Origin: Liolophura sinensis
Lineage: Eukaryota; Mollusca; Polyplacophora; Chitonida; Chitonidae
DNA: 64,000 bases
Assembly (NCBI RefSeq): GCF_032854445.1
Contig: NC_088300.1
Location: forward strand, 72,392,984-72,456,983
Direction of reading: 5' to 3'
In this document: piece by piece, positions 1 to 64,000 of the stretch
How positions within the stretch are numbered: position 1 is the stretch's first letter
Layout of the letters: every line of letters begins with the position of its first letter
Made by a program: the position numbers and the translations under genes
The notes under the pieces: model-generated
Told to the model about the DNA's origin: nothing
Databases searched by the model: none
The model's input: only the letters and a program-made list of their open reading frames with translations

Positions 1-2139
1 GATTGAAAGGTGTTTTGATGTGTTTCTGAATCAATTTACTGAGATGCTTTAATTTAATGCGTTAATGTATCGCAGTGCGTCACATAAACCCTTGCCGTCA
101 TGTAGAGAAATTTGCAAATTCCCTAAATCTGATGGGGCAGAACACCAAGGATATTATTTGATTAAGGGGTATGGGTTGGTTCCACGGTATTTGTTATAAA
201 CAACACGACAAAAAGACTTTCGACAGCGTGTAAGCTTGTGAAAATCAATTATGCAAGCCTATATAGTGTTCTTTGTCGCGTTGTTAATAACAAACACTGT
301 GTGACAGTCAACTCTTGATTTTAACTTCAGTGTAAGGTACAAAGTCTGCTCCAGTGACGCTAACACAACCTTATTTGTGACCTTAGTTCAAAAAAGTAGG
401 TTCACGAACTTTCGTGAAAACTCACCGAGTTTCCTATAACCATACTATACAAAAGCGGATAAGAAAGGCTTGTTATGGTTCATTCGCCAGCAGGTAGTAA
501 TGGGACGTTGTTGTTAGTGTTTTTTCACAATCATCATTAGCTTATTAATACGGGTCTAGCTAGTTGGTATTTCCGCGTCAATGTACGGATAAGTAGCACG
601 CAGACTACGTTTTTGTCTCTCCTACAACAAATCCACCTTGTTGATAATACAGGTGTGAAGTTACCCTGTGGGATAGGAACAGGAGGCGTTTCATTGGATC
701 TGCTGCACCTTTCACATAATAACCAGTGGTTTGTGTATACCCATACAAAGCCACTTTCTGTCCGAACATTACAAGCCTTTGCACCTAAATGTAGTTTCCG
801 TCGGTCCTTAGTAAATGGGACCAAACACGCATGCATATTTATTGTATATTTATCGTATATATTTATTGAAACGTGATTAACTGGTGTTAAAATAGGTCAG
901 CTAGCGGATTAGAGGATTAGCGGGTGTCTTCATCTCTGGAAAACCCATTGTGTTTTACTTAACATAGTTTTGAAGCAGAACAGGGAATATAGGATAAAAA
1001 TATAGGAACAGGAATTTAAAAATGAATTCAGGAACATCAGATGAGAGGTTGTCAACATAAAAGGGTATATTCGTTACAAAATTTAAGGAACTTACACATC
1101 GAATGCGTTGAAACACTACGTTTTGAAACTCACATTGGGGTGCAGCAGAACCAGGAAGTGGCGATGTTAACAGATGCCGTCAATATAACACAAGCGATTG
1201 TTACATTACACTCTGCTTAAGACGTGCAGCTGAATTGGCCATGGTAGCACATAATGAAAAAGCATATTCATACAGTGGTCTGTTTAGTTATTGTATATCA
1301 GACCCTCTCTGCTCGGTTATAATTTGACCTGTTAAACAGATAATTGATGTTGGATTAGTCACCTATCTTCCAATGCTACATTTAGCTATGTGTAAGCTTG
1401 ATCTCAATATGTATTTTTCGCTTCAACAGAGTTTTCCACATCTTCAAGAAAAAGCGTAAGACGCATAAGAAAAGCAGATAAGATGAAGGGGTGAATGCTT
1501 TTTTAGAAAATACATGGCTTCTTTTATAGATAACTTAAACCTTTTTGAAGTCGCGGTGTAATGGGGCATGTTAGTAGTTGAGCGATTTAACAAGTGGTGT
1601 GAACGGTAATTAACACTGTTATGAACATTGCTGAGTTAAAAGCCACCAGGTCTGACCACAGCTTTTGTAACTTTAGCCCCTGCTTTGATCTAGCTGTCTT
1701 AGTTATTATATTTTATATGGTAGCCAATCTTCACGTAGATTTATTCATTTTCAGATCCCCGCACCTATGGTTTTGTTTTAGCTTTTCATGCTGACATCGT
1801 TTTTCAAATGACTCTCTTTCACAGTTGTAAACTAGCAAAACCTTTCCCTTAAAATCAGGTAGGCGTGAATATCAAGTCGGAGTTATACTTAACATTATTT
1901 ATGTATGCAGGTGCTACAAAGACCACCTGTAGCAATTTGTTTATAGTACATGCGTTTAGCATTTAAATGTATAATACACTGATAGCATATAATGTAAGAC
2001 ACACCAATGATAGCGGTTGTATATACTTATATTCATGTTTAATTTATAGACCTTTTAGATTTCATTCACATGTTTCAAAGACTATATATGTCCACACATA
2101 ACTATGTACCTATATCACGGTAGTGGTGTATATGTGAAC
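1..2139. other. no gene recognised
   Basis: AT-rich non-coding sequence. Open frames are short, overlap on both strands and lack signal peptide, domain or splice context. I see no repeat unit or RNA gene here. Confidence 0.5.
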
Positions 2140-2375
2140 AGCACTGGCGACCGCTCAGGTATAAGATTGCTCGCGCAGCACAATGACTCAGGCTTTTCAC
2201 AAAAGCACTCGTCGTGAGTTCAAATCCAGCTCACGCTGGCCAGCTCTCTGGTCGTACTTGAGAGGGTCTGTCAACAAGTTTCGGGTAGGTTTTCTCCCAC
2301 CATAATGCTGGCGACCGTGGTATTATATAAGTGGAATATTCTTGAGCTTACGTCCAAGATACAAATAAATACAAG
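2140..2375 (+). repeat. SINE family A copy (tRNA-derived), diverged
   Basis: A tRNA-like B box (gagttcaaatccagctca) is followed by the family body (cataatgctggcgaccg, then ataagtggaatattcttgag) and a degraded aaataaata tail. The same ordered blocks recur at about 7.9, 14.5, 36.0, 49.5, 52.9 and 58.0 kb, which defines the family. This copy is diverged, so it is probably old. Confidence 0.8.
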
Positions 2376-2429
2376 AACAGAAATTGCGTGCATTTCACAA
2401 CTTGCATTGTATGCTTAGTTTCTTCCACA

Positions 2430-2545
2430 CTTGCGCATTGTGGACACAGGCAGTGGGGTTTCAAACCCGGCCACGGACGTGGAATTTACTGATTCCTCTG
2501 CTCTCACTGTAAGTCGGGTCTTGGTCACAAAAAGCTATCGTATGG
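2430..2545 (+). repeat. SINE-like fragment, family C
   Basis: The segment caaacccggccacggacg, then ggaatttactgattcc and ctctcactgtaagtcgg, matches a second segment at 35.15-35.27 kb in the same order. The first block looks like a tRNA B box. This supports a third interspersed family, known here from two partial copies only. Confidence 0.5.
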
Positions 2546-5500
2546 CCGTTCGCGCAGTCCAACCACTTGTCTTCCGCCGGTATGATGTGCACATGTGTGC
2601 GTAGTATGTGGCAAAGTTCATCAACTTGGCAAAGGTTGATGACTTACAGCAGGCACTCCGGTCTTCTCCTCAAATCATACTGACCGCAAAAGATTAAGGG
2701 AGAATGGATTTCAACCACAACTTTATTAAATAAATAAATAATAATAATAAAATATTAATTAAATAAAATTCTACTGCATGGACATATGCTTCACAAAATA
2801 ATGTTATGATAAACATGTTCACAAAGGTTTTACATGGAGGCCTGTTGTGATGTTGGAGTTTATTTATACACAGAGGCAAAAAATGACCTTTCCCGTGGTT
2901 GTATAGGCCTACCGTTCTGTTGTAGATAATCTTTGGGATTAATAGAATATTCTGAAGTGTTTTACTCAGGGTCATAAAGAAATATTCTCTTAACTGCATT
3001 TAAGTAAAAAGAAGCTCTATCTATAATTTCTAATGAATGTCGTATTATTCCTTATACCCCTATTATGACTATTGCCAGTGTGACCCCATGCAACGGTTAT
3101 ACCACAGGCGACAACACCCACGGATGTTACAGCGTAACACATCCTTGTTTTCTCGCGTCAGTACATAAAGGATAAATAACACATTCAGACGAGAGAAGTC
3201 AGGCCTGGCTATCGAAGTAGAAGTAAATAATACCTCCTGTTACATTGCATAGACAACCTTCCAAGCACGTCGTGCAAGCAGCCGTGTGTTTAGATGCTTG
3301 TGGTTGAGATTGTTATTCAGTCACAAACAGGAGGAGGATTGTTGTACTTAATCCTTAAAACTGTTACAATCTTTCAACTCGCTCACGTTATTGTGTACAT
3401 GTATATGTACATATCTGAGGCATGTTCCACTACACTCAACATTGTACGGTGAAGATGTGAAATGACCAGCCAGCTTAAATAGTATTTAATAGCTGTGGTG
3501 CGTTCCCATAATCTGTATTTCATTATGGAGGAGTTTCATTGCTCATTGCATATTTATTAGGCAATATGTGATTTGTTATATTCGATGACATGCATAAAAT
3601 ATACCGAAACTTCATTCAGCAGATGAGTTATCAATATATATTCCTACAGACAACCTAGATGAGGGGTTACTTGTAGATTGTCACACCATCTTATTCAATG
3701 CTTGTAATGTGACCATTATGTACTGAAACTGACACGAAAGGGTGTTTCTGCATAAAAATAACCTTGTAGTCTCACTATAATTTCCAACTGAAATACTGAA
3801 TTTTCCACTGTCTGGTCTCTTTGAAGCTCCCAAAGAGATCTTTAAATGAAACCCCTAAACTGAATTTCTCCTGTTATACCTCCATTTCATTTTAACCTGC
3901 AAGTCAAATTTTTGAAAGTCATAGAAAGGAACGGCGTGTGGAGTGAAAATATTGGCTATATTTAGAACAGAAGGAGGCTTTTGTTACAAATCACATGACC
4001 ATCTTAAGCATTACGTCTATTATTACTTTAACACTGACCTCGTTGTGGTGAGATGTATATCTTGTCTTCACACTGTCACAGTGACATTCTCACTGTTCTC
4101 TCTCTTTACTTATATATATGTACACATTTCTCTGGCTATATAAATGTCTTTAGATTCTTGATTCCTTACAATCGTAGATATGGATTTATTACACAACTTT
4201 ATGTTTTTTACAAAATTTAATGCACTATTTAACATACAGATAGAATGGAAACTAAACGCTGCGAGATTTTGAGACCCAGTCTGAGTTTTATTTTTGCTGT
4301 GAGAACCTTGTACATCAGGCTATGTTGCGGACAACCCAGCAACACATTACCGAAGCTGGCACATGAAGCTACGATTTAAGCCGGCCTTCACGTGCGTGTG
4401 TGCAAGAGGGCATGGTAGTTAATTCGAACTCGAACTTTTGAATCGACGGCCCTCGCTTATGACGATGGCAGTGTAAATATGGCTTCGTGTTGAAAAAAGA
4501 GTTGTCCTGCGCAATAACCCTATATTTATAGACTTATACTTTAACAAAAAGCGCACAAAAGAACTCCGCCTACATGTACATAACACAAGCATCTGTAAAA
4601 TGTCACTGAAGTTTCAAATGACTCTTTACAACCCACAGCCTACATGTTTTTACAGTGACGTTCTTGTTCGCCAAGATCAACTGTGGAGATGAGTAAGAAG
4701 TGCATATATTTGCTGAATGTCCCGTCTTCTATCACACGACTTAATTCGCTTTTTGTGGACATTCCAAACACGAGGTCATAGCAGTATGTGTGTTCGAAAG
4801 TATTACAGCACAGACGAGATTAAAATATGCACGAACATGTATTTGTGGCTATATTTTCTTGTCTGTAAGACACAGGCACTGTACTAATTCGTCTTCAAAC
4901 ACAGTTAATTTAGACTATCACATGCGTCGGTAAAACGTGTTGGAGTTCCATACAGGACAAGCCTATATATTCACGATATACGAGGTTCGCCGTCTCGTGA
5001 TACTTTACCGTATATCAAGCATAGGTACCTCTTATTACCGTACCACACCTTCGGAATAAGGCATAATTTATGTAACATTCAGTTTATTTGAACAGGTCAT
5101 ATAAACATGTAAATGAATAACTCATTCCTTAATCAGCCACTGTAAACCCTGAAGGGATTTTGTCTCACATGCCTGCTTTTCTGTCTACAGAAGTCTGGGG
5201 CTGGAAATGTATATACCACCGTTGGTATGATGGAATCGTAATAAACATTTACCCTAAATATAAATGAATTACTGGCTCAATTGTCGCAGATTCGAATCCA
5301 CAATATTTTTATACGTCACCAGAAAATATTTTACGTCAATTACACTGGCCACCATTCCCTATATGTATAGTATATATAGTATATTTTACCAGACAGTCGT
5401 GCACTTAACAAGTATCGTACGTATAAATGGAAGTTATCCGGATTTAAACGTACGTATTAATAACCAAGAACTAAGTTTTCCGGTGCCGTTTACTGGAGCT

Positions 5501-6000
5501 ACATACCTTGCAGTATTTTTAAATCAGTCAGGATGGGAAGAAACAGCAAAATCCTTAGCTGGGTAATCCATGGCTGAAGTGCTAATCTCATGCCTTATCA
5601 CAGCCCGTCCATTCAGCTCGGTATTCTAGCTAGCTGTAATCACACATATGTTTTGGCACGCAGTGATTGACTCGATACTAATTCTCGAATATGTATATAT
5701 CTATATTGCAATGGCTTCGGGGCATCATGGTCCGTGAATCAGTCATGCGTGACATCCCCCCTGTTGAATAAATTCCGGGGTCTTCTTCTCCTCGCCTACT
5801 TTACTGTAGCGTAAAATCGCAGACGACAATGTCACGTGATAGGATGTTAGGTTTCACGTGCTACTGCAGTAGTGTGTCGAATGAATGTGAGCCAGTCTCA
5901 GAACCTCAGGCTGACAACCAAATAGCTAAAGACGACCCTTGGAGGGAAACCAATTTGTCAGCTTATCTTACATGTGCCACTTGTAAACACGCCCTTTTCC
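2546..6000. other. no gene recognised
   Basis: AT-rich sequence with scattered short open frames. None has a signal peptide, domain, or pairing with splice sites. I see no tandem repeats. Confidence 0.5.
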
Positions 6001-6115
6001 AATGAAAGATAAACTAACTAAAAAAAAAGAAAGATAAACTAAATAAAAAAAATGAAAGATAAAATCTTTCATTTTTTTTAGTTAGTTTATCTTTCATTTT
6101 TTTTAGTTATTCATA
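6001..6115. repeat. imperfect palindrome of about 50-bp arms
   Basis: The left arm alternates 'gaaagataaact' and A-runs. The right arm is its reverse complement (tttagttagtttatctttc), with the centre at atgaaagataaaatctttcat near 6050-6070. The transcript or single strand could form a long hairpin. It could be a small MITE-like remnant, but no target duplication is clear. Confidence 0.7.
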
Positions 6116-6180
6116 TAAATTTGAATATGATAGTAAATAGTTTATAGAAGTCATATTAATTACCTGAAACTTGTACCCAA

Positions 6181-6280
6181 GAGTCATCCCGCCTGTATCT
6201 GGCAGGAGTCATCCCGCCTGTATCTGGCAGGAGCCACCCCGCCTGTATCTGGCAGAAGTCATCCCGCCTGCATCTGGCAT
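6181..6280 (+). repeat. 25-bp tandem repeat, four units
   Basis: Four successive 25-bp units begin gagtcatcccgcctgtatct, with few substitutions. They are GC-richer than their surroundings. No coding context is seen. Confidence 0.9.
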
Positions 6281-7880
6281 GAAGATTATAAAACGGTAAC
6301 CCATAAACTCGATTCACAGAGCATTCCTTTATAAGTCACGTCTGTGTGCTCGATGTTATGTAAAATGTAAGCAGTAGAATTCGGCAAAATCGCTACATGC
6401 ATAAATAAATTTCACAAAACTGCGTGTTCATCTGGATGAAAAAAGGAGTTAAACATGAAAGGTGTATTTGTATGGCTGCTTACATATCATTTTATTCATA
6501 TTCCCTTTCATTACTCTAACTTATGTGGCAAGAAATGGAAAACAAGTTTTGGACTAAAATGACGCTATAATTATTTTTTATAGCGTCATTTAACGTTACA
6601 AAATATCTAGATCTTAACTAACGAACCTTTGTAATGTACATGTTTGAATGCAAAAGAAACTTACTCAACCTTCTTGAGAAGACAGGAAATGATTACCATT
6701 TTTTAAAAAAAGTCTTCATTGTTGTTTGGAATTTAACAGAAATATGCGTGCATGTCATTATCTCGTATGTTTTTTGCAAACGATATAAATAAAATCCGGA
6801 AAAATCCTCTAATTTTATTAATCATTGCTGTCAGGTGCCAGTCATCAGCAAAACAAAGGACTGGTAGTAGTTACGGAGTGACTTGTGCATTTACAGTCAC
6901 AACTTCTTCAATTGAGTATATCCTTCCGCCCACGACAGCATCAAACAAGATACCATCCACGACATCGTTACTCATTCTGACTGCGATAAACGCCTATACA
7001 ATGATCGCTGGTAAGATCATCCTATTAGCATTCTACATGCCTGTACGGAAGTTACAAAATACCAACACTGAATGAAACAATGTTATAGGAAGTAAATGTA
7101 TTTCTTGACTTCCTGTTAATCTTACTGTCGGTGAAAGTTACGACTCAGGAAGACAAAGTTTACGAAAAAAATTGTGCAAGGAAAAACGAAATATGAGATT
7201 TATGCTAACTGTTATGCATAGAACAACACCCCATTTGATTCAAAAGACGACTATCTGAGTACATCTACAAGGCAGGACTGAGATTTATAGGGGATTAGGG
7301 GGTGGGGATAAACAGAAACGTTATAAGTTTCTCAGGCAAGTGAGAGCCACACATCATTATCACGTCACCACAAAATTTCCTATTCAGGGCGCGAAATGTC
7401 GAATGTTTTTTTGGACCAGTTCTTCGTATGGCACTCTTGATTACATCGGCTCGAACACTTGAACAGCCTGTTGTTCGTGCCCTGTTCTGAGTTAGATTGG
7501 TGACTATACAGACAACGATGTCAAGGTGTACACAGCGTATAGACACAGGTATTGCAAGAATGTCACAAGGCTATTGTCCACACAAGGCTTTATCTATTGT
7601 TAGATGGTATTATCTAGCTAGGCACGATTTTAGAGACGAGCTCATTGTCTTCTCACAACAACGAAGGCGACTAAAACACACAAGGCTCAAACATAGGGAG
7701 AGAGGAAAACAATTTCCCCTGTAATATCGTATAACAAATACTTCATTTTCTGTTTGAGGGTCCTGAGGGTTTGTATTAGGCAGTGCAGCTGCATGCTAAC
7801 ATGATGTCTCATGAAGGAAATTCTTGAAATCCTGTTGAGCGATGTGCAGCGGTCGACAGAGTAATACTTTCTTAAAATGC
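6281..7880. other. no gene recognised
   Basis: Non-coding AT-rich sequence. An open frame of 107 codons at 6752-7075 has no recognisable domain or signal and no splice context. A short inverted repeat (gacgctataa / ttatagcgtc) sits at 6560-6590. Confidence 0.5.
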
Positions 7881-8135
7881 AGATGGGCTCAGTTGGTTAG
7901 CGCAGCCTCTCAAAAGCCTCTCACCAATGCGGTCGCTGTGAGTTCAAGTCCAGCTCATGCTGGCTTCCTCTCCTGTCATACGTGGGAATGTCTGCCAGCA
8001 GCCTGGGATGGTCGTGGGTTTCCTCCGGGCTGTGCCCGGCTCCCTCCCACCATAATGCTGCCCGCCTTCGTATAAGTGAAATGTTCTTGAGTTCGGCGTA
8101 AAACACCAATCAAATAAATAAATAATAAATAAATG
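7881..8135 (+). repeat. SINE family A, near full-length
   Basis: The tRNA-like head shows an A box (ctcagttggttagcgcag) and a B box (gagttcaagtccagctca). The body follows with tgggaatgtctgccagcag, ggtcgtgggtttcctccg, cataatgctgcccgcc, ataagtgaaatgttcttgag and ggcgtaaaacaccaatcaaa, ending in an (AAAT)n tail. It is one of the best copies for building a consensus. Confidence 0.9.
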
Positions 8136-8809
8136 GCAAATGTTAAAATGTACACATTTTCTAAGTGTTAAGACGAGAACCTTGTAAATGCTGTAAAATA
8201 TGAGTAACAGCACCATAAAAAGTAACTTCACGTAATGCTTATTTACAGGCTGTATATGAACCAATGTCAGATTACAAGATTTTTAATATTTATAATTTGG
8301 TGCTGAACACTAGAGATTTTGAAATTGTTTAAATTATATGTATTAAATCTTTTCTGAAGAAAATACTACAGCAAGCTTGTAGGAGGACTACAAATTTAGA
8401 CTGCATCGTTTTGAGTAAATATTTCAGTAAAGATTTTACTCTCGAACGGTAAAAATTAACGAAGATAATTGCTAACCTTTACAGTACAAAAAGTAAACGT
8501 ATACTTTTATGTGAAGGGAAGCCTTACTGAATCGGATGGAGCTCAGCTGCACCTTTTTCAGCAAACGCTTACGGGACAATTTTAACTGTGTGGCATTTGT
8601 TCAATGCGGAGTTACCTTTTTTATATCGTGTGTGACGGGATTTCTAACTGTAGGTGTGTTACCCCCTCATCACAAACGGCAAAATATGACCGAGGTGCAG
8701 CATGTTGGCAGGTGAATCATCTGCTCAATCCTCAAATCCATTTTTAATTGAACTTATTGACGTGTTGTAAATCCTTCCTTTTCATTTTATCCTGATGCCT
8801 TTGCTACTG
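8136..8809. other. no gene recognised
   Basis: AT-rich spacer between two SINE copies. No feature is seen. Confidence 0.5.
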
Positions 8810-8950
8810 TTGGGCCGTACGTGGAAAGGCCTGCCAGAAAACCTGCGCCTCTATCTGGTTTAGCCCCATCATAATGCTAGCCACCGTCGTATAAGTGAAA
8901 TGTTTTCCAGCACGGCGTAGAACACCAACCAAATAAATGAATAAAAAATA
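8810..8950 (+). repeat. SINE family A, 5'-truncated copy
   Basis: The 3' half of the family is present: tacgtggaaaggcctgccag, cataatgctagccaccgtcg, ataagtgaaatgttttc, ggcgtagaacaccaacc and an aaataaatgaataaa tail. The tRNA head is missing, as expected for a truncated insertion. Confidence 0.85.
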
Positions 8951-9190
8951 CCTAAGTTCCAAATCTGAATCTGGAAAACGTTTCAATTACAGGGGTGGTT
9001 ACGTTAGCAAGTCTACAACCGTGCTAATGGAATATACATGTATGACTTTGGCGATGGCGATCTAGGAACCCTCATCCAGATTGGTAATGTGATTCCCGCT
9101 CCCACTTTAGTCCCAATAGTGTCATCATTTCTGATACTGTGCGACTCCTGTCAGAGTAGCTGTAAGCATCAGTGATATTACTATAATTGA

Positions 9191-9825
9191 AAGAAAGGTC
9201 TTCGGATACGGTCAACATTCAGAAGCCACCTTTAGATAACGGGCTTAATTAAAATGGTAACACCCCTGAAAGTAAATGTAACACAAGGTCTCCGGATGCG
9301 GTCAACATTCAGAAGCCACCGTTAGATAACGGACTTAGTTAAGATCGAAACACCGCTGAAAGTAAATGTAACACAAGGTCTCCGGATGCGATCTACATTC
9401 AGAAGCCACCTTCAGATAACAGGCTTAATTAAAATCGGAACGCCCCTGAAAGTAAAGGTAACACAAGGTCTCCGGATGCGATCTACATTCAGAAGCCACC
9501 TTCAGATAACGGGCTTAATTAAAATCGGAACGCCCCTGAAAGTAAAGGTAACACAAGGTCTCCGGATGCGATCTACATTCAGAAGCCACCTTCAGATAAC
9601 GGGCTTAGTTAAGATCGAAACATCGCTAAAAGTAAATGTAACACAAGGTTTCCCGATGCGGTCAACATTCAGAAGCCACCTTCAGATAACGGGCTTAGTT
9701 AAGATTTAAACACTGCTGAAAGTAAATGTAACACAAGGTCTCTGGATTTGGTCAACATTCAGAAGCCACCTTCAGATAACGGGTTGAGTTAAGATCGAAA
9801 CACCGCTGAAAGTAAATATGACACT
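9191..9825 (+). repeat. 90-bp tandem repeat, about seven units
   Basis: The phrase acaaggtctccggatgcg recurs at a 90-bp step (9283, 9373, 9463, 9553, 9643, 9733), with a diverged first unit near 9191. Later segments include cattcagaagccaccttcag and a gaaagtaaatgtaac junction. Because 90 is divisible by three, one frame stays open across three units (9386-9709). Other units carry stops in that frame, so I do not call a gene. Confidence 0.95.
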
Positions 9826-12239
9826 GCTGTTACCACATGATATATAGACCAGCTAATCGAAGAGCATCGGCCATTACAGGGTTTCGCTAAATCACGCCCT
9901 GTCCTAGCCCTGAACAAGACATGCCTTCTCGCCGCCCTACTTCAAACAAATCCGCACGAGAAGGCCAGGTAAACCGGAGTTAAAAATAGAAAACTGATAT
10001 TTCCCTATTGCATAATTTAGCATTTGATTAATGATAGGAGAGTGTTGCGACATCCTTGACCTAAATTGATTCCATCAGCTTTTGTAGTTGGGCTGAATGA
10101 AGCCGGCTGCTGTCTATTTGTGACACTTGTTTTGTGCACTGACAAAGCCAGGTTATTGGATAGCACTTTATCTGGGTCATTTTTATCAACCACTCACTAT
10201 TTTCTATCTTGTGGTTTTTCTCAAAAGTCTCCAAACGAACTGTATTATAATTTACATCCGACTTAATCCCGTCGCCAGTTGACTCCTGTGATTGTATACC
10301 TTAACTTATTCATATTTTCTCGACACAATTAATTTTCATTCCTATTTACCTTCACGCTTGGACCAGTGTGACCGAATTTGTTTTAGAAGTCTGTAAGGTC
10401 TAAGGGCATTATGACGGATGCTATCTCATATCAGGATATACTGCTTTGATAGGCTATGGTAGGCTGTCTGATTTAATTGAAAACCACGGTGTCTTGAAAT
10501 ATGTGAGAGGCAGATAACTAAATATAACTGTTTCAGACGATGTGAATTATTTTAACAACAGACAATAATAATAAAAAATCGGTGTATAAAATTAATAATG
10601 CTTCAAATAAAAAAGTATTTTATTAAATTGAAAAAACACATAAGATGGAAAAGTTTATTCCATCTGGATTATTATTCTGAATTATTCCCACATTCAAATG
10701 TAAAGTACCTATGACAGACAAATACGGAGCTCATATGTCTTCCAAAATATTCAGGTGTAGGTAAAGTCGTTAGTAGGTGTAAACCACAAGGTTTACAGTC
10801 TGACTTACAAACGCTTGCTGACATTGTTCAAGATTTACGAATCTGAATTTCACACGATTGCTTACCATGCGCAAGGTTTACAATAGTCTGAAATGAAAAC
10901 GGTTTCTTACAATGCTCGAGGTTGACATAAGTTTGGGTTACAAATGATTTTATTACATTGCTCCAGTATATAACTTAGCAGCAGATTTTTAAACCACAAA
11001 GATTTAGTACTGTTTTAAAGCATACCACATTGAAAACTATCCTCATACCGGTCTTTGATGTTTGAACTGTCTTTCGACCTGTCTGGCGCCCAAGCGCTGT
11101 GCTCTAAAGAGTCTATGTTCTGGAACAATACCATAAGCTCAAGATAACTTTCAGGAGATATCAGCAAATTGGGTCTTTAAGAATGCAAAACATTCAGTTG
11201 GTGAAATAGTGCTTACAAATATTGTTTCACCAATAATATCACAGTGCGAAACTGTCCCACAATCTTGTAAAGTAACAGTTGTGTTTATAATGCTCCCCGA
11301 ATATATTCCTGCTGTACTCGAAAAAAGGACTTTTTAAGTAGTCCAATATTAACATCTTAGATCTAGGGAATGTCAACATATAAATAGAGGAATGTCAGCA
11401 TGTAAATAAGGATGTCGACATGTAAATTGCAGTGGTCGATATGTAGAGAAAGGAGCTGTAACAAACTGGACAAAAGCTGTCAACATTTAGACAGAGGTTG
11501 TCGGCATGTAACATTGATGGCTGAGATTAGTACTTTAACATTATCGAATATACCTGCCCTCTTGACATTAGAAATAAGGAGCCCGTTATCAAAGAGTGAA
11601 GTACCAAAATCCATGCATCAAATAAGCATCTCACGGAAAGATGGCATAACTTTTCCAGTTCCAAGTTCTACAACATGCTAACCAGAGGTATTTACGGATT
11701 GATGCTGAAAAAAATAGTTCATAAATTTGCAAAGAATGCATGCACTTGAGAATGCGACACTTAAAATTTGAAGTGCATTAAGCTTAAGAGAGCCGCCATT
11801 TAATCGCCTTCATTACGCCATTATATGTTCAATTGTATCAAATAGATCTCCATAGCTGTCAAAGAGAAACAGTAACAATGATAAAAGCGCTGAGACTAAG
11901 ATCCCGCTGTTTATGAAAACGAAAGTCATCTTGGCTTACAAGGTTATGAGTTTGAACCAGATGTAAAGCTGCGGACGGCACTGGCAGCGAACAGGGGCCA
12001 CTTGCCCAGACAGATCGTAGCCACAATCACCATTTAGAACTACAATTGTAAGAACTGTAGCTACCTTACAACCTAAGGCTAGCTAAAGCAAGTTGTACCG
12101 TACTTGATTGTAAATTACGACTATCATAGCCTACAATTCCTTCGCGCAAAATGGTATCGATTGTAAATTAGGGCTACGATTGTGATCTTGCTGATTTACA
12201 ATCAACTTAGGGTAATAATCCCTTTTTTGAGGCTTGATG
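9826..12239. other. no gene; two faint degenerate repeats
   Basis: Mostly plain AT-rich sequence. At 10,780-10,980 a phrase like cttacaatgctcaaggttta recurs loosely three or four times. At 11,355-11,530 a phrase like tgtcaacatgtaaata recurs about five times. Both look like decayed tandem arrays. No gene is recognised. Confidence 0.4.
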
Positions 12240-12240
12240 A

Positions 12241-12705
12241 GACTTGTGGAAGTCAAAATGTGACTAGTGGTAGTGAAAATGAGACTTGTAGTAATGAAGA
12301 CGAGACTAGTAGTAGTGAAGATAGAACTAGTCGTAGTGAATACTTGTAGTAATGAAGATGAGACTAGTAGTAGTGAAGATAAGACTTGTGGTAGTGAACA
12401 TGAGACAACTGGTAGAGAAGATGAGACTTGTGGTAGTGAAGATGAGACTTGTGGTGGTGAAAATGAGACTAGTGGTAGTGAAGATGAGACTAGTGGTAGT
12501 GAAGATGAGACTAGTGGTAGTGAAGATGAGACTTGTAATAGTGAAGATGAGACTAGCGGTAGTGTAGATGAGACTAGCGGTAGTGAAGATGAGATTTGTG
12601 TAGTTAAAATGAGACTTGTGGTAGTGAAGATGACACTAGTGGAAGTGAAGATAAGACTAGTGGTAGTGAAGATGAGACAAGTGGTAGTGAAGATGAGTCA
12701 GTGCA
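12241..12705 (+). repeat. 21-bp minisatellite
   Basis: Roughly twenty units of gatgagactagtggtagtga plus one base occur, with substitutions and a few units of other length. One frame reads a D-E-T-S-G-S-E heptad for part of the array and then shifts frame. There is no start context, splice site or signal peptide, so it is annotated as a minisatellite rather than an acidic coding exon. Confidence 0.9.
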
Positions 12706-13589
12706 TGAAAACTCACAGATACTCATGGTACTGATGCCATATCTGCTGATATCTCTGGTGGCTGTCTACAGAGAACAAATGCTCTTGCTTCCACAACCAA
12801 AACCCAAGCCAAAATCTTGCAGTAGTAGGAGCCAGTGCTAGCTTTGAACGAATTTCTATCACCGTCTTATGAAGTCGGTTAGTCTGGAGTAATACATGTA
12901 CATCTGTGGAAAATGTCGCTTTTCGTGCCATTCGCTTATACTGAATATTGGGTTATTCTTCAAAACAGACTCGCGCTCGTTTCTTTCTGTTCAGTAGCGA
13001 GTTTTCGGTATCTTTGATTATCTACCTTTTGCAAGCCATAAAGTCCACCATTACAGTGATGATTTTGTATGAAAATTCCAGTACTGCATATTAACCGTGT
13101 TGCAAACCACAATTTTGCTGAAACAAGTTGACATCAAGTCTTGTTGACAAATATGAGGTTTCAAAGCTTTTTATCTTTCTTACGGGAGGCTTTTAAAAGT
13201 AGATTTTAGTAAATATGTATACAGCTGTGCAATTTGATACATAGGTTTACTAAAAACGGGCATTTTTAATAGCTTTTGGTATTTTACGGAGATAAAAATA
13301 AAAACATCTCGCTTGTTCGCCTGCAACTTTTTGTCATTTTGTCTACATTTGCCCTTCCCGTATAGTAGATAGCCGTTATGCAAAGTGTTAAATACCAATC
13401 AAATAAATAAAGTTACAAACTGAACGTTAAAATGCATGTGCGTTACACTCTGTTGTCGGCGCCCAAACCGTTTATATCGGGATGAACAGATTCAAAAGAT
13501 GAGCTTTGTATTTGTCGCGGAGCAGACGCGAAAAGCTTATCTTTTCGCCTGGATGTGTGTGAACTTTTATCACGGCTTAAAGACAGACG
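12706..13589. other. no gene; SINE family A tail remnant
   Basis: Ordinary AT-rich sequence. At 13,384-13,412 the phrase aaataccaatcaaataaata is the 3' tail of SINE family A without its body. Confidence 0.45.
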
Positions 13590-14165
13590 TACAGATTCAA
13601 CATGCTAAATGATGCTTTCTTTACAAACTAAATGACTCCAAGGATTCAATATGCTAGTTAATGTTTTCCTTACGTGCTCAAAGACTTCAAAGATTCAACA
13701 TACTAGTTGATGCTTTCCTTACGTATTCAATGGCTCCAAAGATTCAACATACTAGTTGATGCTTTCCTTACGTATTCAATGGCTCCAAAGATTCAACATA
13801 CTAGTTGATGCTTTCCTTACGTATTCAATGGCTCCAAAGATTCAACATACTAGCTGATGCTTTCCTTACGTATTCAATGGCTCCAAAGATTCAACATACT
13901 AGCTGATGCTTTCCTTGGGTATTCAATGGCCCCAAAGATTCAGCATACTAGTTGATGCGTTCGTTACGCACCCAGTGACTTTAAAGATTCAACATGCTAG
14001 TTGATGCGTTCTTACGCACTTAGTGATTCAACATGATAACTGATGTTTTCCTTAAGCGCTGAACGACTCGAAAGATTCAACATGGTAGTTGATGCTTTAC
14101 TCACGCACTCCATGACTCATGATGATGGTTGATGTTTTCCTTACGCACTGAACGACCCCAAATGT
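13590..14165 (+). repeat. 49-bp tandem repeat, about eleven units
   Basis: Units of 49 bp start gattcaacatactagttgat and contain gctttccttacgtattcaat. The central units (13,741-13,930) are nearly identical, and the outer units are progressively diverged and partly shortened. That pattern is typical of an array that is homogenised in the middle. Confidence 0.93.
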
Positions 14166-14504
14166 GTAGCCTGGAGAAACACAAACAGGTATATTAATAA
14201 ATACATATATTATTTGTGCGGAGAGTTTTTTACGTAAACAAATCTTATTCGTGAACATTTCCCCATTCTTCCCTTCAGCTATGCTTTTATAATATTAACT
14301 CTAAGTTTTGATTTATGAGGGAATAATAAATTAAGGGCTTCACCCGTTAGAGGTATTTCAGGTATGCCAGGTACCGACATGTTAAATGACCGATATGATA
14401 TGTAAACGTTATGTACGGAGGCTGGTACCGTCCATCGGTCATCTTGACCTCGGGACGTTATCCAAGTATTATGTACCTACCAACAGGAGGGGGCCTCCTG
14501 TTAC

Positions 14505-14720
14505 AGTGAGGTTAGCGTGCTAGTACAATACAATGGCTCAGAAACCTTTCAATACCGCTGCCACTGAGAGTTCAAGTCCAGCTCATGTTAGCTTCCTTTC
14601 TGATCGTGCATATGAAGGTGCTTCCTCCCACCATAATGCTCACCGCTGTCGTATAAGTGGAATATTCTTGAGTACGGCGTAAAATATCATTCAAATAAAT
14701 AATTAAATAAATAAATAGCA
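14505..14720 (+). repeat. SINE family A copy with internal deletions
   Basis: It carries the A-box-like gttagcgtgctag and the B box gagttcaagtccagctca. These are followed by a shortened body, cataatgctcaccgctgtcg, ataagtggaatattcttgag, and an (AAAT)n tail. Confidence 0.85.
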
Positions 14721-16189
14721 ACAGGATTTACCGACAATATGGAGTTCTAAGAGTTGTTATGTACATAAAGTACTCTACGGAGTGAGCTATCCTTTTTGTT
14801 TTTTCACTAACCTAAAGTTTAAAATCAGTTTTAGCATTATTTTAACCATATCATGAGCGTGTCACACAATATTATATCGGCCCTAATTGCGTCATTATTA
14901 TACAGAGGTAAAAATGCTTTCTTGAATATTTTCTTTCTGTAGACAAGAAAATAAATTCATATCGCTCAACGCCGTGGTCAAGAATTTTCACTTTCACTTT
15001 CGAAATCAATGCATGCACCATTCCAGCAACAGGTTTGTAACACATGCCTTGAAAATAAAGAAAATCATGGCGTATTATACGGCTGGGTGTAGATACAGAT
15101 AGGAAGGATAGGTTCTTATGTGATTAATAAGTGTGTGAGTTGTTTTTCCCAGCTGCTAGACAGCAGTATAATTAACATCTGTCGTTTTTTACTTCCCCTC
15201 ACGACTTCTCTATAGAGATGCGAAATGGGCGTATGTACCTAGATATTTTTCGCTAATTATCAAAATTGTGAAATTAAGGCGTCTGCGGATTCTTGACATT
15301 TTTTCAGGCGCCGCTCTTGCGACGTTCTCTTACAACATGTTTAGTGCTTGTAATTCAGCTTCGTTGCTGGAACAAGTCTACAACCACCACAACCAATGGC
15401 AAGTACATAGTGTGATTGCGCAAGTGGCTTTGGTAGACTGGGAGCAATTTACAGTAGAAAGATTCAAACTAAAATTGTCGTGCTTGCTATCAAAAAGACT
15501 TCAAATAAACATGGATGTTAGCATAGTACCATTTGCGGTTTTCACGTTTACAAATATTAATGATTCTTTTGATTTGTCAAAAAATTTCTTTGGATTATTT
15601 TCAGCCAGTTCTGAATTCAATCAATGAATATCCTGAAGGATGCTACGTTAATAAAGCAATGTTGTTGTAAAACTAAATACGTTGTAAACATATTTACCAC
15701 AAAGGTCGGTAGTCATGGATTTTCCATTTATCTTTATCGCAGGAAACTCGATAAATGAATAAAAGATAGGATGTGAGAGAGAAAGAAAGGCTGTGAGAGC
15801 TGCATGCAGCAATTAAAGATTGTCCCAACCTCCCCTCCACAAACATACAAGCAAAAACATAACATTTCAGGTGGGTCCGAAGAAGGACATATTTTTAAAT
15901 ATCTGTGAAAACATACCTAATAGCTTCTTCGCTTGGTGCTCTGCAAGGGCAGTGGTAGAATTCCAGCCAACGTCATTTTAATTAGGCCCGCATATCGCCA
16001 CGCCTGCTTTCAGACCCCAGTTTGTACTCACTATAATTAGAAATCATCTAAGAGACTAACTAAAAGACCCAACTAATATTAATTTACGTTAGTTCCAATA
16101 CTATTTTGGCTGCTTATGTAAATGCTTAAAAGTAGCAACTGAAACACCCCCTAGCACTACGGTTTAAGCAGAGGGCATTACACATCAGG
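14721..16189. other. no gene recognised
   Basis: AT-rich sequence. A 119-codon open frame at 15,268-15,627 shows no domain, no signal peptide and no flanking splice signals that would raise it above chance. Confidence 0.45.
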
Positions 16190-18080
16190 ACCAGTCCTCC
16201 AGGGCAAATTGCTCTGAGCTAATGTCCCCCTGGGTTAATGTACTTCTGGACATGCGTTCCTGAGCTAATGCCCCATTGAGCTAATGTCCCCCTGAACTAA
16301 TGTTTAACTGGGCTAATGTTCTGCTGGTTTAATGTCCTTCTGGGTAATTGTCCTCTTGATCTAATGTCCAAGTGGGCTAATGTCCTGCTGGGCTAATCTC
16401 CACCCGAGGTAATGTCTTCCTGGTGCAAATGTTCTTCTGGGCAATTGTCCTCCTGTGCTAATGTTCTTCTGGGTAATTGTCCTCCCGTGCTAATGTCCTC
16501 CTGGAATAATTTCCTCCTTGGCTAATTTCCTGCTGGGCTATTCTCCTCCTGCGATAATGTCTTCCTGGTGTAATGTCCCTCTGAGCAATTGCCCCCCTGA
16601 GCTAATATCTTCCTGATCTAATTTCTTCCTAATGTTAATGTCTTCCTGATCTTATGTCCTCCTGGTCTGATGTCCTTCTGGTTTGATGTCCTCCTGGTTT
16701 GATGTCCTCTTGGCCTGATGTCTTCTTGTGCTAATGTCATACTGAGCTAATGTACTCCTGCGGTAATGCCTCCCGGGCTAGTGTCCTCTTGGGGTCATGT
16801 CCTCTTGAGTATACGTCCTCCTGGCCGGACGCCTTCTTGTGCTAATGTCTTCCTGGTGTAATGTCCTCCTTTGTTATTGTCCCCTTGAACTAATGACCTC
16901 CTGAGCTAATGACCTGTGGTGTAATGTTCTCGTGGCCTAATGTCCTCCGGGTATAATGTCCTCCGGGTATAATGTCCTCCTGGCTAATGTTCTGATTGGG
17001 CAATGACCTCTGATGCTAATGTCCTCCTGGTCTAACGTCCTTCTAGTCTAATGTCCTCTTGTCCTCCTAATGTCCTCCTGGTGTAATGTCCTCCTGGTGT
17101 GATGTCATCCTGAGCTAATATCCTCATTGTCTGATGTCTTCCTGTGCTAATGTCCTCCTGGTGTGATATTTTCCTGGTCTGATGTCATCCTGGTGTGATA
17201 TTTTTCTGGTCTGATTTCCTCCTGTGCTAATGTTCTCCTGGCCTGATGTCCTCCTAATGTCCTCCGGGTATAATGTTTTCCTGTTTTGATGTCCTCCTGT
17301 GCTAGTGTTCTCCTGGTATGATACCCTCCTGGTGTGATGTTCTCCTGGCCTAATGTCCTCCTGATGTAATGTCTTCCTGGTTTAATGTCTTCCTGGTTTG
17401 ATGACCTCCTGTTTTGATGTCCTCCTGTGCTAGTGTTCTCCTGGTGTGATATCCTCCTGGCGTAAAGTCCTCCTGGTCTGATGTCCTCCTGGTCTGATGT
17501 CTTCCTGGTATAATGTCCTCCAGAGTTAATGTCCTCCTGGTGTAATGCCGTCCAGGTTGGGTGTCCTCCTGTTGTAAAATCCAACTGGTTGGATGTCCTG
17601 CTGGTGTATTGTCCTCTTGGTGTGATGTCCTCCTGGTATAATGTCTTCCTGTTTTGACGTCCTCCTGTGCTAGTGTTCTCCTGGTGTGATATCCTCCTGA
17701 CGTAATGTCCTCCTGGTTGGATATCCTCCTGGTCTGATGTCCTACTGCTGTCTTGCCGATGTAATGTCCTCCTGTGCTAATGTCCTCCTGAACTAATGTC
17801 CTCCTGGTGTGATGTCCTGTTGAATCGACATTTGAATCCTCCTGGTTGGATATTCTCCTGTGCTAATGTTTTTCTAATGTCCTCCTGGAGTAATGTTCAC
17901 CTGAGCTAATTTTCCTCCTGGTGTAATGTCCTCCTGGTCTAATGTCAACCTGAGTTAATTTTCCTCCTGGTGTAATGTCCACTTGAGCTAATTTTCCACC
18001 TGAGCTAATTTTCCTCCTGGTATATTGTCCACCTGAGTTAAATTTCCTCCTGATGTGATGTCCTCCTTTGCTAAAGTTCT
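16190..18080 (+). repeat. 16-bp minisatellite, about 1.9 kb
   Basis: The array consists of units resembling taatgtcctcctggtg, roughly 115 in number, with heavy divergence at both ends. Three 16-bp units make 48 bp. A minus-strand frame (17,147-17,584) therefore stays open and reads a 16-residue periodic Arg/Glu/Thr-rich protein. This follows from the repeat and is not evidence of a gene. Confidence 0.93.
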
Positions 18081-18297
18081 CTTGTTTTTATGTCATCCTT
18101 TTAAGTTACAATGATTCTTACAACAATTGTGCGTTTGTCTCAGCCGCCAGGTGCCTCGTTTTGATATAGTGTCATAGCTGGGCAGCATATTCGTAGTTAT
18201 ATATCTCACTGTTTAACACCATAATTAAGAATTTTTGACTTAGCGATCATTTTTGGTGGCGATTTTTGGCTGTCATTTTCGGCTGCCAGTTTTACCG

Positions 18298-18346
18298 AGG
18301 GTGGGGGTGTGGAGGGTGTGGGGATGGTGGAGCATTTTGGGGGTGA
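18298..18346 (+). other. G-rich run with G-quadruplex pattern
   Basis: Four or more runs of at least three G are separated by loops of one to six bases (ggg-t-ggggg-tgtgga-ggg-tgt-gggg). This fits the usual G3+N1-7 rule. It lies just downstream of the 16-bp minisatellite. Confidence 0.6.
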
Positions 18347-18350
18347 GAGA

Positions 18351-21300
18351 ACCTGTATTCCCAGTGTAGTCCACTGATGAATCGCTAGTTACAGACAAAC
18401 TACTCAGCCCAAGACTGAGACAAGACATTTTTGAAACTTCAATCTTCGAGAAACCTTAATTGAAGACAACAAACCGAATCGGCATTTGAATCGTCTCGTC
18501 AGTTCACGCAAGCTTTGGCGAAACAGGGTCGGGACTCTCGCAAGCTAACGTAGCTGAAAGACGTGACATGATCTTAAGATGTCGATTCGGCTTGTAAGGA
18601 AATAAAGTGACAATAACGTAAATAAATATATTAAAATATTTAGACAAATGCTTGTCCATTATCACTGCGTCCGTAGCCCTAATTGATGCTATTATAATGC
18701 CATAGAAGCGATTCAGTAGAGATTGATTCAATCTGGACTGTTATTTCATAAAAAGGAATATGTCTTAACACCCATTATATCTTAAGACATGTAGGTTGGC
18801 ATGCAAACGTGGATTTTTCTTTATAAAATCTCTATGCCCCAAGCGTCTTGATCCAACATAGCGCAAGAGGGGAAGAACATCTTTAAACCTGTTTGATCTT
18901 TGCCGACGTAATTAAAGTAATTAAGACCTGGTACTAATTACACGCGGGTTGTGTACAAAACACATTGAAAACCAAAATATTTCGAAATTTACAAAGATCT
19001 TTTGCTTCAGGGCTTCCAGGATGTTTTTTGGGGATGGTTTATGTTTTTTATTTAATTCCCAAGATAACCTAAATCTGCCCCTATCATCAGCGTGTAGTCG
19101 CTTTTTTCACAAGTTTTTTTCTTTTACAAGTGGGCTGAAACATTAATTATGTTGGTGTGGCTTTTATGGCAAACTACGTTTTAGCTTTCCAAACATATGT
19201 AGGCCTACATACACATGCGTCGCGTGCACCGTTGGTAATAGTTTGTACAAGCACAAATACTAATGCTCCATCTCATTTATTTCCCTTTGATCTGGCTATT
19301 AACTCTAATCTGACCAATCACTAAGTTTGTTTTATCTTGTATATTAAAATAGCAATTTTCCGCTTTGGCGACCAAAACAGTTTTTTCGTAAGAAATTGAT
19401 ATATCATCAGTATTTTTACTATCACTAATCTCTGCCCGGTTATGATGACAAGTAATTATGATGAAGATTCAAGCCCACTTGCGTATCATCCGTCATACTC
19501 TAATATTTTTAGATTTAGTTATAATATTCTTTGATGTTCGTCAAAAATATTTTTTAAATTAAAAGAATTTCCTTTACAGTGAATGTTTTCACTGTATCAA
19601 ATTGCCTGTGATTCTTCCATGGTCATTGGTCGTATAAAAACAAAGATATGTATATCCCCCAATCAAACCGGCTTTGAAGATATTTAACCTTTCTCGTTCT
19701 GATCAAAAATGTGGCGTACTTAAATATAGAAACGCATTTGAAAACTTTCAAGACATCACGACTTTTGCCTAAGGACTGCATTTTCGGAATTTATCTATCA
19801 TCGTTGTTTTGAAATATGCTGGTTGCTATAAGCAGGAACCACGGCAGAAAGGTACAAGACCGTCATGCAGCGCCATTTTCATTACCTCATACCTATCTTT
19901 ATCAGTGTATTGTATCGATCAAATGTACAGACATTCGGAATCAAATACACTGAACCTGTGTAGATATAAGATGGAAAGAGCTCTCACTTTTCCAAAAGCA
20001 CGGATGTTTATATGAAAACACTCTTAAAAATTCACTGGTTTATTACCAAAATAATTTTAAATATGTGTAATTCTCCACAAGCCTTATTTTACAAAATTTA
20101 GGTCGACAATTTAGAAACTCCTAATTTTCCTCTTAATTTGCTAGATCCCTGAAAAAGCTCCGTAATAAAGCACAAAACCAGTACGAATTTATGGTCGCCA
20201 TAAAATGTCTTCTATTGTAATGTATGTGGATGTGTTACAATTTAGAGGGCGACCAAAAAAAAAAAACTCATGCTGCGTACCAAGCTTTTTAATTAGAATC
20301 ATCAAAAAGAGCTTATGATGTATCAAGATATATACCATGTGCTATTCAGCCATAAAGCGTTAGGTATACATGACAATAACAAATATGTATTTTCGCACTA
20401 AAATTTGCTGGCAGTGCAGATGAATTCTGGTTGTCAATTTCGCGCCAGCTGTCAAGCTACATAGACAAGCTGATGTAAATCAAATATATAGTTACAGCTA
20501 AAATGTGTGCACGCATACTGATAGTAAGTCAATCCTGTGAACCTACAGCAGGTTTTTTTTATTTGTACAATATTATTGTAGATCTATTCCATTCCGATGG
20601 CTAAACATTTCTAGTGTCATATACTAACATTACCACACATTCAACAGCATGAAACGAAAAGTTTAAATTCAAGGGAGGTAATTTAACGACAAAGAAATCA
20701 CATATATTTATTATCTTGCAATTTCTGCATTAGTTATTCACCTTTAGTTGATCGACCGTTTCATGGCGTCATCTTGGCAGGAGATACGAAAATGAGCTAT
20801 AGTTTATTACATTTCGCTAGTGCTATTACCAGTAAGGAACCGGTGTGTGAACTTTTATATGTTAGGGCACATCTTAATTTGCATATTAAAAACATACAAC
20901 CCCAACATTTCATGTATTCTTTAAATCAGAACCATTTATTCATTTTAAGAAGCCATGACCACAATATCTTACCGCTGTGAAAGACGTTAGAACAATACCC
21001 ATTTCTTTGCCATCAGCACCTACCCTTTCTTTGGTATAGATCTGGGCGATGTCCTTTGCACAGTTTGGGCCAAGCATCAATTTATTTCATTTTGGGAGTG
21101 ATACTTGTCGGCATTTGTTAAAAAAGTTTTTTGGAAAAATGCTTGGCCATTGTAAAGAAATGAGACAGTGCCTCTAGAGAACAGTATTGTCTCTTTGTTG
21201 GAGCCCGGTCACACTTTAGCTCGGGAATGGTATTTATAGGTTACACATAACCAATTTCTACAACTGGGTACAAGATATTCCTCCGAACCGAATACTGAAG

Positions 21301-21659
21301 GAGTGCAACCCAACCCCAGTGGGTTACCTACCTGGTACGGTACCACTCGGAAGTTAGGAAATATGTATTTCTGAGGTTGAAGTTGACAAATTTACTGCAG
21401 TAAGGAAAATCAATACGCTCGTGTAACCAACTTACAGCTGTAGCAGAAGTTTGCGCAATAGATAACATATCTGCTATACGTGTATTTCTTGTGGTTTATC
21501 TTCCAACACTCGTATACCAGCCGTCAACCAATATGGACGTTCCAGGTCATCAGCCGCAAGGACAATTCCCAAACAAGCACAAACACAAGCAAAGAACTAA
21601 GAAAGTATATAAAATACGAAATTACGACGGGGTTATGCAAATATGCGGTCCCTAGTGCC
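18351..21659. other. no gene recognised
   Basis: AT-rich sequence without recognisable coding, RNA or repeat features. Short open frames on both strands look random. Confidence 0.45.
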
Positions 21660-23229
21660 AATGATTCTGGACGCTCTGTACATACTTACTTACAACAAAA
21701 TTATACTCATTCTAAAACTTTAATAAAAAAACTTGGAGTGAAGGCGTTTGATGGAATAACCTTGAAACAATAGTTTTTGCAATAATAACGTGCGATGTTG
21801 ATTGAAATCGTCACATAACACACAGGGATCTAACAAATGCTACAATGCGAGATTTGTAAACGCCATATGCATAACCATTTGGTATATTACTGTCCAAGTA
21901 AGAATAATTTACAGTGTGGAAATTTAAACTATCCCTCTTGTCCCATTTTGGTAATTGTACAAATACAAGTTGCTGTAAGAGTATATGCGGATTGCTTAAA
22001 GCTAGCAGGTCATCAATATACCGTTTAGTGAATGAGAGAAATCGGACCTGGTGAGGATTACACCTTAATTGTTTCTGCATATAGACATATTTATACGAGA
22101 AGAAGTATTGGCTAGTCATAAGCGGGGCACAATTTGTACCAATCGGAATACTCAAACACGGTTGATATATGGTTTCCCCTAATTTCACATAGACGTTATT
22201 AATGAGAAATTCAAGCAACTCAATCAACGACGAAACATTCATTGGATGTTAACCCTTGTATTTAGTGGAACAGAAGAATACCTTTTTGCCCTTGATGTTA
22301 ATGTAGCAGTGACCAGTTTATTAAACAAACACGCAGTTAGTGATGAATTTCTATCAGTTAAATCTGTGTGAGGAATAGTAGTGTGGAGAGTGGGGAAGTC
22401 CCATGTAGAGATGTCTATAGGGTACACGTGCATCTGAGCGCCTAGTTCTTCAGTGATTCTCTCTTTGAGAAAGAACTGATGTTTTTAAAAATGCTTCCTC
22501 TAACCGTTTTAGTATACATTGATGTTGCGGCAAATGCTGTGATATTAAGCTCCTCTACAAGAACTCAGCAGAAATTATCTTTGCAGACAAATATAATATT
22601 ATTATACTTGTCCGCAGGGACAATAACTTATGACAGTCATCAAGTGCCTTTCGAACGGTACGATCCAACAGAACTTGTTTGGCTGTCTTTACTGTTTCAA
22701 ATACTGAAGGTTCTTCCTTCTCCTGTTTGGACCATCTTTTAAGCTTTTAAGCGTCGAAAGGACAATTTTCCTTATAAGCTGTTATGGTTTTTTCTCGGTT
22801 CTCTATACTTCGGACCCCTCACAAGCAGACTTGTAAAATCATCATTATATACAAAATCAAGGTTACCAGTTATGATATGTTTACACGGATGGTAAGTAAA
22901 GTCTGACGATTAACCGCCCCAACTATACCACATGTAAAATCAGACATCAAAATCTTTAAATGCTTTTGCGTATACTTAAATATCTTGGGAGCGATCGGTT
23001 TGCATTCGGCCTGTCGTATGTTGAAATAGTTCGGTACAGCAATGCAAACCTCTGGATCATTTAAAATTCGTCGAATGTTTATTCGAATGGTTATTAAATC
23101 AAGACCCGTATCAAGGTACATTGCTTTTAGGAACAGTCTATTTTTAGCAGTCTGAAATGTTTTGACTGGTTTATAAAGGTTGGAGAAGCTACCTGACACC
23201 AGCGCGAAGTGTAATCGTATAATATACAT
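21660..23229 (-). mobile_element. Penelope-like retroelement, decayed reverse transcriptase
   Basis: On the minus strand the pieces follow the order of a Penelope-like reverse transcriptase. First comes an N-terminal block (NDPEVCIAVPNYFN, near 23,080). Next is GPKYREP (near 22,800), then the motif A region (WDFPTLHTTIPH, near 22,400). The palm follows with PIGTNCAPL and the catalytic RYIDD (residues 74-78 of the 21,811-22,242 segment). Last is the thumb segment (NIPNGYAYGVYKS). The frame changes several times and stops interrupt it, so it is a dead copy. No GIY-YIG endonuclease domain is evident in place. Assignment rests on the order of recalled family motifs. Confidence 0.8.
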
Positions 23230-23234
23230 TACGT

Positions 23235-23410
23235 TTCGATTTTATTTATTTATTGTTTTTCATTTGTGTTATTTATTTATTTTGTTTACTTATTTCATTG
23301 CACTTATACAGAGAAGGCGAGCATTATGGCAGGTGGAAATCTGGCAGAACTCACAGCCAACGGCTGTACTCGAACAAACGACCTCTTCATATCCCTGGTT
23401 TGTTTTGTCA
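23235..23410 (-). repeat. SINE family A, degraded, minus strand
   Basis: The tttatttatttatt tail is at the left, followed by ttatttcattgcacttatac and gcgagcattatggcaggtgg. These are the reverse complement of the family's 3' half. The rest is eroded. Confidence 0.65.
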
Positions 23411-25660
23411 TATGATTACTTTCACCACAGCTGAAACGCTACTTCAAACCAAACAGTGAGGTTTGCCTATTCACTTCTCAACGACTTGAAGCCAGGAGGC
23501 TTGTCTGTACATGTAAATGCATAAATAGTAGTAAATTACACGCACCTTAGCACCATGACGTCAGCAGAACTAGCTAAAAAAATGCACTGATGTTAAATGC
23601 AATTAATTAGACGTCACTGGTCTAGAATTACTCAAAATGTTGTGTTGTTATCATTTAATATACTAATACATTAACACAATTACCCATGTTAATAGATAGG
23701 ATGTTAAGGCTTTGTCTGCCTCCCTCATAACAGTTCGAACATCACTTAAACAAATGATTGATAACGGTGTTAGATTGTTCATCAAAACCTCAGTAAAAAT
23801 AAATCAGAGGTTGTCATCCATAACGAAAATGATGTAACTTTGTCAACTTCTTAAAGAACTCATATAAATGATGCATGTAGAAACGGAAGATTGTGGCGTT
23901 TGTATCAGCAACAGTAAAACACAATATGTGAATCTTTCCGGGATCCATTTATCCAAAAAAAAAGAAGAAAAAAAAAGCCAGCTGTAGAGCTGTCGTGCGA
24001 ACTGGTCTGGTTTCTTTTAGAAATAACACCTCAAATTCCGTGCTTGAGTAAGTTATATGATCACTTCCTTACACTGCAGACAAAGCAGAACAGATTACGA
24101 TCATGCTCAGTGAAAAGGGCATACTAGTCGCTTGGTCCATTTGTTTTAATATGAATAATTCCTATTCGCCAAGAACTTCAAATAATATCTGCTAATGTAA
24201 TACATTTCTGAAAATAATCGGACAATCACACCTCGTTGAAGCAAATCACTTTTCCTTTTTCATCTCAGAAAATAAATGTCTTTTTCTGATGAACCTTTGA
24301 CAAAGCTTAAGAACAAATGGTAGGTATTTTGGAAGGTACGGAAAGTTAAAAATTTAGAAAATCTTTGTTTTTTGGTCTAGTTTTTACTTTTGATTCTTTT
24401 CACGACTGATTTCTACTTCTATACTATCAGTTCTCCAAATATATGTGGCTTTCTATGTGGATGAATAGATTCGGCTTTATTACAACTAAAATAAACATGA
24501 AGATTGGTTGCCATAAACCCATTGAAAATTTCTAAATAAAATATGCAATCCAGATTGTTTAAAAATTGAAAATCAATCTAAACCTAAATGAAGAATAAAA
24601 AATGCTGATTTTTGTTACGGTGAAAAGGCTGCAAATTGTGTGTAGAAAGTGTTTCCTTTAGTGTTCTGCGTGCGTACTGTTTATTTTTCTTTGATAAAAG
24701 TTGCTTCTGATTGTTTGAAGAGTAATATACTTGCATGACCTGAAGGAGTGCATTAGTTTCTTCCGCTTGCACAGTTTTTACCAGTTACAGTTCATGTTTT
24801 TTTGCCTATATTATTACATATCTGGCTTTTACAAATCGTCATGGCCACGAAGACAAATTCGCGATAAATGTATTAAAAGTTGACACATTTACCGATTCTT
24901 GGAATCTTTGAATTTGACCGAGGGCTATCGCAAATAAATACTAAGAAGGACAAATAAGAGTTACAAGAGATACTAAAATAGTTCTACCTGCAACAGTAAT
25001 GTAAAAAAATCACAACTTATGGTCAAAGAATTGCTTATATTCGGAATGACTGTTCAATGATTGAGTACGGATTGAGAGGAATTGGGATTTGGTTTAAAAT
25101 TAACTTTTGATAAACTCATGTATACAGAGATTTTCTGGATTTTACCAAAAGAAGAACATCTAACGTATATTTCGCCTTCATATGTCGATAATCAACCGAA
25201 TAGATACGTTTTTTTCGTTGATACTGTCGTACTGTAGATTAGTCAACATTAGATCCGCGGTACCGCCGCAGAACAAGACGGGGTAACATAACACATACAT
25301 GCGGGATTCATGTTTGGAATCCGCCATACCTTCCTCTAACTAAACACAAATGTACAACATACAGATCAAGCTACTGCACACAAGAAAATGTTTTCAGAGT
25401 GATGCTCAATTTATCAAGAAATATAAAGTCTAGTACAGTTTTGTCGATGTGGCCTCTGGAAATTACAAGGCACCCTTATCAAGGTCACTGTAAATTAGGT
25501 TCAAATGCTGCATGTACCGAAAACATCTTAGTCACTGCACTTACTAAGTCAGCATACGTAATCCTTTAATTCCATCGTGAGAAAAGAACACGAATCTGGA
25601 ACATCCGGCAGGAAGATACTTTGTGTTTTTAAGGAAGAGACATGACAGTAGAAAGCACCT
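23411..25660. other. no gene recognised
   Basis: AT-rich sequence leading up to the first promoter of the gene cluster. No coding or repeat feature is seen apart from A-runs near 23,955-23,980. Confidence 0.5.
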
Positions 25661-25667
25661 GTTCGGG

Positions 25668-25725
25668 TATATAAGTAGTTATATCTGGGCAATGTTCAAC
25701 ATACCTTTTGCTGAGAACATCAGAG
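25668..25725 (+). promoter_or_regulatory. gene A core promoter and leader exon
   Basis: The TATA box tatataag is at 25,668-25,675. An initiator-like ttcaac places the likely start (A) at 25,698, 30 bp downstream. A leader exon of about 28 nt without ATG ends at 25,725 with the donor agag|gtaagt. The same arrangement precedes genes B-E. The start site is inferred from spacing. Confidence 0.65.
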
Positions 25726-26334
25726 GTAAGTTGAACAGTGGATTTTTTAAAAAATGGAAATAGAACATAGTTACGATATTTAAGAAAGAGATTTTTAACT
25801 TTTAGTTTATATATTAACAGGCTAATATGGTGAGAAAACTACCAGTAATACAATTTCACGTTAATAGCATTGAAGAAGGTTTGTCTTTTTATTGATGGTC
25901 TTCGAATGTAAAATGTTTTCCTAACAATGTTTGTCTAGAAATGGGTAATATTTTAATTATGTACAAATCGATACAATAATTTTCTGCAAAAGTCTAATTT
26001 CAGTAAATAGTTTGTTAATCATAATATGCAAATGTTATATACTAACAGTGTGACAACGATAACTGTACGCACATCAGGTTTCTTATTGATCAGCACAATA
26101 TCAATCAAAAATGCAAGACAATATCAAGTCAAATTACCATGGCGCTTAATTATTGAAGCATGAAAACATCACTGCAGTCTCGCACAACCCGTTTATATTA
26201 ATATACATTTTGAGGAAATTTTTTTTAACGAAATTAGAAATATCTATCTGTGAACGATCGCTAGTGGAAAGTTAAGGTAAATTTGATACCCAAAATGTAT
26301 AGTGCTATAGACCCTCCTTAGAAACAGCTTCGAT

Positions 26335-26600
26335 GGTCTAATGGTTAGACCGGCGGCGTCAAAGTCGCGAAACACCAAAGACTTTAAAAGAAGTACTACT
26401 TGTTGTTGCCTCCCTTGGCGTTCTGCACTGAGGTTGTGGAGCAAGTAAACAGGACTGTCAGTCTAATGTGACTGGGTGAGGTGTCATGGTGTCTTGGGCA
26501 TGATATTTCAGTGTGGGCAGCACTTTGGCGGCATGCACTCGCCCTGCCACATGTATATGTACACATATCTAATGACTCTTCGTCGTCATATGATTGAAAT
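26335..26600 (+). repeat. SINE family B copy (tRNA-derived)
   Basis: The tRNA-like head is gatggtctaatggttagacc. It is followed by ttgcctcccttggcgttctg, gtcagtctaatgtgactggg, gatatttcagtgtgggcagc and gcactcgccctgccacatgt. The same ordered blocks occur at 37.55 kb (plus) and 48.6-49.0 kb (minus). The copy lies in intron 1 of gene A. Confidence 0.75.
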
Positions 26601-26998
26601 GTTGTTTAGGACTACGTAAGAACACAAGAGTACATATTAGCATGCTTAAGTTTCTCTGTGTATGTAGCTTTTTCGCGAAGTATTTGGAGGGGATTGATTG
26701 TATACATGTATAACAAGTGTTTATCACGTTACAAAACGCTATATTGTGACGTAACTTGATTTGTAGCATTGTGTTTGCGTATGTGTAATTTGGAGTCATT
26801 CCATTTCTCCGCCGAAATGTGCAACCTCCAAGGTTTGTGTGTTTTGTGGTTCATCTCTTTTATGAAGGACGATTTTATTTCACTTTTACGCACAAAAAAG
26901 AACAGTTTACAACGATATATGAGTGAGTATTCTGTTGCTATAATTAGCTAAAACAATATCATTGTGAGAAACCAAACGGCTGAAGTTTTTGTTTCAGG

Positions 26999-28113
26999 AT
27001 GAAGGCGTTAGTCATCTTTGCAGGCCTCGCCTGCTTGGCCATCGAGGTGGCGACGACTAGGGGGCATGGACCTATGGCACAGGTGAGTCTGTAGGAAGCT
27101 TGCACATTCAAAATGTATGCTCTGAACCGCATTATGAAGTTCATCTAATTTAATCATCTCATCACAAAAATATCCACGATACGTGTCATGAACGAACCAT
27201 GGATCCTGGTAAAACAGAAAGACTCACGATTTCATTATGTTTTTATAAAGAAAAGGCAGAAAAAATAAATTGACAGTGGCATTTCGTATACTTTAACTCA
27301 TTTAAATGCTTTTTAAATTCACCAATAGTATGCGCTTAACTCATAAGATATACGGAAGCACTTGACATTTTTGGAAAGATTTTTAGTTTGTCATTTTAGT
27401 ACTATTTAGCTTTGTTATCCCATTTTGTTAATCACCAGGCATCTTTGGAAAAACACATGCCACTAGCCAGGACCAGGTTGCCCCGTGCTACAGCAAGGCA
27501 AGGGCTTGAATATTTAGATGAAGAGAATGAAATAGAAGAAAACGCACTGATCGAAGCAGAAACCATAGCTATAAAGAAACGTCGGGCCGAGGAGGAAGGA
27601 GTTATGCCAGCTGAAGGACCAGGCGAAGAGGAAGGAGCTATGCCAGCTGAAGAACCAGGCGAAGAGGAAGGAGCTATGCCAGCTGAAGGACCAGGCGAAG
27701 AAGTAGCTATGCCGGGTGACGGGAAAGGCACAGACGCCGAGCCGTCGGGCACAGGGAAACGGCCATCTGGCGGGAATAAACAGCGAAAGGGAAAGCTCTG
27801 CAGACGGCGAGGAAAATGTGGGAAACGACAAAGGATGTGTATGAGAAAGAGAGGCAAACTTTGCAGACGAAAAGGTGGTAAGGCTAGAAAAGCAGGTAGG
27901 CGTGCGCGAAAATTGCAGAGACGTGGGAAGAAACGTGGGAAGAAACGTGGAGGGCGGGGACAGAAATCCCTTCAACGTGGAAAGAAGGTCCGAGGACGTG
28001 GGAAAAAGCTCAGAGGGCGTGGGAGGAATGTCCGAGGACGTGGGAGGAAGGTCCCTAAACGTGGCAAAAAATCCCGCGGGACGAAACCTCGTAGACGTGG
28101 GGGGCCATTATAA
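26999..28113 (+). CDS. gene A: secreted Glu-rich / Arg-Lys-rich cysteine precursor
   Basis: Exons are 26,999-27,082 and 27,439-28,113 (252 aa), phase 0, donor cacag|gtgagt and acceptor caccag|gc. ATG lies one base after an acceptor (tttcag|gATG), so a non-coding leader exon precedes it. Residues 1-20 form a signal peptide (hydrophobic core LVIFAGLACLAI). The next part is acidic, with three to four 12-residue EEEGAMPAEGPG-type repeats. From about residue 140 it is strongly basic with four cysteines (149, 155, 162, 170; C-x5-C-x6-C-x7-C). A tail of RGRGKK-type repeats of about eight residues follows. KKRR and GKRP are possible convertase sites. The protamine-like tail would be odd in a secreted protein, but the signal peptide argues against a nuclear role. 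It is the first of five genes with the same plan. Function is unknown; a cationic host-defence or matrix peptide is an inference. Confidence 0.8.
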
Positions 28114-28147
28114 AGCCGAATTAATGTAATTTATGATATTCTTACAT

Positions 28148-28153
28148 AATAAA
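28148..28153 (+). terminator. gene A polyadenylation signal
   Basis: AATAAA lies 35 bp after the stop codon of gene A, in cataataaagtct. Confidence 0.75.
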
Positions 28154-28159
28154 GTCTTG

Positions 28160-29700
28160 AATGTCCTATAGCGTTTGCTGATAAGATGAGTTGTCCAGAG
28201 AAATAAGGACAATAGCGTTTGTTCGAAAGTTCAGTTCGTTCAGATGTGATATTGTTTTCGTAATTCAAATGCAAGCAAGTTTCGTTTGCTACACTTTTCT
28301 GGTTATTCTGTACACGTTACTAATGATTAACATCTGAGATTAGTCAGATACTTTTCTGTAAAACATTTTTAGCATGTAAGGCTTTGTTCGTGTAGATAAA
28401 TCAAATATCGTGATTACGACAAGAAACGAGTTTCGTTTGTTTTCATGTTTCGTCAGAACCAGTGAGTTCTTCGGTTTTGTCAAGCTATGTACTGCCTTTT
28501 TAACACTAATTGCTACTCATCCTAGAGCAATGGTTTCAGAAATACACGAACAATATTTACTTCGATGGGTTTTAATCTATGCCCAACAAATTTTAACTAA
28601 TATTTCGGTGGTCGGGATTAGGGGGTAGGCAGCCGAAATATCCCGAATAAACAACCGACCTTCGTCAGGTACTTGACAAACCACTCGACTTGAAGCCCAA
28701 ACAGAGAGAGCTTGATTTGAAGACACGATCAAATTGGTCAAGGGCTTGATATTCGCCGTGAGACTTAATCGTTTCTGTTCATAAAATACTTTATCTTTGT
28801 AAAAACCGTGTATTCGGGGATATTACCGTGGAATCAGATAGGATACCTCATGAGCGTGCGAAACGGCGTTGAACTCACACATCTGTAATATCGCAAGCTT
28901 GCGGATCTGACAGTCCCAAGAATAATATTTTCATATTGTTATAGATAATCAGCGCTCTTTGGGTTGGGGGGGGGGACCTCAATGTCTAATGTCCAAATGA
29001 GACTTTCGGTCACAAGAGTAGTCTCTATTTTCATGCGCATGGTGTACATGCTTCAAGTCCTTTAATCCTCGCAGACCGCATGTAATTATTAAATTCTAAA
29101 CGTTAAATTTAAAAGACATTTTGGGGAAAAAACATGACCAAGAGAGTACGCATGTCTGGATTTTGTATTTCTTAACGTCTACTTATGTATAATGAGCCAT
29201 TCGTGTGGCGTCATACGTCTGTCAGCTTACTGTGATCATTTGTCAGCTATCACATTATCGCCGCTGTTCTGGTTTTACTCTGTGCTGTATGTCTTTCATT
29301 ATATATATTGTAGATGTATTCCTGGTTAAACCAGGATTCTGCTGGTAGGCTAAGCTTGTCCGAGGCCTGGTGGTTGTTTAACGTGATTATATGTTAAATA
29401 TGATGACAACTCAGCACTTTGAGCAACTCTAGATCAGTGGTGTGTTTTACATTGCAATTAATATAACTGCATTGCTGTTTTTACCTAATTCTGCATAAAC
29501 CATTGTGCTAGGGGGCATGTAAATTGCTACTATACATTTACATAAACAGTTAGAATTAAGCTCTGACTGATGTAAACTGAAAAGAGAACGTATTTCAGCC
29601 AGCTTTCACACTTTCGTCACTCATCTGGGTGTGCTCTATGCTGTACGTTTTTAAATGTGCGACAGGGCTTGGTTATCAATTCTCGCTCGGTAATTATTCC
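28160..29700. other. no gene recognised
   Basis: Spacer between genes A and B with short random open frames. A run of ten G occurs near 28,970. No repeat family is recognised. Confidence 0.45.
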
Positions 29701-29882
29701 TCACATTTTCCTCACCTTTCCCCTTCACCCTCATTTTGCTGGCTGATTTCGTCCACCTCACCTTTGCTGGCTGATTTCGCTCCACTTAAGTCTGGTGGCT
29801 GACTTCGTTGCCCTCACCTTTGCTGGTTGATTTCGTTCCTCAAAATCCTTGCTGGCTGATATCATTCTACCTCACCTTTGCT
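29700..29882 (+). repeat. tandem repeat of about 28-30 bp, five to six units
   Basis: The phrase ctttgctggctgatttcg recurs, separated by short variable ccacctcac-like linkers. Unit length is uneven. Confidence 0.8.
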
Positions 29883-30134
29883 TCTTAAATAAATCTGAGC
29901 TGATCACACGGGGATTAACGTGCGGGCAAAGAAACCGTCATTTCGCGGAAATGACCTTTTCCAACAAACCAATCTTGTTGTGGTTGTCTCAGTGGCAAAC
30001 TAAGCCAAGATACTGCTTCTGTATTAATTTGTTGTCACTGTCTGAAAGACATATATCTGAGCTATAGGACATATAAATATACCCTCCCGAAAAAGAAACG
30101 CATATGTATAGTACATGATGGTGACATGAAGAGG

Positions 30135-30360
30135 AATGTCAGAGATTCTGGACACTCCGTTCACATTTGGTTACAAGAGAATTATACTTATTGTATCTGA
30201 GAGTATCTAACTGAATGTGTTTGATAGAATAATCTTGGCACTCTAGTTTGTGCAGTACATGTGACGTTGATTGCAATCGTTAAATAACACATAGGATCTA
30301 ACAAATGCTACAAGGGGAGATATGTACACACCACATGCAGGACACTTCGGTATGTTGGTT
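30135..30360 (-). mobile_element. Penelope-like element fragment
   Basis: The sequence matches the segments at 21,660-21,900 and 33,235-33,470 block by block: agagattctggacactc, ggatctaacaaatgctacaa, and gatatgtacac followed by a cat-rich stretch. In the other two copies this region encodes the C-terminal part of the reverse transcriptase on the minus strand. Here only a stub remains. Confidence 0.65.
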
Positions 30361-30465
30361 GGGCAAATGTCTGTTGGTGTTTTCTTCAGAATTCAGTTTT
30401 TTCACTTCTGTAGAAGTTGTTTATTGAATTATTTTACTTTCTGGTTCAAGACTTCTAACGTTTCT

Positions 30466-30730
30466 GTGTCACAAGATGACAGTATCTCATCGTAGTCACA
30501 GGCCTACTCATCATGCTGCGTCCCTAAAACATTATGTCAAGGACACCGGTCATAGTATATTTACACTGGACAACCAACACTTTCGCATTCCTGCTGATGG
30601 TGAGCGTGAATACAGTACGACGCCAGCAAATGCATTGTATGCCTTCTGCATGACGCCATTAGGAATTGAACCGCTGACTTCTGGATCCAGCATGAAGAAT
30701 GGGGTAACCATTCAGGCTTCAGCTGAATAG
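30466..30730 (+). pseudogene. possible retroelement tail (weak)
   Basis: An open stretch reads KHYVKDTGHSIFTLDN and then TPLGIEPLTSG. Both resemble conserved pieces often seen near the end of retroelement proteins with a GIY-YIG-type tail. It lies on the strand opposite to the neighbouring Penelope-like stub. The match is from memory of motif style only and could be coincidence. Confidence 0.25.
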
Positions 30731-31980
30731 TTTTTCATACGTTAATCATGCTGGTGTCAACATGAAATATCTGACTTAAGTAACTTTGGTTTAATTCACC
30801 AAAGAATATATTCCCGAAAGCATATTAGTTTAAACATTTGTAGAGTGACTTGAGCACAATAGAACGTGCTACATCTGAAACATACATTATGATTTTTTCC
30901 GCATCCGGCAATGGAGTGAGACCACACCTAACTGTACTGTGATGTTTCCGGGAATTGTGTGCGTGTTTTGGTCAAATCATTCTTACATACTAATCTACTG
31001 CTGAAATCATGCAAGCATACACTGAAGGGGCATAACTTTGCTCTCATTCTTTGATTTAGTCATCTGATTTTGTGAACAACTGCTGTCCTACACAAATGTT
31101 TTGTAATGAGAACTAGCAAAATATTGTGTTGGATTTATTTTAATTCGATACGTACATCTTAATGACAAATTCGCAAATTCCGATTTTCATGAACGGTGAT
31201 GATACATAACAGACTGTTTGCTGGGTATAATAAGGCTTTCATCAGAGTCTTTGTCACATCGCCATAATCTCCATGTACTATATATGACATTTGTAAAAAC
31301 ATCACATTTATTGGATGAATTTAAGCGCCACAATAGTGAGAATAGTATTATGTCCCCCTCCCCCCATCATCCCCCCCTTAAGAAAACCCCAAATCCTCCC
31401 AACAGACTTTACAGAAAAACAGAAAAACATAAACAACAAAAAATAAATAAAATAAAAAAATGAAATAACTGCAATAATATCTTTGGCCTTTTGAGGACGC
31501 CACAGTCATATAACGGTTTTATTACAGCTGTGTACTAATATGTGAATCAACCTTGGATTGGTGGTGCATTGATATATACAACAAATGTGCGAAAAATGTT
31601 CAGTTTTTAAGCAAGAGATTTAAAAAAGCTAAGTGTAAAACGTTACATAATGTCTATGCTGTCATTGAAACCAAAGCTATAATATTCAGTGTCACATTTT
31701 CCACACTCAGAATGCTTTGTCTCTATCACTTCTCTAAAATTACAAAACCCTTTTCAGTAGTTAAATTCAGCTAAATTTTAAACCTGCATATATCACACAA
31801 AGCAGCTTAGTCACCGTTGTATAGCGTTTATTTTCTCTGTGTTATCATCAGGAAGCCTACTCCTTTTGCGCATAAAAAACGTTACACACAAAGGACGAAA
31901 AACAGAAGAAGAAAGAAACAAAAGAGGAAGACAGATAGAAATCTAGCACGTTTTTAAGAGACGTTAATTAGGGAGCGCCT
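30731..31980. other. no gene recognised
   Basis: AT-rich spacer with a C-rich patch at 31,350-31,400. No coding or repeat feature is recognised. Confidence 0.45.
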
Positions 31981-31987
31981 GCTAGAG

Positions 31988-32032
31988 TATATATACAGAT
32001 CTCATGTTGTACAAAGAAACCAAAAGAGGAAG
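31988..32032 (+). promoter_or_regulatory. gene B core promoter and leader exon
   Basis: The TATA box tatatata is at 31,988-31,995. A short A-rich leader ends at 32,032 with the donor ggaag|gtaagt. The start site is not clear: a start about 30 bp from the TATA gives a leader of about 15 nt. The layout parallels genes A, C, D and E. A 3-kb intron follows. Confidence 0.5.
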
Positions 32033-33222
32033 GTAAGTCAAGTACTTCTGCTCACATTTAACCGTTCTTTAACAATAGAGTTTTCTAGATAATTGTAGCA
32101 ATGACTACATTTTCCTCTAATCAAGGCTGTTCCAATAGAGGAGTTTTGAGTTCGAACACTTTTGTCGCTAAAGTTAAAAACAGTTCTACTCTATCATCTA
32201 ACTTGTGAAAATTGTTGGTCAGCCTTTGCTGACATTAATTTACAGATGATTTATTTTACCATGTTGCAGAAAAACAAATGTCACCTCGTTCTTTTAAACA
32301 AGTCTCAAGTTCACAAACGCTACCGTTCAGCTCTTCAATTTTCTCCATTGATCGTATACTCTAAATAAAGTTTTGTGAAACTTTTAGGTTTCATATTGAA
32401 GGTGATGAATAATAGTTACCTAACGTTTTGTCTGGTCACACGGTACCTTTCAAGATGATTGGCAACTCCCCTATCGGTGATGCCGCATGCTTGTATAAGA
32501 GGCCTGTGGGTTTGGACGTTTGACATGTCTTTCAAAACTAGAATCCGACTCAGAAAATGTCAGATATGGATAATAGTGTTAAATATAAGCATCAAGTCCG
32601 ACATTCCTATACCATTCGTAGTCCGTAAAGGGCGTTCCAAGTCTATAATCGCAAGATCCATTTCCACAACAACGTTTAACACTAACTCCCGAAGACAAAG
32701 GTATGTAAGAAATTATACAAATAAGAAATAAAGCCGGTAGCACACAAGAGAGAAGCGGTCATCAGTTTTCAATGATGCCGGGCAGACAATGAATATTCCA
32801 GGCATGAATTCCATATCAAAGTTCAAATTCGTAGTCCGTGAATGAGTTCCATGTCAAATAACAGCTAAACAACTATCTCAGTCGCGCTTTCATTGCAACT
32901 GTTCATAAAGGCATCATGCTGATGTAATTAGCATGGCTACCTTTACGGCCCCTAGCCCCAGGTTAAGCGGTATTAGATACAGTTTGAAAATGACGAGCGT
33001 TACAGACTCTAACCGATCAGATTATGATTCAAAAGTAACGGACGATTACGTCTTTCCCGTAAATATGTAAAGATCTCATGCTACAAGAGGCGCCATCTAT
33101 GATGTTAAACATGACATACAAGATAAACGGTTACACTGGGCAACCAGCGCCATCTATGTTATTTAATACCATGTACGTGATAGATATGTACATAGGGATA
33201 ACAGCGCCGTCTATGTGGTTGA

Positions 33223-33960
33223 TCACAATGCAGATCGCCAGAGATTCTGAAGGCTCTGTCCATACCTGCCAACGAGAGTGTTATATTCATTGTAAAATTT
33301 GAGAAACTTAGAATGAAGGCGTTTGATGGAGTATCCTTGACAAACTAGTTTTTGAACTAGCAACTTGTGACGCAGATTAAAGTCATCACAATTAACGCAA
33401 GATCTGACAAATGCTACAAGGCGAGATATGTATACGCCATATGCAGAACCCTTTGGTATATTGCTATCTAAATAAGGATAATTTACAATATCAAAATTGA
33501 AATTATCCCTTTTGTCGTAAAGGCGGCGTGAAAGGAGACCTTGTCCGTCTTTGTACAGATATAGATCCAAATAAGATGTACCCTCAGGACTATCTGTTGT
33601 CTCCTTTAAATCCAACGCTCTCGTAAGTAGGGTTGACAAGAGTTTGGTGGTACAGCTTCTTGAACCTGCAATAAATCGAGCCTTGTATAGGGATTTATGC
33701 ATTTTAGGAATCCAGTAAAGTTGTGGTATTTCTGTGTATTACCAGGAATTAACAGAATAACATTTACCAGTCAGTGAGGGAATAAAAATGGCGGATGTAT
33801 CAAATGATGGACATGTAAGACAATTGGTATGTCCACATTTGGAAATAGTTAAATGTTTGCTTTGGGAATTCAATGTCAAACAATCGTTCAGTTGGATAGA
33901 ACAAGGTTTGGTGGAAATACCATGTTTAATGCTCTCAAATATATTCGGTATAACACTGTG
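33223..33960 (-). mobile_element. Penelope-like element, internally deleted
   Basis: Minus-strand reading starts with a cysteine-rich block (CGHTNCLTCPSF, near 33,830). After one stop it continues as QLYWIPKMHKSLYKARFIAG, the start of a Penelope-like reverse transcriptase. It then jumps to the thumb region (SRRLYDKRDNFNFDIVNYPY, then AYGVYISRLV). The catalytic palm with YIDD is missing. A C-terminal-type Cys block ahead of the reverse transcriptase may mean a tandem copy joined by deletion. It sits inside intron 1 of gene B. Confidence 0.75.
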
Positions 33961-34269
33961 TAAAAAACCCCATCATTTTCTATTGTTACACTGCTGTACT
34001 TGTGAACTACATATTCGCTTTACGAGAACAACTTTCAAAGAAACAGTAACATACCGGCATGAGAGAAAGGGTTAAAAGAGTTCATTCCTTATAACTGCTT
34101 GGTTGGCCGCACAGTGTAACCCATACGTGTAGACAAACTTAATATTTAGTGTAAAATGATTTAGTATCCCTGTAACTTGATTGCTCTACCTTGTTTTCTT
34201 TTTGTTAACAAAGCCTTAACTGAACAATACCCATATTTTGGTGTCCAATAAAACAAATTTTTTTTTGAA

Positions 34270-34858
34270 TGAAACTTACAATCAGAAAATGTGTCATGAG
34301 TATGCAATCTATAAGAAAATGTGTCATGTGTATGCAACCTATAAGAAAACGTGTCATGTGTATGCAACCTATTAGGAAAAGTCTCATGTGTATGCAACCT
34401 ATAAGAAAATGTGTCATGTGTATGCAACCTATAAGAAAATGTGTCATGTGTATGCAATCTATAAGAAAATGTGTCATGACTGCAACCTATAAGAAAATGT
34501 GTCATGTATATGCAATCTACAAGAAAATGTGCCATGTGTATGCAATCTATAAGAAAATGTGTCATGAGTATGCAAAATATAAGAAAATGTGTAATGTGTA
34601 TCCAATCTATAAGAAAATGTGTCATGTGTATGCGACCTATGAGAAAACGTGTCATTTGTATGCAATCTATAAGAAAATGTGCCATGTGCGTGCAATCTAT
34701 GGGAAAACGTGCCATGTGTATGCAACCTATGAGAAAATGTGCCATGTGCATGCAAAATATAAGAAAACGTGTCATGTGTATGTAACCTATAAGAAAATGT
34801 GTCATGTGTATGCAATCTATGAGAAAATGTGTCTTATGTATGCAGACTATGGAAAACT
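34270..34858 (+). repeat. 30-bp minisatellite in gene B intron 1
   Basis: About 20 units of 30 bp contain gtgtcatgtgtatgcaacct and then ataagaaaat. One unit near 34,471 is 28 bp and shifts the phase. As 30 is divisible by three, frames stay open on both strands (for example a KKMCHVYAIY decamer on plus). The array ends about 155 bp before the signal-peptide exon of gene B. Confidence 0.95.
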
Positions 34859-35014
34859 ATGATCAGCAGTCTTCCTTATGCTTTTCTCGTTACAAATTTT
34901 AGAGCAGAAATCAGAAAGACGATAGTTAAAAGGCAAACACAAATTCGTTTTCTGTAGACGCAAACAATTTTCTTAATGACCAACACTTTTTCTGTTTTTT
35001 TTTCTTCTTTTAGG

Positions 35015-35674
35015 ATGAAGACGTTTACAGTCGTCGTCGTCCTCATAGTAACTGGCATCTCAGTGATCAACGTATTGGCGGTTAGTGTGCAAAAATCATC
35101 ACAAATGGTAAATGTCTGGGTGATATGTATGTAGGTTCTTACAACCGCTTGGAAACTAGGCTCAGGCTCAAATCCGACCTGGGACAAGGAATTTGTAGAT
35201 TCACCCACTCTCAGTCATAGTGGAACCTTTCCACGTGAAGCGGCAATGTATATTATTTATTTTATTCTTTTAATCAGTGGGATAAATGAAGCGGTAGTTC
35301 AAACAGCCATCATCACAATAGCCATATATTTAAAAGGCTGTACAATGGATGAATGTTGTGCTAAACCTAGTATATCACTAGTGTAAGCACGTTGAATGCT
35401 TTGACATGAAGCTTGAATACATTTATACTACCAGGCAAGAAGCCAGAATAAAAATACTGGGAGCCAGAGTCGACGGGCACAAAGCGTCGGCAGTGCAGTA
35501 CAAATCAAGAGCCGACAGTTAGAGAGTCATAAGCAACAGACACAGAGCCAGAAGAAACAGAAGCAGACCCAGATGAAACAACAAAAAAGCCACACCCAAG
35601 AAAACCGGAGCCGGAAGCAACAAGGACATGGTCAGAGGACACCACCGCAACAGAAAAGACAAGAAACGCAATGA
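35015..35674 (+). CDS. gene B: small secreted Gln/Lys/Arg-rich peptide
   Basis: Exons are 35,015-35,107 and 35,435-35,674 (110 aa). The acceptor cttttag|gATG precedes the start, the donor is caaatg|gtaaat and the acceptor is ctaccag|gc, in phase 0. Residues 1-22 form a signal peptide (VVVVLIVTGISVINVLA). The mature part of about 88 residues is rich in Gln, Ser, Lys and Arg (for example QSQKKQKQTQMKQQ). It has no cysteine and almost no acidic residues. It lacks the Glu-rich segment of A, C and E, so family membership rests on gene layout and the MKTF-type signal exon. Dibasic pairs near the end (QQKRQ) could be cleaved. A 30-bp minisatellite and a Penelope-like remnant occupy intron 1. It may be an old decayed member; the last exon is open for 80 codons. 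Function is unknown. Confidence 0.6.
35151..35275 (+). repeat. SINE-like fragment, family C
   Basis: The blocks ggctcaaatccgacctggga, ggaatttgtagattcaccc and ctctcagtcatagtgg match the segment at 2.43-2.55 kb in order. It lies in intron 2 of gene B. Confidence 0.5.
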
Positions 35675-35931
35675 AATCAGAGCCAGAGGCAACATGGAGT
35701 TAAAAACAAAAGAAATATTAGAGAAACCTACAACTGAAGAAGACACGCATTAAGCATATTTGCTCCATTTCTTCATGACATGTTAAAATTATATGAAAAG
35801 TACATGTAAACATAAATACAGATAAAAGTAAGATTATTCTTGAATTTTTAAACTTAAAAGATGTTGGAATCATGCAGCCCCTAGCTAGACGTCTTTCCAA
35901 AGATTGACATATTTAGTTGGAAATAAAGTTC

Positions 35932-35937
35932 GACAGA
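35932..35937 (+). terminator. candidate gene B polyadenylation signal
   Basis: AATAAA in tggaaataaagttc is the first clear signal after the gene B stop, 258 bp downstream. Confidence 0.45.
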
Positions 35938-35964
35938 TGCGTATGGGTACATTTATATTTATAG

Positions 35965-36199
35965 TGGTTAGCGCGCTAGCGCAGCGTGATGACCCAGGAG
36001 CCTCTAACCAATGCGGTCTCTGTGAGTTCAAGTCCAGCTCATGCTGGCATCCTCTCCGGCCGTAAGTGGGAAGGTCTTCCAGCAACCTGCGGATGGTCGT
36101 GGGTTTCCCCCGGACCGTGCCCGGTTTCCACCCACCGTAATGCTGGCCGCCGTCGTATAAGTGAAATATTCTTGATTACGGCGTAAAACACCCATCAAA

Positions 36200-36238
<39 letters not shown>

Positions 36239-36243
36239 ATATT
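35965..36243 (+). repeat. SINE family A, full-length, young-looking
   Basis: The head is ggttagcgcgctagcgcagc with the B box gagttcaagtccagctca. The full body follows (aagtgggaaggtcttccagc, ggtcgtgggtttcccccgga, gtaatgctggccgccgtcgt, ggcgtaaaacacccatcaaa) and the copy ends in at least eleven aaat units. The long uninterrupted tail suggests a recent insertion. It lies 290 bp after the stop of gene B. Confidence 0.92.
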
Positions 36244-36299
36244 TAAATATTTATAGTGGTAACTACATATTACCGTTTAGCTACCATTGTTCTTTTCGT

Positions 36300-37546
36300 C
36301 TCTTTGTATCATACAAGGTGTTGGTTCAGTCCCAAGCGCGGACCTACGAGGTGCTGGTTAAGTCCCAGCCTCGCACATACCAGGTGCTGGTTCAGTCCCA
36401 AGAATGGACATACGAGGTGTTGGTTCATTCCCACCTTTGCACATACGAGGTGCTTTCAGTCCCAGACTCGTTAGCACGATGTGCTGGTTCAATCAAAGGC
36501 GCGGACATACCAGGTGGTGATTCAGTCCCATGGGCGGAAGTACAAGGTGCTGGTTCAGTCCCAGCCTCGAACATACTAGGTGTTGGTTCAACCTCAGCCT
36601 CGCACATACGAGGTGGTGATTCAGTCCCATGGGCGGAAGTACATGGTGCTGGTTCAGTCCCAGCCTCGCACATACTAGGTGTTGGTTCAACCTCAGCCTC
36701 GCACATACGAGGTGGTGATTCAGTCCCAGCCTCGCACATACAAGGTGTTGGTTCAGTTCGAGCTTCGCACATACTAGGTGCTGGTTCAGTTCAAGATTCG
36801 CACATACTAGGTGCTGGTTCAGTTCAAGCTTCGCACATACTAGGTGTTGGTTCTGTCCCAGCCTTGCACATACCAGGTGCTGGTTCAGTCCCAGATTCGA
36901 TAGCATAATGTGCTGGTTCAATCAAAAGCGCAGATGCTGGTTCAGTTCAAGCTTCGCACATGCGAGGGGCTGGTTCAGTCCCAGGGACGGACATACAAGG
37001 TATTGATTTAGCCCCAGCCTCGGACATACAACGTGCTGGTTCAGTCCCAGGGACGGACATACAAGGTATTGGTTTAGCCCCATGCGCGGTCATACGAGGT
37101 GCTGGTTCAGTTAAAGCGTTGGGCAAAGCAGATGTAGCTTCATCCCAGACGCGAAACATACGAGATGCCTGTTCAGTCCCAAGGACGGACATACAAGGTG
37201 CTGGTTCAGTCTCAGACTCGTTAGTACGATGTGCTGGTTCACTCCCATTCCCAGAAATAAGAGGTGCCTTTTCACTCCCATTCTCAAACATACAAAGGAC
37301 TGGTTCAGTCCCATTCTCGAACACACGAGCTGTTGGTTCAGTCCCAGGCGCGGACATATAAGGCGCAAACATACCAGGTGCTGGCTCAGTCCCATTCTGG
37401 AACACAGGAGATGCTGGTTCAGTCCCAGCCTCGTTAGAACGAGGTGCTGATTTAGTCCCAGCCTAGGATATACGTCGTGTAGGCCCAAGGTGATGGTTCA
37501 GTCCCAGGCGCGGACATACCAAGTGTTGGGTCAGTCTCAGCTTCGT
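36300..37546 (+). repeat. 33-bp minisatellite, left block
   Basis: Around 37 units of 33 bp contain ggtgctggttcagtcccagc and cgcacatac. Substitutions are frequent but unit length is mostly preserved. Long frames therefore remain open on both strands (GAGSVPASHIL on plus, MCEAGTEPAP on minus). No signal peptide, splice or start context supports a gene. Confidence 0.95.
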
Positions 37547-37905
37547 TAGCACAGGATAGCTCAGCTGGTATAACGTCAGCTGCGGGGGCGGTAGATCCAG
37601 AGTCAATCCTGAGTCAAGTCACACTGAAAAGCTTAAAAGAGGAAGTTGTAAATTCCTCGCTTGGAATTCAGCATTAAGGGGATAGTGCAATGACTGGTTG
37701 ACCCGTATCAGTGTAATGGCTTGGGTTGGAAAGCTTACTTTCCTTCAGTAAGTTGTCTCAGTGAAGCAGCACTAGATAAACGAAAGGTCGAAATCCGTCC
37801 TGCAACAAGGAGGCACATTATATATACGCTAAGGACTAAGGAATACGCTCCGTCGTCAGATGACCGAAAAATTGTTAAAAAATTGTCAAGCACTTATTCA
37901 CTCGC
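37547..37905 (+). repeat. SINE family B inserted in the 33-bp minisatellite
   Basis: The tRNA-like head is gatagctcagctggtataac, and cggtagatccagagtcaatc covers the B-box region. The body continues with aattcctcgcttggaattca, gcattaaggggatagtgcaa, ggttgacccgtatcagtgta and aggttgtctcagtgaagca-like text. The 9-bp string tagcacagg occurs at 37,547-37,555 and again at 37,906-37,914. It flanks the element as a probable target-site duplication, and the array resumes straight after it. Confidence 0.8.
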
Positions 37906-38205
37906 TAGCACAGGGTGCTGGTTCAGTCCCAGTCTGGGACATACACGTTGCTGGTTCGGTCTCAGTCTCGTTAGCACAAGGTGCTGGGTCAGTCCCAGCC
38001 TCGTTAGCACAAGGTGCTGGTTCAGTTCCAGCCTCGTTAGCACAAGGTGCTGGTTCAGTCCTAGCCTTGTTAGCACAAGGTGCTGGTTCAGCACCAGGGG
38101 CGGACATACGAGGGACTGGTTCAGTCCCAGTCTCGTTAGCACAAGGTGCTGGTTCAGTACCAGGAGCGGACATACGAGGGGCTGGTTCTGTAGCACATGG
38201 GGATA
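37906..38205 (+). repeat. 33-bp minisatellite, right block
   Basis: About nine units continue the left block in the same orientation, with cctcgttagcacaaggtgct as a common variant. The two blocks were one array before the SINE inserted. Confidence 0.95.
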
Positions 38206-40509
<2,304 letters not shown>

Positions 40510-40776
40510 TGTAGTCATAGGTGTATCTGGTTGCAAAATGGTTTGCATCGACTGTTTACATGCACTACACTTTTCATGAAACTATATGTGATTTGCACAG
40601 TGTCGCTTTAGTAACAAGTAACATTTGGATGCTATTTGTTAATTTTTCACCAGCCTGTGGTATTTCCTTCTCGATCACAAAAAAATGCATTTACGTCGGA
40701 CGCGCTTAACAATCGGAGCAGGAACATCCCGTGGATGTAGTAGAGTGCCCGGTAATTACCCACATATCGGGACGGC

Positions 40777-40844
40777 TATATATACTGATTGATATGTCTG
40801 GCACATTCATCTCTTATTGGAGAGAGAAAACACGAACACAAAAG
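40777..40844 (+). promoter_or_regulatory. gene C core promoter and leader exon
   Basis: The TATA box tatatata is at 40,777-40,784. An initiator-like ttcatc puts the likely start at 40,809, 32 bp downstream. A leader of about 36 nt without ATG ends with the donor aaaag|gtaggt at 40,844. The segment between TATA and start (gatatgtctggcacattca) resembles the one in gene A (ttatatctgggcaatgttca). Confidence 0.65.
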
Positions 40845-41273
40845 GTAGGTAATACAGCAAAGTTTTATGTCTTCGCTATCATTTTATAATCTTTGCTCAC
40901 AAATTTCATTTCATAAAATCCAGTTTTTGTTAGCTTAAACACAAGTTATTGGCGAGAGGTTTCTCAAATCTGTACAGTGGATCACCGGGTCGTCCACCTG
41001 GTACGCTTTATCCTAGCAGAAATTCGACCTCCCCCTTTTATGGCTTTAGTCCATATAGACATATGTGGTAGGGGGCTTTTGTGGCAATTTAAATAAAACT
41101 ACTGGACATCCACAGTTTACATAGTCAACTTATCACCTTTCATAAAGAAAATTGGATGGCATAAAATCAGTTTTTTAAAAAGAAATCTTTTTTGTGAACT
41201 CCAATGATCGTATTCACACATAAGTTACATTTATCTGATGTTGTCTAAATCATTAGTTTTCTTTCTTTTTAGG

Positions 41274-43220
41274 ATGAAAACGTTTGTGCTCTTTTCCTTG
41301 GCTTTCGCCTGTCTGACTGCTCACGTGACTGCTGCTAACGAGCAGAGGCTATCGGAGCAGGTGATTATGGTCCTAACAATTATTTCATTGTTAGAGGCGC
41401 TTAGATTTCTTAATCCGCCATTCAAAACCAAAATGGCCTTCCCTAGATTTTAGCTCACGAGGTTGTCTGCTTTGAAGTCTAGTTCAGTACAATGACCTTT
41501 ATGACCTCCTCTGTATTTCCTATGGGAACTGTTTCATTGGCTGATAAATTTTCCTGTCAGGGGCCATAAATTCTCCTGCCAAAGTTGTGAACTATTAATG
41601 GGAGCGAACTCTCCTCTCACAAGCATTGTCAATGTATTATACCTACGTTAGGGAAGTGCGCCTCACTTTCGCGAGGATTGAGTATATCACTTGTGCCTGC
41701 CTGTATTGTCTTGGTGATGCCCTTAGTCTAGTTGCTGTCCGTTTTAAAGACAAACTACCAATGTTAAACCAATGTACGGTATTCAAGCTGGAGGGGTTGG
41801 CCTTCATCTATACATAGCTCATACATTTTTACGAAATATAGATTTATTAACAACGGGGGAGAAACTACTGTATATAAGGATTTTACCCCATCCAGTCAAG
41901 CGTCAGCGTGCTTGACAGGGACTGTGAAATGCCCCTGTGTTCCACCTTTGTGCCTTCCGAGTAAACCACCCACGAAACGAATGAAATCAAATAGATTTGG
42001 TCACCGGGAAGACAGTGCTGACTTCAGTGTTTTGTTGATTGGGAGGGAGACCTGGGGTGAAATGAAAGTAAGCTATTAAAGTGTGTGCCTTACACTAAAA
42101 GTAAAAACAGTGGTGAGAATATTCGGTGAAAGTTATCGGTGAGAACTGCCGGTGGAATTACCGATGGGATAGTACCCTTTGCTCATGTCAGACATTTTCT
42201 GACACTCTTCTGAGTGTCGGTCCTTGAAAAGCCTATTGGACACGTAAAAAGCCAACACGTTTACCGATTTACTGGTTTTGTTAGTGTGACTAGAACTTAT
42301 AAACAAGGGATGAACAGTTAACTTTCCAAGAGACATACGTAGAAAGCATAGAAGTTTGGACAGTTCTTTCACATTTTTGTGTGCTTCTTGTACAGTCATA
42401 CTACAATGGTGTAATAGTGCTGTTTGTTTTTAACCAGGGCGATGTGGATATAGAAACTGAGTTAGACAACAAAGTGAGATCTGTCCGGGCAACTGGAGAG
42501 GAAGGCGGTGGGGAAGAAGGCGAAGAGGGAGAAGGCGAAGAAGAAGGTGAAGAAGAAGGTGAAGAAGAAGGTGAAGAAGGCGAAAAAGAAGGTGAAGAAG
42601 AAGGCGAAGAAGCAGAAGGAGAAGAAGGACAAGAAGAAGGTGAAGAAGGCGAAAAAGAAGGTGAAGAAGAAGGTGAAGAAGGCGAACAAGAAAAAGGTGA
42701 AGAAGAAGGCGAAGAAGCAGAAGGAGAAGAAGAAGGAGAAACAGGAGGCAGCGAACCGGAAGGAACAGAGGGAACAGAAACTACAGAACTGACAGAAACG
42801 GAAGGTGGTGGTGTGGAGGAAACAGAGATATCTGGTAGAGAAAAACGACAGGCCTTGAAACCAGAAATAGCGGAGCCAGCATTGGCGAGTGGGAAAAAGC
42901 GCAGCCCTTGCACTTTACTGCGAAGATGTTTGCGAAGCAAAAAACGATCATGTAGACGTCTGAGGAATATCATCCGTCGTCGGGTGGGTGGGAAAGGCCA
43001 CAAACCGGAAGAGAAAAACCGCCAAAAACGACAAGTAGCTACGAACGAGGTGACTGCAGCGACAGGAAATTGGGCCAAATACAGAAGCCTTTGTCAAGTA
43101 TTGCAAAGATGTCTGCGAGGATACAGGCTATTCTGTCGGCCTATAATACATACCATCCGTCGTCAGATAGTTAAACCTCACAGATCTGGCAAGCCGGAAG
43201 AAAAGCCTCGTAACGCGTAA
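41274..43220 (+). CDS. gene C: precursor with acidic propeptide and two three-Cys cationic peptides
   Basis: Exons are 41,274-41,360 and 42,438-43,220 (289 aa). Acceptor cttttag|gATG, donor gagcag|gtgatt, acceptor taaccag|gg, phase 0. Residues 1-20 are a signal peptide ending HVTA, and ANEQRLSEQ follows. Residues about 49-155 are Glu/Gly repeats (EEGEEEGEE). KR at 165-166 and at 183-184 leads to peptide 1 (185-227) with Cys187, 193 and 201 (C-x5-C-x7-C). KR at 226-227 leads to peptide 2 (228-289) with Cys248, 254 and 262 at the same spacing. Both modules continue into an Arg/Ile stretch (RLRNIIRRR; RPIIHTIRRQ). Gln follows two KR sites and could cyclise. The plan fits an anionic propeptide masking cationic peptides, as in many antimicrobial precursors. 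The odd Cys number suggests dimers. No named family is recognised. Confidence 0.87.
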
Positions 43221-43339
43221 AATGTCAAATGTCTAGGAAAGTAAATGCAGAGACAAGTAGTTCATGACTCGCCTATCTCTGGAATTCAAGCGCTACTGTA
43301 TAAATGTACAGATCACTAATATATCTGTATGAAAGAAAA

Positions 43340-43345
43340 AATAAA
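43340..43345 (+). terminator. gene C polyadenylation signal
   Basis: AATAAA in gaaaaaataaatag lies 120 bp after the stop. Confidence 0.75.
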
Positions 43346-43639
43346 TAGAAGATTTCTTCCTATAATGGATTTGTGATTTTTTTTTTGTAGATTTTTACAT
43401 CAATTTTGTTACAGAGCTGTGGAAGTTTGTATGTGTCAGAGGTAGCCGTAAATAATATTTGCCTCACACGTATTTCTATTGATCTTCATAAAACCTTAAT
43501 AACAAATTGCGGATGTATTTGGTTTATTTGGCTCAGAGTTCAAAGAGTGCCTTTTTAACGTACACTATCAATAAACTACTACTGATGTAACCAAGACATT
43601 AGTGTTTAAGTTGTGGGCTTCATCGCTAAGAATATTTAA

Positions 43640-44010
43640 ATGGACAGGAACGTTTTGAGTGGTGTGGTGAGGTCGGGCAGTAACGGTAAACTAACGCCAG
43701 CTTATCTCTCACTGTTAAAACGGAAGACAATTAATTGATGTGGTGAGTGTGTGCTATAACGCCGGCAACAGCGGTAAAGCTGATGCTAACTTATCTATCA
43801 TTGTTAAAACGGAAGACAATTAATTGGGGTGGTGAGTGGGTGTTATAACGCCGGCAATAGCGATAAAGTAAATGCTAGCTTATCTCTTACTGTTAAAACG
43901 GAAGACAATTAATTGATGTGGTGAGTGTGTGCTATAAAGCCGGCAATAGCGGTAAAGCTGATGCTAAATTATCTATCACTGTTAAAACGGATGACAATTA
44001 ATTGGTGTTA
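43640..44010 (+). repeat. 89-bp tandem repeat, four units
   Basis: The anchor gttaaaacggaagacaatta occurs at 43,714, 43,803, 43,892 and 43,981, exactly 89 bp apart. Between anchors the text ggtgagtgtgtgctataacg and ccggcaacagcggtaaagct varies slightly. The array starts about 300 bp downstream of the gene C signal. Confidence 0.95.
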
Positions 44011-45310
44011 AGAGGACAATATTTGGACCATTGCAGGTAAAAGAGGTCGGGTTATCATGTACCCGACGGAGATGTTTTCTCCAAGCTCAGGTACATGACC
44101 TGCACTATGCACTATGGATTTTCCATCATAAATCAACCAGTCATTCAATTAATCAGCCTAACGAAAAAAATGGACGCACAAACGAACACACGAATATATC
44201 AACGTCTTCATGCTAACATAAAACCAACATTAAAGTGTCTTTGACAAAACCTCTTACAAACTTGTTACGTGTGGGGATGCAGGTGAAATATGTACTGAAT
44301 GTCAGTACGCTACATATAGCCTAAGGCGGTCAAGAAACTGAGCCAATATGAGAGAAAAAATGAAAACAATGCATTTTAACCATCTTCCTGTCACCAAGGT
44401 TGATACTTGCTATATACGCTTATCAATCACCGTTGCTTTACTGCACACATAAAAGTCTTCAGAAACATACTCTTTCGACAGCCAATGGTATTGCTGCCCA
44501 TTTTCAACCAGTTCTTGATCATCCCTTATAAGTGAGTGTTTCCTTGTTTCGAAGCAAGTACATGTACGTCCGGATCCAATTTATTCCTTGACGCAACCTC
44601 ATACAACAGCAATAAGCAGTGGTATTAACGGTGATCGATGTGCTTTTATTGAAATGAAAAGGCAGCGGAAAGTCCCTGTGCTATCGGGATATTTCGGGGA
44701 TGGCGAAAAGAGGTCGAAAAGCGGATCCATGTAGCCTATGTTGTTGTTGTTTCGTCACTAACTTCCGTCGAGCATAATTCACCTGAAAATGACGGTACCC
44801 CTGATAACCCTTAACACGACGATGTGCGGGGAGATATTTTTTGCCCTAACACCTCTACGTCTAGCGTGAAATAAATTTATTCCATACACCGTATACTTCT
44901 CACCTCGGCCACATCCGATGTTTCTTTTGAACTCCCGCCAGTGTCAATAACTAAGGTGGAATCTGATTGGGCCATGGATCATGTATATTTATGAAGGACG
45001 GCTCAGCGCTTTGAAGAGTTAACATGGCTCAGTAAATCAAGGTAGATGATGCCGGCCATCGCTTGATTGATTAAATGAAGATGATTTTAACGGCCTCAGA
45101 GCGAGTGTTATGTAAGCTATCAACACACGCACTCCAGTTTATAACACGCAGTGTAGTTTATATACATTTATGTTATGTTGCATTAAAAAACATAAATGGA
45201 TAGTTATTTTGTTTCCTTGTTTTTCACAAGTGGTTCCGGTAGTTAGAACGGAAACGATTAACAATAAAAAATATAATATACTGTGAAAAAAGCACCTGGA
45301 TTTTTGGAAG
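44011..45310. other. no gene recognised
   Basis: Spacer between genes C and D. No coding, RNA or repeat feature is recognised. Confidence 0.45.
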
Positions 45311-45314
45311 GAAA

Positions 45315-45385
45315 TATAAAGAGGATTACTAGCCTGACTTGTCCATTTGGTGTTCCATCGTAAACACATCACAGCGATAACAGAG
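45315..45385 (+). promoter_or_regulatory. gene D core promoter and leader exon
   Basis: The TATA box tataaag is at 45,315-45,321. A gtccat motif places a possible start at 45,345, 30 bp away. A leader of about 41 nt without ATG ends with acagag|gtaagt at 45,385, the same donor text as gene A. Confidence 0.6.
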
Positions 45386-46158
45386 GTAAGTACTGTCGTC
45401 AGTAGTGGGGGGTCACTTTTGGGTAGGATGGTATAAGTTCATTCGGGGTTAAATATTGTTTGGATGTATTGATAAATACAAAGGCAATGTACTGGACCAA
45501 TGAAATTTTGGGAAACCAGTCCCAGACTAACATATAAAAGCTGCTGAAAAAGATATTGCATAGAAGAATTTTCTGATTCACGTGGTATATCTGCCTCAGC
45601 TCAAAATAATGTAATTAATTTAATGCACCGTCATTTTCAGACTAGTTACACAATGATATATGCAGAATGTCAGTAGTTATGAAACAAATCAGCGAGGTTT
45701 ATTCAACGAAGCCAGGTCACAAGTGGACATTCACCTCTGCCACTGGTATCACCATCATCTGCCATCTGGAAGATAAATTAAAAAGTCTCAGGTAATAGAG
45801 TGACTAGCTTGCTTTTAAGCTGTCTTTGGAGCTACGTGGCAGTATCAAACACGTATTGTATTTAAATGCTTCCGAGGCAGGTGTCACTTCTTCAGCATTT
45901 TAGCTATAGCAAATGTGTTTTTCTTTAGCAGCATATTCCTATACTTATGTTTTTTTCCAGAAACACTCAGTGTTGAACTAAGGCAAAATTCTACCGACTT
46001 AAGCAATTTACTGAACTTCTCGTGAACCGGGCCAATATAGGTGCACTAATTTTTGTATCGCATACTATCGACTTTTTTTTTCGAATGCTGAACTTGCCAT
46101 GCTTTTGTAAGCTACTCATCTCAGGAAGACTAAAACTTGACTTGGTAATGTTTTCAGT

Positions 46159-47490
46159 ATGAAGACGTTGGTGCTCCTTGTCCTTGTTCTGCTTTTTCAA
46201 ACAACTCACGTGCCAGCGGCCCATGTGAGAAGGCTGTCAGATCAGGTGACTATCTTAATCATTTGTCTTAAGGTTCAGTTAGTGAAAGTAAATATGCTCA
46301 AGCTAAAAAGTATCAAGCAAAAAGACAGTTGTGTTGCTACTGGTTTTAGCAAGATGGAAAGGAAAGATGGAGAGGAAAAAAGCTCTGAAAATTGAAGAAG
46401 GCATCACTAAACAGACCACTTAAAACTATGTATAAATGTTCTTTCATTTATTGTTTTATTCAATTTTTGTGAAGAGAGTTAAAGGCGTTCAAACCTTTTA
46501 TTGATAAGGTGGTCTTTAAGGACCATACGAAAAAAGGAGATGTGACTAGAGCTCATAAAGCCCACTTTACTATTTAAATATCTGAATGCATTTCAACACT
46601 CTTACAAATCTGAAAAAGTAAATAAAAGTATTTTTACACATAGTTTTCAGTTGTCTGCATGATGAACCTTACTTCACAATTTAGCCTTCTTTTACTTTAA
46701 GTATATCTTATATTTGACGAAGTGAGTTGGTTTCACTGAACATTTTTCTGCTGCTCATGGCTAGGATTGAGCTGCATTATTATATTGTCATATTGTTGCT
46801 GAACGCTACAAAGCAGGAAATCTCTGAACACAAAGTATGAGCGATTGTATGGTGACTCACACAACTTTTACGCGTATACGTTCAGCTCTAATTAAACTTG
46901 TTGTGGAATGTACTCATATAATGTGTGCCATCTGTGTATGGAAAAGCAAATCTAAAATGAAATACTTTTGTTTCAAGACCCAAGTGACCGTGACATCATA
47001 GACGACATATGTGAATGTGACATCATTGACGACATATATGTCATTTAGAGATGAAATCTTGTGACCTTCAACAGCTATTCAACATGGTTCCACATATAGA
47101 AAGTGTGTTTATATGTCTTTTAACCAGGACACTCTGAAGACACCAGTCGTCTCGGACATTATAAGAGTTATCCGAACAGCAGAACAAGGGGGGAATGGTG
47201 AAAATGGTGGAGACAAACAGACTGGGACAGAATCCAACAGACCGGAAACAGAAGGAACCGAATCTATAGGAGTGCAAGAGAGTGGGGATAACAGTGGAAG
47301 AACAACAGTGGAGGCAAAGACCATGGTGACGTCACCACCATTGGGTAAACAGAACAAACCCCCTAGAGCGAGTTTTTGCAGTATACTGAAAGATTGTTTA
47401 AAAAGAGGCAGAGGACGGTCGTGTCTACGTATCCGGAATATCATAAAACGCAGTAAGCGGAATAACAGAAAGCCATCGAGGTACATCTGA
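46159..47490 (+). CDS. gene D: secreted precursor with one three-Cys cationic module
   Basis: Exons are 46,159-46,245 and 47,128-47,490 (149 aa). Acceptor tttcag|tATG, donor atcag|gtgact, acceptor taaccag|ga, phase 0. Residues 1-20 form a signal peptide (LVLLVLVLLFQ, ending HVPA). AHVRRLSDQ follows and parallels ANEQRLSEQ of gene C. The middle is polar, rich in Gly, Glu, Thr and Asn (TAEQGGNGENGG, then TESNRPETEGTES). The C-terminal module has Cys113, 119 and 128 (C-x5-C-x8-C). It continues into LRIRNIIKRSKR, matching peptide 1 of gene C. No KR lies just before the module, so the release site is unclear. Of the five genes, this is the closest relative of gene C. A cationic secreted peptide is likely; its role is inference. 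Confidence 0.85.
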
Positions 47491-47582
47491 AAGGTTTCAG
47501 GGCAGACGGAATGTGAGCACCAACAAAACGTTCTTGCCAACAAATGGCAAAGAAACTAAGCTGAGCTGAAGATTGTCCTGAA

Positions 47583-47588
47583 AATAAA
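47583..47588 (+). terminator. gene D polyadenylation signal
   Basis: AATAAA in gaaaataaatgatt lies 93 bp after the stop. Confidence 0.75.
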
Positions 47589-47694
47589 TGATTCAGGAAA
47601 ATCATCAGGTTTCTAAAATATATATGGCAAATAGTATAAACGTAAGACAAAAGTTTGCTGTATGCAAGTATGCTGAGTTCTTTAATAAGCGGGA

Positions 47695-47810
47695 TGGTTT
47701 GGCTGGTGTAACCGGTTTCCTTAATGTTTGCCGCCGTTGTATAAGTGAAATTATTACGGTATGGCGTAAATCTGCAATCAGATAAATATATAAATAAATA
47801 TACAAAGGAT
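47695..47810 (+). repeat. SINE family A, 5'-truncated copy
   Basis: Only the 3' part remains: aatgtttgccgccgttgt, ataagtgaaattattacgg, tggcgtaaatctgcaatcag and an ataaataaata tail. Confidence 0.8.
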
Positions 47811-48619
47811 TGCCTGCAAATATAGTACAATATAGTGTAGACTGATCAAACTCATTCAGATGTCTCCCATCTTGTTTCGACATGGGTAATACAGGCACGA
47901 ATGTGTGAACTAACAGTGTCCAATGTTGTTGTTATCTGCCATCATCCTCTCAGATCCTAGCACCAACATCATACACTGGCGATCAACTCCCTGTCACTGA
48001 TCTCCGCAAGCTCGGAGACGAAGCTGCCACGGTTACGTGTATGAAAGGACCATTCTGGGTGCTCCTGCATATATCCTTGCGTTGCAAGCCCACGTGAGTC
48101 TGGGGGTCGAAAAGCTTACAAGGTGTTCAGTGGCAAAACCGTTATTCATAAAGACGTATACAGATAAATGCCAACAGTATAAAACATATATATGAGTAAA
48201 ATATGAATTATGTCATCTACTCATACTTTTGCCCATATCTGGTGCCCTTGTCGCCCATATATTGTAGACTTACATAGTGTGGACATATAAAAAGTATTGA
48301 TTAAAATCCATATGTATTTCAATAAAAAGAAAATAAAAATACCACGACTTAATATTATATTTTTTGAAAGCTGCAAGAGCAGGAGGCATCTGTTTATTAA
48401 AACAGAGAAATAATAACATACGAATGTAAAATTCGCGGTAGTTGAATATCACTTCTCTCGAGCTGACATTTTCCGATGCACTATGTGTTTTGTTTTACCG
48501 GAAAATTAAAGGGAGCGCTTGCCCAGTTAGTACTTTAAATCGCTGGATTTGTATATCGATAGCGCCAGGTTATTTGCTTCACAAAGAAGCAGGCGTCAAA
48601 GAAGCAGACAAAGGGAGGT
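47811..48619. other. no gene recognised
   Basis: AT-rich spacer. No coding or repeat feature is recognised. Confidence 0.45.
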
Positions 48620-48970
48620 AAATACGTTAGAATAACAATTTTCAATCGCATGTGAACGAGGATTCATTAGGTGTGTGCGTACATATATTGTGTCTTGTAT
48701 CTCGTAGCAGGGCGAGCCTATTGCCGTCAAACTACTACTGTCACCGAAGTGTTATGCCGGAAGCATCAGACGTGGCACCCCCAACCAGTCATATTATACT
48801 GACACTAGGACATCCAGTCCTGTTTCCGTGTTCTAAACACTGACCAAGAATGGCAGCAACAAGAACCATTTTTAACGTGATGCGTATGACCTAACCCGGG
48901 TTTGATCCCCATATCTTCCGACCTCGAGGCGGACGGCTCTACCACTAAACCACCAAATCGGTTGCTTCAT
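48620..48970 (-). repeat. SINE family B copy, minus strand
   Basis: On the minus strand the tRNA-like head reads tggtttagtggtagagccgt, with the B box gggatcaaacccgggtt. It continues with aacaggactggatgtcctag, gtcagtataatatgactggt, ataacacttcggtgacagta and ggctcgccctgctacgagat. These match the copy in intron 1 of gene A. The head is tRNA-derived, not a working tRNA gene. Confidence 0.8.
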
Positions 48971-49194
48971 GTTGAGGCAATGAGGTTGGATGATTGGAGC
49001 GATTTCACTGAACCGAAATCCTGACAATTTGATAATACTTTATACATTGACGTGTCTGAGATAATTCTTATTGTCGTATTGCTGTACCACAAAATATCAG
49101 GGATATGTAATTCATTTTACATTGAACGTCCTGCTTAAACATTTTTTAGCGATATAACGATAAGGAGGTGTGTATGTATACATGTAATGCGTTT

Positions 49195-49335
49195 TCTTTG
49201 GGCAATGTGAGTCCATACTGTCAATGCACTGCCGCCACTGCAGTAACCAGGCATGACACACCACCGAGTCACACTGCACTGACACCAGACATGACACACC
49301 ACCGAGTAACATTGTACTGACACCGGGCCAACAAG
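49195..49335 (-). repeat. tandem copies of a SINE family B segment
   Basis: Minus-strand text gtcagtacaatgttactcgg followed by tggtgtgtcatgtctgg is repeated, then occurs a third time in degraded form. The segment equals the gtcagtataatgtgactggg block of family B. It appears to be a local amplification of one SINE domain. Confidence 0.6.
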
Positions 49336-49439
49336 TCATTTTTTTTTAACCTCTCAGTGTTAACCTCTCAGTGCCAAGCGAATCAGCAACAAGTAGCAAT
49401 AAAAGGCTTTCGTATGAACTGACCAGGGGTTTATCTCGG

Positions 49440-49645
49440 GTCACCAGACAGTGACACAGGAACTTCCCACTAAGGTTTTGAGTTCCGCACATGCTGGCTA
49501 TCTCTCTGGTCGCAGCTGAGAAGATCTTCCAGCAACCTACTCATGGTCGTGGGTTTTTCACGGGCTTAACTTGTTCCTCCCATAATGCTAACCGCCGTAA
49601 GCTCGACGTAAAACTCCAATCAAATAAATAAATAAATCACGAATT
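49440..49645 (+). repeat. SINE family A, degraded head
   Basis: The copy carries gagttccgcacatgctggct, agatcttccagcaacctact, catggtcgtgggtttttcac, cataatgctaaccgccg, gacgtaaaactccaatcaaa and an (AAAT)n tail. The head is eroded. Confidence 0.85.
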
Positions 49646-49678
49646 ATTACTACAAGATTTGGTGAGCTTCTCCTATGA

Positions 49679-49700
49679 CCCTCCCCACCCCCCCACCCCC
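49679..49700 (-). other. C-rich run, G-quadruplex pattern on minus strand
   Basis: The runs ccc-t-cccc-a-cccccccc-a-ccccc give four or more G-tracts on the opposite strand with one-base loops or tract splitting. Confidence 0.5.
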
Positions 49701-50064
49701 ATATCCTCAGGACTCACCCATGCTCACAGGCTTTTTTAGCTAAGGTAGAAATTCAATGAAACTGTTATATTATACACTTAAAACTAAGGTGTTACATTTA
49801 ACACGGTATAGGTCACGAGGAATGACTGCAATTAGAAGAGCTATCTGACCGTGAAGATTTAATGTTTCAACAATCATCAAAGTGTTCACATTCCAACTCT
49901 ATTAAAAGTGAATGAACTTTATTAATTAAAACCTTAAACCAACACTTGAGATAGAGTTAAAAACAATTTAACACTTTTAATGGAGTTAGAGTATGAACCC
50001 CTTTGAAAAAGGTTGAAACCTTCGCACTTAATAAAACAGGTCAGATACATGTATTAACACTCAT

Positions 50065-50125
50065 ATATTTAGTTTCTTGATTGGTGTTCTACGCTGTGCT
50101 CGAGAATATTTCACTTACCCTATTT
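50065..50125 (-). repeat. SINE family A 3' fragment
   Basis: The text ttgattggtgttctacgctg and cgagaatatttcacttaccc is the reverse complement of the family's 3' end. The body is absent. A similar tail stub (aaccaatcaaataaat, plus) lies near 50,757-50,773. Confidence 0.7.
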
Positions 50126-52390
50126 CTTTTAAAATTCGGGACGTCTGGTCTGCTCATTTTAGTCAAATTTAGTTAAATTTATATATTTAATTCTAGCAGA
50201 AATATTGAGTTTCGTTTTGTCTCACCTAGTTAGACAATCTAATAAAACAACATCCTCATATCCTCACAAATAAAGCGTATGAGGTGGCGCCAGATTAATT
50301 ATTATCAAGATGAAGGCAAAGGGAAGACTGGGTAAAATGCTGGGCTAGGTAAAGAATTTTCTTTCTGTCGCTTCATCTAAAGTGAAAGCGTCAGATATAT
50401 CAAGGTCAGTGGCTAATAGGAAACCAACCCTGGGTAATGTGTGATCGCTTACACATTTAATATGACCCTATTGAACATGACGATGTTGTTCATTTTTCCA
50501 AACAATAAAGATGCAGATACTTGAATGTAGCTCAGAAGTATGCACTGGAAGGACTAGATGCTATTGTTAAGTGGGTTAGATTCTGGCCTTTGTAAATTCA
50601 CAGTGCAGTCGGGCTAGCGCCCTCCCACGTGCAAAAGCGGGGACATACGCTCTGCGAATTTTTTTCAACCCAACGGGAAATACGATCCTGTCGTTATTTA
50701 AATTTGATATCTGAAGTATCGTAACTTAAAAAGCTACTTAACTACGTTAACATACAAACCAATCAAATAAATCATTGCACTAGTTGCTCTATTTCATTGC
50801 ATATTTCATAAGGTAATAAAACAACTATGCAATTGTTTTATGAAGTCATGCCTACATGTTTTAAAGAACGTTAGAATATGGAGTTTACCTAGGGCGTCAT
50901 AATGCCGTACTCGGATTCCCATTTGCCACTTTGCAGACCGCTCCCTCCATAGCCCACAAAATTTTAACAGGCTAACCCCCGTACATCTGTTAATGTACAC
51001 TTTTGTAAAAAAAAGCGACGCCTGGAATCTCACAGCGTCAAGGGCCTAGGCGGTCCTTGGACCCTCGCCTATATGTACTTGTCTGGGATAGCCGTTCCGC
51101 ATGTCTTTGTACATGTCTGTATCCGCCCACTCTAAACTCCATCAGAAAGCTGGCAGTTCGAGCACCAATACATATTTGACTATATTTGTGTTGTAAGTAC
51201 GTAGAGTGGTGGAGTGATTCGGTAGAAAAGATTGTGCCAAAATGTGCAGGATTACAATTTCATCTATGGACCTGTTTTACTCATTAAACTCTCTCAACCG
51301 TGTGTACAGCTACATAGGATCCAACTGAGAGTTTCCTTGGCTTTCGAGATGAGAACGATTTTCTCCTATATTAATAATATTCCATATTATCCTATAATAA
51401 CTCAAAAGTACAAGTTAAGATATTTTAATATCATTGTTTATGTGTTACCTCTCACGTACTACCTGAAAATGTGACGGAGGCCGAAGGCTATGCAAATATA
51501 ACGGCGTAGAAAGGAGGCCTCGTATTGATGCAATACCTCCGTTGTGGTGAAGTTCTGATTGTTCCAGAACTATATTTACTTGTTTACTCCTTTTCCCTAT
51601 TGTTAGGCGGCAATTACATTTGTCGTTTTTCACATGCAGAGAGGTAAAATGCTAAATATTTGTCCTGTAACCTGGTAGAGACGTGACTTCAGTAAGTACA
51701 GATATACCATAATAAGTCTATACACAATCAAAAAATGCCAAAAAGCTACGTTATACGTACATGTATATTCGATTATTATTCCATAAAATGACGATAAATT
51801 AAACTGAAGGAATAACAGGAAACTTCTCAGGGGAAGGCAGAAGAATCTCAGTGCTATCAAATATTTTGGGTATTTTGTGGAAATTTGAGCTAATAATCTC
51901 AACATATTTTCTGGAAATTAAGAAACATCTAAGGCGAACTGATATTTATCGCTTAATATGTTCTGATGAATTCCCAGGCAACACAAATACAAAAGGACAA
52001 TGGAATTATTAGATCGTGCACCAAGTTGCTGAAGTTCAGGCTCTCGTGGACAGTTTTGATTAGTTCAGTCGGTGTTTGTGGCGTCATAAATTGACGGAAG
52101 CACTTTAAATCGCAAGGTTTGGTGACTCATTAAGAAATGGATAGGCTACAAACACTTAAGAAGGAACCTCTTTCATAAATCACATCCTATTTTAAGCAGC
52201 CGGTCACCAGAGACAATAGGTGGAAACGAATTTTGCAAATTTTATGCTCAAATTTTAAAACTGCTTTCCTTTAAAACACTGTCTGAAAGAAAACATTTGG
52301 ACATGGCGTGACGAGAAAAAACGCCTTAAACAATAAGTGATTATATTTGACACGCTTAACATACTCTTGAGCAATTGCAGCCATGCAGTA
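50126..52390. other. no gene recognised
   Basis: AT-rich spacer between genes D and E. No gene is recognised; only the SINE tail stub at 50,757-50,773. Confidence 0.45.
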
Positions 52391-52393
52391 CGT

Positions 52394-52478
52394 TATATAA
52401 AGCGACTGCCTAGATACAGCTTTCATATATCTCTACGGCTGAATACAGTAAGCACTGAACTCCACGAACTCACCAAAG
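52394..52478 (+). promoter_or_regulatory. gene E core promoter and leader exon
   Basis: The TATA box tatataaa is at 52,394-52,401. The initiator-like tttcat places the likely start at 52,425, 31 bp downstream. A leader of about 54 nt without ATG ends with ccaaag|gtaagt at 52,478. Confidence 0.65.
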
Positions 52479-52839
52479 GTAAGTTTTGTGTCTTCTGTTT
52501 CTGTTCAGACTGGTTTCGACCGTTAAGCAAACTGCAAATATTCGTTATATTTTCATGTGTAACTGGATTGTATAGCTTCTTAAATTATGCGGGTATTTCC
52601 AGTATTAGATAGATTAATCTGTTTATTTTTATTTTCTTATTCTAACGCGATGACGAACAAACACGTGGGTAGCTTCTGTTGTTCATGTATATTCTGAACA
52701 TAGCGTTATGAACATCCAAGGTACGTTGACCGCTATGTTTTGGTAAATTAAATCAGGTCACACCAAACCGACGGCATTTGACTCCATTCAGCTCGACCGG
52801 AATCTTCTTAGTGTGGCCACTATACTCGGATGATTACCT

Positions 52840-53100
52840 CTATTTTATTTATTTATTTATTTCACTGGTATTTTACGCCGTACTGAAGAATATTTCACTT
52901 ATATCATGGAGACAAGCATTATTATGGGAGGAAACCGAACAGAGCCTGGGGGATATTCACCACCACCTGCAGGCTGCTAGCAGACCTTCCCACGTACGGC
53001 CGGAGGGGAAGCCAGCATGAACTGGGCTTGAACTTACAGCGATGAGTGAGATGCTCAAGGGTAATTGCGCCGCGCTGGCACCCCAATCACATCGGCCACG
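52840..53100 (-). repeat. SINE family A, near full-length, in gene E intron 1
   Basis: From left to right: tttatttatttatttcactg, tattttacgccgtactgaag, tatttcacttat, aagcattattatgggagg, gcagaccttcccacgtacgg and agcatgaactgggcttgaac. These are the family in reverse. The tRNA head lies near 53,030-53,095. Confidence 0.9.
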
Positions 53101-53567
53101 GCTTCACCTCGTTTAAAACCCAGAGCATACGGATAACATTTGCTTAGCAAAACCGGGGTTTTGAGATTCAACCAACAAAAATCCTTCGAAATTTTGTTCG
53201 TGTACGGTTAACCACAACAATAATTAGTTACTGATGATCTTTCGAGATCGGGGTGGTCAAAAACGGATCATTTTGTGACTGCGATCTGAAACTGTTTTTT
53301 TTTTTTTAGCAACAAATGTTGCTCTTGTGCACTGAGCTTAAAATGTCGAGTCTGATTATGGTTGTCCGCCACATGAATTAGAACGACATTAACCTTAACG
53401 TGTGTAACAAAGCCTACATGTTATAAAATAAACGTTGCCGTCTGTGAACAAATTAAACAAAACTGAATCTAAGACATGAAAAACTGACGGCGAATAAATA
53501 TATCTAAATTGTTTACATTAGCACACCATATGTAACAAAATTTCTGTTTTCTTTCTTCTTTTACAGA

Positions 53568-55283
53568 ATGAAGATGTCTATAGCCTTCCTCGTCGTTCTA
53601 GTCTGTCTGGCAGTGAATGTGCCGGCACGGAGCCTGTCTGGGTCGGAAATGCAGGTGAATGTTTAATTTATTTCTTTATTTCAGAAGTGTTCAACAGTAC
53701 CTCTAGACCAGTATGGTTGCATGGTCCATGCTAATGTTTATGATGACTGAAACAGGTCAGAGTCTGCTAGAAATTACTTTCCACTGCTAATGACCAAAAT
53801 CAGCGTTTTTAGTGTAGAGGACGCAGGGGGCTTAGAACACGCGATTATATTGTTAATGAAGTAGGGAACTCAGCTAAACCCCTTCATAGACTGCTCAACC
53901 AACGAACACAGACATGCACACCTTCATGAGCTTCATCAAATACCTATTCAAATACCTATCCCTATATTACATGACTGTCATCAAATACCTATTCAATACC
54001 TATTCCATATATTTTTTATAATGTTGGCTTTTCAATGTGGTTTCTTTATGTTCTTATAGGATTATTGCAACACTAGTATTATAACAATAAAAACACCTTT
54101 TTATCAGTGGAAAGTTATACATACTGATAAATAAAACAGGGATCATTTATAGGTAGGTTTATATACCATCTCAGGATTTGGGCTAAATGCATGGTGCGAA
54201 CATTTAGAGGAAAACGAACGAGCCATCCTGGTAACGTGGCTAGTCTGTGAATAAGCCTCTCTGTCTATTCGCTAAGCAGAAGTCCATTGTATATTTTATT
54301 CCACGAGATCAAACCAATTCGTGTAGAATTATTCTGGCGGACTGATACTTACCCTATGTTTTGTGTTACAATTCTAGGGTGCTGTTGACGAAATGGCGTC
54401 AAACGACAATTTGATGCCAACGTTACCGGAAAACACAGGAGAAATAATGAATAGAGATGGATCAAAAGTCAGCGGCGAGAGTATGGAAAGTACGGAGAGT
54501 GCGGAGAGCAAGGCAAGTGCGGAGAGTTCGGAGAGTGACGAAGAGGGAGAGAGCGACGATGACATGAATGACGAAGAAGAAGGCGAAAAAGAGATGGAGA
54601 GCAAAGAGGAGAGCGAAGGCACAAGATCTGAAGAACCGTTAAATGGAGAACCGCCTGAGGGGCCTTCAGTCAGTGACCCCACTGGTGAGGAAGGCGGTGA
54701 ACAAGAAGGTGAGGAAGGCAGTGAACAAGGGGATGGAGAAAATGTTGAGGGCAGACGGAGACGCAGTGCAATGACAGGTGCTGAACAGGGAGGCCAAGAA
54801 GAGGGCGAAGGTGGTGAAGGAGAGAGTGGGAAAGGCGGTGAAGAAGGTGGTGAGCAGGGAGGCCAAGAAGTGGGCGAAGGCGGTGAAGAAGAGGGGGAGG
54901 AAGGCGGTGAAGAAGAGGGGGAGGAAGGCGGTGAAGAAGAGGGGGAGGAATTCGGTGAAGAAGAGGGGGAGGAAGGCGGTGAAGAAGAGGGGGAGGAAGG
55001 CGGTGAACAAGAAGGGGAAGAAGGGGAGGGAGAAAATGGTGAAGACAGACGGAGACGTAGTGCAACGACAGGTGCTGAACAGGGAGGCCAAGAAGAGAGC
55101 GAAGGTGGTGAAGGAGAGAGTGAGAAAGGCGGTGAAGAAGGTGGTGAGCAGGGAGGCCAAGAAGAGGGCGAAGGCGGTGAAGAAGAGGAGGAGGAAGGCG
55201 GTGAAGAAGAGGGGGAGGAAGGCGGTGAAGAAGAGCGGGAAGAAGGAGAAGGGGAAAGAGAAAATGGGGAGAAGGAAGATTAA
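53568..55283 (+). CDS. gene E: secreted Glu/Gly-rich protein with two RRRR sites
   Basis: Exons are 53,568-53,654 and 54,378-55,283 (330 aa). Acceptor tttacag|aATG, donor atgcag|gtgaat, acceptor attctag|gg, phase 0. Residues 1-20 are a signal peptide (IAFLVVLVCLAVNVPA), followed by RSLSGSEMQ. Next is a Ser/Glu segment (SMESTESAESKASAESSES), then Glu/Gly repeats (GGEEEGEE) to the end. RRRR at 155-158 and 253-256 are furin-type sites, each followed by SAMTGAEQGG or SATTGAEQGG. The segment after each site is alike, so about 98 residues were duplicated. There is no cysteine after the signal peptide and no cationic peptide, unlike A, C and D. It could be a Ca-binding matrix protein or a precursor whose peptide module was lost. 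Confidence 0.83.
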
Positions 55284-55458
55284 TAAATTTAATTTATTTT
55301 TGAAGAAAATTTATTTTTCAAGTATTTTGTATTTATTGTTGTTAATACTAAAAGCATTATCTTTTCTTTATTTATTTCTTCAAAGCATTTCAGCTCTAAC
55401 TGAATTCCAGATGTACTTTTATACCTTTCCACTAATGAATATTTTGTTCGTACTAATG

Positions 55459-55464
55459 AATAAA
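55459..55464 (+). terminator. candidate gene E polyadenylation signal
   Basis: AATAAA in aatgaataaatttc lies 176 bp after the stop. Another AATAAA overlaps the stop codon itself (55,282-55,287) but is probably too early to be the main signal. Confidence 0.5.
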
Positions 55465-55499
55465 TTTCGTATCGTAAAAGTTTGCCTTGTAACCATATC

Positions 55500-56970
55500 C
55501 CTATAATTATCGTATTTGTTGTCTCTTGTATAGACCTACTATGCGGAAAAAGTCACGTATTACTTTTGAAACTATATTTTAACAATGAAATCAAGTCGGC
55601 ACCGAGCTGTATAAATGACAACGGACTGTTACTCTGCAATGCTTGTGCATTACGTCACGGCTTCGCGAGCACACATACACATAAAGCGTGACGTGTCATA
55701 AGAAACGCTACACGGGTGAAAAGATTGCACAGCGTACCGGTACTAGTATACACTGGTGCGGAAGGTCTCCCGATACCAACAGACGAAACAAGAAAAAGAA
55801 AGAAATCAAAATACTTTGACCATAGTATTGCATGTGCTCGTCAATGAATTGGAACAAATATTTTTTTGTTGAAGTACCCGGAGACAAATACTGTTTTATT
55901 ACAGTGTTGTTTCATAAGGGAGATATTTTCATTCATTTAGTGAAATGGAAAGCTTTGAAGTTCTCCGGAACTCAGGACTGCAAACAAATTTGTCACTGTA
56001 TGTGATCACACCCTGAGGATCAAAAGCGTTGGTGCGTGTGGACGAGCTCGTTCATAAAAACATCAACGACAATACAGTAATTTGCTCTGCATACATTTTA
56101 ATGTATAGCACAATGTACTCATGGTAAAGGTACCCTTGGTAAATGTAGCCATAGTAAGTAGTAGTATAACGGCCCAACGTTAATGGTTTGCAAATCTTTA
56201 TACATTTTAACTGTCTTGTTGCACAGATATGGGTGGTGTGTATATATATAGATATATATATATATATATATGTCGCTATGTCTGAACAAAAACTGTTCTG
56301 GGAATAACAAACTTGCAATTAACTTCAAGTATTTTACACGAGCCAATTACCTCTCATGACTATGACAGAGCACATGAGGCTGGCTTGTGATCAATATGTA
56401 AAATATGGAGATGCATCACAAGCGGAACAGAAAAATAAAAAAAACACTAAGTGGTGACATGGGGAAATCTGTATTCTAATACATCCACACTTCCGATGAT
56501 GTGTCAATGCTTTATTCGCCAGCCGAGCGAGGAGGTGGCTCTGTTACCTGTAACTAGGTTGTCTCCCCTTTCATGCTTTCCTATTTCTTGGCTACCTGAC
56601 ACTATGTTTAAGAGCAACACACAAACTTGTTTGTATTTTAACGTCTGGATTTCAAATATTTTTTAAGTGAAATGAAATTTTGTACACTGTCTTAACAGTT
56701 GTATGTTTTATAGTGCTTTCAACAGCCATTGCATTTTAGATTTTAACCTTGGCCCCCGGCGTCTGAGTGTTCCACATGGAGACACTGACAGGGCTATAGG
56801 TTGTTGGTCAAATGTATTTCTAAGTGTGTTTGAAATAAATTTCTATGTATGTAATATCAATTTGTAAACGCGTAAACGAGCTAAATATTTAGTGCTTATA
56901 AATTAGGCCTATATAGCCACCTGAAGAACACGAACTTCTGGGGCAAATATGAGTGAATATGGGGATGCTA
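55500..56970. other. no gene; short (AT)n run
   Basis: AT-rich spacer. An (AT)n microsatellite of about 30 bp is near 56,241-56,272. No gene is recognised. Confidence 0.45.
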
Positions 56971-57245
56971 TGCCATTACCGAGTGAAATATTCCTGGGAT
57001 GTTGTGTGTGCGGGCGAGTTGAGAGGTAGGCCAAAAAGGCAAGCTATTTTAAACCAAGCACGCCATTAGGCTTGTCTTTTTATTTTTGATTGCGAATGAA
57101 CAACAACTTCTTCAAGACCCATAACTGTGTTGAATGCAAAATGGCTGCTGCTCCAGCGGTGGCCGTCTCGTGATGTCAGAGTTGGTGTGCCATTACCGAG
57201 TGGAATATACTTGGGATGTTGTGGATGCGGGTGAGCTGAGAGGTA
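56971..57245 (+). repeat. pair of 58-bp direct repeats ending in donor-like gt
   Basis: The segments 56,971-57,028 and 57,188-57,245 match at 51 of 58 bases. Both start tgccattaccgagtg, contain tgggatgttgtg and end gagaggta. One frame is open in both and reads CHYRV(K/E)Y(S/T)WDVV, then AGELRG. It may be an old duplicated exon or a repeat. No further gene structure is seen. Confidence 0.55.
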
Positions 57246-57979
57246 AGAACCACAGTTGACACCTGTTTTGGACTGCAGACATCGTTTAGAAAGGAATCAT
57301 CTGACAAGGCGTGAAACGATGTATGGTTTACTCAGACACTCGAAGTTATCTCCCTTTATAAGCCAATCTCTCTCTCTCTCTCACGCTCGATTGTTATCGC
57401 ACCTACTTGCACTAAACACATATCTTCCCTAACCACACTGCAATAAACGGCTCTAATTTCGCGTGAATACCACTTTTGAAGCAAATGTCCAAAATCTGTC
57501 AACGCCATCGTTTATCCCGGCGCTCCGCCATTTATAGCCTCTTCAGTTCGCCTTAGGAGATTCACGAACTGGCCCGCATGCGCGTCATATACTTGACACA
57601 GAGACCAACCAGTTGTTTTATGGCGTATTACAAATTCAAAGCAGAAACACCATGGCAAATATTTATTTATTTATCATTTAAAAATATGGAGGTATATTCT
57701 TTTAAATCTATACATAAACACATTTTTAAAAAATTTACATACCCATATTATATTTTATTATATTTTAACTGCTTTTTCACGTTTACTTACATGAACTGAT
57801 GTGCATATAAATTGTTGACAAAGTCTGAGGACAATAGAAAAAAAAGAAGAAATAATGGATTGATGTAAATTCCAACAGTAGCCCATACTTTGTGGCCAGA
57901 TGTGTGTGGTCACACTAACTACATCCACTGTTCAATTAATTATCAGCTAGAAGTGAGCAACTATTTTTATAGGAAAAGT
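57246..57979. other. no gene recognised
   Basis: AT-rich sequence with a short (TC)n run at 57,376-57,391. No gene is recognised. Confidence 0.45.
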
Positions 57980-58150
57980 AACTATATTTTTATATTTATT
58001 TATTTATTTCATTGGTGTTTTACGACGTAGTCAAGGATATTGCACTTATGCGACGGCGGCCAGCATTATGGTTGTAGGAAACCGGGCATAGCCCAGGGGA
58101 AACCCACGACCATCCGCAGGTTGCTGACAGACCTTTCCACGTATATTTTT
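57980..58150 (-). repeat. SINE family A, 5'-truncated, minus strand
   Basis: Text reads tttatttatttatttcattg, gtgttttacgacgtagtcaa, gacggcggccagcattatgg, aaacccacgaccatccgcag and gacctttccacgta, then stops. The tRNA head is missing. Confidence 0.9.
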
Positions 58151-59261
58151 ATAGAGAAAAACATAAACATAAAAATATGGCTATGACAAGTGTATAAATA
58201 TTCAACAATGGCGAAATCCCGTGCACTTATATTGGAAATTCTGCCTCTATTCCTCTCAGTAATTTGTTTATTTATTATTAATTAGTTTCTCTTCGTCCTG
58301 ATACGATCATAACGGTTGTTTTTCGGCTTCAGAAATTAACATTTTGTCACCCTTATCTGTATCGAGCCGAATAGGCTATATGTGGCGGAGAGCCGGGTAA
58401 ACGATGGAGTTGATAAACTTTGGACATTTCCTTCAAAAGTGATATTCACGTGGAATTCGAGCTGTTTAATGAACTGGGATTAAGAAAGATAAGTGTCTAG
58501 TGCGAGCAGGTGCGATTACAATCGAGGAACAAAAGGTTTTTTATTGCTCTTTCGTGAGTTCTTTCCAACGGTGTTTGGCGTCTGGCCATATATATATATA
58601 TATATATTTCTTGTTTGACTGACTAATAAAAAGAGATAACTTCTAGCGCCTGTTGTTTAGCATAGGTAAGGTCCCCCTTGTGGCTATGATACTCCGCCAG
58701 CCCACTATAAAGACAGCAGTTGAAATAACCACCTGGCGTTAGCTAGGGTTAAAGCACGGCATACGCACTTACGGGCTATCTACTGACTTGATACATGGAC
58801 TTTTTGTTCAGTTGTCGCTTGTTATTTCCACCCTAATTTTTGGCAGTATTACGACTTAACGGGTGTGTCTGTTTGGGCGAAAGAAGACAGCAATACGTAC
58901 GATTAAGAGAAGGGGTTTTCACAAGGTAGATGGCGCTGTGGTGCTGTTTTGACAACGTAGATGGCGCCGAGACGATTCCTTTGTACAAAGTAAGTTTGGC
59001 TCCCATGCATCTAAGTAATGTAAATTACCTTAATATTTACGTGGGGCCAATAGACTGGCAAATTGATTGAAAAAATCCCCCTATGCATATATCGGCTCAA
59101 AACAGAAAAAAAATAGAAGAAAGTGGTGGATTATTTTTGACTTCATTTGCAATCGACATGTAATATCTTCTTTTAATATACCCGCCAGATCTAATGTTAA
59201 AATAAATCTAGGCTCCACCGTCCTTTTCCTAACGCTCAGCGATTTTTTCTCTTAAGGAGAA
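58151..59261. other. no gene recognised
   Basis: Sequence between the last SINE and the LTR. It has a (TA)n run at about 58,588-58,608 and the word tagatggcgc twice near 58,925-58,975. No gene is recognised. Confidence 0.45.
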
Positions 59262-60276
59262 TGTTACGGTATTGAAAACAGCAACAGAAAACAGACTCAG
59301 TGACTCAATATTACAATGTAAACAATGCTTTATATATAAATGAGACGTACAGTTTTACAAACAGTTCAACAACAACAACAACATACACATCAGTATTACC
59401 GGTCTTAACAAGTTTCCAGTTCACCTTTACATCCCAAGGAACGTATTCCAGGAAATCCAACGTAAAGACCATGGGATAAACACACAATTCACACAAGTCA
59501 CAAATTGTCCTAGACAGGTACTTCGCTAGGATAGCGAACACGAACACAGTACACAGGTTACACAGAACTGGAACAGTCAAGCCTTTGAATGACGTCACAC
59601 CCGCAGAGCACAACACAGGGTAAATACAGGCATGGAGGTACAATCCACTTTCGATCAGTCACAGCTCCCGCAGAAGCTCACAAACGAGCCGTTCAGAGAC
59701 GTAGAGTAATGTCACCTTGTGGCAGAACGAACGTCCTTTGCAAAACTGAAAACTTCAGTTTAGAGTCCTTGACGACCTTGTCGGTCAGGTGAGGTCAGCG
59801 TGTTAAACAAACTACACAGTCAACACTGTATAATCATAATAAAGATCCGAACACCAATAAACGTGACTTCCGCAGAAATTCACATAAACCAGACATCAGT
59901 ACTACTGTGGTACACAAACGGTGTCGGAATAAAAATCTGTCCTCCCAAACGAAACTGGCATCACCAGCTCATATCAATATAATGGACTCAATACGAGAGC
60001 GTCGCACACTCTCCTGGCTCCCAGTGGATGCAGCAAAAATACCTCCCCTCTGCACAGAAAACACGGCTTATATACGTGCCAGGTGGATTCAACTATTTTT
60101 AAACACAGAGTTTAACAGCCAATGAACAGCCAGTTAAATAAACAGAGCCTTGAACAAGGTGCTTTCGGCCAGGCCCGCGCTGTACATATATAACAGGGCC
60201 TGTTATGCTTATAACATATAACACAAAGGTCCGCAGACTAACAGTACATGAAGACGTTAAATAGTCATACATAACA
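59262..60276 (-). mobile_element. 3' LTR of Gmr1-like retrotransposon
   Basis: On the minus strand the LTR starts TGTTATGTATGAC, right after a purine tract (GAAGGGTGGGGG, 60,277-60,288). It ends GTAACA at 59,262. The short inverted ends TGTTA/TAACA and the length of about 1,015 bp fit an LTR. A tatata element lies near 60,185-60,195. The partner LTR is beyond the right edge, so the left boundary rests on the inverted ends only. Confidence 0.6.
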
Positions 60277-60390
60277 CCCCCACCCTTCAGGGAAAGAAAG
60301 TTTTGCATAAAACTTTCTTTAACATATTCATAATTATGAATAATAATAACGTTTGCCACAATCTTTAAAAACAAAGCTGCAGAAAACCAA

Positions 60391-61266
60391 CTAGACACGT
60401 GACAAACAATCAGCAATCACATTACCTTTCCCTTTTATGTGTCTAATCTCTAGATTAAATTCTTGCAAAAGCAAACTCCACCGTAACAATCTTCGGTTTT
60501 TACCTTTTAGTTTGTGCAAGAAGGTTAAGGGATTGTGATCTGTATACACAACAATGGGGTAACTTGACGAAGTCACATATACTTCAAAATGCTGTAATGC
60601 TAGAATCAAGGACAGACATTCCTTTTCTATTGTCGAATAATTTCTCTGGCACTTGTCAAATTTGCGAGAGAAAAAACATACAGGGTGATCAACGTGATCT
60701 GTTTCATTTTCTTGTAACAAAACTGCCCCAGCAGATATATCACTAGCATCAACAGCTAGCTTAAATGGTAAATTAAAATCAGGTGCTACAAGTATGGGGC
60801 CGCTGCTTAGCATGGCCTTTAATCTATCAAAAGATCTCTGACACTCAATGGACCACAAGAATTTAGCACCTTTCTTTAACAGCTGAGTTAGTGGCTCACT
60901 AACAAATGAAAAGTTCCTACAGAACTTTCGATAATAACCTGCCATGCCCAAAAAACGCTTTAACTTTCTCTTACAACTTGGCACTGGAAAACAAGAGATA
61001 ACAACTCCACTAGGACGTACAACATTGAGATCAGTGCTATCTCTGTCTACATATGGCTTTAACATGTTAATGTGACAAAGTTGTCTAGATTTGCGCCGAT
61101 CAGGAGTGAAAATAATATAATTAAGATCACTTAGCCTCTTGTCTACTACATAAGGTCCAAAATAACGAGCCTCAAGTGGCTTACCACTAACTGGAAGTAA
61201 GGCCAATACCTTCTGACCAACTTCAAATCTGCGTCTTACTGTCTCTTTGTCATACTTAGTTTTCAT
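60391..61266 (-). pseudogene. integrase tail fused to RT-connection and RNase H (RT core missing)
   Basis: Residues 1-75 complete the integrase C-terminal region (FEVGQKVLALLP, then LCHINMLKPY). At about residue 85-93 the text passes straight into the end of a Ty3/gypsy reverse transcriptase (KLKRFLGMAGYYRKF). The fingers, palm and YxDD motif are absent. RNase H follows, with Asp173, Glu214, Asp243 (YTDHNPL) and Asp286 (ADCLSR). It is in the same frame as the upstream integrase and separated from it by a UAG at 61,276-61,278. With RNase H after integrase, the order is like Ty1/copia although the sequence type is Ty3/gypsy; this marks the Gmr1 group. The loss of the RT core makes the copy defective. 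Confidence 0.85.
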
Positions 61267-61275
61267 ACTCTTCTT

Positions 61276-62157
61276 CTAAGCTGTAAGATTCTCTCTGGCT
61301 AACTCACATACTCTGTTGAGCTTAGTACGAAAACTTGACACATACTGTAATAGGTTAACATTGTCACTATCACCAGACACAAACTTTTCCTTGAACAACT
61401 GTAGTGGACCACGCACAGTATGGCCAAACACAAGCTCAAATGGACTAAATCTAAGTGACTCTTGTACAGACTCTCTTACAGCAAACATTAACAAAGGTAC
61501 ACCCTCGTCCCAATCTTTCCCTGTCTCAAAGCAGTAAGTTCTTATCATACTTTTCAGTGTCTGATGGAATCTCTCTAGTGCTCCTTGACTTTGTGGGTGA
61601 TAAGCTGAGGATTTATACTGGCTAATACCTAGCTCATGCATAACTTGTTGGAACACACCAGACATGAAATTTGAACCCTGGTCTGACTGTACTGACTTAG
61701 GCAGACCAAACATGGTGAAGAACTTAACTAAAGCCTTAATTACAGTCTTGGCAGTAATATTCCTTAGTGGAATTGCCTCTGGGAAACGAGTTGAAGTACA
61801 CATTATGGTTAACATATACTGATTTCCAGACTTTGTCTTAGGTAGCGGACCAACACAATCTATTAAGATTCTACTGAATGGCTCGCCAATTGCAGGAATA
61901 GGCCTCAAGGCTGCCTTGGGGATTGTTTGGTTAGGTTTCCCCACTAACTGACATGCGTGACAAGACCTGCAAAATTCAGTAACATCTTTCCTTATTCCTG
62001 GCCAATAAAAATGACTGAGAATCTTATGATAGGTCTTATTAACACCTAAATGACCTGCTAACGGCGTTTCATGCGCTATGGTCAGTATGTCTTTTCGATA
62101 AGACTTGGGCACAACTACCTGATGCTTAATTGCCCATTCATCCTCCCAACGAAACAT
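61276..62157 (-). CDS. retrotransposon integrase, Gmr1-like (pol part)
   Basis: 293 residues. The zinc-binding HHCC set is His29, His36, Cys66, Cys69 (HETPLAGH; CHAC). The DDE core is Asp100 (ILIDCVGPLP), Asp159 (QSDQGSNF) and Glu195 (ALERFH); the last two are separated by 35 residues, as in retroviral-type integrases. It would insert the cDNA into host DNA. It overlaps the end of the gag-protease frame by 20 nt and sits +1 to it, so pol expression would need frameshifting, or one base has been gained or lost. A UAG ends the segment before the C-terminal domain, which continues in frame. No reverse transcriptase lies between protease and integrase. Confidence 0.9.
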   Translation of the reverse strand: MFRWEDEWAIKHQVVVPKSYRKDILTIAHETPLAGHLGVNKTYHKILSHFYWPGIRKDVTEFCRSCHACQLVGKPNQTIPKAALRPIPAIGEPFSRILIDCVGPLPKTKSGNQYMLTIMCTSTRFPEAIPLRNITAKTVIKALVKFFTMFGLPKSVQSDQGSNFMSGVFQQVMHELGISQYKSSAYHPQSQGALERFHQTLKSMIRTYCFETGKDWDEGVPLLMFAVRESVQESLRFSPFELVFGHTVRGPLQLFKEKFVSGDSDNVNLLQYVSSFRTKLNRVCELARENLTA

Positions 62158-63988
62158 CGGGAGGCCTCCACTGCCGCATCAATATGCCAGACTTGACATA
62201 GTAGTAGCATGGGTCAGGTAAAGATTCACCATCTTTAGCTGCATCATTAAACAAGCAAGAAATACTTGGATCACTGTGTTGTTCAGCAATCAACTCAGTC
62301 CTACAAAATGGCTGATCACCATTAACAAAATTAGTATCTACTTCCTGCTGGCTGTCTAATTTGGAAGAATCTCCATCCAACATTTTGTTGAGAAAAGTCT
62401 CACTCAAATCAACAGTATTACCCTGGTCTGTACTGACTTTTCTAGACATAGCTCTTGTAACAACACAGGAAGGATATAAACCCGCTATCTCGCTTTCAAC
62501 TGGCTCTGTGACTGAATTCATAGAAGGCTTATCAACCATTAAGGGATCAACAGTAACTTTATCATGTGCTAAGTCATTTCCCAACAACAAATGAATACCC
62601 TCAAAAGGTAATGAAGGCTTAATGCCTACCCTGACAGGTCCAGATATCAAATCTGACGACAAATAAATATCATGAAGGGGAACACTGACAAAGTCACTAG
62701 ACTCTACACCTCTAATAAGGGCACGAACCCCAGAGTATGACTCTTCAGAAAAGGGCAGAGTATTCATCAACAGCAGAGACTGAGATGCCCCAGTATCCCT
62801 TAATATCTTTATAGGGGTAGCCCCAGACATGTCGCTTCTAAGCGACACTGAACCAGAATTGATAAACGGAGCGAAGCTATCCATAGAGCATTTGGGAATC
62901 TTATCCAATCCCATGTCAGCTAACTCAGATCTGCTTTTAACTGCTGATGTAACTTCCGGCAATGTTTTGTGCTTTGCAACACAAAGACCTGTGGGCTTAG
63001 ACTCATTCTGAGCTTCCCGTCTCCTTTTCAACGTGTAACATTCACTCATCACGTGACCTACCCGCTTGCAAAAATTACAAGTGACCCTATTTCGAGGACT
63101 ACCATTCCAATCTGAACTACGTGAACCATGAGCTGTAGAACCATTGGAGCCTGGTGTAGAACTCTTCTGTGTAGAGCTACCTCTACCTGTTGCATGTGAC
63201 TGGGTATTTCTACGTGTAAATGAATTAAATGGCTTACCCGTGTATGTAACCTTATGTGTCAAAGAATAATTATCAGCTAAACTGGCTGCCTCTTCAAGTG
63301 TACTCGCCTTCTGCTCATCAACGAACACCTTTACATCATTATGAATACAACGCTTGAACTCTTCTACCAGCACAAGCTGACGCAAACTTTCAAAATCCTT
63401 GCCTATTTTCTTGGCTATACACCAGCAATCAAACAACTGCTCCTTAGCTCGACCAAATTCAACGTATGTCTGATCTCTACCTTTTTCATAGTTACGAAAT
63501 TTCTGGCGGTAAGCTTCAGGCACCAATTCATAACCCTTTAAAATTACCTCTTTCACATAGTCATAATTGGAAGCACTCTCTACACTTAACTGAGTGTAAA
63601 TTTCCCTGGCCTTTCCAATTAGCACACTCTGTAATAACATAGTCCAGAACTCTTTAGGCCACTTCAAGCTATTTGCAATTTTCTCAAAATGCAGAAAATA
63701 CTTATCCACCTCTTTTTCCTGAAAGGATGGAACTAACCGAATGTATTTGGTCACATCAAATCCTGAATCCTGTCTACCGGAAGGACCCGGTTTCTCATCT
63801 CTCTCTATCTCTAACTTTTTCATTTGGAACTCCAATTCTCTTTCCCTCTCTCTTTCTTGCCTCTCACTCTCCTCTCTCTGCACTTCCCTCTCTCGCTCCT
63901 TTTCCTCTCTCTGCACTTCCCCCTCTCTCTCTTTTTCCTCTCTCTGCACTTCCCTCTCTCTCTCTTTTTCCTCTCTCTCCATTTTCAA
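62138..63988 (-). CDS. retrotransposon gag-protease, partial 5' end
   Basis: 616 residues from the first visible ATG. The frame is still open to the window edge, so the true start lies beyond it. Residues 1-55 are a charged coil built of 11-residue EVQREEKERER repeats. The capsid follows at about 75-240 and ends in a SCAN-like helical region (YELVPEAYRQKFRNYEKG). SCAN domains are known to derive from Gmr1-like gag. A zinc knuckle C-x2-C-x4-H-x4-C is at Cys304, Cys307, His312, Cys317. The aspartic protease motif LRDTGASQS has Asp398. The frame ends as RPPDVSLGG-stop where the integrase frame begins. Gag packages RNA; the protease would process the polyprotein. Confidence 0.88.
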   Translation of the reverse strand: MKMEREEKEREREVQREEKEREGEVQREEKEREREVQREESERQERERERELEFQMKKLEIERDEKPGPSGRQDSGFDVTKYIRLVPSFQEKEVDKYFLHFEKIANSLKWPKEFWTMLLQSVLIGKAREIYTQLSVESASNYDYVKEVILKGYELVPEAYRQKFRNYEKGRDQTYVEFGRAKEQLFDCWCIAKKIGKDFESLRQLVLVEEFKRCIHNDVKVFVDEQKASTLEEAASLADNYSLTHKVTYTGKPFNSFTRRNTQSHATGRGSSTQKSSTPGSNGSTAHGSRSSDWNGSPRNRVTCNFCKRVGHVMSECYTLKRRREAQNESKPTGLCVAKHKTLPEVTSAVKSRSELADMGLDKIPKCSMDSFAPFINSGSVSLRSDMSGATPIKILRDTGASQSLLLMNTLPFSEESYSGVRALIRGVESSDFVSVPLHDIYLSSDLISGPVRVGIKPSLPFEGIHLLLGNDLAHDKVTVDPLMVDKPSMNSVTEPVESEIAGLYPSCVVTRAMSRKVSTDQGNTVDLSETFLNKMLDGDSSKLDSQQEVDTNFVNGDQPFCRTELIAEQHSDPSISCLFNDAAKDGESLPDPCYYYVKSGILMRQWRPPDVSLGG

Positions 63989-64000
63989 CTTTTCTATCTC

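What the first reader, a model, noticed from the sequence alone, without database searches (positions are those of the whole stretch)
25668..55464. Cluster of five same-strand secreted-precursor genes with identical exon plan but divergent products
Genes A-E (starts 26,999; 35,015; 41,274; 46,159; 53,568) all have a TATA box, a short non-coding leader exon, an intron, a 28-31 aa signal-peptide exon with ATG at base 2 of the exon, a phase-0 intron, and one last exon for the whole product. The signal exons are alike (MK[TAM]-type start; ends HVTA, HVPA, NVPA; then RLSEQ, RLSDQ). The last exons range from Glu-rich to Gln/Lys-rich to Arg/Cys-rich. This looks like a fast-evolving family in which secretion and expression modules are kept and the product changes, as in venom or host-defence peptide clusters. 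I know no named family with this combination.
Basis: partly seen in the sequence, partly recalled or inferred. Interest (0 to 1): 0.92.

Follow-up and report, generated by a model that had tools for sequence, protein, structure and literature searches.

The report
Chiton cluster of charged secreted precursors
A mollusc, most likely a chiton, carries five neighbouring genes that share a secretion exon but encode very different, highly charged products; two of them look like undescribed defence-peptide precursors, though nothing here tests what they do.

Summary
Genes A-E all give open two-exon coding models with GT-AG, phase-0 introns and an AATAAA within 250 nt of the stop. A scan of 244 kb found this signal-exon layout on the + strand only at A-E, plus one minus-strand hit; 12 simulated 244-kb strands gave 3 hits in all.

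C and D are clear paralogs: signal exons, exon-3 layout and a three-cysteine cationic module align, and the module is duplicated inside C. C has a relative, P0001, 63% identical over 88% of the queried part, from an unnamed source; cysteines, RxKR sites and cationic modules are kept. A, B and E are tied in mainly by signal exon and position.

Assembly statistics point to the chiton Liolophura japonica.

Best reading: a family of charge-partitioned secretory precursors found so far only here and in P0001. C and D probably release host-defence-like cationic peptides. E (all acidic) and B (all basic) fit this poorly, so a structural-matrix role stays open. The plan resembles mussel myticalin genes but fails their order and intron phase. 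Splicing and function are untested.

The parts
25668..25725 (+). Gene A: TATA box and predicted leader exon up to its donor (start of transcription not known)
   Evidence: prediction
26998..27082 (+). Gene A: signal-peptide exon, 28 codons
27439..28113 (+). Gene A: last exon; RLPR at 27475-27486, acidic part, then Arg/Lys/Cys-rich part
31988..32032 (+). Gene B: TATA box and predicted leader exon up to its donor
   Evidence: prediction
35014..35107 (+). Gene B: signal-peptide exon, 31 codons
35435..35674 (+). Gene B: last exon; Gln/Lys-rich, net charge +15
40777..40844 (+). Gene C: TATA box and predicted leader exon up to its donor
   Evidence: prediction
41273..41360 (+). Gene C: signal-peptide exon, 29 codons
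42438..43220 (+). Gene C: last exon; RSVR at 42477-42488, Glu/Gly-rich part, two cationic modules
   Evidence: relative P0001
42837..42848 (+). Gene C: REKR cleavage-like site before module 1 (RKKR in P0001)
42900..42992 (+). Gene C: cysteine module 1
43020..43031 (+). Gene C: RQKR cleavage-like site between the modules (RPKR in P0001)
43083..43178 (+). Gene C: cysteine module 2, tandem copy of module 1
45315..45385 (+). Gene D: TATA box and predicted leader exon up to its donor
   Evidence: prediction
46158..46245 (+). Gene D: signal-peptide exon, 29 codons
47128..47490 (+). Gene D: last exon; RVIR at 47164-47175, cysteine module at 47371-47466
52396..52478 (+). Gene E: TATA box and predicted leader exon up to its donor
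   Evidence: prediction
53567..53654 (+). Gene E: signal-peptide exon, 29 codons
54378..55283 (+). Gene E: last exon; all acidic (net -104), RRRR at 54753-54764 and 55047-55058, each at the head of a duplicated acidic unit

Best explanation
A tandem family of secretory precursors. A promoter, a leader exon and a signal-peptide exon are retained, while one last exon carries charge-partitioned, repeat-rich products that change fast. In C, and with less support in D, the precursor would enter the secretory pathway, lose the signal peptide, be cut at RXXR soon after the intron site, and have its cationic part held silent by the Glu/Gly-rich acidic stretch. In C, cleavage at the RxKR sites would then release two cationic three-cysteine peptides that act on microbes, most likely at membranes. 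A pairs an acidic stretch with an Arg/Lys/Cys polycation in the same order; B is basic only and E acidic only. Shown: open gene models, paralogy of C and D, duplication of the module, and a 63% relative that keeps cysteines, charge and cleavage sites. Inferred: transcription, splicing, cleavage, charge masking and antimicrobial action.
For: Complete gene models with AATAAA. Layout on the + strand only at A-E in 244 kb. C-D homology of signal exon and modules. P0001: E 4.9e-34, 63% identity, same order of RXXR, acidic run, RxKR, module, RxKR, module; module 1 is 26/31 and module 2 20/32 identical against 9/17 and 14/30 in the linkers; module charges +13/+12 and +8/+11. Helical amphipathicity in the two C and two P0001 modules (8, 18, 11 and 31 of 500 shuffles reach it). 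Helix-turn-helix predicted for each module, pLDDT about 70-75. Precedent of bipartite-charge, lineage-restricted, multi-gene AMP precursors in Hydra (PMC10945409) and mussels (PMC5577615, PMC12294457).
Against: No expression or activity data. E has no cationic part and B no acidic part. D's module is not amphipathic by the same test (203 of 500) and D lacks the RxKR site before it, having RSKR only at the module's tail. Each C and D module has three Cys, an odd number. The model is weak (mean pLDDT 55, 3 sequences) and matches no solved fold (23 rows, best E 4.4). No family match above a cut-off for A-E in Pfam or for C and D in NCBIfam, so no known AMP family is hit. D alone and A residues 29-185 found no relative.
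Confidence: 0.5

Rival explanations
1. Structural or mineralising matrix: the genes make charged, repeat-rich secreted proteins for shell plates, radular teeth, girdle or mucus, in which polyanions (E, front of C) and polycations (A's tail, B) organise mineral or gel.
For: Repeats and extreme charges in A, C and E; E is net -104 and B net +15. Molluscan shell matrix proteins are often lineage-restricted and repeat-rich (PMC4897951 passages).
Against: The best-kept parts of C against P0001 are the cysteine modules, with RxKR sites kept, which suggests released peptides. RTMP1 of chiton teeth is Gly/Ser-, Trp/Phe- and His-rich (PMC6351634 passages), unlike A-E by reading.
Confidence: 0.27
2. Regulatory (neuro)peptide precursors cut at dibasic sites to give receptor ligands.
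For: RxKR and RRRR sites and duplicated units in C and E.
Against: No run of short repeated peptides; modules are long, strongly cationic and differ between copies (20 of 32 to 26 of 31 kept against P0001). No match in Pfam.
Confidence: 0.08
3. Gamete proteins (sperm or egg coat), fast-evolving and basic.
For: Basic products of A and B; divergent products behind shared signal exons.
Against: Acidic segments and cleavage-like sites are not expected of sperm basic proteins (general knowledge); no evidence either way from any call.
Confidence: 0.08
4. Some of the five are not working genes: E could be a member that lost its cationic part, B or A could be misjoined models whose signal exons splice elsewhere.
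For: B's product resembles no other member; no relative found for A or D; splicing untested.
Against: All five have open frames, phase-0 junctions and AATAAA within 250 nt of the stop; no Cys-rich cationic exon was seen after E.
Confidence: 0.07

Closest known systems
Myticalins (Mytilus) and modiocalins (Modiolus), PMC5577615 and PMC12294457 (passages)
   Same: Three exons (shown there for two myticalin genes and held for the family); exon 1 only 5' UTR; first intron right before the ATG; conserved signal peptide starting MK; cationic product plus anionic low-complexity part; dibasic site; clustered, lineage-restricted, hypervariable genes.
   Different: Order there is signal, cationic, anionic, with signal and mature peptide together in exon 2 and a phase-1 second intron, and the mature peptides lack Cys. 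Here the signal exon stands alone, the second intron is phase 0, acidic precedes cationic, and A, C and D have Cys.
Hydra AMPs such as arminins and periculins, PMC10945409 (passages)
   Same: Signal peptide, biased distribution of negative and positive charge, paralogous lineage-restricted families, Cys patterns.
   Different: No sequence relation was tested; no large Glu/Gly repeat is described in the passages seen.
Molluscan shell matrix proteins with repetitive low-complexity domains, such as KRMPs and shematrins, PMC4897951 (passages)
   Same: Secreted, lineage-restricted, repeat-rich, changing by gain and loss of motifs.
   Different: The best-kept core of C is a cysteine module flanked by cleavage-like sites. 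No sequence of these families was compared.
Big defensins; a transcript is reported in Chiton olivaceus (PMC7203481 passage)
   Same: Secreted cationic cysteine-containing defence peptides of molluscs.
   Different: Six Cys and a hydrophobic N-terminal region (start of abstract of PMC3182236, listing); here three Cys per module.

Membership tests
Myticalin | 5'-UTR-only exon 1 and intron just before the ATG | tested here: inconclusive
   Layout predicted for 5 of 5 genes; no transcript evidence
Myticalin | Signal and mature peptide together in exon 2, second intron in phase 1 | tested here: not met
   Exon 2 holds the signal peptide and a few residues only; phase 0 in 5 of 5 models
Myticalin | Cationic mature peptide followed by anionic C-terminal extension | tested here: not met
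   Acidic part first in A, C and D; B has no acidic part, E no cationic part
Myticalin | Mature peptide without cysteine | tested here: not met
   4, 6 and 3 Cys in A, C and D; B and E have none
Big defensin | Six-Cys cationic C-terminal region after a hydrophobic N-terminal region | tested here: not met
   Modules hold three Cys each; no Pfam match above cut-off for A-E
Antimicrobial peptide (functional class) | Cationic, amphipathic mature peptide released from a precursor | tested here: inconclusive
   Charge and amphipathicity met for both modules of C and P0001, amphipathicity not for D; release not testable
Antimicrobial peptide (functional class) | Kills or inhibits microbes | not testable with these tools
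   needs a bench assay
Shell matrix protein with repetitive low-complexity domain | Signal peptide plus repetitive low-complexity region | tested here: met
   Repeats in A, C and E; signal-like exons by composition only, no signal-peptide predictor was run
Shell matrix protein with repetitive low-complexity domain | Presence in shell or mantle expression | not testable with these tools
   no proteome or transcriptome at hand
RTMP1 (chiton tooth matrix) | Gly/Ser-rich repeats, Trp/Phe-rich and His-rich regions | tested here: not met
   By reading A-E against the description in PMC6351634 (passages); no sequence compared

The most novel reading that the evidence does not exclude
One gene cluster uses a single secretion cassette to make a charge-complementary set: a pure polyanion (E), polycations (A's tail, B) and two-sided precursors whose proteolysis frees cationic cysteine peptides (C, D). 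The products would assemble by charge outside the cell into a gel or mineralising matrix with built-in antimicrobial peptides.
Probability: 0.15. Interest if true: 0.75.

Novelty: new variant of a known kind. Interest (0 to 1): 0.5.

Why it matters
In the searches made, no chiton-specific defence-peptide family turned up: 'chiton' with 'antimicrobial peptide' gave 6 papers, all listed, and 'Polyplacophora' with 'antimicrobial' gave 24, 12 listed. The one chiton case I saw is a big defensin transcript (a passage); I did not open the others, and subscription journals are not in the library. If C and D are such peptides, they show a myticalin-like gene plan in another mollusc class with the charge order reversed. 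If the products form a matrix instead, the cluster is a compact set of candidates for chiton shell, tooth or mucus secretion. Either way P0001 makes the cleavage sites and modules directly testable.

Tried and rejected
Venom: nothing found for it. RTMP1 identity: composition as described does not match. A relative with a solved structure: none by sequence for C's module region; the profile of three modules gave 5 rows at E 0.39-0.55 over 15 positions, all viral fusion proteins, which I take as chance; none by fold. A hidden cationic exon after E: a Cys-pattern scan that asked for at least 7 K/R gave nothing between E and about window position 150163, but it also missed C's own second module, so it is not exhaustive; tblastn gave nothing credible there either. 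Relatives in viral contigs: none. Relatives of D (33 candidates) and of A residues 29-185 (691 candidates): none within the limits set (E 1 and 0.01). Genome-wide paralogs: the C query matched only itself (1 candidate); the D query gave D's two exons and C's last exon (3 of 5 candidates). The C query missed D, so that search is not sensitive and members elsewhere are not excluded. The genome-wide search with C's signal exon did not complete. Literature searches that gave no direct match.
Full report
WHAT IS THERE. The five gene models were rebuilt from the sequence. Each has a signal exon starting one base before the ATG after an AG acceptor, a GT donor, a phase-0 intron (A 356, B 327, C 1077, D 882, E 723 nt) ending in AG, and one last exon ending in a stop, with AATAAA 35-248 nt downstream; in E a second AATAAA overlaps the stop. 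Products are 252, 110, 289, 149 and 330 aa. No signal-peptide predictor was available: the exons were judged by hydrophobicity.

IS IT MORE THAN CHANCE. The window plus 90 kb on each side (L002-L019) was scanned on both strands for an acceptor, 1-3 bases, ATG, 24-35 codons with a hydrophobic core, and a donor. A-E and one minus-strand hit came out. Twelve second-order Markov simulations of 244 kb, one strand each, gave 3 hits in all. The criteria were fitted after the genes were known, and 20 real control stretches could not be had. TATA-leader-donor units are commoner: 11 distinct donors on the + strand, 5 of them A-E, and 3 on the minus strand, against a mean of 4.0 per simulated strand. At the 6 background units per 244 kb, about 0.16 would be expected in the 6.5 kb of the five leader introns (my arithmetic). 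The leader exons remain predictions.

HOW THE GENES ARE RELATED. Signal exons (300 shuffles): C-D z 14.6, C-E 5.5, D-E 4.6, A-C 4.5, A-E 3.9, B-C 3.5, B-D 2.6; A-D, B-E and A-B are matched by 21, 38 and 75 shuffles. B joins best through DNA, 73.6% over 87 nt with E. Last exons: the two modules of C align to each other (z 12.3), D's module to C's first (z 7.9) and second (z 4.2); A's Cys region is only suggestive (z 2.5 with the first, 5 of 300 shuffles), and B's product shows nothing. MAFFT aligns D's last exon with C's along its length. A, C and D have RXXR at exon-3 residues 13-17 (shuffle probabilities 0.025, 0.0018 and 0.012), B has RR at 13-14, E nothing in its first 40 residues. E carries two copies of an acidic unit headed by RRRR. 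Their likeness to the segment after C's RXXR is reached by 1 and 0 of 500 shuffles, to D's by 58 and 154, to A's by 131 and 161; C-D there by 24 and C-A by 0.

THE RELATIVE. A search with C residues 160-289 found one protein at E up to 1 among 50 candidates: P0001, 222 aa, one contig of 5393 bases, source 'lgn', no name. It repeats C's last exon: an RXXR, an acidic run, RKKR, module 1, RPKR, module 2. Identity is 26 of 31 and 20 of 32 in the modules against 9 of 17 and 14 of 30 in the linkers; module charges are +13/+12 and +8/+11. It may be an ortholog or a paralog in another species. D alone and A residues 29-185 found nothing; B and E were not searched.

CHARGE AND STRUCTURE. Net charge after the signal exon: A +42, B +15, C -30, D +11, E -104; the most acidic prefix of C sums to -60 and the rest to +30, A -18 and +60, D -6 and +17. 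Helical moments are high in C1, C2 and the two P0001 modules (8, 18, 11 and 31 of 500 shuffles reach them) but not in D (203 of 500). AlphaFold2 on three sequences gives helix-turn-helix for each C module at pLDDT about 70-75, mean 55, and no solved fold matches.

ORGANISM. The assembly has 609,464,459 bases in 632 contigs; the window's contig has 82,489,547. The chiton Liolophura japonica assembly has 609,495,693 bases, 632 scaffolds and a scaffold of 82,493,220 bases (PMC11068029, passages). The small differences could come from gap handling. I take the organism to be this chiton or its re-filed assembly; it is an inference, not a sequence match.

HOW IT MAY WORK. Removal of the signal peptide, a cut at RXXR, an acidic segment that keeps the cationic part silent, then cuts at RxKR that free cationic modules is the simplest account of C, and with less support of D and A. 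The best-kept part of C is the module with its cleavage sites, which favours released peptides over a bulk matrix. B and E do not fit that account by themselves, so a matrix role for part or all of the cluster is the main rival.

WHAT IS KNOWN. Myticalin genes have a UTR-only first exon and an intron just before the ATG, a conserved signal peptide, a cationic product, an anionic low-complexity part and clustering within a few kilobases (PMC5577615, PMC12294457; passages). Order, intron phase and cysteines differ, so this is not a myticalin family, although it may work like one. Hydra AMPs share the bipartite charge and lineage restriction (PMC10945409 passages). Shell matrix proteins share repeats and fast change (PMC4897951 passages). 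Pfam gave nothing above its cut-offs for A-E (B had weak rows, best E 0.0027 at 17.7 bits under a cut-off of 32.3), nor NCBIfam for C and D.

Noticed in passing
window 60391-64120, minus strand: Gypsy-like retroelement frames; integrase zinc-binding and core domains found in 61279-62178.
   Followed up: partly
window 42478-42792 and 54775-55506, + strand, another frame: The purine-rich acidic repeats of C and E read as Lys/Arg-rich open frames in a neighbouring frame, so the same repeat codes for opposite charges in two frames.
   Followed up: no
window 36310-38260 and 34191-34926: Large arrays with 33-nt and 30-nt units, between genes B and C and inside B's predicted leader intron.
   Followed up: no
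window 16001-18000: Strong local AT skew (-0.371) with long repeat-rich frames on the minus strand.
   Followed up: no
window 36031-36113 and 49481-49563: Two copies, 77% identical, of a dispersed element, SINE-like in look with an AAATAAATA tail nearby.
   Followed up: no
L008:7379-7909 (-), L016:1677-2072 (+), L017:7081-7611 (-): Flanking open frames with a shared Cys-rich look (CC-x-x-C near the end of the unit); no Pfam match.
   Followed up: partly
L016:7395-8036 (-): Frame with a basic helix-loop-helix domain, about 57-58 kb beyond the window's end.
   Followed up: partly
L012:8367-8957 (-): Reverse transcriptase frame about 18 kb beyond the window's end.
   Followed up: partly
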